Below are positions 1 through 36,029 of a stretch of DNA of 36,029 bases, piece after piece. The stretch spans positions 1 through 36,029 of the forward strand of contig NZ_QWEK01000036.1 of NCBI RefSeq assembly GCF_009935845.1, in the 5' to 3' direction. This DNA is from Pseudoflavonifractor sp. 524-17 (lineage in GTDB: Bacteria; Bacillota; Clostridia; Oscillospirales; Oscillospiraceae). Position numbers and translations under genes: made by a program. A model generated the notes under the pieces. The model searched no databases and had not been told where the DNA came from. It saw only the letters and a list, made by a program, of their open reading frames with translations. Within the stretch, counting starts at the first letter, position 1. Every line of letters starts with the position of its first letter.

Positions 1-71
1 GAAGGATGTGGCCTCCTCCCGGTTGGGTTAAGTGTGGTAACTCAACTTTAACCGATGCAGCCTCATCCTTC
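1..71. repeat. Nested imperfect inverted repeat at window edge
   Basis: The outer arms 1-12 and 60-71 pair with one mismatch. The inner arms 26-33 (GGTTAAGT) and 45-53 (ACTTTAACC) pair with one bulged base. A T-rich stretch follows, so this could be a terminator or a structured leader cut by the window edge. The central GTGGTAAC faintly recalls a T-box antiterminator bulge, but the flanking pairing does not fit that family well. Confidence 0.35.
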
Positions 72-143
72 TGCTGTTTTCTTCTGCTGTCCAATATCTA
101 TTGTACTCCTACACCCGCCGCCGGAATTTCCTCCGGGCCCGCC

Positions 144-172
144 TTTACGTTTTTCGGAAAAGGTGATACAAT
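144..172 (+). promoter_or_regulatory. Candidate sigma-A promoter of the SEDS gene
   Basis: TTTACG (144-149), a 17-bp spacer and TACAAT (167-172) give a good vegetative promoter about 65 bp upstream of the proposed CTG start at 238. Confidence 0.55.
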
Positions 173-237
173 AGGAGTCTATATTTACAACCGCGGCGGA
201 GCCTTCCCCCGCCAGACTTGGAAAGGAGGCCATACCT

Positions 238-1437
238 CTGTCCTGGCTCACTGACTCCATCAAAGAATTTTTCCGCAAGGGGGATTTGCTCCTCCTCTCC
301 CTGTGCGTCATCTCCAGCGGATTCGGGCTGGTGCTCATTTACAGTGCCACCCGCTATACCGGCAGCACCCGGTTTATGCCGGTACAGTGCTTTGCCATTC
401 TTCTGGGCATTCTCGTCTACATCTCCATGTCCTCCGTGGACATCGAGCTCTTTACCGAGCGGTCCTGGAAGTTTCTGCTGGCCTTCAATCTCTGCTTTAT
501 CATGCTCACCCGCACCCCCATCGGCGTGGACCACGGCACCGGCAACCGCAGCTGGCTGTCCATCCCCGGCATCCCCTTTGAGCTCCAGCCCGCTGAAATC
601 GTCAAGCTCACCTTTATTCTCCTTCTTGCCTGGCAGTGCAGCCACATTCAAAACGAGGACCGGGACATCAGCGCCCCATCCTCTGTGCTTCAGATTACCG
701 GGCACACCCTGTTGATGTTCCTCCTTATCGCCGTGGCCTCTGGGGATTTCGGCATGGGCCTGACCTATCTCTTTATTTTCGTCATTATCTCCTGGGTGGC
801 GGGGGTGAAGAAGCGGTGGTTCCTCCTGGCCGTGCTCCTTTTCGCGGCTATGGTGGCGGCTATTGTTCTGTTGTGGGACCAGCTGGGACACATCTACTTT
901 TTCCGGCGGGTCAAGGTGGTAATCGACCACCTCGCCGGCAATCCCGACACCATCTACGAGCAGACCATGGGCACCGGCTGGCAGCAGAGCAAAAGCATCT
1001 CCGCCATTGGCAGCGGCCAGCTCACCGGCATGGGCTACCGAAAGGGCAGCCTGACCCAGAGCGCCGCCGCCACCAACCTCCCCGCCCGGTACAACGACGA
1101 AATATTCGCCGTCTGCGGGGAGGAATTCGGCCTGGTGGGCTGCATACTCCTCCTGCTGCTGATGGCGGCTTTGATCCTGCGGTGCATTTGGGTGGCCCGG
1201 CGGGCGTGCAGCCCCCAGTCCGCCTACCTGGTCATGGGCTACGCGGGGATGCTGCTGGCCCAGGTAGGGGTCAACGTGGCCATGTGCCTGTATATCTTCC
1301 CGGTGGTGGGGCTCACCCTTCCCTTTGTCAGCTACGGCGGCTCCTCCATCATCACTATGTACGCTGCCATGGGCATTGTGTCCAGCGTGAAAATGCGCTC
1401 TTTGCCCAGCTGGCTGCGGGACCGCAGCAAATTATAG
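238..1437 (+). CDS. FtsW/RodA/SpoVE-family (SEDS) peptidoglycan glycosyltransferase
   Basis: A polytopic membrane protein of the SEDS family, which polymerises lipid II into glycan strands together with a class B penicillin-binding protein. The reading frame shows about ten hydrophobic segments. The family loop GTGWQQSKSISAIGSG is followed by the NDEIFAVCGEEFG block, where the catalytic Asp of RodA/FtsW lies, and near the C-terminus is the signature LPFVSYGGSS. No ATG precedes the first membrane segment. A strong AAAGGAGG (222-229) sits 8 bases before an in-frame CTG at 238, which adds a charged N-terminus (SWLTDSIKEFFRKGD) usual in this family and gives 399 residues. A TTG at 286 would remove that segment and has poor ribosome-site spacing. 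The sequence does not decide between division, elongation and sporulation roles. Confidence 0.85.
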   Translation: MSWLTDSIKEFFRKGDLLLLSLCVISSGFGLVLIYSATRYTGSTRFMPVQCFAILLGILVYISMSSVDIELFTERSWKFLLAFNLCFIMLTRTPIGVDHGTGNRSWLSIPGIPFELQPAEIVKLTFILLLAWQCSHIQNEDRDISAPSSVLQITGHTLLMFLLIAVASGDFGMGLTYLFIFVIISWVAGVKKRWFLLAVLLFAAMVAAIVLLWDQLGHIYFFRRVKVVIDHLAGNPDTIYEQTMGTGWQQSKSISAIGSGQLTGMGYRKGSLTQSAAATNLPARYNDEIFAVCGEEFGLVGCILLLLLMAALILRCIWVARRACSPQSAYLVMGYAGMLLAQVGVNVAMCLYIFPVVGLTLPFVSYGGSSIITMYAAMGIVSSVKMRSLPSWLRDRSKL

Positions 1438-1454
1438 TGTTCACTGTGGCATAA

Positions 1455-1507
1455 CCTCCTTGTTTTGGTAAAGACTATGGGCAACCCCATTTTATCAAAC
1501 AAGGAGG
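1455..1507 (+). terminator. Terminator-like hairpin overlapping the next gene's ribosome binding site
   Basis: Arms 1455-1472 and 1491-1507 pair almost perfectly (CCTCCTTGTTT with AAACAAGGAGG), with a nested ATGGG/CCCAT stem in the loop, followed by five T. The 3' arm contains the AAGGAGG that serves the TTG start at 1516. It therefore looks like an intrinsic terminator of the SEDS gene and at the same time a lid on the next Shine-Dalgarno. Confidence 0.7.
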
Positions 1508-1515
1508 TTTTTCAT

Positions 1516-2850
1516 TTGAACGCATCCCGAATTTCCCGCCGTCTGATGGCCGGAACGGCGCTGTGCGCCCTGGCGCTGGGCTGCTCCGCCCCCGCCTCCG
1601 CCTTTTTCTTCGGCGGAAAAGAAGCTGCCCAGGAGACGGCGGCGGTGGCCGCTTTTGGCAAAAACGGCCTGCCTGGCCAGACCATCTCCTTCTCTGCCGG
1701 GGACTTCCGGGCGGCGGACGGCGGGACCATGAGCCTGGACGCTCTGGTCATCGCCTCCCTCCCCGATCCCGCCGCCGGTGTGCTCACCTTCGGCGACCAG
1801 CCCCTCCAGGTGGGGGATACGGTGGCCCTCGGCGCAGTGGAGGGCATGGCCTTCCGCTCCTCTGGACAGCCCACCGCCGCCGTCTCCCAGTTCACCTTCA
1901 CCCCGGTTTTCTCCAGCGGCGTCACCGGCGCAGAAGTGCCAGTGGATCTCTATCTGCTCTCCGCCGCCAACAGCGCCCCCGTGGCGGAAAACCTGTCCTT
2001 TTCCACCTATAAAAACACCGCCCTCACCGCCCGGTTCGCCGCCATGGATCCAGAGGGCGATCTTCTCTCCTATCAGCTCATCAGCAAGCCCGCCCGGGGG
2101 GCCGTCACCATGCCGGAGGACGGGGACAACACCTTTGTATACACCCCCTATGAGAACAAGACCGGCAAAGACTCCTTCACCTATATCGCGGTGGACTCTG
2201 TGGGCAACGTCTCCGCCCCCGCCACAGTAAAGCTGAAGATCGAAAAGCCCGCCACAAAAGTGACCTACGCCGACATGGACGGACACAGCGCCGCTAACGC
2301 CGCCATCCGCCTGGCAGAGCAGAACATCTTCGTGGGAGAGTGCATGGGCGGCCAGTACTTCTTCCAGCCCGATCTCCCAGTCACCCGCAGCCAGTTTGTG
2401 GCCATGCTGATGAACGCCGCCGGGGTGGAGCAGCTCACCGATGTCACCCACACCGGCTTCGCCGACGACACCTCCATCCCCGGCTGGGCCAAGCCCTATG
2501 TGGCCTCCGCTCTCAAGTCCGGCCTGATCCAGGGTACCCAGAATGCCCAGGGACAGGTGGTCTTCCAGCCGGACAGCGCCATCACCCGGGCGGAGGCCAG
2601 CGTGCTCCTCAACCGGGTGCTCCAGGTTACAGACGTAGCCCAGCCTACCTTTGGGGTGGACCTCACCGGCGCCCCCGCCTGGGCCGCCCAGTCCGCCGCC
2701 AATCTGGAGAGCTGCGGCATCCTCCAGACCGACCACACCGGCGCCCTCCCCCTGGCCAACACCCTCACCCGGGCGGAGGCCGCAGAGCTGCTCTCCAATG
2801 CCCTGGATGTACTGGACGCCCGGGAGACTGGCGGCTGGTTCTTCTGGTAA
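1516..2850 (+). CDS. Secreted cell-surface protein with Ig-like domain and three SLH repeats
   Basis: A 444-residue exported protein. It begins with a Sec signal peptide (basic RISRR, hydrophobic stretch, ASA cleavage site; a weak lipobox-like LALGC also occurs). A poorly conserved region follows to about residue 155. Then comes a cadherin/Big_9-like Ig domain (NSAPVAENLSF to about residue 250) with the typical DPEGDLLSYQL, FVYTP and DSFTYIAVDSVGN blocks. The last third holds three S-layer-homology repeats, recognisable by their ITRAE or LTRAE motifs, which usually bind pyruvylated wall polymers. The start is TTG at 1516, 8 bases after AAGGAGG; longer in-frame starts lie inside the preceding hairpin and lack a ribosome site. 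Ligand or partner is unknown. Confidence 0.8.
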   Translation: MNASRISRRLMAGTALCALALGCSAPASAFFFGGKEAAQETAAVAAFGKNGLPGQTISFSAGDFRAADGGTMSLDALVIASLPDPAAGVLTFGDQPLQVGDTVALGAVEGMAFRSSGQPTAAVSQFTFTPVFSSGVTGAEVPVDLYLLSAANSAPVAENLSFSTYKNTALTARFAAMDPEGDLLSYQLISKPARGAVTMPEDGDNTFVYTPYENKTGKDSFTYIAVDSVGNVSAPATVKLKIEKPATKVTYADMDGHSAANAAIRLAEQNIFVGECMGGQYFFQPDLPVTRSQFVAMLMNAAGVEQLTDVTHTGFADDTSIPGWAKPYVASALKSGLIQGTQNAQGQVVFQPDSAITRAEASVLLNRVLQVTDVAQPTFGVDLTGAPAWAAQSAANLESCGILQTDHTGALPLANTLTRAEAAELLSNALDVLDARETGGWFFW

Positions 2851-2859
2851 TCCCGCTTT

Positions 2860-2897
2860 CCCCCAGTCCCGCCTCCGCGGGACTGGGGGGACTTTTT
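2860..2897 (+). terminator. Rho-independent terminator
   Basis: A CCCCAGTCCCGC / GCGGGACTGGGG stem with a short loop is followed by a T run, directly after the SLH-protein stop codon. Confidence 0.85.
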
Positions 2898-2964
2898 TAC
2901 ACATCCTCCAAAATTCAGCCCCAAATTTCTGGGCCTGAATTGGATAAAAGCTCCGAAATCGCCC

Positions 2965-2993
2965 TTGCATTTATTGCCGAACCGTCGTATACT
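2965..2993 (+). promoter_or_regulatory. Candidate promoter of the flavodoxin-like gene
   Basis: TTGCAT, a 17-bp spacer and TATACT lie about 78 bp upstream of the start at 3071. The -10 is good, the -35 only half-matching. Confidence 0.45.
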
Positions 2994-3070
2994 CTTATTA
3001 AGACTTTGGCGGTTTCCTTGCGTACACCGCCGCCCGGATTTTAAACTATGAGAAAGGCAGTGATCCCTCT

Positions 3071-3709
3071 ATGGAGAACACCAAGATTTTGCTCATCTGC
3101 GGCAGCCCCCGTCCCAAGGCCAAATCCGCCGCCTACGCCGGTCTGCTGGCCGCCCAGGAGGGCGCTCAGTCCGTCGCCGGTGTGGACACCGATCTGGTGG
3201 AGCTGTTCGGCCGCAAGATCGCCCCCTGCATCCACTGCAACAAGTGCCTGCGGGACGACGCCGACCGCTGCACTGTCTTCCACGACGATATGGACGAGCT
3301 GTACGACAAGTTCTTCCAGGCAGACGGCATCATCATCAGCTGCCCGGTATACGACATGAACGTCACCGCCCAGTTCGCCCAGTTCTACAGCCGCTTCCGT
3401 TCCTCCTGGAAGCTGAGCGTGGACGACCCCGCTTTTTTCCAGTATAAGGTGGGCGCCGCCATCGCCGTGGGCGGCACCCGCAACGGCGGCCAGGAGAGCG
3501 TCATCCGCTCCATCAACAACATCTACGCCACCCACGGCATCAACATCTGCCCCTGCGGCGGCGGCATCTACGGCGGCGCCATGCTGTGGAACCCCGGCGA
3601 CGGCTCCACCGCCATGGACGACCCCGCCGGCCTGGAGAACTGCCGCACCCTGGGCGCTAAGCTGGCCCAGGTGGCCAAGGCCCTCAAGGCGGGCCGGGGC
3701 GCGGTGTAA
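3071..3709 (+). CDS. NADPH-dependent FMN reductase / flavodoxin-fold family protein
   Basis: A 212-residue cytosolic protein of the flavodoxin-like (WrbA/iron-sulfur flavoprotein-related) superfamily. The N-terminal beta-strand plus GSPRPKAKS is the FMN phosphate-binding loop. It is followed by a cysteine cluster CIHCNKC with a later Cys (about residues 56-71), as in clostridial iron-sulfur flavoproteins, and by the conserved block GIIISCPVYDMNV that contacts the flavin. Family members transfer electrons from reduced nicotinamide or ferredoxin to quinones, metals or unknown acceptors. The gene is flanked by terminators on both sides and is probably transcribed alone. The physiological acceptor cannot be read from the sequence. 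Confidence 0.8.
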   Translation: MENTKILLICGSPRPKAKSAAYAGLLAAQEGAQSVAGVDTDLVELFGRKIAPCIHCNKCLRDDADRCTVFHDDMDELYDKFFQADGIIISCPVYDMNVTAQFAQFYSRFRSSWKLSVDDPAFFQYKVGAAIAVGGTRNGGQESVIRSINNIYATHGINICPCGGGIYGGAMLWNPGDGSTAMDDPAGLENCRTLGAKLAQVAKALKAGRGAV

Positions 3710-3726
3710 CCCCAACGTCCATACAT

Positions 3727-3765
3727 AAAAAACCTGGCCGGCTTTTTCAGCCGGCCAGGTTTTTA
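3727..3765. terminator. Bidirectional terminator between convergent genes
   Basis: A 12-bp perfect stem (ACCTGGCCGGCT / AGCCGGCCAGGT) is flanked by A5 and T5 runs. It serves the flavodoxin-like gene on plus and the ABM-like gene on minus, and overlaps the latter's stop codon. Confidence 0.9.
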
Positions 3766-4062
3766 ATATTGCTTGACAAACTGGGAAACCAGCGCCCTGC
3801 AGGTCTGCATTTGGATGCAGGCGTAGAACCGCTCTGTTACTTCCTTTCCCTGCCCTGCCGTCATGGCGTTCTTCGCGTCCTCCTCCGTCTCCCAGAGGAC
3901 AAAATCCGTCCATACCTTGTCCTGCCGGTAGTGCTCCCAGGAAATGAAACCCTTCGCTTTGGAGATAACCTCATCGTGCAGACTCTGCGTCCGCTCAATA
4001 AACTGCTCCTCACTCACGTTTTTCCTCAGCTTATAGGAAAAAATCCACGCTGTCTTCGCCAT
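3763..4062 (-). CDS. Small ABM/dimeric alpha-beta-barrel-like protein
   Basis: A 99-residue protein with the look of a ferredoxin-like dimeric alpha-beta barrel (antibiotic biosynthesis monooxygenase or Dabb type): an initial strand (TAWIFSYKL), a helix, a strand containing GFISWEHYRQ, and WTDFVLWETEEDAKNAM, which is typical of ABM-like proteins in which a Trp and an acidic helix close the barrel. The catalytic role is unknown; many relatives are annotated only by fold. The start ATG at 4062 has a weak GGGGCGG ribosome site. It converges on the flavodoxin-like gene. Confidence 0.6.
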   Translation of the reverse strand: MAKTAWIFSYKLRKNVSEEQFIERTQSLHDEVISKAKGFISWEHYRQDKVWTDFVLWETEEDAKNAMTAGQGKEVTERFYACIQMQTCRALVSQFVKQY

Positions 4063-4202
4063 CTCATCCGCCCCATTCTGAATATGATATCGGGTATTTA
4101 GTCTATCATAAAACGTCCCTCAATTCAATCTGGATTCGTAAAGCCGCCCCGCCTGTCTCCTAACATCCCCGGCCCGCCGATGGTCCCCTTGCCTCTTCCC
4201 TC

Positions 4203-4231
4203 TTGACAACCGCGCCGCTTTCCGGTACCGT
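4203..4231 (+). promoter_or_regulatory. Candidate promoter of the thrE-like pair
   Basis: A perfect TTGACA (4203-4208) with a 17-bp spacer before a weak TACCGT (4226-4231). The predicted transcript would begin only about 20 nt before the TTG start at 4259, so the leader would be almost only the ribosome binding site. Confidence 0.4.
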
Positions 4232-4258
4232 TGTCCTCAGGAAAGGGAGTGGTTCTGT

Positions 4259-5032
4259 TTGAACGAACGGGAGCTGTTTGATCTCGTCCTGCTGCTGGGG
4301 GAAACCATGCTGTCCAGCGGCGGCGAGATTTTCCGCACCAACGAGCTGATGGGCGGCGCGGCCCGGGCCTTCGGCCTGCGGCAGTGCAGCGTCTTTACCA
4401 TTGCCAACGGCATTTTTCTCTCCGCCGTGGTGGACGGAGAGCACTACTCCTGCCAGGTCCGGCATATCCCCCTCACCCCCATCCGCCTCTCCCGGGTGGA
4501 GGCTATGAACGACCTCTCCCGGCGGATCGCCGGCGGGCTGCTCACCCCCCAGGAGGCCCGGGCGGAGGTGCTGGCCATCCGCGCCTCCAAGGGGACCGGC
4601 CCCCTTGCCCTGACCTTGGCCTCCGCCGCCGGGGCGGGCTGCTTCTGCTTCCTCTTCGGCGGGCGGCTTATTGACTGCGTAGTTGCCTTTCTGGCCGGCC
4701 TGCTGCTCTCCCTATTTCAGCTGGGCTTCTGCCGACGGTTTTCTATCCGCAAGGTGATGAGCAATATCCTCAGCAGCGCTCTGGTCACTTTGATCTGCTG
4801 CACCGCCTTCCGCCTGGGGCTGGGACAGCTGGACAAGATGATCATCGGCTCCATCTTCCCCCTGGTGCCGGGGGTGGCCCTCACCATCGCGGTACGCAAC
4901 TTTATGGAGAACGACTATATCGCCGGCCTGGTGCGCCTCACCGACGCCCTGCTGGTGGCCAGCTGCATCGCCGTGGGCGTGGGCAGTGTTATTACGGTGT
5001 GGAGCCGCCTGTTGGGAGGGATTGCGCTGTGA
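4259..5032 (+). CDS. Threonine/serine exporter family protein, ThrE N-terminal part (DUF1212)
   Basis: A 257-residue membrane protein matching the larger half of split ThrE-type exporters. The soluble N-terminal region has the family motif SGGEIFRTNELM, then VRHIPLTPIRLSRVEAMNDLSRRI, followed by about five hydrophobic segments and the conserved block FPLVPGVALTIAVRNFMENDYIAG. In Corynebacterium ThrE exports threonine and serine by proton antiport; for these split clostridial pairs the substrate is inferred only. The start is TTG at 4259, 9-10 bases after AGGAAAGGGAG. The stop overlaps the start of the partner gene by 4 bases, so the two are translationally coupled. Confidence 0.85.
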   Translation: MNERELFDLVLLLGETMLSSGGEIFRTNELMGGAARAFGLRQCSVFTIANGIFLSAVVDGEHYSCQVRHIPLTPIRLSRVEAMNDLSRRIAGGLLTPQEARAEVLAIRASKGTGPLALTLASAAGAGCFCFLFGGRLIDCVVAFLAGLLLSLFQLGFCRRFSIRKVMSNILSSALVTLICCTAFRLGLGQLDKMIIGSIFPLVPGVALTIAVRNFMENDYIAGLVRLTDALLVASCIAVGVGSVITVWSRLLGGIAL

Positions 5033-5499
5033 ATGCCGCTCAGCTGTTTTGGGAGCTGCTGGCCGCCGCCGGCGGCACAGTGGCCTTCTCCATCCTCTTC
5101 CAGGTGACCCCGCGGCACTTTACCCACTGCGGCTTTGTGGGGGCCGCGGGCTGGCTGGTGTACCGGCTGGCAGGGTATGCGTTCTCCTCCGACGTGCTGG
5201 CCACCTTTGTGGCTACGCTGGTGCTCACCGCCTGCGCCCGGTGGTTTTCCACCCTCCGGCGCACCCCTACGCTGGTCTTTCTGGTCAGCGGCATTTTTAC
5301 TCTGGTCCCCGGCGCCGCCATCTACCACACCGCCTACTATGTCTTCATGGAGGAGGCGGAGCTGGCGGCAGAAGCCGCCGCCGCCACTCTGAAGCTGGCC
5401 GCTGCCATCGCCCTGGGCATCCTGGCGGCCTACTCCCTGCCAAACCGGCTGTTCGGCTGGCGCAGAAGTGCCGACTCGAGCAAGGCCCAGGGGGAGTGA
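5029..5499 (+). CDS. Threonine/serine exporter family protein, ThrE C-terminal part (DUF3815)
   Basis: A 156-residue membrane protein with about four to five hydrophobic segments, the short partner of the split ThrE system. It carries FSILFQVTPRH near the start and SGIFTLVPGAAIYHTAYYV, the usual ThrE_2 signature. The start is GTG at 5029, inside the overlap GTGA with the upstream stop and about 8 bases after GGGAGGGA; an upstream in-frame ATG at 4999 would lie inside the previous gene and lacks a site. It should form a heteromeric exporter with the preceding protein. Confidence 0.85.
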   Translation: MNAAQLFWELLAAAGGTVAFSILFQVTPRHFTHCGFVGAAGWLVYRLAGYAFSSDVLATFVATLVLTACARWFSTLRRTPTLVFLVSGIFTLVPGAAIYHTAYYVFMEEAELAAEAAAATLKLAAAIALGILAAYSLPNRLFGWRRSADSSKAQGE

Positions 5500-5526
5500 T
5501 CAGAACACCAGGGCGGCGGACAGACG

Positions 5527-5564
5527 AAAAGACAGGTATGACCTGCGTGCCATACCTGTCTTTT
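5527..5564. terminator. Terminator after the thrE-like pair
   Basis: AAAAGACAGGTATG (5527-5540) pairs perfectly with CATACCTGTCTTTT (5551-5564). A and T runs on both flanks make it usable in both directions. It directly abuts the MITE-like element. Confidence 0.85.
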
Positions 5565-5736
5565 AGGCCTTGTTTGAAAAATGGCAATATGCTCAGCGGC
5601 GAGATATTTTTTCGTCAGACAAAGCCGATTTGACGCAGGAATACTGGATGTATTTCAAGGAAAATCGGCAAAGTATGGCGGAAAAGGAAAAAGAGCCGCC
5701 GTTTGGGCGTTTCGACATTTTTCAAACAAGGCCTAA
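5563..5736. mobile_element. MITE-like element with 21-bp perfect terminal inverted repeats
   Basis: The outer arms 5563-5583 and 5716-5736 are exact reverse complements, beginning TTAGGCC and ending GGCCTAA. If the flanking TA is counted as a target duplication, the element spans 5566-5733 (168 bp) with TA on both sides, as for Tc1/mariner or IS630-type non-autonomous elements. Inside lie further paired blocks (GCGGC/GCCGC and GCCGATTT/AAATCGGC), so the whole could fold into one long hairpin. A 63-codon frame crosses it but has no ribosome site and runs out of the element. Confidence 0.55.
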
Positions 5737-5747
5737 GCGCTGTGTCT

Positions 5748-6203
5748 CTATTTTTCTTTGAGCAGCTTGTTCAGCTCATCCATAAAGGTGCTGATATCCT
5801 TGAACTGCCGGTAGACCGAGGCGAAGCGGACATAGGCCACCTCGTCCACTCCCTTCAGCCGTTCCATTACCAGTTCTCCAATATAGGAGGAGTCTACCTC
5901 CCGCTCCATGGCGGTCTGGAGGGTCTGCTCAATCTCATCAGCCATGTCTTGCAGCACCGCGAAGGGGACCGGCCGCTTCTCACAGGCCCGTACCATACCG
6001 TTGAGCATCTTCCCCTTCTCAAAGCTCTGCCGGCTGCCATCCTTTTTGATCACCACCAGAGGCAGGCTCTCCATGGTCTCATAGGTGGTAAATCGCTTAT
6101 GGCACACCAGACACTCCCGCCGCCGCCGGATGCTGGCCCCCTCGTCTGAGGGGCGGGAGTCCACAACCTTACTCTCCAGATTGGTGCAATAGGGACATCT
6201 CAT
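5748..6203 (-). CDS. nrdR: Transcriptional repressor NrdR
   Basis: A 151-residue repressor of ribonucleotide reductase genes, full length for the family. The N-terminal zinc ribbon has Cys3, Cys6, Cys31 and Cys34 (MRCPYC and CLVC). It is followed by the conserved [17 protein letters not shown] and an ATP-cone domain beginning near [18 protein letters not shown], which senses ATP/dATP. The start at 6203 gives the canonical MRCPYC and has GGGAGGG at the right distance; an upstream start adding 14 residues is not typical. No obvious NrdR box or nrd gene is in the window. Its stop lies 12 bp from the MITE-like element. Confidence 0.95.
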
Positions 6204-6307
6204 CGCGTTTCCCTCCCAAAACAGACTGTTATCCTGTTCCGTCAAATTCCCACAGCCGCCTTGTATCGTTCACGTATCACGGCATCATGAGTCAACTTTT
6301 TTGGCTG

Positions 6308-6371
6308 CCCCGTAAGGGGCGAGAAAAAGGTTCAAATCAAAAATATAATAGCCGCTGTGCGGCTATTATAC
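6308..6371. other. Noncoding spacer with two hairpins between nrdR and the small gene
   Basis: The 277-bp gap between nrdR and the 51-aa gene has two hairpins: GCCCC/GGGGC with a GTAA loop near 6308-6321, and a stronger ATAATAGCCGC/GCGGCTATTAT at 6346-6371. Read on minus, the second is followed by TTTTT and could stop readthrough from hprK. I see no clear promoter for either flanking gene. Confidence 0.5.
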
Positions 6372-6480
6372 CATATTTCTGCCCCTTTGTATCGCTGCTT
6401 TTCAAATTATTTTTATTTGTTATGTATACCGCTCCTGTCTCCGGGCATACTACCATTACCCAAAACGGGAGGTGAATCAT

Positions 6481-6636
6481 ATGCAGAGCAATTATGACGA
6501 GATCCGCAAAGCCAATCAGAAGAGCCACAGCAAGTCTGCTTCCGCCTCTGCCCAGAACAAGAAGAAGGACAGTGCGCAGAACAAAAAGCAGGCCCCCGAG
6601 GCCCAGAACCAGTCCAACTACTCCAACCATTGCTGA
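6481..6636 (+). CDS. Small hydrophilic protein, unknown function (51 aa)
   Basis: A 51-residue open frame with an excellent ribosome site (GGGAGGTGA, 7-8 bases before ATG at 6481). The product begins MQSNYDEIRKANQKSH and ends QSNYSNHC. It is very rich in Gln, Asn, Lys and Ser with no hydrophobic segment, so it is likely unstructured and soluble. The composition resembles small spore-core or spore-coat type proteins of clostridia, but no SASP signature is visible, so the function is unknown. A single Cys is the last residue. The gene is isolated between hairpin-rich spacers. Confidence 0.65.
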   Translation: MQSNYDEIRKANQKSHSKSASASAQNKKKDSAQNKKQAPEAQNQSNYSNHC

Positions 6637-6644
6637 GCCGCACA

Positions 6645-6887
6645 CAGGGGCACACCGGGAAACTTTTTCCCAGTGTGCCCCTGCCAGCCTGTCGAAAAAG
6701 TATTTTCGACAGGCTGAACGCAGTTTTCAGACCTTCAAAAAGTTCTGAAAACTGGTTTACTTGGACGCGAAAGGGAACCCTGACGGTTCCCTTTCACACT
6801 ATCCCTCCCTCCGAAACCTTCAAATTTTGTGTTTTTTGACACACTGACAGGGGCACACCGGGAAACTTTTTCCCAGTGTGCCCCTGT
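6645..6887. repeat. Tandem cluster of five hairpins with an exact 39-bp direct repeat
   Basis: The spacer between the 51-aa gene and hprK holds, in order: hairpin 6645-6683 (CAGGGGCACAC... stem), hairpin 6685-6716 (CAGCCTGTCGAAAA / TTTTCGACAGGCTG), hairpin 6721-6754 (CAGTTTTCAGA / TCTGAAAACTG), hairpin 6769-6795 (GAAAGGGAACC / GGTTCCCTTTC) and hairpin 6849-6887, an exact 39-bp copy of the first. The last copy is followed by TCTCTTTT on plus and may terminate. Two of the hairpin types recur elsewhere in the window. Confidence 0.75.
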
Positions 6888-6901
6888 CTCTTTTGCCCAG
6901 T

Positions 6902-7843
6902 CTATCCCTGAAGCTGCTGGTCGAAGTGGCTTTCAATCTGCTTGGTAAATTCCAGCGCGGAGTTGTAGCCCATCTTCTTGTGGCGGTTGTTCATGGCCGC
7001 CACCTCAATGATAGCCGCCAAATTCCGCCCCGGCTTCACCGGCACGGTAATGGTGGGCACCTTTACATCCAGGATGTTTACATACAGCTCCTCCAGGCCA
7101 AGACGGTCGTAGACCGCGTCCTCCCGCCAGGGCTCCAGATTGATGACCAGATCGATCTTTGTCTCCTCTTTGATGGCAATCATGCCGAAAATCCGCCGCA
7201 CATCCACCACGCCGATACCCCGCAGCTCGATATAGTGGCGGATCAGCTCCGGCGCGGTGCCCATCAGACTGCGGGTGTTCACCCGGCGGATCTCCACCGC
7301 GTCGTCGGCGATGAGGCGGTGGCCCCGCTTGACCAGCTCAATGGCGGTTTCGCTCTTTCCCACGCCGGAATCCCCCAGCAGCAGCGCGCCCTCGCCATAT
7401 ACCTCCACCAGCACCCCATGGCGGGTAATCCGGGGCGCCAGATGGTTGTGCAGTGAGGTTACGATGGAACTGATAATTACCGATGTGGGCTCGCTGCTGC
7501 GCAGCACTGTCCGGTCGTACTTCTCCGCCATCTCCATACACTCCGGGAAGGGTTCCATGCCCCGGGCAATCACAAAAGCGGGAATATCCTTCTGAAACAG
7601 GGTATTGAACCGCTCCCGCCGCATTTCCGAGGTAATACCGTTCAAATATGTGGTCTCCACTAGGCCAATGACCTGGATGCGCTCATAGTCGAAGTAGTCA
7701 AAAAAGCCGGTGAGCTGAAGGCCCGGCCGGTTGATATCCTCTGTGGAGATGGCACGCTCCCGGTAGTCCTTTCCGCCCCGGAGAACCTCCAGCTGAAATT
7801 CATCAATCAGGTTTCCCAGCTTTACGCTCAGTGACGCCGCCAT
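6902..7843 (-). CDS. hprK: HPr kinase/phosphorylase
   Basis: A 313-residue bifunctional enzyme that phosphorylates and dephosphorylates Ser46 of HPr, setting carbon catabolite repression in Firmicutes. The N-terminal domain is followed by the Walker A loop GDSGVGKS (residues 157-164), the LIADDAVEIRR block and the HprK signature around IELRGIGVVDVRRIFG. The length is normal. The start at 7843 follows AAGGAGGG; a longer frame to 7933 is part of the leader. The promoter at 7991-8019 gives a leader of about 140 nt that contains a motif shared with the sensor-kinase leader. No HPr gene is nearby. Confidence 0.95.
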   Translation of the reverse strand: MAASLSVKLGNLIDEFQLEVLRGGKDYRERAISTEDINRPGLQLTGFFDYFDYERIQVIGLVETTYLNGITSEMRRERFNTLFQKDIPAFVIARGMEPFPECMEMAEKYDRTVLRSSEPTSVIISSIVTSLHNHLAPRITRHGVLVEVYGEGALLLGDSGVGKSETAIELVKRGHRLIADDAVEIRRVNTRSLMGTAPELIRHYIELRGIGVVDVRRIFGMIAIKEETKIDLVINLEPWREDAVYDRLGLEELYVNILDVKVPTITVPVKPGRNLAAIIEVAAMNNRHKKMGYNSALEFTKQIESHFDQQLQG

Positions 7844-7936
7844 GGACGCTCCCTCCTTGCACCGGCCCTTTGCCGGTTCTTTTTGTGTCTTGCCGGGTCT
7901 TCCGCCGCTGCGCAGGGCAAAATCCCCCGGCAATCC

Positions 7937-7964
7937 GGCGTCCCCCCGGTTATGAATGCAGGTT
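7937..7964 (-). other. Leader motif shared with the sensor-kinase gene (copy 1)
   Basis: A block in the hprK 5' leader, read on minus as AACCTGCATTCATAACC followed by a G run and GACGCC, is nearly identical to 31365-31392 in the leader of the unrelated sensor kinase. In both it begins 20-31 nt after the predicted transcription start. Confidence 0.5.
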
Positions 7965-7990
7965 CTGAGAAAATTCCTCTATGGTATGTT

Positions 7991-8019
7991 ATTATATCAT
8001 CTCCCTGAAATACTGACAA
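7991..8019 (-). promoter_or_regulatory. Promoter of hprK
   Basis: Read on minus: TTGTCA (8014-8019), 17-bp spacer, TATAAT (7991-7996). A strong vegetative promoter upstream of hprK. Confidence 0.8.
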
Positions 8020-8098
8020 CCCGGTCCGCCCAAAAAGTCTCTCCGGCCGGAAAAAATTGTATTTTTCTCTGCCTGCCCGGCCCCCGGAGAGAAAAAGG

Positions 8099-8128
8099 TT
8101 GCAAAGCGGGGGCAAATCAGTATATAAT
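8099..8128 (+). promoter_or_regulatory. Promoter of glnS
   Basis: TTGCAA (8099-8104), 18-bp spacer and TATAAT (8123-8128), 65 bp before the glnS start. Confidence 0.75.
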
Positions 8129-8192
8129 AATCGAACCAGCACAGCTGAACCCGGCGGATTCCGCCGTAAATAAGATCAAGGAGTGAACCACC

Positions 8193-9884
<1,692 letters not shown>

Positions 9885-9924
9885 TGTACCTTCTGCCTAC
9901 TGCTAACGGGAAGGGACTGATTTT

Positions 9925-10386
9925 ATGGACAGCGAACTCGTAAAACTGCGCATTCCAAATATCATCTACCGGATCGCCCAAACCCTGGAAATTCTGGTCA
10001 GCTTCCTGGTGATTGTGGCCATTCTGCTCTCCATCTGGGCCTTGGCGCTGGAGGTGGGCATCATTGCCGTCAGCCCCGCGGATGTGGAACTGCTCCATGG
10101 CTTTCTCGCCACCGCTTTTACGGTGGTTATCGGCATTGAGTTCCTTAAAATGCTCAGCCGGCACAATATGAGTTCCTGTGTGGAGGTTCTGCTCTTCGCC
10201 ATCGCCCGTCAGATGGTGGTAGAGCACACCAACGCGTTCGAGAACCTGGTCATGGTCATTTCCATCGCCATTTTGTTTGCCATCCGCAAGTGGCTCTTCA
10301 TCCCCGGCCTGGACGACCGGAAGCCCCAAGGCAAGTTCCTCAAGTCCGCCACCCAGGCCAATTCTGAGCACTCCGCCGGGAAATAG
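9925..10386 (+). CDS. PsiE-like (phosphate-starvation-inducible E family) membrane protein
   Basis: A 153-residue membrane protein with four hydrophobic segments (about residues 17-43, 57-75, 86-100 and 108-123). The block ELLHGFLATAFTVVIGIEF followed by LLFAIARQMVV fits the PsiE family, whose molecular function is unknown. The C-terminal tail after the last segment is hydrophilic. It lies 40 bp after glnS with its own ribosome site (AAGGGAC before ATG 9925) and ends just before a strong terminator, so the two genes likely form one transcript. No phosphate-related neighbour supports a phosphate role here. Confidence 0.65.
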   Translation: MDSELVKLRIPNIIYRIAQTLEILVSFLVIVAILLSIWALALEVGIIAVSPADVELLHGFLATAFTVVIGIEFLKMLSRHNMSSCVEVLLFAIARQMVVEHTNAFENLVMVISIAILFAIRKWLFIPGLDDRKPQGKFLKSATQANSEHSAGK

Positions 10387-10415
10387 GCTGTCCCTTTCCA
10401 AAAGAGATCCTATCG

Positions 10416-10450
10416 AAAAACCGCCCGCTGAATATTCAGCGGGCGGTTTT
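10416..10450. terminator. Bidirectional terminator between glnS-psiE unit and the catabolic island
   Basis: AAAACCGCCCGCTGAAT pairs with its exact reverse complement, with A and T runs on both sides. It ends both the plus-strand glnS unit and the minus-strand island. Confidence 0.9.
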
Positions 10451-10465
10451 GATTTGAGTGCTTGC

Positions 10466-11815
10466 TTACATGCGGGACTTGATGAACTCAATGCGCTTCT
10501 GGCACTCGTCGATGAGGGCCACCTCGTCGATCTTGGTGGACTTCTTGTTGCGGATGACCACCTCTCCGTTTACGATGACGGTGTCCACGTCGTTGCCGTT
10601 GGCGTTGTTGACCAGGGCGGAGTCAGGGTAGTGGACAGGGGCAATGTGGGGCTTCTTCCAGTCCACCAGCAGAATATCCGCCTTCATGCCGGGGGCAATC
10701 TGGCCCATCTGGCCGTCCATGCCCATGGCAATGGCGCCGTTGCGGGTGGCCATGGTGAGTACGTCCTGGTTGGAGATGATGTGGGCGTCCAGGTTGTGGT
10801 TCTTGTGCATCAGGGCGGTGAATTTCAGGGTGGCCAACATATCCTGGGCGTTGTTGCTGCCGGGGCCGTCTGTGCCCAGAGCCACAGGCAGGCCCATCTT
10901 CAGCATCTCCGGCACCCGGGCCACGCCGTCAGCCAGGTAGGCGTTGGCAATGGGACAATGGATGGGCTGGGGACGGTATTTTTCCAGGATCTTCATCTCG
11001 TTGTCGTCCAGCCAGATGGCGTGGGCCAGCTGGGTATCCTCATCCAGAATGCCCATGGACTCGAAGAACTCCAGATTACGCATCCCGTCGTACATGGCGG
11101 CGGTCTTCTCCACCACGTCCTGATCCTCAGCGGTGTGGACCTGGAACTTGATGCCCAGGTCCTTGGACAGCTGCTTGGTCTTCTTGAACAGCTCGGGAGA
11201 GACGCCCCAGGGGTTCAGGGGGCCCACGCTCAAGGTCAGGCGGCCGTTCTCAGTGCCGTGCCACTTCTCATACAGGCGCTTGATGTCGTCGGTGATCCGG
11301 TCCTGGTCCTCTTCCCGGAACTTCTCATAGTACACAATGTTGGCGAAGCAGCGGCACATGTTGCCCCGGATGCCGGAGTCCCGCATGGCCTCAAAAATGT
11401 GGTCGCCGTTGTTGAGGGAGGTGAAGATATAGTGCTGATCCAGCACGCTGGTGGCGCCGGTCTTCAGATTCTCCAGGCAGCCGATGAGTCCGGCGTAGTA
11501 GAAGTCCTCCTCGGTCATCCGCTCTGAGAAGGGCCACACCTGGGTGGACAGCCAGGGGTAGAGCTGGAGGTTGTCCGCCAGGCCCCGCATAAAGGTCTGG
11601 AACAGGTGGCTGTGGGCGCTGACCATGCCGGGCATCAGGATTTTGTCGGCGGCGTCAATGACGGATCCGGCCTCCTGGCTCAACTGGGCCATGCGCACGG
11701 GGTCGGACCCCACCTCGCTGATCTTGTCGTCCACCACGTAGACAAAGCCGTTTCGGATCATTTCGTACTCGTCATTCATGGTGACGATCCAGGGGTTTCG
11801 GATAAGCAGGCTCAT
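10466..11815 (-). CDS. Amidohydrolase, SsnA/MtaD/AtzB-type deaminase (copy 1, canonical active site)
   Basis: A 449-residue metal-dependent hydrolase of the ATZ/TRZ branch, which deaminates or dechlorinates purine- and triazine-like rings. The metal ligands are all visible: His68 and His70 (VSAHSHLF), the HTAED block near residue 228 (ligand His and catalytic Glu), the LAHAIWL His, and Asp in GTDGPGSNN. It could act on guanine, 8-oxoguanine, adenosine-like or related compounds; the exact substrate cannot be told. The ATG at 11815 is preferred because AAAGGGA lies about 9 bases upstream; the GTG at 11824 is too close. It is the last gene of the island, 19 bp after the third Mo subunit and just before a terminator. 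Confidence 0.85.
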   Translation of the reverse strand: MSLLIRNPWIVTMNDEYEMIRNGFVYVVDDKISEVGSDPVRMAQLSQEAGSVIDAADKILMPGMVSAHSHLFQTFMRGLADNLQLYPWLSTQVWPFSERMTEEDFYYAGLIGCLENLKTGATSVLDQHYIFTSLNNGDHIFEAMRDSGIRGNMCRCFANIVYYEKFREEDQDRITDDIKRLYEKWHGTENGRLTLSVGPLNPWGVSPELFKKTKQLSKDLGIKFQVHTAEDQDVVEKTAAMYDGMRNLEFFESMGILDEDTQLAHAIWLDDNEMKILEKYRPQPIHCPIANAYLADGVARVPEMLKMGLPVALGTDGPGSNNAQDMLATLKFTALMHKNHNLDAHIISNQDVLTMATRNGAIAMGMDGQMGQIAPGMKADILLVDWKKPHIAPVHYPDSALVNNANGNDVDTVIVNGEVVIRNKKSTKIDEVALIDECQKRIEFIKSRM

Positions 11816-11834
11816 TTGCTTCACGTCCCTTTCT

Positions 11835-14087
11835 TTATTTCTTCATGGAGTGACCTAAGACAATGCGCTCCAGGTCGGCGGGCAGCTCCCGCACCCGCTT
11901 GCCGCAGGCGTTGTCGATGGCGTTGATGATGGCGGGGGCCACGTTGCAGGTGGCCGGCTCGCCCAGGCCCTTGGCCCCCAGGGGGCCGATCTCGCTGGGA
12001 TACTCCAAGGCGATGGCGTGGATCTGGTCCGGCACGTCCAGCGCGGTGGGGACGATGTAGTTTTCCAGGTTCAGGTTGCGGATGCGGCCGTCCTTCATAT
12101 CCACCTCTTCCGTCAGGGCATAGCCGATTCCCATGGCCACGCCGCCGCGGATCTGGCCCACCACCTCTTCCTTGTCCATGGCGTGGCCCACGTCGTGGAC
12201 GGCGAAGTAGTCGTCCACCGACACCGCGCCGGTCTTCAAGTCCACCGTCACCTCGGCGGCGGCGGCCCCGTAGACCCAGGACCAGTAGGCGTCTCCCACG
12301 CCGGTGTTCCGGTCGTAGTTGAACGGCGGCGCAGCAAAGTAGCCCAGGGAATTCAGATGGTCGGAGTTGTTAAAGGCGTCGGTGATTACAGTGAGCAGGG
12401 GCACGCTGTTGTCTGGGTTGGCGGCGTCGGTGACCGTCTCATTCGCGAAGACCACGTCCTTGGTGCCCAGGTGCTTTTCCGCGTAGCCGGCCAGCTTCTC
12501 CCGCACACTCAGGCAGGCTTTCCACACCGCGCCGCCGGAGAAGACGGTGCCCCGGGTAGCCACTGTGGGGCCCGCGTCGGTGAGGAAGCCGGTGTCCACC
12601 GGGCTGACCCGGATTTTATCTCGTTCCACACCCAGAGTTTCATGGACAACGCTAATAAGCATATTGGGGCCTCCCTGGCCCACCTCGGCGATGGAGGAGG
12701 CCACAGTAACGCTGCCGTCGGGCTGGACGGCGATCATGCCGCTGGCGGTGTCGATGCCCTGCCCCGCCGCGCCGAAGGACTCTCCCCGGTGAAGGAAGGC
12801 GATGCCCAGGCCCTTCTTGGTGCTGTTGTGGCTGGCGTTATAGGCGGCGATGCGCTCCCTGCGCTGGGCGATTTTGGCGTGCTCATCCAGGGCCTCATAG
12901 CACTTGTCCAGGGTGACGTTGGTCATGTGCTGCCCCGTGGTGGAGGTGCAGCCCTCGTAGAGCATATTCTTTTTGCGCAGCTCCACCGGGTCCATGTCCA
13001 GCTCCTTGGCGATCTCGTCCATGAGGGACTCGGAGCAGAAGTCCACCTGGGGGGAGCCGAAGCCCCGCAGGGCGTCGGAGTACACGTTGTTGGTATACAC
13101 GCTGGTGGAGATGGTGTCGATGTTGGGGACGATGTAGGGGCCTGCGGCCTCAATGGCCATGCGGGTGGTGACGGGGAAGGTCTTGCTTTTGTAGGCGCCG
13201 CCGTCCAGCACCAGCCGGACCTGCATGGCCTGGAGCATGCCGTCCCGGTTGAAGCCCACCTTGTAATGGGCGTGGATGGGGTGGCGCTTGGTGCCCTCCA
13301 TAATGGACTCCTCCCGGGTGAGCCACACCTTGCAGGGCCGGTTTAGGATGGAGGCCACCAGGGCAGCCCGGCTGGACGCCATGGCGATGTCGTAGTTTTT
13401 GCCGCCAAAGGACGCGCCGATGGTGGCCAGAATCACCCGCACCCGGGTCTGGGGCAGGCCCAGAGTTTCCGCCACGGTCTTGCGGATAACAAAGGGGCTG
13501 TTCACCGGGCAGCGGACAATCATCTCGCTGGTATTGGGGTCCCGGTAGGCCACGGCGGCCTCGGTCTCAATGCACACATGCTGGACCCGGGACGTGACAT
13601 AGTCCCGCTCCATAATATGGTCGCACTGCTGGAAGGCCGCCTCCACATCTCCACGCTGGGTCTTCCACTTACAGATGACATTGCCGCTGTCGTGGATCTG
13701 GGGCGCGTCCTCGTCCAGGGCGTGCATGGGGTCGAAGTTGGCCGGCAGCTCCTCATACTCCACCTTGACCAGCTTGACGGCCTCCTCCGCCTGTTCCCGG
13801 GTCTCCGCGGCCACCAGGGCCACGGCGTCGCCGATGTAGCGCACCCGGCCGCCGCAGATCACCGGCCGGTCACAGGGCTGGTTGGGGATGCCGGGGATAT
13901 CCTTCGCGGTAAAAACCTTCACCACCCCAGGCACCTTCTCCGCCTGGCTGCAGTCGATTGACACAATGCGTCCGCTGGCGATGGTAGAGCGCACCACCTT
14001 GCAGAACACCATGTCCTGCATCTGGATGTCGTTGGCGTAGATCGCCCGGCCGGTCACCTTGGTCAGAACGTCTCTTCGATGGTTCAT
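11835..14087 (-). CDS. Xanthine-dehydrogenase-family molybdopterin-binding subunit (copy 3)
   Basis: A 750-residue catalytic subunit of the molybdenum hydroxylase family, which hydroxylates carbons next to nitrogen in aromatic rings using water. The MPT-binding loop GASFGGK is at 224-230. The segment REES...KRHP puts Glu260 at the position of bovine xanthine oxidase Glu802, and Arg341 (ALRGFGSPQ) matches Arg880; both recognise purines. The C-terminal GAKGLGEP holds the catalytic Glu. It is therefore compatible with a purine substrate. The ribosome site AAGGAGGG precedes ATG 14087. It has no own FAD or Fe-S subunit next to it and must borrow electron carriers, most simply those encoded at 18120-19481. 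Confidence 0.9.
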   Translation of the reverse strand: MNHRRDVLTKVTGRAIYANDIQMQDMVFCKVVRSTIASGRIVSIDCSQAEKVPGVVKVFTAKDIPGIPNQPCDRPVICGGRVRYIGDAVALVAAETREQAEEAVKLVKVEYEELPANFDPMHALDEDAPQIHDSGNVICKWKTQRGDVEAAFQQCDHIMERDYVTSRVQHVCIETEAAVAYRDPNTSEMIVRCPVNSPFVIRKTVAETLGLPQTRVRVILATIGASFGGKNYDIAMASSRAALVASILNRPCKVWLTREESIMEGTKRHPIHAHYKVGFNRDGMLQAMQVRLVLDGGAYKSKTFPVTTRMAIEAAGPYIVPNIDTISTSVYTNNVYSDALRGFGSPQVDFCSESLMDEIAKELDMDPVELRKKNMLYEGCTSTTGQHMTNVTLDKCYEALDEHAKIAQRRERIAAYNASHNSTKKGLGIAFLHRGESFGAAGQGIDTASGMIAVQPDGSVTVASSIAEVGQGGPNMLISVVHETLGVERDKIRVSPVDTGFLTDAGPTVATRGTVFSGGAVWKACLSVREKLAGYAEKHLGTKDVVFANETVTDAANPDNSVPLLTVITDAFNNSDHLNSLGYFAAPPFNYDRNTGVGDAYWSWVYGAAAAEVTVDLKTGAVSVDDYFAVHDVGHAMDKEEVVGQIRGGVAMGIGYALTEEVDMKDGRIRNLNLENYIVPTALDVPDQIHAIALEYPSEIGPLGAKGLGEPATCNVAPAIINAIDNACGKRVRELPADLERIVLGHSMKK

Positions 14088-14179
14088 CTTACGGGGTCCC
14101 TCCTTTTCGGGCCTTCAGAATGAATTCACTATTTCCGTTTCTTGGTGGGCGGCGGAGGGGCTGATCCGCCGCCCCGGTC

Positions 14180-16390
14180 TCACCGATCCCGGTAGGGAGA
14201 ACTGTTGATCTCCACGTCCAGCGCCGCACACACGGCGTTCATCACCGCCGGGTTGGACGGGACCACCGCGGCCTCGCCGATGCTCTTGGCGCCGTAAGGG
14301 CCGTTGGGCTCGCCGGCCTCGATGAAATCCACCTGGATTTTGGGCATCTGGTCGGCGGTGAACATCTTGTACTTGCGGAAGTTGTTGTAAGTATTGCGGC
14401 CCTTCTCGTCGAACTTCAGGCCCTCGCACAGGGCGTAGCCCATGCCCATCTGGATGCCGCCCTCCAGCTGGCCCTCGATGCCCATACGGTTGATCACCTT
14501 GCCCACGTCGTGGACGGCCACATAGTCGGTGACCTGCACCGCGCCGGTGGCCTTCTCCACCTTCACCCGGACGAAGTGGGCGCCGTAGGCGGTGGGGCCG
14601 TCGGGCATCCGGTAGGTCTCGGAGCAGATGATCTCCCGGACGCTCTTGTCCTGGGCGTGGACCACCACATCGCTGAGGCTCACCGTCTTTCCGCTGGTCC
14701 TGGAGGCCACCCCCGCCGCTGTAAGCTCCAGGTTTTCCTCCGGCTCCTCCAGCATGAGGGCCGCCTCCTTGATGAGCTCCGCCGCCACGGATTCCGCGCA
14801 CTTCTTCGCAGCGCTGGCCGTCACATAGACGCCGTGGCTGGAGTAGTCCCCCAGCTGCCAGGGGCAGGTGTCCGTGTCCGCCTCCAAGGTGGTGATGTGG
14901 CTCAGGGGAATTTTCAGGACGTTGGACACCACCTGGGTCTGGGCGGTGACGGAGCCGTTGCCCATGTCGTGGGTGCCGGTGAAGTAGGTGCAGGTGCCGT
15001 CCTCGTTCATCTTGAGCATAACGCAGGCCTGGTCCCGGTGGGCGCCGAAGCAGCCGCAGCCGTGGGCGCCTACGGCCATGCTCACGCCGATGGCGTACTT
15101 GCCCCCCTCGTCGTCCAGGGGCTGCCAGTTCTTCATCAGCTCCACCCCCCGCGTGACGCAGTCCTTGGGGTGGGGATTGCCCAGCTTGAAGCCCATGGGA
15201 TCGCAGTCCTCCGGGTTGACCAGGTTCTTCAGCTGAAGGTCCACCACGGACATCCCCAGGGCCTTGGCGATCTTCTGGAACTGGCGCTGCTGGCCGAAGA
15301 AGGCCTGGGGGGAGCCGTAGCCCCGCATGGCGCCGGCAATGGGGGTATTGGTATACACCGGGGTGCCGGTAAAGCGCATATTGGGGATCTTATACACCTT
15401 GAACACCTTGTGGCTCAGGGCGCCCAGCACGTTCAGGGCGCTGCTGGCGTAGGCCCCGGTGTTGGTGATGATGCGGATATCCTGGGCCACGATGGTGCCG
15501 TCGTTCTTCACGCCTGTCTTCAGATAGACCACCGAGGCGTGGCGGGTGCGGGTGGAGTCAATGCAGGCCTGGCGGGAGTAGACCAGCTTCACCGGCCGGC
15601 CGGCCTTCATGGACAGCAGCGCGGCCACAGGCTCCAGCGTCATCTCCAGCTTGCCGCCGAACGCGCCGCCGATGGCGGGCGTAACCATGCGGATCCTGCT
15701 CATGGGCATCTTGAAAATGCGGCTGAGAATGATGCGGTAGCCGAAGGTATTCTGGCAGGCGCTGTATATGGTCAGCTTGCCGGTGTAGTCATAGTCCGCG
15801 ATGGCCACATGGGGCTCGATGGCGCAATGGTGGATGGGCTGGGTGGTGTACCGGTCCTCAAAAATATGGTCGGCCTGGGCAAAGCCTTTCTCCAGGTCGC
15901 CGGCGTTGTGGACCATGGTGGTAATGGCGTTGCTCTTCCCGTGGATGGGGTAGCTGTCCTCCCTCATGGCCTCCTCCGGGTCCAGATAGACCGGCAGCTC
16001 CTCGTACTCCACTTTGATCAGGCCCACCGCTTTCTTGGCGATGGCGGGGGTATCCGCGGCCACGGCGGCCACCCGGTCCCCCACAAAGCGCACGGTATCG
16101 TCAAAAATCCGCTCGGTATCGGGGATCTGATGCTCGTAAAAACGCACGGCGCTGTTGTACAGCGTGTCCGGGGCGTTTTTGTAGCACACCACGGCGCGGA
16201 CGCCAGGCAGAGCCTCCGCCGCGCTGGTGTCGATGGATTTGATTTTCCCGTGGGCCACCCGGCTGAACAGCACCTCGCCGTACAGCATTCCGTGTAGCTT
16301 CATATCGCCCACGTACTGCTTCCGGCCTGTGACCTTCAGCGCCGCGTCCCGAATGGGAGTCGCCTGGCCGATGCGGCTGTAATCCTCCAT
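14180..16390 (-). CDS. Xanthine-dehydrogenase-family molybdopterin-binding subunit (copy 2, altered purine site)
   Basis: A 736-residue Mo hydroxylase catalytic subunit. The MPT loop GGAFGGK is at 241-247, Arg356 (AMRGYGSPQ) corresponds to bovine Arg880, and the C-terminal GAKSIGEA keeps the catalytic Glu. The usual acidic REES/RDED segment is replaced by SRQACIDSTRTRHA, placing Ala275 where bovine Glu802 and Glu260/Glu281 of the two paralogues lie. The substrate is therefore probably not bound like xanthine. The C-terminus ends early at INSSPYRDR; I found no convincing continuation in another frame. The ribosome site AGGAGATGA precedes ATG 16390. It is the first gene after the 460-bp noncoding leader, with the third Mo subunit and copy-1 amidohydrolase downstream. 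Confidence 0.9.
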   Translation of the reverse strand: MEDYSRIGQATPIRDAALKVTGRKQYVGDMKLHGMLYGEVLFSRVAHGKIKSIDTSAAEALPGVRAVVCYKNAPDTLYNSAVRFYEHQIPDTERIFDDTVRFVGDRVAAVAADTPAIAKKAVGLIKVEYEELPVYLDPEEAMREDSYPIHGKSNAITTMVHNAGDLEKGFAQADHIFEDRYTTQPIHHCAIEPHVAIADYDYTGKLTIYSACQNTFGYRIILSRIFKMPMSRIRMVTPAIGGAFGGKLEMTLEPVAALLSMKAGRPVKLVYSRQACIDSTRTRHASVVYLKTGVKNDGTIVAQDIRIITNTGAYASSALNVLGALSHKVFKVYKIPNMRFTGTPVYTNTPIAGAMRGYGSPQAFFGQQRQFQKIAKALGMSVVDLQLKNLVNPEDCDPMGFKLGNPHPKDCVTRGVELMKNWQPLDDEGGKYAIGVSMAVGAHGCGCFGAHRDQACVMLKMNEDGTCTYFTGTHDMGNGSVTAQTQVVSNVLKIPLSHITTLEADTDTCPWQLGDYSSHGVYVTASAAKKCAESVAAELIKEAALMLEEPEENLELTAAGVASRTSGKTVSLSDVVVHAQDKSVREIICSETYRMPDGPTAYGAHFVRVKVEKATGAVQVTDYVAVHDVGKVINRMGIEGQLEGGIQMGMGYALCEGLKFDEKGRNTYNNFRKYKMFTADQMPKIQVDFIEAGEPNGPYGAKSIGEAAVVPSNPAVMNAVCAALDVEINSSPYRDR

Positions 16391-16850
16391 AAAATCTCAT
16401 CTCCTAGCTTAATGACGGCCCTCTGAATTGCCCCCGGCACCCTTGACATAGCCCGTACAGCGACACATATCCTGTAGTCAGTGCCTTTGCCGCCGATGCC
16501 TGTCTACACCGCCCGGTGGTTCCGACGTCCCAGGTATGCCCGGCGTACAGAAGCCGTTTCCTTATTTCACTGCTCCTAAAAGACCGATGGCTGTCTTTCT
16601 ACGCAAAAGCAGGCGCGCTCCATCAACACAATGATGGAGGCGCCTGCTTCCCTGACATTTCTGTGCTTGACCAAAACTGCGGTCCCTCCTCCATCACAAG
16701 GGAGTGGTTCACACGCACATTTGATACACCTGACATCCCCCCGTAAGGGTCCCCCCGGCGGCCAGGGTAGCAGCAAAAAGCTCTGCCGCCGGGGAGCAGA
16801 AATTCTGGGACTGTCCGGTCACTTTGTCACACAAATTTATTTGGCCGCGA
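16391..16850 (-). promoter_or_regulatory. 460-bp noncoding region with terminator and possible antiterminator: candidate attenuator leader
   Basis: No gene is seen between the PreA-like gene and Mo copy 2. Read on minus, the first part folds into a GC-rich hairpin (CCCCGGCGGC ... GCCGCCGGGG, about 16750-16795). Further down, TGATGGAGG (16696-16688) can pair with CCTCCATCA (16640-16632). The latter is also the left arm of the terminator-like hairpin at 16605-16648. The two pairings exclude each other, as in a riboswitch or attenuator. The ligand is unknown; I could not match it to the Moco, purine or T-box consensus by eye. Confidence 0.45.
16605..16648 (-). terminator. Terminator-like hairpin upstream of Mo copy 2
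   Basis: A 17-bp stem with one bulged base (16608-16625 with 16632-16648) and a 6-nt loop is followed on minus by TTTT. It lies about 200 nt after the PreA-like stop and 215 nt before the Mo copy 2 start. Confidence 0.65.
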
Positions 16851-18074
16851 TCAGCCCTTCATTTTGGCGTCGAAATCCTTCAGCGCGGGGGCCTGGGCCT
16901 TCACCAGGGCGTCAAACTCCTTAGAGGCGGCGGCCCGCTTGGCGTTCTCCGCGGACTGCTCCTCCACAAAGCTGGTCAGGGCGTGGGTGGGGCACACGTC
17001 AGCGCACAGGCCGCAGGAGCGGCACAGGCTGCGGTCCAGCTTCATCTCGGGGAACTCCACCTTGCGGGCGTTGTAGCAGCACACGGTCTCGCAGCGGCCG
17101 CACTTGGTACACTTGCTGGAGTCGTAGTGGAAGCCCATGTCGGTGATGTTCTCGCTGCTGGGGAAGTTGGCCAGGGCCACGCCCATGGCCTCCTGAATGG
17201 AGGAGAAGCCCAGCTGGGCCAGACGGTCGGACAGCTGATAGCACATCTTCTCCACGTAGTCCAGGCCCTTCAGGATGCCCACGGAGCAGATGCCCACGGC
17301 GCTGCAGCCCACCATCAGGTACTCCAGGGCGTCGTCCGCCTTCATCACGCCGCCGGTGCCGTACAGGTTCTTATAGCCTGCCACATTGCGGGTGATCTGG
17401 GAGTTGATGCGCAGGGAGATGGGCTTGATGGGGGCGCCGGTCATCCAGCCGTAGCCGTCGTTGGACAGCATCACAGGGGCCCGCTTCTCCACGTCGATCA
17501 TCAGCGTGGGTCCGATGGAGTCGATGGCGCAGATGCCGTCGGCGCCGTGCTCATAGCACTTCTTGGCGGTGCCCGCCGCGTCGGGCCAGTTGCCGGACAG
17601 CTTGCAGATGACGGGGATGTTCACATGGGACTTGGCGTAGTCCAGCATGGGCAGCAGGGTGTCCTCGGTGTAGGAGACCAGCTCGATGATGTGGGCGCCG
17701 GCCTTCTCCACATCGGCCACAATGGCCTCAGCCTCCATGGGGGTGTGGCCCACGGAGCCGATGACCACGGCGCCGGCCTTCACCGCCTCGGGGATCTCCT
17801 TCTCATACCACTGGAAGCGGTCGGAGTCGGCCCACTTCTCGCAGTTGAGAATGGCCTCGTTGTTGATCTTGGCCATGTGGTGGGCGGGGTTGATGGCGGC
17901 GCCCAGACGGATGGTTTTGGTCACCACCGCGCCCACACCGGCCTGATGGGCGCGGATCATCCCCTCAGACCCGTAGGTCAGGGGGCCGGAGCCCACGATA
18001 AAGGGGCTTTGCAGATCGCAGCCGCAGAACTTTACGCCGATGGAGGCGCCCTTTACGTTATCCTTATTAAACAT
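16851..18074 (-). CDS. PreA-like dihydroorotate/dihydropyrimidine dehydrogenase-family protein with two 4Fe-4S clusters
   Basis: A 407-residue protein: an FMN-binding TIM barrel of the DHOD/DPD class (about 1-300) followed by a two-cluster ferredoxin domain (Cys322, 325, 328, 332 and Cys351, 354, 357, 361). Flavin features remain (SPFIVGSGPLT at the start, Lys158 in CKLSGNW, YGTGG near 238-242). Where DPD has its NLSCP motif and active-site loop with the catalytic Cys, this protein has a short LVSYTEDTLL, so the loop is missing, and DPD's later Asn-Thr pair is Asp185-Ser186. Pyrimidine reduction is thus doubtful; another heterocycle of the pathway, or electron transfer between the Mo enzymes and ferredoxin, is possible. 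The ribosome site AGGAGAG precedes ATG 18074; it follows the 2Fe-2S gene by 45 bp. Confidence 0.8.
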   Translation of the reverse strand: MFNKDNVKGASIGVKFCGCDLQSPFIVGSGPLTYGSEGMIRAHQAGVGAVVTKTIRLGAAINPAHHMAKINNEAILNCEKWADSDRFQWYEKEIPEAVKAGAVVIGSVGHTPMEAEAIVADVEKAGAHIIELVSYTEDTLLPMLDYAKSHVNIPVICKLSGNWPDAAGTAKKCYEHGADGICAIDSIGPTLMIDVEKRAPVMLSNDGYGWMTGAPIKPISLRINSQITRNVAGYKNLYGTGGVMKADDALEYLMVGCSAVGICSVGILKGLDYVEKMCYQLSDRLAQLGFSSIQEAMGVALANFPSSENITDMGFHYDSSKCTKCGRCETVCCYNARKVEFPEMKLDRSLCRSCGLCADVCPTHALTSFVEEQSAENAKRAAASKEFDALVKAQAPALKDFDAKMKG

Positions 18075-18119
18075 CTCTATCTCTCCTCATATTCAGCGAT
18101 TGCGTATTTTAGACTTTGC

Positions 18120-18596
18120 TTATCTGGCCTGATACTGCTTGGCGGCGTCCTCAAAGGCCTCTACCAGCTGCTGATAGCCGGTACACCGGCACAGGTTGCC
18201 GGCGATAGCCATTTTAATCTCGTCTCGGGTGGGGTTGGAGTTCTTGTCCAGCAGGGCCTTGGCGCTCATCAGGAAGCCGGGGGTGCAGAATCCGCACTGG
18301 AGGGCGTGGTGGTCCAGCACCGCCTGCTGGATGGGATCCAGCTGGCCGCTTTTGGACAGCCCCTCTACGGTCATCACGTGCTTACCCTCCACAGAGGCGG
18401 CCAGGACGATACAGGAGTCCACACTCTCCCCCTCCAGCACCACGGTACACGCGCCGCACTCGCCGACGCCGCAGCCCTCCTTGGTGCCGGTGAGGCCGGC
18501 CACGTCCCGGATCACGTCCAGCAGGCGGGCGTTCTCGTCAATCTCCAGGGAGACGGGCTCGTCATTGAGGAAGAAGTTCAAAGTCATCTTTTTCAT
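18120..18596 (-). CDS. Xanthine-dehydrogenase-type 2Fe-2S subunit
   Basis: A 158-residue iron-sulfur subunit of a molybdenum hydroxylase, normal length for XdhC/CoxS-type proteins. The plant-ferredoxin-like domain has Cys42, Cys47, Cys50 and Cys62, and the helical domain has Cys101, Cys104, Cys136 and Cys138 (QCGFCTPG and NLCRCTG). The two clusters carry electrons from the Mo centre to FAD. The start at 18596 follows AGGAGA. It lies 15 bp after the FAD-subunit gene and forms one transcript with it and with Mo copy 1. It is the only such subunit in the window, although three Mo subunits are present. Confidence 0.95.
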   Translation of the reverse strand: MKKMTLNFFLNDEPVSLEIDENARLLDVIRDVAGLTGTKEGCGVGECGACTVVLEGESVDSCIVLAASVEGKHVMTVEGLSKSGQLDPIQQAVLDHHALQCGFCTPGFLMSAKALLDKNSNPTRDEIKMAIAGNLCRCTGYQQLVEAFEDAAKQYQAR

Positions 18597-18611
18597 CGTT
18601 CTATCTCCTAA

Positions 18612-19481
18612 TCAGTCCTCAGGCAGGCCGCAGGCCCGGCAGAGGGCGCGCTGTACCAGAGCCTCGACAACGGGCTTTTTGTACTCGGTGGACCAGCGGA
18701 TGCCGGTGCGCTTGATCATCTCCTCGGAGACGGCCTTGCCGGCCTCCTCAAAGAGGGCGGCGGAGGGGGCCTTCCCCTTCACCAGGGCCTCGGCGCACTC
18801 CACCCGGTCGGGGGTGGCGAAGACGCAGCCTGGGGCGATGCGCACGTCGGCGATAACGCCGCCCTCCAGCTTCACCGCCACGGCGGCGTTCATCCGGGAG
18901 ATTGCCAGAGCCTTGCGGCGGCCCAGCTTGATAAAGGCGGTCTCATAGCCGTCCAGACGGTCGATCACAATGCGGGTGACCATCTCGTTGGCCGCCAGCT
19001 TCAGCTTTCCCGCCTTTTCCATGGCGTCCTTTACCATGACCTCCCGGGCGCCGTCCACGCTGACCACCGTCAGCCGGGCGTTCAGGGAGACAAAGGGAGA
19101 CAGGGTGTCCGCCGCGGGGGAGGCGTTGCAGATGTTGCCGCCCACAGTGCCCTTGTTGCGGATCTGGGTGGATCCCACAGTGGAGGAGGCCACGGACAGG
19201 AAGGGCACATACCTGCGCAGCACCTCAGACTCATTCACCTGGGTGTGGCTGGTCATGGCTCCGATGCTGATGCAGTCGTCCTTCACCTCGATGCCCCGCA
19301 GCTCGGCGATGTCCTGCAGGTCCATCAGGTACTCCACGTCCTTCAGGCGGGAGGAGCCCTCCCGCAGCTGCACCATCAGATCGGTGCCGCCGGCGTAAGG
19401 CTTTACTTTCGCGTTGTATTGGTTGAGATACTCCAGCGCCTGCTGGAGGCTTTCAGGCTTTAAATAACTCAGCTTCTGCAT
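18612..19481 (-). CDS. Xanthine-dehydrogenase-type FAD-binding subunit
   Basis: A 289-residue medium subunit of a molybdenum hydroxylase. It shows the FAD pyrophosphate motif PYAGGTDLMVQLR near residues 29-41 and the second FAD motif VGSTQIRNKGTVGGNICNAS, then the CO-dehydrogenase flavoprotein C-terminal domain. It passes electrons from the 2Fe-2S subunit to NAD+ or another acceptor. AGGGGGA precedes ATG 19481. It sits 13 bp after Mo copy 1, so Mo copy 1, FAD and Fe-S subunits form the usual three-subunit enzyme. Confidence 0.95.
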   Translation of the reverse strand: MQKLSYLKPESLQQALEYLNQYNAKVKPYAGGTDLMVQLREGSSRLKDVEYLMDLQDIAELRGIEVKDDCISIGAMTSHTQVNESEVLRRYVPFLSVASSTVGSTQIRNKGTVGGNICNASPAADTLSPFVSLNARLTVVSVDGAREVMVKDAMEKAGKLKLAANEMVTRIVIDRLDGYETAFIKLGRRKALAISRMNAAVAVKLEGGVIADVRIAPGCVFATPDRVECAEALVKGKAPSAALFEEAGKAVSEEMIKRTGIRWSTEYKKPVVEALVQRALCRACGLPED

Positions 19482-19494
19482 GGTATCCCCCTAA

Positions 19495-21819
19495 TTATCT
19501 CAGCTTCTTGCCCAGCAGCACCCGCTCCAGGTTGGCCGGATTCTCCCGGATGCGCTTGCCGGTGGCGTTGTAGATGGCGTTGGCAATGGCCGCGCCCACC
19601 ACCTCGGTGGCCGGCTCGCCGATGCTCTTGGCGCCGAAGGTGCCCCGGTCGTCGTCACACTCGAAAATGTTTACGTCCATCTCAGGCATATCGGCGGCGG
19701 TGGGAATGATGTAGTTCTCAAAGTTCTGGTTGCGCACCTTGCCGTTGGACACCTCCACTTCTTCGGTGACGGCGTAGCCCTGGCCCATGAGGATGCCGCC
19801 GTAGATCTGGCCCAGCACCAGGGCGGGATTGATGGCGGTGCCCACATCGTGGCTGGCGGTGACCTTCTGCACGTCCACGTAGCCGGTCTCCATATCCACC
19901 TCAATCTCCGCCACGACGCAGCCGTAGGCGTAGTTGGGGAAGGCCACACCCTGTCCGGTGTGGTGGTCCTGGATGCAGGCGGGGGGCATGAACCACTCGT
20001 AGGCGGCCATTTGGCGGCCGGACCACAGGGAGGCGTTGCACACGTCCTTAAAGGCCACCTTGGTCTCGGGCTGCTTCACGCTGTGGAAGAAGCCGTCCTC
20101 CAGCACGATGTCCTCGGGGCCCTTCACCTGGGCCTGGTCCTTGAAGAAGCCCAGGGCCACGGCGTTGGCCCGCATAATCTCATTGAGCTTGAAGCCCACC
20201 TTGCGGGTGGACTGGGCGCCCATCACGGTGCCCCGGGAGGCCACGGTCATGCCGGAGTCGGCAATGGCCTGGGTGTCAGTGCCGTAGAACCGGATGGTCT
20301 CATAGGGCACGCCGATGGCCTCGGCGGCGATCTGGGCGAAAGCGGTCTTCAGGCCCTGTCCGTTCTCCGCCAGGCCGGTGTTGATGAGCACAGAGCCGTC
20401 CTCGTTGGCAATGGCCATGGCGCCGGAGGCGTCGGGGGACTCCGCCCCCAGGCCGCAGCCCCGGTGGGCGATGGCCAGACCGATGCCCTTGCGCTTCTTG
20501 GTGGAGGTCTGAGCCTTGTAGGCTTCGCGCTTGCTCTGGTAATCGGTCTTCGCCGTGGTATAGTCCATAATCTCCTGGATGTTCACATGGTCCAGCACGG
20601 TGCCGGTGGCGTTGGTGGTGCCGTCCTTGAGGCAGTTGATCCGGCGGAACTCCAGGGGGGCCATGCCCAGCTCCTCGGCGATCTCCTCAATGAACTGCTC
20701 CTGGCCCCACAGCAGCTGTGGAGAGCTGTACCCCCGCATGGCACCGCCGTGGATGTTGTTGGTGAACACGCCGTAAGTATCGGTCTTCACGTTGGGGATG
20801 GTATAAGCGCCGCAGCTGTGGATGCTGGCCCGGGAGTTCATAAACTGGGTCTGATTGTTGTAGGCGCCGCAGTTGTCGATCTGGGTGCCCTCCCAGGCCA
20901 CGATGCGGCCGTCCTTCATGACGCCCGCCTTGTAGCGCAGCAGGAAGGGGTGGCGCTTGGCGCTCTCCAGGAAGGACTCCTCCCGGGAGAAGGTCATTTT
21001 CACCGGGCGGCCCACCAGGCGGCACAGGTAGGCGCACCGGGCGGCCACCATGCCCACGCCCTCTTCCTTGCCGCCGAAGCTGCCGCCCAAAGTCTCCTGG
21101 AAGACCCGGACCTCGTTCATACCCACGCCCAGCACATCGGCCACGTAGCGGCGGGTAAAGAAGGGGTTCTGGCTGGAGGAATGGACGGTCATCACCCCGT
21201 CCGCGGGGTTCTGGATGCACACCACCGCCTCTGGCTCAATGTAGGAGTGCTCGATGTACTGGGTCTCATACTCCCGCTCAATGATCAGGTCGGCCTGAGC
21301 GAAGCCCTGCTCCACATCGCCCTTGCGGATGGGGTAGAGGGAATCGGTAAACACGTTGTCGGGGTACTGCGGGTGGACCGCGGGGGCGCCGGGCTTGATG
21401 GCGTCCCGGATGGTATACACACCCGGCAGGTCCTCGTACTCCACCTCAATGGCCGCCAGGGCTTCCGCCACCAGGGGCTTGGTCTCGGCGCATACGATGG
21501 CCACCACGTCGCCGGCGTACTTGACCTCATTGGTCAGGTACATGTAAGGCGCGTTTCCGGCGCAGCTTTTCGGCTTGGGCATGTCGTCCGCGGTCACCAC
21601 AGCCAAGACGCCGGGGATGGACTTGGCCTTGCTGGTGTCCATTTTGACAACCTTCGCGTGGGAACGGCCGCTGCGCAGGCAGCCGCCGTACACCATATCC
21701 ACAAATTTCAGGTCGGCGGCGTAGTGGGCACGGCCCGTCACCTTGTCAACGCCGTCAATTCGGGGCTTTGACTGATTCAAAACCCGATAGTTCTTCTTCA
21801 TTTCTCCCAGTAGGGGCAT
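19495..21819 (-). CDS. Xanthine-dehydrogenase-family molybdopterin-binding subunit (copy 1, with FAD and Fe-S partners)
   Basis: A 774-residue catalytic Mo subunit, the most likely true purine (xanthine or hypoxanthine) hydroxylase of the island because its FAD and Fe-S genes follow directly. The MPT loop GGSFGGK is at 245-251, Glu281 (SREESFLESAKRHP) matches bovine Glu802, Arg362 (AMRGYSSPQ) matches Arg880, and the C-terminal GAKSIGEPATE holds the catalytic Glu. The start is uncertain: ATG 21819 follows AAGGTGA at a short distance and is preferred; in-frame ATGs at 21834 and 21873 would add 5 or 18 residues with weaker sites. Confidence 0.9.
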   Translation of the reverse strand: MPLLGEMKKNYRVLNQSKPRIDGVDKVTGRAHYAADLKFVDMVYGGCLRSGRSHAKVVKMDTSKAKSIPGVLAVVTADDMPKPKSCAGNAPYMYLTNEVKYAGDVVAIVCAETKPLVAEALAAIEVEYEDLPGVYTIRDAIKPGAPAVHPQYPDNVFTDSLYPIRKGDVEQGFAQADLIIEREYETQYIEHSYIEPEAVVCIQNPADGVMTVHSSSQNPFFTRRYVADVLGVGMNEVRVFQETLGGSFGGKEEGVGMVAARCAYLCRLVGRPVKMTFSREESFLESAKRHPFLLRYKAGVMKDGRIVAWEGTQIDNCGAYNNQTQFMNSRASIHSCGAYTIPNVKTDTYGVFTNNIHGGAMRGYSSPQLLWGQEQFIEEIAEELGMAPLEFRRINCLKDGTTNATGTVLDHVNIQEIMDYTTAKTDYQSKREAYKAQTSTKKRKGIGLAIAHRGCGLGAESPDASGAMAIANEDGSVLINTGLAENGQGLKTAFAQIAAEAIGVPYETIRFYGTDTQAIADSGMTVASRGTVMGAQSTRKVGFKLNEIMRANAVALGFFKDQAQVKGPEDIVLEDGFFHSVKQPETKVAFKDVCNASLWSGRQMAAYEWFMPPACIQDHHTGQGVAFPNYAYGCVVAEIEVDMETGYVDVQKVTASHDVGTAINPALVLGQIYGGILMGQGYAVTEEVEVSNGKVRNQNFENYIIPTAADMPEMDVNIFECDDDRGTFGAKSIGEPATEVVGAAIANAIYNATGKRIRENPANLERVLLGKKLR

Positions 21820-21904
21820 TTCATCACCTTCCATGCACGGAAATCCCATCCGAAGCAGATAACCATTGGCCATCCTGTCTAACGGCGTGGTTATTCACAT
21901 TATG

Positions 21905-23218
21905 TTACTTAAACTTCCAGAACTCAGCGCAGGCCTGGCGCATCTCGGCGCGGGCCTTGTCTACGTCCAGCGTCGTGATGACGCCGTCCTTTTTCAGCTG
22001 CTTGCCGCCGACGAAGACGTTCTTCACGTCGGCGGGATTCCGATATAAGATCAGTTGGTCATAAATGTTTTTCTCGTTGATGGGCGTGGGCGTATCGTTC
22101 ATGCTGACGGTAATCACGTCTGCCAGCATTCCCGGGGCAATACACCCCGTATTTTCCATGCCGAGGGCCTGCGCCCCCATATCCGTGGCCATCCGGTAGA
22201 CCTGCCGGGCGCCCATAACCTGTGGGTCCTGCCGGTGTGCCTTGTGGATAAGAAATGCGCCGCGCATTACTTCAAAGAAATTGTTGATGTAGCCGTCCGT
22301 ACCGATGCCCACCTTGACGCCGGCGTCCAGCAGGTCGGTCACCGGGGCGATGCCGCCGCCTACCTCGCAATTGGACAGGGGCATCGTTACCGCACTGGCG
22401 CCGGCGCGGGCCAGTATGCCGATCTCTTCCTGGTTGATCTGCACCACCTGGGAGGCCAGCACATCGCTGTCCATGCAGTCCAGCTCGTCATAGATACAGA
22501 TGGGCTGCTTTCCGTAGTGCTCCTGGGTCCAGTTGGGCTCAAACACACTCTCAGACAGGTGCATATGGAACTTGGCCCCCAGCTCCCGGGCCATGGCGCG
22601 GGCTTTCTGCACATATTCCTTGGAACAGGTAAAGAGGGTGTGGATGCTCATGGCGCCTTTCACCATGGGGTCATCCTTGTGATTGCGGATAAAGTCCGCG
22701 TTCTCCTCCAGTCCCAGCCGCGCGTTCTCCTCATTCATCCGCTCGCAGGCCTCAAAGGTGAGGATACCCCGCAGGCCCGCCTCCCGGATGACCTTCGCCT
22801 CCGCCTCCAGCGCGCCCGGGATAGCGTTGGGCGCCTCCAGAATGTCGAAGAAAGTGGTCACGCCGGAGTCAATCATCTCCACGCTGGCCCAGCGGGCTGT
22901 GACCTCGGCCAGCTCCGGCGTGATGCGGTTTTCGATATAGGGCCACCAGAAGTCGTCCAAGAAGCTGGAGAACTCCGTCACCACCGCGTCGGTGCTGATC
23001 CCACGGGAGAACACATTGTACATATGGTTGTGCCCGTTGATGAAACCGGGCAGGATGATCTGATCAGTGGCCTCGATCACGGTGTCTCCCCCGTCCACAG
23101 CCAGGCTCTCGTTGGGACCCACCGCGGCGATGAGGCCGTCCTTGAGCGCCACGCCCCATCCAGCCTTCAGACCATCCTTCAGGAGCACGGCCCCGCCGTG
23201 AATGATTGTTGCTGCCAT
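21905..23218 (-). CDS. SsnA-like amidohydrolase (copy 2, catalytic His replaced)
   Basis: A 437-residue protein close in length and tail (ending AEFWKFK) to SsnA-type aminohydrolases. Metal ligands are kept: His63 and His65 (NGHNHMYN), His220 and Glu223 (HLSE), Asp308 (GTDG), plus His193. The next block, normally AHCVHL, reads SQVVQI (256-261), so the catalytic His is Gln257, and the later SHNP-like His is also missing (VTMPLSN). It may have another chemistry or substrate, or be impaired. The start at 23218 follows GGGAAGGGTGA; a longer frame to 23269 lacks a site. It lies 85 bp before the Mo copy 1 gene and is likely the first gene of the main transcript. Confidence 0.85.
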   Translation of the reverse strand: MAATIIHGGAVLLKDGLKAGWGVALKDGLIAAVGPNESLAVDGGDTVIEATDQIILPGFINGHNHMYNVFSRGISTDAVVTEFSSFLDDFWWPYIENRITPELAEVTARWASVEMIDSGVTTFFDILEAPNAIPGALEAEAKVIREAGLRGILTFEACERMNEENARLGLEENADFIRNHKDDPMVKGAMSIHTLFTCSKEYVQKARAMARELGAKFHMHLSESVFEPNWTQEHYGKQPICIYDELDCMDSDVLASQVVQINQEEIGILARAGASAVTMPLSNCEVGGGIAPVTDLLDAGVKVGIGTDGYINNFFEVMRGAFLIHKAHRQDPQVMGARQVYRMATDMGAQALGMENTGCIAPGMLADVITVSMNDTPTPINEKNIYDQLILYRNPADVKNVFVGGKQLKKDGVITTLDVDKARAEMRQACAEFWKFK

Positions 23219-23299
23219 AAATTCACCCTTCCCGGCAAGCCTGTGGTTGACAATAGAGCGAGAAAACAAAAACTGACTAGTTTTCCAGCGGTGCTGTTG

Positions 23300-23336
23300 A
23301 AAAGAGGCGACACATATGTCGCAATGTGCCGCCTCT
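23300..23336 (-). terminator. Terminator after ygeW
   Basis: On minus, AGAGGCGGCACA pairs with TGTGTCGCCTCT (one G-U pair) and is followed by TTTTC. It separates the ygeW transcript from the downstream amidohydrolase-Mo operon. Confidence 0.6.
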
Positions 23337-23375
23337 CTCCAAAATCAGCGCACAGGCGCCTGAATTCTTTGTCCT

Positions 23376-23402
23376 CCCCTGCCGGCGCGGAACCGGCAGG
23401 GG
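23376..23402. other. GC-rich intercistronic hairpin after ygeW
   Basis: CCCCTGCCGG pairs exactly with CCGGCAGGGG around a 7-nt loop. It has no T run on either side, so it is more likely a 3'-end stabiliser or processing element than a terminator. Confidence 0.5.
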
Positions 23403-23426
23403 AACAGATTTCACTTGTGTCGCAGA

Positions 23427-24434
23427 TTAACGGCGGCTGGCCACGTTGCCCATGGTCAGAGCCATCAGAGCCTTGATGGTGTGCATGCGGTTCTCGGCCT
23501 CGTCGTAGATGACGGACTGAGCGGAGTCAGCGACCTCGTCGGTGACCTCGATGCCGCGGTCGGCGGGCATGCAGTGCATGTAGATGGCGGTGTTCTTGGC
23601 CAGAGCCATGCGGCGGCTGTCCACGCACCAACCGGGATTGGCGTTGATCATCTCCACGCCGGTCTTCTCGTCGTCGCCCACAGCCATGATGGGGCCCCAG
23701 CCCTTGGCGTAGACAACGTCGGCGTTCTCGCAGGCGGCGTCCATGTCGTTGCAGACCTCGAACTTGGAGCCGTAGAACTCAGCGTTCTTGCGGGCGGTCT
23801 CCATAGCCTCGGGCATCAGCTCAAAATCCTTGTTGGGCACGGCCAGGGTCACGTCCATGCCGAAGCGGGGCATCAGGGTGATCAGGGACTGAGCCATGGA
23901 CAGGGGACGCATGTAGTTGCCGGCGGAGGTCCAGGAGATGACGAACTTGCGGCCCTTCAGCTCATTGTGGAACTTCTCCTTAATGGTGAACAGGTCGGCA
24001 ATGGACTGGGTGGGGTGCCACAGGTCGCACTGCATGTTGTAGATGGGAATCTTGGAGTACTTGGCAAGCTTCTGCATGTAAGCGTTGCCGCCCACCAGAG
24101 TGTTGCGCACGCCGATGCCGTGGCCCATGCGGGAGAGAACCTCGATGGTGTCCTGGGGGGTCTCGCCGTGGTCGATCTGGGTAGCCTTGGGGGTCAGGTA
24201 GTTGCCGTGGCCGCCCAGCTGGGTGATGCCGCACTCGAAAGCGTTGCGGGTCCGGGTGGACTCCTCAAAGAACAGCATAAACAGGGACTTGTTGCGCAGC
24301 AGCTCGTCGTACTTGTGGGTGTCGAGCAGGTTGTCCATCTTCAGGACGGACGCAACGTCCATCAGAGTCTCCAGCTCTTCGTTAGTCCAGTCCTGCTCAC
24401 AGAGAAAATGCTTGCCCTTGAGACCAGTGTTCAT
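23427..24434 (-). CDS. ygeW: YgeW-like carbamoyltransferase
   Basis: A 335-residue aspartate/ornithine carbamoyltransferase-family protein. The carbamoyl-phosphate site is intact: STRTR at 59-63, HPTQ at 140-143 and HCMPADRG from His287. The ornithine-binding SMG motif of OTC is absent; the corresponding region reads VVYAKGWGPI, so the substrate is not ornithine. In the anaerobic purine and ureide pathways such enzymes probably run backwards, phosphorolysing a carbamoyl group to carbamoyl phosphate, from which carbamate kinase makes ATP. It is shorter than the E. coli protein as I recall it. The ribosome site TGGAGG precedes ATG 24434. It is divergent from ygeY across a palindromic site and is followed by its own terminator. 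Confidence 0.8.
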   Translation of the reverse strand: MNTGLKGKHFLCEQDWTNEELETLMDVASVLKMDNLLDTHKYDELLRNKSLFMLFFEESTRTRNAFECGITQLGGHGNYLTPKATQIDHGETPQDTIEVLSRMGHGIGVRNTLVGGNAYMQKLAKYSKIPIYNMQCDLWHPTQSIADLFTIKEKFHNELKGRKFVISWTSAGNYMRPLSMAQSLITLMPRFGMDVTLAVPNKDFELMPEAMETARKNAEFYGSKFEVCNDMDAACENADVVYAKGWGPIMAVGDDEKTGVEMINANPGWCVDSRRMALAKNTAIYMHCMPADRGIEVTDEVADSAQSVIYDEAENRMHTIKALMALTMGNVASRR

Positions 24435-24492
24435 GGTAAAAACCTCCAGAAAAAATTTTTTGCAAAAGTCTCTATATCTCTAGAATACTTTA

Positions 24493-24508
24493 TGGTATAA
24501 TCATACCA
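24493..24508 (+). promoter_or_regulatory. Palindromic operator candidate over an extended -10 promoter
   Basis: TGGTAT-AATC-ATACCA is a perfect 6+4+6 palindrome in the 106-bp ygeW-ygeY divergent spacer. It contains TGGTATAAT (24493-24501), an extended -10 for ygeY. A regulator bound here would block ygeY and probably affect ygeW. Confidence 0.55.
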
Positions 24509-24540
24509 GCATCTCGCAAAAAAATCAAGGAGGAATTCGC

Positions 24541-25755
24541 ATGATCGAAAAAAAAGAAGCGCTGGCAAAAATTAAGGAGTATGTGGCCGCTCAGGAGGAG
24601 GAAGTCGTCCAGTTTTTGAAGGACTTCATCGCTATTGAGAGCGTCACCTACAACGAGAAGAACGCGGTGGACTTCCTTGCCGGCAAAATGAAGGAGTTTG
24701 GCTTTGACGAGGTCCGGGTGGACAAGGTCGGCAACGTGGTGGGCCGGGTCGGCTCCGGCAAGACCGTCCTGCTCTACGACGCCCACATCGACACCGTGGA
24801 GCTGGGCGATCCCGCCGCCTGGGGCTTCAACCCCCTGGAGGCCCGGATGGAGGAGGGCAAGGTCCTCCACGGCCGGGGCGCGGTGGACGACAAGGGCTGC
24901 CTCACCGGCATCACCTTCGCCGGCAAGGCCCTGAAGGCCCTGGGTCTGGACAAGGACTTCACTCTGTGGGTGTCCGGCTCCCTGTCCGAAGAGGACGTGG
25001 AGGGTTCCTGCGTGAAGGCCATGACCGAGGAAAACCCCGACATCAAGCCCGACTTTGTGCTGGTGGCCGAGGCCTCCGAGAACCGGGTCATCCGGGGCCA
25101 CAAGGGCCGCGCCCTCATTAAGATCTCCGTCCCCGGCAAGTGCGCCCACGCCTCCACCGCCTGGCGGGGCGACAACGCCCTGATCAAGGCCCTGCCCATC
25201 ATGGAGAAGGTGGACAAGTTCCAGGACTTTGTGGAGGATCCCTTCCTGGGCAAGGGCTCCATCGAGGTCACCAAGGTGGACTGCAAGACCCCCTCTCTGA
25301 ACACCATCCCCGGCGAGGCCGTCATCACCTGCGACCGCCGCATCTCCTGCGGCGAGAGCATCGACGACCTGCTGAAGGAAGTGGCTCAGTTCTACGAGGG
25401 CATTGACGGCGTCACTGCGGTCATCGACACCGAGAAGGTGCAGACCTACACCGGCTACGACATCACCTGCGTGGACTACTTCCCCTCCTGGGTCCTGCCG
25501 GAGGACCACCCCCTGATCCAGGCCGGCGTGGACGCCTTTACCGGTCTGTGGGACGAGAAGCCCGTGGTGGGCTCCTGGGAGTTCTGCACCAACGCCACCC
25601 ACCTGTGCGGCCGCATGGGCGTTCCCGCCATCGGCTACGGCCCCGGCGATGGCTCCCTGTGCCACTCCACCCAGGACAAGGTGCCTGTGGACGACCTGAT
25701 GCGCGCCATCGCTTTCTACGCCTCCCTGCCCCTGTTCGTACCTAAGAAGGGCTAA
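24541..25755 (+). CDS. ygeY: YgeY-like M20-family hydrolase
   Basis: A 404-residue M20/ArgE-DapE-family metallohydrolase of the YgeY type, which in purine-degrading gut bacteria is thought to act late in the pathway on an open-chain amide. It shows His82 and Asp84 (AHIDTVE), Asp116-Asp117 (GAVDDKG), Glu150-Glu151 (SEEDVEG), and the final ligand His in LCHSTQDKV. The lid domain lies in the middle, from about ENRVIRGHKGRALIKIS. The length equals the E. coli protein to within a residue or two. AAGGAGG precedes ATG 24541. It is divergent from ygeW, and this pairing strongly supports the ygeW/ygeY assignment. A terminator follows. Confidence 0.88.
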   Translation: MIEKKEALAKIKEYVAAQEEEVVQFLKDFIAIESVTYNEKNAVDFLAGKMKEFGFDEVRVDKVGNVVGRVGSGKTVLLYDAHIDTVELGDPAAWGFNPLEARMEEGKVLHGRGAVDDKGCLTGITFAGKALKALGLDKDFTLWVSGSLSEEDVEGSCVKAMTEENPDIKPDFVLVAEASENRVIRGHKGRALIKISVPGKCAHASTAWRGDNALIKALPIMEKVDKFQDFVEDPFLGKGSIEVTKVDCKTPSLNTIPGEAVITCDRRISCGESIDDLLKEVAQFYEGIDGVTAVIDTEKVQTYTGYDITCVDYFPSWVLPEDHPLIQAGVDAFTGLWDEKPVVGSWEFCTNATHLCGRMGVPAIGYGPGDGSLCHSTQDKVPVDDLMRAIAFYASLPLFVPKKG

Positions 25756-25776
25756 TCCCCCTGGCGCCAGCGCTTC

Positions 25777-25811
25777 AAAACCCGGCTGTCTGAAGAGGCG
25801 GCCGGGTTTTT
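25777..25811 (+). terminator. Terminator after ygeY
   Basis: AAAACCCGGC pairs with GCCGGGTTTT around a 14-nt loop, with a T run. Confidence 0.8.
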
Positions 25812-25892
25812 CTTGCTTTTCCCAGCCCGATCCCCTATGATTGATATGTGTTCCAATTCCCGCCGTATTATCCGCAAAAGGAGCGTAAGTCC

Positions 25893-27314
25893 ATGCTTAC
25901 ACCTGTACTGGATCCCCGCTCGGGCCAGCCGCTCTATGAGCAGCTCTGCCGCCATATCCGGCGGGAGATTGCCTGCGGCGCGCTGGCCCCGGGGGAGCGT
26001 CTGCCCTCCAAGCGGGCCCTGGCCGCCCATCTGAAAATCAGCGTGGTGACGGTGGAGAGCGCCTATGCCCAGCTTCTCGCCGAGGGCTATCTCTCCTCCC
26101 AGCCCAAGCGGGGATTTTTTGTCTGCGCCCTCTCTCCCAGCCCGCCGGCCTCCGCGCCGCCGCCGGAGCAGGGCCTCCTTCCGCCGGAGGCCCCGCCCCC
26201 GCCGGAGTACGACTTCTCCACCAGCGGGGTGGACACCGCCCGCTTCCCCTTCGCCACCTGGGCACGGCTCACCCGGGAGGTTTTGAGCCAGAAGGACAGC
26301 GCCCTGCTGGACTCCCCGCCTCCCCAGGGCATTCCGGAGCTGCGCCAGGCCATTGTCCGCTCCCTGCGCAGCTTCCGGGGCATCCAGGCCGATCCGGAGC
26401 AGGTGGTGGTGGGCGCCGGGGCGGAGTATCTCACCACTCTCCTCCTCCAGCTTCTGGGGCAGAACGGAGGCTGGGGCGTGGAGGATCCCGGCTACCGGAA
26501 AATCTCCCGCATTCTCTCCCACGCCGGCGCGCTGGTCTGCCCTATCCCCATGGATGAACAGGGGATGCGCCCCGACGCCTTGGGCTGGTCCGGCGCCCGG
26601 GTGGCCCACATCACCCCCTCCCACCACTTTCCCCTGGGCACGGTAATGCCGGTTTCCCGGCGGCAGGCTCTGCTGGCCTGGGCGGAGGAAGTTCCCGGCC
26701 GCTATCTCATTGAGGACGACTACGACAGCGAATTCCGCTTCGACGGCCGGCCCATCCCCGCCCTCCAGAGTCTGGACCAGGGGGAGCGGGTGGTTTACCT
26801 GAATACTTTTGCCAAAAGCCTGGCCCCTTCCCTGCGCATCGGCTACATGGTGCTGCCCCCGCACCTGCTCCTGCGCTACCGGCGTGAGTTTCTGTTCTAC
26901 TCCTCCACCGTCCCCTCCTTTGAGCAGTATACCCTGGCCCGCTTTCTGGACCAGGGGCATTTTGAGCGCCACATCCGCCGGATGCGCACCGCCTACCGCC
27001 AGCGCCGGGACGCACTTCTCGCTGCCGCCAGGTCCGCCGGCCTGCTGGAGCTGGGGATCTTCTCCGGCGCGGAGGCTGGCCTCCATCTTCTCTTCCGGGT
27101 TCCCGGCGGCCCCAGCGAGGCTCAGCTGGTCCAGGCCGCCGCCCAGGCCGGGGTATGGGTCTCTCCCCTGTCCGGCTACAGCCTCACCCCCGCCACCGCC
27201 GGCCCTATCCCCACGTTGATTTTGGGTTACGGCCGTCTTGCGCCGGAGCACATGGCCCCCGCCATGGATCGGCTGGCCGCGGCGTGGCGTCCCCTCTTTT
27301 CCCAAAACCAATAA
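25893..27314 (+). CDS. MocR-type (GntR HTH plus aminotransferase-like) transcriptional regulator
   Basis: A 473-residue regulator: a GntR winged helix at residues 1-77 (QPLYEQLCRHIRREI, LPSKRALAAHLKIS, VTVESAYAQLLAEGYL), a Pro-rich linker, then a fold-type I aminotransferase-like domain with YLIEDDYDSEFRFDG and the PLP-lysine block NTFAKSLAPSLRIGYM. MocR proteins such as PdxR and GabR sense amines or PLP. The ATG at 25893 has AAAGGAG 9 bases upstream; the earlier ATG at 25848 lacks a site. It follows ygeY in the same direction but behind a terminator, and may control the divergent ygeW-ygeY site or genes elsewhere. Confidence 0.88.
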   Translation: MLTPVLDPRSGQPLYEQLCRHIRREIACGALAPGERLPSKRALAAHLKISVVTVESAYAQLLAEGYLSSQPKRGFFVCALSPSPPASAPPPEQGLLPPEAPPPPEYDFSTSGVDTARFPFATWARLTREVLSQKDSALLDSPPPQGIPELRQAIVRSLRSFRGIQADPEQVVVGAGAEYLTTLLLQLLGQNGGWGVEDPGYRKISRILSHAGALVCPIPMDEQGMRPDALGWSGARVAHITPSHHFPLGTVMPVSRRQALLAWAEEVPGRYLIEDDYDSEFRFDGRPIPALQSLDQGERVVYLNTFAKSLAPSLRIGYMVLPPHLLLRYRREFLFYSSTVPSFEQYTLARFLDQGHFERHIRRMRTAYRQRRDALLAAARSAGLLELGIFSGAEAGLHLLFRVPGGPSEAQLVQAAAQAGVWVSPLSGYSLTPATAGPIPTLILGYGRLAPEHMAPAMDRLAAAWRPLFSQNQ

Positions 27315-27322
27315 CCGCAAAA

Positions 27323-27364
27323 AGGCAGACGTTTTTCGGCTTTTCCGCCAAAAAACGTCTGCCT
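27323..27364. terminator. Bidirectional terminator after the MocR-type gene
   Basis: AGGCAGACGTTTTT pairs with AAAAACGTCTGCCT. It separates the convergent regulator and solute-binding-protein genes. Confidence 0.75.
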
Positions 27365-27388
27365 CTGCTCTTTCTTGGGAAGCTCCCT

Positions 27389-28693
27389 TTATTTTCCGGC
27401 CAAGGCTGCGTCCTGAAGCGCGTCAAAGGAGGCCATGCACTCGTCCACTGTGGCGCCCCCCAGCAGCTCCCGCACAATGAGGCAGGTATTGCCCCACTGC
27501 TCCACGTTCATTCCCGCGTTGGAGCCCAGCACATAGACCCCCTCCTGAATCCGGTCGTTGAGGGGCTTCAAAGCGGGGACGCACTCCACCTCCACATTTT
27601 TGGAGGGGGAGATCACCCGGTTGGTCTCCGCATAGACCTGAAGGGCCTCGTCGGAGGTAATGACATCCAGAACCTGTATTGCGTCTTCCTTATGCTCCGC
27701 GTTGACGCCTACGGCGAAGCCAGTCATCGGCATCACCGGCATCTGTCCCCGGCTGCTGGGAAATCCGATGACCTGCATCTCAAAGTCTGTCTTGCCGTAG
27801 GCGGTCTCCGTATTGGCCGCGCCCCAGTAAGCCATGACGATGGGGGTCTTCTGGGCGAGGAAATCCGCCCCCTCTCCCTCAATGGCCTCGCTGACCAGGG
27901 CCTTTTCCGGGTCAATATAGCCCTGGTTGATCAGCTCCTGAAGAAACTCGAACCCGGGGCGCATATAGTCGCTGTACCGGGCCTCTCCGCTGTTGAGGGC
28001 CTCAATCTCCGCCTGGGTATTTCCGCCGTTGTACAAATCCGCATAGGCCTGAGCGAACACGAATGTCTCCAGCCACCAGCGGTTGGCGCCCACGGGCGTC
28101 TGGACGCCGTTCTCTTTGAACACCCGGCAGCACTCCAGAAATTCCTCCGGCGTCTCCGGCAGGGCCAGGTGGTACTGGTCAAACATATCCTTGTTGACAA
28201 ACAGGCCGTAGGCCACCACCTCCTGGGGAATGGCCACCAGCTTTCCGTCCACGGTATTGGCGGTGCGGACGATCTCCCGCAGGTTTTTGGCGCTGTCCAG
28301 CCCGGACAGATCCGCCAGCTTGCCCTCCGCCCCCAGCTTCAGAACGGTATCCGGGTTGAGCAGGTACAGATCGTCCATATTGCTGCGGGCCCGATCCAGC
28401 GTCACGTCGTCATAGGTTTTGTCCTGATAGCTCTCCGCCGTATAGGTCATATAGGCCACGGTCACGCCCAGCTTTTCCTCCGCCATGGCCACGGTCAGAT
28501 CCGACGCGGTCCGCGCCACATTTTCCGCGTTTGGATCGGTCTTCTCCATGGGGCTGAAGAAATTGACGATCCGCTCTTCCCTCACCTCCTGGGGGAGCAG
28601 ATTTTGGGGATCCTCATGGCCGCAGGAGGCCAGGGGCAAAACCGCCAGCGCCGCCAGACAGACGGTGGCTGCGCTTCTCACACGTTTCTTCAT
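27389..28693 (-). CDS. Extracellular solute-binding lipoprotein
   Basis: A 434-residue family 1 type (SBP_bac) substrate-binding protein, anchored outside by a lipid on Cys24 (lipobox LASC after a basic MKKRVRS and hydrophobic stretch). Domain-I and domain-II blocks are recognisable (AIPQEVVAYGLFVNKDMFD, TPEEFLECCRVFKENG, PMTGFAVGVNAEHKEDAIQVLD). Such proteins usually bind sugars or oligosaccharides for ABC import, but no permease or ATPase gene is in the window. The start at 28693 follows AAGGAAG, 11 bp after the sensor-kinase stop codon, so it is co-transcribed with the kinase and may be its sensing partner. Confidence 0.88.
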   Translation of the reverse strand: MKKRVRSAATVCLAALAVLPLASCGHEDPQNLLPQEVREERIVNFFSPMEKTDPNAENVARTASDLTVAMAEEKLGVTVAYMTYTAESYQDKTYDDVTLDRARSNMDDLYLLNPDTVLKLGAEGKLADLSGLDSAKNLREIVRTANTVDGKLVAIPQEVVAYGLFVNKDMFDQYHLALPETPEEFLECCRVFKENGVQTPVGANRWWLETFVFAQAYADLYNGGNTQAEIEALNSGEARYSDYMRPGFEFLQELINQGYIDPEKALVSEAIEGEGADFLAQKTPIVMAYWGAANTETAYGKTDFEMQVIGFPSSRGQMPVMPMTGFAVGVNAEHKEDAIQVLDVITSDEALQVYAETNRVISPSKNVEVECVPALKPLNDRIQEGVYVLGSNAGMNVEQWGNTCLIVRELLGGATVDECMASFDALQDAALAGK

Positions 28694-28704
28694 AGTGCTT
28701 CCTT

Positions 28705-31263
28705 TTACCTGATACATTGTTGAATCACCTTTTTCAGCAGTTCTACATCCAATGGCTTTGCCACATGGGCGTCCATGCCGGCGTCCAGCGCCGCCTTCTC
28801 GTCCTCGGCAAAGGCGTTTGCCGTCATGGCGATGATGGGGATCCGTCCAGCGTCCTCCCGCGCCAGGGCCCGAATGGCCCTTGTGGCGTCGTGGCCGTTC
28901 ATCACCGGCATCTGAACATCCATCAGGATGGCGTCAAACTCGCCCTGCGCCGCCTGCTGGAACCGCTCCACCGCCAGGAGGCCGTTTTCGACTACCTCGC
29001 AACAGGCGCCCTCGAGGTCCAGCAACTCCACCAGAATCTCTGCGTTGATCTCGTTGTCCTCCGCAGCAAGGAAACGCATTCCCTCCAGACTGTCATCCTT
29101 TTCCGGCTCCAGAGCGCTCTTTTCCGCCGTATCTGTCCACAGCTCCATAACTTTCTCCTGAAGCGCGGACACAAAAAACGGCTTTGCCAGAGTGCCGGTG
29201 CGGCTGAGCCGCAGTACTTCCTCTACCCCTTCCCTGTCCGGCTCCACCAAGATGAGAATGGGCACGGCATCTGTGAGGGTCTCCCGCAGCTGCCGGACTG
29301 CCTGGACGCGGTCCGGTTCCAGCGTGTCCCAATCCAACAGCACAAGCTGAACCTGTTCGCCGGTCTGAAGCCGGCGCCCGACCTCCTCCAGACTGTCGGC
29401 GGTTTCCAGCGCCACCCCGGTTTCCCTCATCAGGGTCTGTATATCCTCCCGGCTGTCCGGATCTTTGTCTGCCGCTAGGATGCGGGAAATTCCGCGCTGC
29501 CTCCAGAACTGCTGATCCGCCTGCCCTTCTGGGATGCGCAGCTCCAGCTCCACCCGGAACAGGGAGCCCTTGTTCACCTCGCTGGAGACCTCAATGGTCC
29601 CCCCCATCAGCTCCACAATGCTCTTGGTGATGGCCATGCCTAATCCAGTGCCCTGTACCTTATTGGTGGTGCTGTTTTCCGCCCGGGTAAAGGCGTCGAA
29701 TATTGTCTCCAGGAACTCCGGCGTCATGCCGTAGCCGTTGTCCTCCACCTCGATCCGGATGTGCTCATACTGGCTGGAGCGCTGCTTGAGCCCGATGATG
29801 CGGAACCAGATCTTGCCGCCCTCCTGGGTATATTTTACGGCGTTGGAGAGCAGGTTGAGCAGGATCTGGTTGATCCGGGTCTCGTCCCCCACCAGATACT
29901 CATGCCGCAGGCCGGTCACCTCTATATGAAACGCCTGCCCCTTCGCCTTGGCCATGGGCTGGATGATGGCTTCTATAGAGGAAACTACGTCGTTGAGGGC
30001 AAATTTTTCAAAGTTGAGCACAACCTTCCCGCTCTCGATTTTGGACACATCCAGGATATCGTTGATCAGGCTAAGCAGATGCTGGCCGGAGGCCATGATC
30101 TTCTTTGTGTACTCCCGCACCTTGACCGGATTCTCCGTGTCCTTGGCCAGAAGGGTGGTAAAACCCAGCACCGCATTCATAGGGGTGCGGATGTCATGGG
30201 ACATGTTGGACAGAAAGGTGGTCTTGGACTCGCTGGCAATCTGGGCCGCCCGCAGCGCCTGGGCCAGCTGCTGGCTGTGGTGCCTGCGCTCCGTCTCCCG
30301 CTCCTTCCGGATCTTCTCCTGCTGCCGCCAGTTGAGGTAGTACAGGCCGATGCACACGAAGAAGGCCACCAGCATTGCCGCCACCACAATGAAGATGTTC
30401 TGATTGACTGTCCGCCCCTCCTGCTGGATGGCCTCTACCGGCACATACCCCACCAGAAAAATCGTCCCGCCGTTTACTGACCACATATAGTTCAGGGCGC
30501 GCACTTCCCGGATATCGTGGTAAAACAGGATGTCTGTCCCATTTTCCAGACACCGCGCCACCTCCGCCTGAATCCCCGGATCCTGGATACTGTTGGCCCG
30601 GTAGAAATCATCCAGATTCAAGTGGCCCGCACTGCGCATTCCCATCCCCTTGGGCTTCAATACAAACCGCTCGCTCTCTGCGTCCATAATGTACAGCGTG
30701 GCCTGCTGATTGTAAAATCCATTGGGCAGGGATTTGTCCACCGTGTCATACACATACTCGGCATAGAGCGTTCCAATCTCCTGCCCGTCCCGCTCCACCG
30801 GACATTTTATGGTATAGGCCCATGTCCCCATATAATTTAAATAGGACTTGGACACCGGCAGGCCCATGATGGTCCCTCCGGCGGAAAAATCCAGGTCCGC
30901 TTCGGTAAATACCTCCCCGGTGTTGGAGAGCCCCTCTGTCTCCCCGGCCAAAATCAGCGACATCTTGGACATCGTCTGATTCCTCTCATAGGTACGGATA
31001 TAGCTCTCCATATCCTCCGCCCGCGCCAGCTCCCGGGCAATCAGCATCTGAAACTCCGCCTCATTGCGCAAAATCGCCTCAATGGTACACTGAATCAGAT
31101 CCAGACTCTCACTCAGGTTCTGGATGGCTGCGCTGGACATCTCCCGGGATATTTTCTGGGACACCGCGTACACAACCGTCCCCAAAACACAAAAAACCAA
31201 CACAATCGAGAGGAGCAGGGTGCCTCCTCTTCGCTTTTCCCTTTTGTCTGGCTTCTTTTTCAT
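28705..31263 (-). CDS. Hybrid sensor histidine kinase with two receiver domains
   Basis: An 852-residue membrane sensor kinase. TM1 is near residues 17-37, followed by an extracellular sensor of about 250 residues (dCache-like by layout), TM2 near 288-308 and a coiled coil. HisKA follows (SNMSHDIRTPMNAVLGF, phospho-His about 352), then HATPase_c with NQILLNLLSNAVKYT, DNGYGM and GTGLGMAI. Receiver 1 is diverged but keeps LLDWD (about 641) and AKP. Receiver 2 is canonical, with AAEDNEIN, LMDVQMP (about 783), MTANAF and KPLD. There is no output domain, and no partner regulator is seen. The ATG at 31263 is preferred (GGAG 8 bases upstream); the TTG at 31269 is too close. It is followed directly by the solute-binding lipoprotein. 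Confidence 0.92.
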   Translation of the reverse strand: MKKKPDKREKRRGGTLLLSIVLVFCVLGTVVYAVSQKISREMSSAAIQNLSESLDLIQCTIEAILRNEAEFQMLIARELARAEDMESYIRTYERNQTMSKMSLILAGETEGLSNTGEVFTEADLDFSAGGTIMGLPVSKSYLNYMGTWAYTIKCPVERDGQEIGTLYAEYVYDTVDKSLPNGFYNQQATLYIMDAESERFVLKPKGMGMRSAGHLNLDDFYRANSIQDPGIQAEVARCLENGTDILFYHDIREVRALNYMWSVNGGTIFLVGYVPVEAIQQEGRTVNQNIFIVVAAMLVAFFVCIGLYYLNWRQQEKIRKERETERRHHSQQLAQALRAAQIASESKTTFLSNMSHDIRTPMNAVLGFTTLLAKDTENPVKVREYTKKIMASGQHLLSLINDILDVSKIESGKVVLNFEKFALNDVVSSIEAIIQPMAKAKGQAFHIEVTGLRHEYLVGDETRINQILLNLLSNAVKYTQEGGKIWFRIIGLKQRSSQYEHIRIEVEDNGYGMTPEFLETIFDAFTRAENSTTNKVQGTGLGMAITKSIVELMGGTIEVSSEVNKGSLFRVELELRIPEGQADQQFWRQRGISRILAADKDPDSREDIQTLMRETGVALETADSLEEVGRRLQTGEQVQLVLLDWDTLEPDRVQAVRQLRETLTDAVPILILVEPDREGVEEVLRLSRTGTLAKPFFVSALQEKVMELWTDTAEKSALEPEKDDSLEGMRFLAAEDNEINAEILVELLDLEGACCEVVENGLLAVERFQQAAQGEFDAILMDVQMPVMNGHDATRAIRALAREDAGRIPIIAMTANAFAEDEKAALDAGMDAHVAKPLDVELLKKVIQQCIR

Positions 31264-31343
31264 CGGCAAATCTCCATTCCGACGCTGTGGCCGAGCGGCA
31301 TTCGGGTTCGCTTGCTGAGAACATTTCTATCCTCGCCAAAAAT

Positions 31344-31392
31344 CTGTATTCACAAAGGCTGAACAGCGTCCCCCGGTTTATGAATACAGGTT
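31344..31392 (-). other. Leader hairpin with motif shared with hprK (copy 2)
   Basis: The segment 31365-31392 repeats, with few changes, the motif at 7937-7964. Here its CTGTATTCA (31389-31381 on minus) can also pair with TGAATACAG (31352-31344), making a leader hairpin that the hprK copy lacks. Confidence 0.5.
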
Positions 31393-31429
31393 TTAAAAAA
31401 TAAAGGAGAGCTATTTACTTCTCTGTTTT

Positions 31430-31458
31430 ATTATATTATTTTTCCATTTTTGTGTCAA
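31430..31458 (-). promoter_or_regulatory. Perfect consensus promoter of the sensor-kinase unit
   Basis: Read on minus: TTGACA (31453-31458), 17-bp spacer, TATAAT (31430-31435). Both hexamers match the sigma-A consensus exactly. The leader to the ATG at 31263 is about 160 nt. Confidence 0.85.
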
Positions 31459-31530
31459 TAGCGTTCGGCCCCCTGCCACTTCTGCCAGCTATCTCCTGGC
31501 GCCTGTTTCGCGGCAAGGCGGCCTCATTGA

Positions 31531-31551
31531 CAGGTTATATAAAATAACCTG
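31531..31551. promoter_or_regulatory. Palindrome upstream of the YheO-like regulator
   Basis: CAGGTTAT and ATAACCTG flank 5 bp in the spacer between the divergent kinase and YheO-like genes. It could be an operator; it has no terminator features. Confidence 0.35.
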
Positions 31552-31587
31552 CCTCTATAAAATTTCCTCTCCCGGCCTCTGCCTCTC

Positions 31588-31616
31588 TTGCCATAAAATT
31601 GGAGGAGTGGTACAAT
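31588..31616 (+). promoter_or_regulatory. Promoter of the YheO-like regulator
   Basis: TTGCCA (31588-31593), 17-bp spacer and TACAAT (31611-31616), 67 bp before the TTG start. Confidence 0.7.
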
Positions 31617-31634
31617 ATATTTCGTGCAGGTTCT

Positions 31635-31687
31635 ATTTGACCTGCGCAGACTCCATTTGACAAAAAAGAGAGGTGACCCCATTTGAC
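31635..31687 (+). promoter_or_regulatory. Three direct repeats ATTTGAC, the last over the start codon
   Basis: ATTTGAC occurs at 31635-31641, 31655-31661 and 31681-31687, in the leader just after the predicted transcription start. The first two are 20 bp apart; the third contains the TTG start codon. This is a plausible autoregulatory site. Confidence 0.45.
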
Positions 31688-32339
31688 ACGTGGGGAAGCA
31701 TTTGAATTTTTGGACAGGACAGCCCGGGGGATTGCAGAGATGTTCGGCTCCTCCTGCGAGACGCTGGTACATGACATGGGGGACCCCAAACACCCCATTT
31801 TATCCATCTATAACGGCCACGTCTCCGGCCGCTGCGTAGGGTCCACCATGGATATATTGGGCACCGCCAAAGAGCTGGACAGCCAGGCGCTGACCACCGA
31901 CTTTGTTAACCTCTACGCCACCACCCCCGCGGGACAGCAGATCAAGAGCAGCACCTTCCATCTGATTCAGGAGGGAGAGGGCGGTTACAACCTGGCCCTG
32001 GGGATCAATTTTGACTATACCTCTTTAGTCTATGCCAACCGTATTCTGGTTGACCTGATGAATGCCCAGGCCGATCTGCAAAGCGCCATGTGGCAGGGAG
32101 GGGACAGCCGGCTCAGCGATATTTTTGACGAGTGCCTCGCCACCGTAGGCAAGCCGGTGTCCACTCTGACCAAGGCGGACCGTCTGAAGATCATCGCCCT
32201 GCTGGATCAGAAAAACGCCTTTTCCTTCCGCAAATCGGTACCCTTTGTGTCCAAGCGGCTCCAGGTCTCCCGCTACACCGTGTACAAATACTTAGGCGAG
32301 CTGGCCGGGGGAGAGCCCGTTCCAGACGTCTCCAACTGA
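31683..32339 (+). CDS. YheO/DauR-like PAS and helix-turn-helix regulator
   Basis: A 218-residue regulator. The N-terminal YheO-like PAS domain (about 1-115) contains CETLVHDMGDPKHPILSIYN and GHVSGRCVGS. The C-terminal HTH of the DauR/YheO type (about 160-210) contains LTKADRLKIIALLDQKNAFS and SVPFVSKRLQVSRYTVYKYL. DauR represses D-arginine use in Pseudomonas; relatives often sit by amino-acid or peptide catabolic genes. The start is TTG at 31683 with GAGAGGTGA 6-7 bases upstream; no ATG fits. The dipeptidase gene begins 17 bp after its stop, so this is probably a regulator with its target enzyme. Confidence 0.85.
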   Translation: MTRGEAFEFLDRTARGIAEMFGSSCETLVHDMGDPKHPILSIYNGHVSGRCVGSTMDILGTAKELDSQALTTDFVNLYATTPAGQQIKSSTFHLIQEGEGGYNLALGINFDYTSLVYANRILVDLMNAQADLQSAMWQGGDSRLSDIFDECLATVGKPVSTLTKADRLKIIALLDQKNAFSFRKSVPFVSKRLQVSRYTVYKYLGELAGGEPVPDVSN

Positions 32340-32356
32340 CAAAGGAGGAGTTTCCC

Positions 32357-33769
32357 ATGTATCAGGAAAAAATCAGCGCCTATTTCGACAATCCCAAAGT
32401 AAAAGAACAGCTGGTGGCCGCTGTCTCCCGGCTGGTGGCCATCAAGAGCGTCCGGGGAGAGGCCCAGCCGGGCAAGCCCTTCGGCCCCGGCCCCGCCGCC
32501 GCCCTGGAGGAGGCCCTGGCCTTGGCCGGCGAGCTGGGCCTCACCGCCGCCAATCAGCAGGGCTATGTGGGGACCGCCGACCTCAACGAGAAGGAAACCC
32601 GCCTGCACATTTTGGGCCACCTGGACGTGGTGGGCGAGGGCACCGGCTGGTCCACCGACCCCTACGCCTGCGTGGAGCGGGACGGAATGCTCTACGGCCG
32701 GGGCGTGTCCGACGACAAGGGCCCCGTGGTGTGCGCCCTGCTGGCTATGAAGGCCGTCCGGGATTTAAACCTGCCTCTGTCCGCCAATGCGCGGCTTATC
32801 ATGGGCACCGACGAGGAAACCGGCTCCCACGATATCGCCTGGTATTACGCCCGCAACCCCTACGCCCCCTATGCCTTCACTCCCGATGCCGACTTCCCCG
32901 TCATCAATATTGAAAAGGGCCACTACCACCCGGACTTCGGCCGCCAGTGGGAGGAGGAGACCGCCCTGCCCCGGGTAACCGGCCTCACCGGCGGCTTTCG
33001 TCAGAACGTAGTCCCGCCGCAGGCCCAGTGTACCCTGGCCGGACTGGATCACTCCTGCGTGGAGGAGGCCGCGGCCCAGGTGGCTCAGCGCACCAGCACA
33101 CCCTTTACCATTACCCAGGAGGGGGATACCCTTCTGGTCCACTGCGCCGGCAAAAACGCCCATGCCGCCGCCCCGGACGGCGGTCTCAACGCCATCTCCG
33201 CCCTGCTGGAGCTGCTGGCCCTCCTCCCCCTGGCGGACTGCGAGAGTACCCGGGCCCTCCGGGCCATGCACACGCTCTTCCCCTTTGGCGACAACCGGGG
33301 CGCCGCCCTGGGCATCGCCCAGGAGGATCCGGAGTGCGGCCCCCTCACGTTGAATCTGGCTTTGATGAGCGTTACCGCCACCGGCTTTACCGCCAAGTTC
33401 GACGTCCGCTTCCCCCTGCGCTCCAACGAGGACAACTGCAAGAAGGCGTGTGAGGCCAGCTTTGCCAAATACGGCATCTCCGTCACCGGCGACCCCGACA
33501 TGACCCACGTCCACTGCGTCCCCGGCGACTCCCCGCTGGTCACCACCCTGCTGCGCTGCTACGAGGCCTACACCGGCGTCACCAACGCCAAGCCCCTGGC
33601 CATCGGCGGCGGCACCTATGTCCATGATATCCCCGGCGGCGTGGCCTTCGGCTGCGAGTTCCCCGGCTTTGACCCAAAAATGCACGCCCCCGACGAGCAG
33701 GTCTGTATTGACCACCTCCTCCTGTCCTGCAAAATCTTTACCCAGGCCATCTGGGAGCTGTGCCGGTAA
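32357..33769 (+). CDS. PepV/Sapep-like M20 dipeptidase
   Basis: A 470-residue dizinc dipeptidase of the PepV class, normal length. Zinc and catalytic motifs: GHLDVVGEGTGWSTDP (His and Asp), GRGVSDDKGP (bridging Asp), GTDEETGSHD (Glu pair), and a C-terminal His in KMHAPDEQV. The lid domain is present. These enzymes cut dipeptides with an unblocked N-terminus, often including beta-Ala- or D-amino-acid-containing substrates. The ATG at 32357 follows AAAGGAGGAG; a longer frame overlaps the regulator. It is co-transcribed with the YheO-like regulator. Confidence 0.9.
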   Translation: MYQEKISAYFDNPKVKEQLVAAVSRLVAIKSVRGEAQPGKPFGPGPAAALEEALALAGELGLTAANQQGYVGTADLNEKETRLHILGHLDVVGEGTGWSTDPYACVERDGMLYGRGVSDDKGPVVCALLAMKAVRDLNLPLSANARLIMGTDEETGSHDIAWYYARNPYAPYAFTPDADFPVINIEKGHYHPDFGRQWEEETALPRVTGLTGGFRQNVVPPQAQCTLAGLDHSCVEEAAAQVAQRTSTPFTITQEGDTLLVHCAGKNAHAAAPDGGLNAISALLELLALLPLADCESTRALRAMHTLFPFGDNRGAALGIAQEDPECGPLTLNLALMSVTATGFTAKFDVRFPLRSNEDNCKKACEASFAKYGISVTGDPDMTHVHCVPGDSPLVTTLLRCYEAYTGVTNAKPLAIGGGTYVHDIPGGVAFGCEFPGFDPKMHAPDEQVCIDHLLLSCKIFTQAIWELCR

Positions 33770-34054
33770 TCCTGTATAATGTTCCTGACGGGACAGGGTG
33801 CAGCTGGAACAGTTAAAGCCGTCGGTGGGATAGGACTTGTCCTTGGTGCCGCGGCTCGATGGTTGTACAGTTTCTCTCCGCAGTCAGCCCAGCAGCGCAA
33901 ACCAGTAAGCGGTATGAAAAAACGTCCGCTGCTTTTCCTTCAAACCTCCCGCCGAAACGCTGCAAAATTTCTTCGGCGTTTTCTTACAGGTTTAGATTGG
34001 TGTTATCAGTGAAAGGGAACCTTTGACGGTTCCCTTTCACGCTTTTTATATGAT
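33770..34054 (+). other. Noncoding spacer with two terminators
   Basis: This 285-bp spacer between the dipeptidase and the convergent oleate hydratase has no convincing gene. It holds a CGCCGAA/TTCGGCG hairpin followed by TTTTCTT (33950-33984) and a stronger hairpin at 34009-34047. The first 180 bp show nothing I recognise beyond an isolated TATAAT at 33773. Confidence 0.6.
34009..34047 (+). terminator. Terminator in the dipeptidase-oleate hydratase spacer
   Basis: GTGAAAGGGAACC pairs exactly with GGTTCCCTTTCAC and is followed by GCTTTTT. The same stem occurs at 6769-6795. Confidence 0.8.
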
Positions 34055-35830
34055 TTAGATCACATGGTACTCTTTCAACAGCTTTTCGATGTCCGTACCC
34101 TGCGCCTTGTCCAAAACCTTACGCAGGGCAAACTTTTCAATAAGGTTCAGGCTCATGTCCGTCAACGGCTTTCCGTCCCGGAGCTTGACGGAGGCGTCCA
34201 GCAGGTCGCGGATGTCATAGGTGCTGCCCCACACCTCAGGCACACCCCGATCCACATTCAGCAGGGTGTATACCGCCTCCATGCCGGTGCGCATGGAATA
34301 CTCGGTGGTGAAGATGGTGTCGCGGGCCGTCTCGGCGAACTGGCCCAGGAAGGCGAAGTTCACCGCGCCGTCGGGCACCACACGGGGGCGGTCCGTGTCG
34401 TTGCGGGGCATGAAGAAAGCGTCAATATAGGGCATCATCACAGGGACCGTGTTGGCGCTGTGCCCGGCCAGCTCCTCGATCTGGTCCTCAGGTACGCCCA
34501 GATGGTACAGCCACTCCATACAGATTTCCTTGCCGGTGCAGTCCCGCATGGGCTTCTTTACATAGTCGCCGGGCTTGTCGCTGAACAGAGAGTACACCCA
34601 CACCAGACAGTGATCCTTGGGCTGCTCCCGGAACTGGGGCTGGCGGTTGATGGTCCAGCTCATAAGCCAGGAGGAATCCTTCACCGTGACGATGCCGCCG
34701 GTGACCACCTTGCCGGTAAAGGGATCCCGCTTGCAGATGGCCTTGATATAGGGGATGATGCGCTGATCCAGGGTCTCCACCGTGGCGGACATCCAGTTGG
34801 TCTGTTCTGGGTCATAGCAGAACTTGTCCGGGTTGCCGAAGGCGGGATCCTGTGCGGCGATCTTCCGCCACATATCCCAGCCGCCGCCGGGCTTGATCTC
34901 GGTGTTATAGGCCGCGGGCTCGTTCTGGGAGCCCATGGCGGAGTTCTCCACACAGCCGCCGTTGGTGATGAACACCAGGTCGTCCTCCGTCAGATCCAGA
35001 TTGGTCTGGCCCTCGCTGGTGAGCAGCTCGATGCGGCGGGCCTGCTTTCTGTCCGGCTGAATGTCGAACTCCACGTTCACTACCTTGGTGTTGTAGTGGA
35101 ACTGTACACCGTGATCCTCCAGGTACTTCACCATAGGCAGGATCATGGACTCGTACTGGTTGTACCGGGTGAAGCGCAGGGCCTTGAAGTCAGGCAGGCC
35201 TCCGACGTGGTGGATGAAGCGCTTGATATACCGCTTCATCTCCAGGGCGCTGTGCCAGTTCTCAAAGGCGAACATGGTGCGCCAGTAGAGCCAGAAGTTG
35301 GAGTTCAGCACCTCGTCATTGAAATAGTCGGTGATGCGCTTGTCGTACAGCTCCTCGTCCGTGGCGAAGAACAGGCGCATGATCTGCATGGCCGCTTTAT
35401 CCGAGACATCAAACTTGCCGTCGGTGTGGGCGTCCTGACCCCGGTTCACGGTGGCCCGGCACAGAGAGTAGTTGGGGTCCTCTTTGTTCAGCCAGTAGTA
35501 CTCGTCCAGCACGCTGACGCCCTCAGTCTCAATGGATGGGATGGAGTGGAACAGGTCCCACATGACCTCGAAGTGGTTGTCCATCTCCCGGCCGCCCCGC
35601 ATGACATAGCCCACGTTCTCGAACTTCCAGCCGTCGCAGGCGCCGCCGGGGGTGGGGTCTTTTTCAAAGATATGGATGTGTTCTCCCTTCATCTGGCCAT
35701 CCCGAACCAGGTAACAGGCGGCAGTGAGCGCGGCAAGGCCGGTGCCGATGATATAGGCGGACTTGTGATCCACGCCCTCAGGCTTGCGGGGGCGGGCAAA
35801 AGCCTCATAGTTACCGCTGGAATAATACAT
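34055..35830 (-). CDS. ohyA: Oleate hydratase
   Basis: A 591-residue FAD-dependent hydratase that adds water to the cis-9 double bond of oleate and similar unsaturated acids, giving 10-hydroxy acids. The sequence follows the S. aureus protein as I recall it throughout: the MYYSSGNYEAFARP start, dinucleotide loop IGTGLAALTAA, then RGGREMDNHFE with Arg81 and the catalytic Glu82 at the same numbers, NSNFWLYWRTMFAFE, and the C-terminal LLKEYHVI. The start at 35830 has AAAGGA 8 bases upstream and gives the family length; ATGs at 35839 and 35890 are too close to the site or lack one. It is single and convergent with the dipeptidase gene. The role is probably detoxification of host or dietary fatty acids. 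Confidence 0.95.
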   Translation of the reverse strand: MYYSSGNYEAFARPRKPEGVDHKSAYIIGTGLAALTAACYLVRDGQMKGEHIHIFEKDPTPGGACDGWKFENVGYVMRGGREMDNHFEVMWDLFHSIPSIETEGVSVLDEYYWLNKEDPNYSLCRATVNRGQDAHTDGKFDVSDKAAMQIMRLFFATDEELYDKRITDYFNDEVLNSNFWLYWRTMFAFENWHSALEMKRYIKRFIHHVGGLPDFKALRFTRYNQYESMILPMVKYLEDHGVQFHYNTKVVNVEFDIQPDRKQARRIELLTSEGQTNLDLTEDDLVFITNGGCVENSAMGSQNEPAAYNTEIKPGGGWDMWRKIAAQDPAFGNPDKFCYDPEQTNWMSATVETLDQRIIPYIKAICKRDPFTGKVVTGGIVTVKDSSWLMSWTINRQPQFREQPKDHCLVWVYSLFSDKPGDYVKKPMRDCTGKEICMEWLYHLGVPEDQIEELAGHSANTVPVMMPYIDAFFMPRNDTDRPRVVPDGAVNFAFLGQFAETARDTIFTTEYSMRTGMEAVYTLLNVDRGVPEVWGSTYDIRDLLDASVKLRDGKPLTDMSLNLIEKFALRKVLDKAQGTDIEKLLKEYHVI

Positions 35831-35912
35831 AGATAACATCCTTTCATGAACCTGTTTGGTTCTTTGTTCGATGGGTTTATCATAGGGCATTTTTCATTTT
35901 TTATCCATAGAC

Positions 35913-35955
35913 AAACAGCCAGGCGTGATAAAACTTTTATCACGCCTGGCTGTTT
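35913..35955. terminator. Long perfect palindrome upstream of oleate hydratase
   Basis: A 21-bp exact inverted repeat (35913-35933 and 35935-35955) with one central base. The outer ends are AAACAGCC and GGCTGTTT. It probably terminates a gene lying beyond the right window edge; it lies about 80 bp upstream of the oleate hydratase start. Confidence 0.7.
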
Positions 35956-35994
35956 CAGCCTGTCGAAAAAGTCTGCCCTTCGGCAGACTTTTTC
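35956..35994. repeat. Dispersed hairpin repeat, second copy
   Basis: The 17 nt at 35956-35972 (CAGCCTGTCGAAAAAGT) are identical to 6685-6701. Here the 3' part forms its own hairpin (GAAAAAGTCTGCC with GGCAGACTTTTTC, 35965-35994). No gene is visible between here and the window end. Confidence 0.6.
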
Positions 35995-36029
35995 ATATAA
36001 ACGAGGTAAAATAGAGCAGGGTGAGAAAA

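Follow-up and report, generated by a model that had tools for sequence, protein, structure and literature searches.

Molybdenum hydroxylases are usually treated as fixed sets of Mo, FAD and Fe-S subunits, and within the xanthine dehydrogenase family a dedicated FAD and 2Fe-2S subunit for each Mo subunit is usual, though not universal. The closest described pathways are those of reductive uric-acid degradation. The E. coli type employs XdhD-YgfM, YgfK, SsnA, HyuA, YgeW, YqeA, YgeY and YgeX, and a published C. difficile variant has a PydA-type protein, UacX, in place of YgfK, as described in the relevant passages of PMC12507026; the reductive cluster of Li et al. (2025) is defined in part by a conversion in which uric acid gives yanthine and 2,3-diaminopropionate. 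Unequal subunit numbers have been reported for the Mo hydroxylases of C. difficile, for which the pertinent passages of PMC11448449 list five xdhA, three xdhB and three xdhC genes.

The locus described here is a ten-gene island at positions 10466-25755 of the window (the whole 36,029-nucleotide stretch of DNA that was analysed) from a Pseudoflavonifractor-related gut bacterium, genome G000. Nine genes lie on the minus strand, and ygeY is divergent from them on the plus strand. Profile scans covered 20 window ORFs with NCBIfam and 10, partly the same ones, with Pfam, and among the ten island proteins only the YgeY-family M20 hydrolase (24541-25755) passes an NCBIfam cut-off (NF009555, 389 bits against 321); a first-pass annotation had recognised this family correctly, although the gene lies on the opposite strand from the other nine. 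The same annotation had proposed three full-length Mo subunits, one FAD subunit, one 2Fe-2S subunit and a PreA-like flavoprotein, all of which we find, with XdhA, XdhB and XdhC as the top profiles of the Mo, FAD and Fe-S subunits, in every case under the cut-off. These are Mo1 (11835-14087), a xanthine-dehydrogenase-family Mo subunit (XdhA NF043082, 503 vs 780 bits); Mo2 (14180-16390), of the C117/C100 lineage (XdhA, 601 vs 780 bits); Mo3 (19495-21873); FAD1 (18612-19481; XdhB NF043083, 223 vs 310 bits); and FeS1 (18120-18596; XdhC NF043084, 197 vs 217 bits), the sole intact 2Fe-2S subunit of the island. FAD1 and FeS1 are the only FAD_binding_5 and Fer2_2 matches on the island contig. The PreA-like FMN/4Fe-4S reductase (16851-18074) combines DHO_dh and Fer4 domains (PreA NF006183, 153 vs 335 bits), and no PreT-type FAD partner for it was identified in the window. 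The missing Cys-Pro active-site loop, found in its pyrimidine-reductase-like relatives and present in the copy of the closed relative G109, makes its role as a reductase less certain.

The two amidohydrolases previously called SsnA-like are related to SsnA, but both fall below its cut-off. A1 (10466-11824) is of the 5'-deoxyadenosine deaminase/atrazine chlorohydrolase (TRZ/ATZ) type (NF005557, 358 bits vs a cut-off of 522), scores 211.7 bits against the SsnA profile (cut-off 455.5) and has AtzA (4v1x) as its best solved-structure match; A2 (21905-23269, with a start likely near 23218, judging from the point where homology begins) reaches 251-261 bits against SsnA cut-offs of 444-455.5 and best matches 8-oxoguanine deaminase (7ww2). 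Likewise, a carbamoyltransferase is present (23427-24434), but its earlier designation as YgeW-like fails at 183 vs 500 bits. It is closer to the ornithine carbamoyltransferase (OTC) profile (259 vs 280.85 bits), with N-acetylornithine carbamoyltransferase as the best solved structure, and is 95-99% identical across three congeners; the STRTR, HPTQ and HCMP motifs are retained, and KGW stands at the position of the SMG motif of ornithine enzymes. Measured against the cluster of Li et al. (2025), the island thus has a YgeY that passes and SsnA and YgeW candidates that miss their cut-offs.

The reported absence of ygfK, hyuA and ygeX agrees with the window ORFs scanned, among which there is no HyuA, YgeX or carbamate kinase, but for ygfK and ygeX it does not extend to the genome: besides ygfK (1361 bits) and ssnA (552 bits), contig C57 carries ygeX, ygeW, arcC, another copy of ygeY and an xdhAC of the selenium type. 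The island therefore runs beside a canonical uric-acid set, and we rejected the idea that it is the only such set of this genome; the proposal that its PreA-like protein here replaces a missing YgfK is not supported. Such a replacement is plausible only in the congener G004, where SsnA (best 227 vs 455.5 bits) and YgfK (289 vs 835) are both missing; G004 has no fused XdhAC either. G004 keeps YgeX (91% over 361 residues) and ArcC (92%), the two steps without an island gene, side by side and near xanthine-permease-like genes. Compared with the E. coli type as outlined in PMC12507026, the island genome shares a Mo enzyme, a flavin Fe-S reductase, an SsnA-related amidohydrolase, a carbamoyltransferase and YgeY, with YgeX and carbamate kinase available outside the island. 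It differs in having a PreA-like protein for YgfK, SsnA and YgeW relatives below cut-off, no HyuA among the scanned ORFs, a single FAD/Fe-S pair for its three Mo subunits, and the canonical set in addition.

A search of relatives showed that the ten-gene order recurs in three of nine congeners (G002, G004 and G005) at 83-99% protein identity, and also in G082, of another genus, split over three contigs, which is more conservation than chance would give. A MocR-type regulator (25848-27314, plus strand; Pfam GntR and Aminotran_1_2, with an aminotransferase fold) adjoins the island in each of the four genomes from this genus, at 71-74% identity in the three congeners; tblastn found no match to it on contig C37 of G082. 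G004 has a second, diverged island, Mo3'-FAD'-FeS'-Mo1', at 60/47/63/51% identity to Mo3-FAD-FeS-Mo1. The Mo1 and Mo3 clades each have support of 100/100, and the Fe-S tree, in which FeS1 does not group with FeS', leaves that fork open. Mo1 and Mo3 probably trace back to a unit Mo3-FAD-FeS-Mo1 in which, to judge from the loci compared, the two catalytic subunits had a single pair between them. Related operons comprise YgeX-OTC-PreA-YgeY-ArcC-SsnA-like-nucleobase-permease-like in G406, with PreA, OTC and YgeY homologues 33-41% identical, and hydantoinase A/B-OTC-PreA-A2-...-Mo3-FAD-FeS-ArcC in G109, where identity to the island is low for the OTC-like (35%) and PreA-like (31%) proteins. Mo3 is 51% identical to the sole Mo subunit of a G109 operon.

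The three catalytic subunits have different pockets. At bovine positions 767/802/880/914/1009/1261, Mo1 has N/N/R/F/F/E and Mo2 has Q/L/A/Y/C/E, and Mo3 keeps Q767, E802, R880 and E1261. The purine anchors of xanthine dehydrogenase, E802 and R880, are therefore E/R in Mo3, N/R in Mo1 and L/A in Mo2. Because all three retain E1261, the catalytic Glu, we rejected the idea that one of them is a merely structural pseudoenzyme. For each, the best solved-structure match is 4-hydroxybenzoyl-CoA reductase (1rm6). Mo2, which falls in the same clade of the Mo tree as the C117 Mo gene, has a frame free of stops in all four genomes and a dN/dS of 0.13-0.17 at dS 0.43-0.60, similar to Mo1 (0.12-0.16) and Mo3; it remains under purifying selection.

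Between the PreA-like gene and Mo2 lies a gap of 460 bp that holds two features missed in the first pass: what is left of a pseudogene, and a noncoding element that is conserved. The relic (FeS2; 16415-16558, minus strand) is the decayed C-terminal half of a second 2Fe-2S subunit gene, with remnants of GFCTPG and CRCTGYVK and an internal stop. The block is common to all four island genomes of the genus; tblastn matches reach E values of 1e-4 in the window and, more weakly, 0.006 in G005 and 0.04 in G002, with no significant match in the corresponding gap of G004. A second conserved structured RNA had been considered at this position, but a covariance model of the block gave one further match in 60 genomes (a weak one, 27 bits, E 0.003 for one genome), which falls inside an intact XdhC-type 2Fe-2S gene of G004, and together with the tblastn remnants this led us to replace the RNA reading by that of a relic. 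At the same position G082 has an intact FeS2 (locus L055), a dedicated Fe-S gene for Mo2, which is 69-73% identical to C117-type Fe-S proteins and 46% to FeS1 of the window; FeS2 and the C117-type and C100-type Fe-S proteins form one clade (99/98). Mo2 would accordingly have been recruited from a lineage that brought its own 2Fe-2S subunit, the gene for which later decayed.

The noncoding element (element I; 16661-16731, minus strand) is a 71-nt block identical in G002 and G004, although the island genes of that pair have dS of 0.14-0.57, and 74-90% identical in pairs involving the window. Strong matches occur in 4 of 149 genomes, only at the island locus; of three weak model matches outside the four island genomes, L063 lies inside a long coding frame and L064 and L065 score about 21 bits. 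Rfam gave no match over the window at gathering score, element I belonging to no Rfam family, and at E up to 10 one weak match in 16300-16900 (gut-2, 12.5 vs 39.8 bits), outside the element. It precedes a terminator-like hairpin (16607-16649, minus strand; -33.5 kcal/mol, kept in all four genomes) between PreA and the Mo2-Mo1-A1 segment. Riboswitch- or attenuator-type switching was rejected for lack of an Rfam match and because the antiterminator pairing that was proposed is stronger than in shuffled sequences only in G005 (0 of 300 reach its strength), with a weak excess in G002 (19 of 300) and none in the window (65 of 300) or G004 (74 of 300); element I remains a conserved element before a hairpin. 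Rather than the single terminator previously placed at the end, hairpins with T-rich stretches thus occur here, between the carbamoyltransferase and A2 (23307-23322, minus strand; present in all four aligned genomes), after A1 at the end of the nine-gene operon (10421-10446, minus strand; a 26-nt self-complementary sequence followed by a T-run, which the aligned sequences of the other three genomes do not preserve) and after YgeY (25777-25810, plus strand; a 15-pair stem with a T-rich tail). A mechanical terminator scan, which lends weak support (14 terminators, where shuffled sequences give an expected 12.1), does not include the hairpins at 10421 and 16607. The carbamoyltransferase and ygeY genes are separated by a divergent promoter region (24435-24540), which lies in a stretch, 24400-24640, with 91% mean column identity in four genomes, and has a promoter-like match at 24528-24500 (minus strand; 5 found by the scan vs 3.4 expected).

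We then counted Mo, Fe-S and FAD genes in six genomes (G000, G002, G004, G005, G082 and G109). The Mo:FeS:FAD ratio is 8:5:3 in G004 (99% complete), compared with 8:8:7 in the closed relative G109, and in these two best assemblies every Fe-S gene adjoins a Mo gene; of the three excess Mo genes of G004 over Fe-S, two come from the island and one from the second island. This genome has 8:6:2, with one of the eight Mo genes (C49) broken, and G005 has 9:7:4, with one Mo match (C11) in a frame of just 338 aa. The main argument leaves out G002 (6:4:2), in which contig ends split two loci, so that no Mo gene accompanies the C117-type Fe-S gene at one such end and a C100-type Mo gene lacks its Fe-S gene, and G082 (85% complete), in which there is no Mo excess (9 Mo and 9 Fe-S, one of the Fe-S matches, C185, being unassigned). 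G004 and G000 thus depart from the usual provision of each Mo subunit with an FAD and a 2Fe-2S subunit of its own. The census addressed the possibility, which would have spoken against sharing, that the extra Mo copies have dedicated FAD and Fe-S genes elsewhere, and its outcome, together with the three differing pockets, supports the earlier suggestion that one FAD/2Fe-2S pair would be common to several Mo subunits of the island. All three Mo enzymes appear to share this pair because the partner gene of one has decayed to a remnant. XdhABC heterotrimers draw on the same families of Mo, FAD and 2Fe-2S subunits, but in the island three Mo genes, each with a different pocket, are matched by a single FAD gene and a single Fe-S gene. 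The nearest precedent, from the parts of PMC11448449 that treat these genes, is C. difficile, likewise a purine-using anaerobe with more catalytic subunits than FAD and Fe-S genes; there, however, they are spread over five loci, with one xdhA fused to an Fe-S part, whereas here three Mo genes, one pair and a partner relic occupy one operon. Literature searches returned no case of several Mo subunits sharing one pair among the matches listed, and no paper on Pseudoflavonifractor with purine and xanthine dehydrogenase.

With FeS2 decayed, Mo2 must borrow another Fe-S subunit, which would most simply be FeS1. It could instead use the 2Fe-2S paralogue of the C117-type locus in trans, leaving the island pair to Mo1 and Mo3. 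The affinity of G082 FeS2 for the C117 type rather than FeS1, the position of Mo2 in the C117 Mo clade and the presence of C117-type Fe-S genes in all four island genomes (G000; G002, 94%; G004 and G005, 92%) speak for such an arrangement, which we nevertheless regard as somewhat unlikely, given that Mo2 stays within the FeS1 operon in all four, that in G000, G004 and G005 the C117-type Fe-S gene adjoins a Mo gene of its own, and that G082 retains FeS2 even though it also has a C117-type gene (82%). That Mo2, perhaps along with Mo1, persists without a function might be argued from the decay of FeS2 in all four genomes and from a decayed copy of second-island type on contig C49 of this genome, but this reading is weakened by the dN/dS of Mo2, its intact frames and its E1261, and we consider it very improbable.

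As regards the substrate, the island genes probably break down purine-like rings, and we favour, with modest confidence, a second, divergent anaerobic reductive purine-degradation pathway that is parallel to the canonical uric-acid set, has Mo1-Mo3 served by the shared pair and feeds YgeX and ArcC. What speaks against it is that true SsnA and YgfK are already encoded in this genome, G406 and G109, where two gene sets acting on one and the same substrate would be unexpected. Another N-heterocycle yielding a ureido acid (a pyrimidine, pterin, imidazole, or methylated or drug heterocycle) would fit the missed SsnA and YgeW cut-offs beside a canonical set in the same genome, the kinship of A1 with triazine/5'-deoxyadenosine hydrolases, and the opine-dehydrogenase, IorAB and acyl-CoA synthetase genes of the G109 operon, which lie outside the published uric-acid set. 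We judge it unlikely in view of both purine anchors in Mo3, of the G406 operon, in which PreA/OTC/YgeY homologues accompany YgeX and a nucleobase-permease-like gene, and of the YgeX, ArcC and nearby xanthine-permease-like genes of G004. Less probable still is that the island simply encodes the known C. difficile-type pathway. To judge from the description of UacX, it resembles that variant in that a putative PreA/PydA-type reductase, with no FAD domain fused to it, takes the place of YgfK, but the PreA-like protein lacks the Cys-Pro loop, the SsnA and YgeW cut-offs are missed in the island, and an OTC-type carbamoyltransferase stands for UacY, which C. difficile employs instead of a carbamoyltransferase according to the relevant passages of PMC12507026; these also describe no set of several Mo subunits with one pair. 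Moreover, this genome has true SsnA, YgfK, YgeW, YgeX and XdhAC.

For the favoured second purine pathway we infer the sharing of the pair, the substrate, the direction of the Mo reactions and the following order of steps. The Mo subunits would oxidise or dehydroxylate purine-like ring positions, passing electrons via the single FeS1/FAD1 pair; the PreA-like protein, probably with ferredoxin, would reduce and dearomatise the ring, which A2 might hydrolyse, perhaps with A1 in a hydantoin-opening role, no hydantoinase having been identified in the island. Of the ureido groups, one could then yield carbamoyl phosphate through the OTC-like enzyme and the other be removed by YgeY, after which YgeX and carbamate kinase, whose genes lie outside the island, would complete the route to pyruvate, ammonia and ATP. 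A more far-reaching version, which we offer tentatively as possible and not as probable, is that three interchangeable Mo subunits, possibly as hetero dimers, rely on the FAD/2Fe-2S module as their joint electron carrier and, with their different pockets, act in turn on different positions of one purine-type ring, in a new reductive purine branch whose sole junctions with the known pathway are YgeX and carbamate kinase.

Since a partner gene has decayed here while the catalytic gene is still under selection, the island offers a natural case in which partner sharing can be tested directly. Furthermore, our analysis points to a second purine-type degradation set in gut anaerobes that searches with SsnA and YgfK as markers overlook. 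On these two markers G004 would score as pathway-negative, which has a bearing on counts of purine-using gut bacteria.

An ORF scan of the island (10466-25755) on contig C66 of the 3.72-Mb, 149-contig genome of Pseudoflavonifractor sp. 524-17 bore out the gene list of the first-pass annotation: nine minus-strand genes encode a carbamoyltransferase, an amidohydrolase (A2), a Mo subunit (Mo3), the FAD and 2Fe-2S subunits (FAD1 and FeS1), a PreA-like protein, two further Mo subunits (Mo2 and Mo1) and a second amidohydrolase (A1), and YgeY is encoded divergently on the plus strand. Only YgeY among the ten island proteins reached an NCBIfam cut-off; A1 and A2 (211.7 and 251 bits) fell below that for SsnA (455.5), and the carbamoyltransferase fell below those for YgeW (183 versus 500 bits) and ornithine carbamoyltransferase (259 versus 280.85). 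The last protein keeps the STRTR, HPTQ and HCMP motifs, with KGW replacing the SMG of ornithine enzymes, and its top solved-structure match is N-acetylornithine carbamoyltransferase; those of A1 and A2 are AtzA and 8-oxoguanine deaminase. The PreA-like protein (16851-18074, minus strand) is missing the Cys-Pro active-site loop that four other homologues carry, as are its relatives of 31-34% identity in the same-genus MAG SUG478 (G002, locus L052), G031 and L057, and these loop-less proteins perhaps form a separate subclass of DHOD-fold reductase. Elsewhere in the window, an oleate hydratase (34055-35890, minus strand; 939 bits, cut-off 567) has a hybrid histidine kinase and an ABC solute-binding protein as neighbours (27389-31269).

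The gene set is real and conserved, and it is rare within the samples searched. Across 60 genomes, PreA-like orthologues of 90-94% identity occur in three of nine same-genus genomes, and the other six, three of them 81-83% complete, gave only distant PreA-like matches (E 1e-15 or weaker). The order of the ten island genes and a MocR-type regulator is unchanged in G002, Pseudoflavonifractor sp. MSJ-37 (G004) and P. gallinarum DSM 107456 (G005), and in MAG ABMPRH_148_1 (G082, locus L055), from another genus of the family, the PreA-like protein is 82% identical to that of the window. Among the matches listed, and counting the window's own genome, Mo3 homologues of at least 50% identity were found in 4/200 family genomes (with G004, G082 and G109) and carbamoyltransferases with E <1e-60 in 4/394 order genomes (with G004, G031 and G406), both counts describing samples in which G002 and G005 are absent from the matches listed. 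The carbamoyltransferase (23427-24434, minus strand) stands out from the other island genes by its much higher conservation (95-99% protein identity; promoter region 91%). Its dS is 0.14-0.26, versus 0.34-0.68 for the three Mo genes, A1 and A2, a difference in keeping with a highly expressed gene or with strongly biased codon use.

We then counted Mo, Fe-S and FAD genes by PF20256, PF01799 and PF00941, merging multiple PF20256 hits per gene by hand. The Mo:FeS:FAD ratio is 8:6:2 in the window's genome (one Mo gene, on contig C49, being broken), 6:4:2 in G002, 8:5:3 in G004, 9:7:4 in G005, 9:9:2 in G082 and 8:8:7 in the closed genome G109; G082 (85% complete, one unassigned Fe-S hit) and G002 (contig ends) were unclean and were kept out of the argument from these counts. 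The earlier proposal that one pair serves several Mo subunits gained support when dedicated Fe-S genes were sought elsewhere, as all five Fe-S genes of G004 (20 contigs, 99% complete) adjoin a Mo gene, and its surplus of three Mo genes is accounted for by two from the island and one from a second island. The latter (C1:742422-748319) has the order Mo3'-FAD'-FeS'-Mo1', its products being 60, 47, 63 and 51% identical to the window's proteins, and has a decayed counterpart on C49 of the window's genome whose Fe-S protein is 92% identical to FeS'. This decayed copy (L043/L131, about 2036-4827) comprises a broken Mo1-like gene, an intact-looking Fe-S gene and an FAD fragment.

Phylogenetically, Mo1 and Mo1' form one clade (100/100), and Mo3, Mo3' and the single Mo subunit of an operon in G109 another (100/100); Mo2 falls within the lineage of the C117 and C100 loci. 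FeS2, a second 2Fe-2S subunit, groups with the Fe-S proteins of that lineage (99/98), in a tree that does not resolve the branching among FeS1, FeS' and the G109 protein. Because of these placements and the second island's gene order, two Mo genes per FAD/Fe-S pair appears to be an old layout, found in both islands, and Mo2 seems to have been recruited from another source. A shared electron-transfer pair for Mo1 and Mo3 is well supported from genomes, and its extension to Mo2 is probable. The C117-type loci L042 and L128 pair a 2Fe-2S with a Mo gene, have no adjoining FAD gene, and lie beside MCH-type cyclohydrolase genes (in G004 also a xanthine/uracil permease); they appear to be another purine locus.

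The gap between the PreA-like and Mo2 genes spans 460-510 bp in all four island genomes of the genus and holds two conserved blocks, of which the one adjoining Mo2 (16415-16558) is 75-89% identical among the four. Its interpretation as a structured RNA was dropped: the covariance model gave one further, weak match in 60 genomes (27 bits, E 0.003), within a coding gene, the intact XdhC-type 2Fe-2S gene of G004. Searching the gap with Fe-S proteins (tblastn) revealed decayed C-terminal remnants, GFCTPG and CRCTGYVK, in a frame broken by a stop codon; best E values were 1e-4 (window), 0.006 (G005) and 0.04 (G002), and G004's own gap gave no significant match. At this position L055 of G082 carries an intact FeS2 gene flanked by PreA and Mo2. 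Given these remnants and the intact gene, Mo2 most likely had its own 2Fe-2S subunit, lost before the four island genomes diverged. Purifying selection acts on Mo2 as it does on the genes around it (dN/dS 0.13-0.17 at dS 0.43-0.60; Mo1 0.12-0.16, Mo3 0.10-0.17). The relic has changed more slowly than Mo2 synonymous sites (Jukes-Cantor distance 0.12-0.31), so the leader may still matter.

Two internal terminator-like hairpins (16607-16649 and 23307-23322) split the operon into three segments, carbamoyltransferase, A2-to-PreA and Mo2-Mo1-A1, which may be expressed in steps, with the terminator scan itself near shuffle level (14 found versus 12.1 in shuffles). Before the first hairpin lies element I (16661-16731, minus strand), a 71-nt noncoding block identical in G002 and G004 over its length, whose strong matches are confined to the island locus (4/149 genomes); an Rfam search gave no match, and a switching fold was checked without finding support.

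At pocket positions transferred by alignment from bovine xanthine dehydrogenase numbering, Mo3 (Q767, E802, R880, Y914, E1261) is near canonical XdhAC (Q, E, R, F, E), Mo1 has N767, N802, R880 and F914, and Mo2 (Q767, L802, A880, Y914) resembles the C117 enzyme (Q, I, A, F). With E1261 kept in all three, they look like working enzymes that differ in substrate or ring position.

The window's genome also encodes, on contig C57, SsnA (552 bits), YgfK (1361), YgeW (800), YgeY (616), YgeX (617), carbamate kinase (382) and a selenium-type XdhAC (1348), a canonical set that accompanies the island. Among the seven genomes tested, G004 is exceptional in being without SsnA (best 227 bits), YgfK (best 289) and fused XdhAC. 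YgeX and carbamate kinase, steps that have no gene in the island, are kept there (91% over 361 residues and 92%) about 260 bp apart, with no significant trace between them of YgeW and YgeY, which occupy that place in the window's genome; neither canonical YgeW nor canonical YgeY turned up in the 1.13 Mb read of about 2.6 Mb. The carbamate kinase and YgeX genes of G004 have xanthine-permease-like genes about 1 kb and 13 kb away, respectively.

Published work already covers reductive uric-acid degradation and describes how C. difficile uses UacX, a PydA-type protein, in place of YgfK (PMC12507026, PMC12990295). PMC11448449 gives five xdhA versus three xdhB and three xdhC genes in C. difficile, so unequal counts are already known, and PMC3519856 describes C. 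acidurici 9a as having one further, single xdhA next to purine-hydroxylase genes. Among the literature matches listed, none reported an operon in which several Mo subunits share one pair.

Two operons in more distant genomes, both with true SsnA and YgfK elsewhere, point at low identity toward what may be the same purine-type pathway. That of G406 encodes YgeX, OTC-like (41%) and PreA-like (34%) proteins, YgeY (33%, cut-off met) and carbamate kinase, plus an SsnA-like protein (297-312 bits) and a nucleobase-permease-like gene, both below cut-off; a 165-aa protein within it (L195, 50-547) has no NCBIfam match (E up to 1e-15). The long operon of G109 (L132/L121, C1 about 3239600-3257800) encodes hydantoinases A and B, opine-dehydrogenase-like and OTC-like (35%) proteins, PreA (31%), A2 (31%), acyl-CoA synthetase, indolepyruvate-oxidoreductase, one Mo (51%), one FAD and one Fe-S subunit and carbamate kinase; its gene families make it a candidate route for fermenting a heterocycle, with two steps that yield ATP. 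Its extra genes, and the affinity of A1 to triazine/deoxyadenosine enzymes, leave room for another heterocycle as the island's substrate, although a purine-type substrate is the best-supported reading. On that reading, we regard the island as a new form of the reductive purine-type pathway in which Mo subunits probably share an electron-transfer pair.
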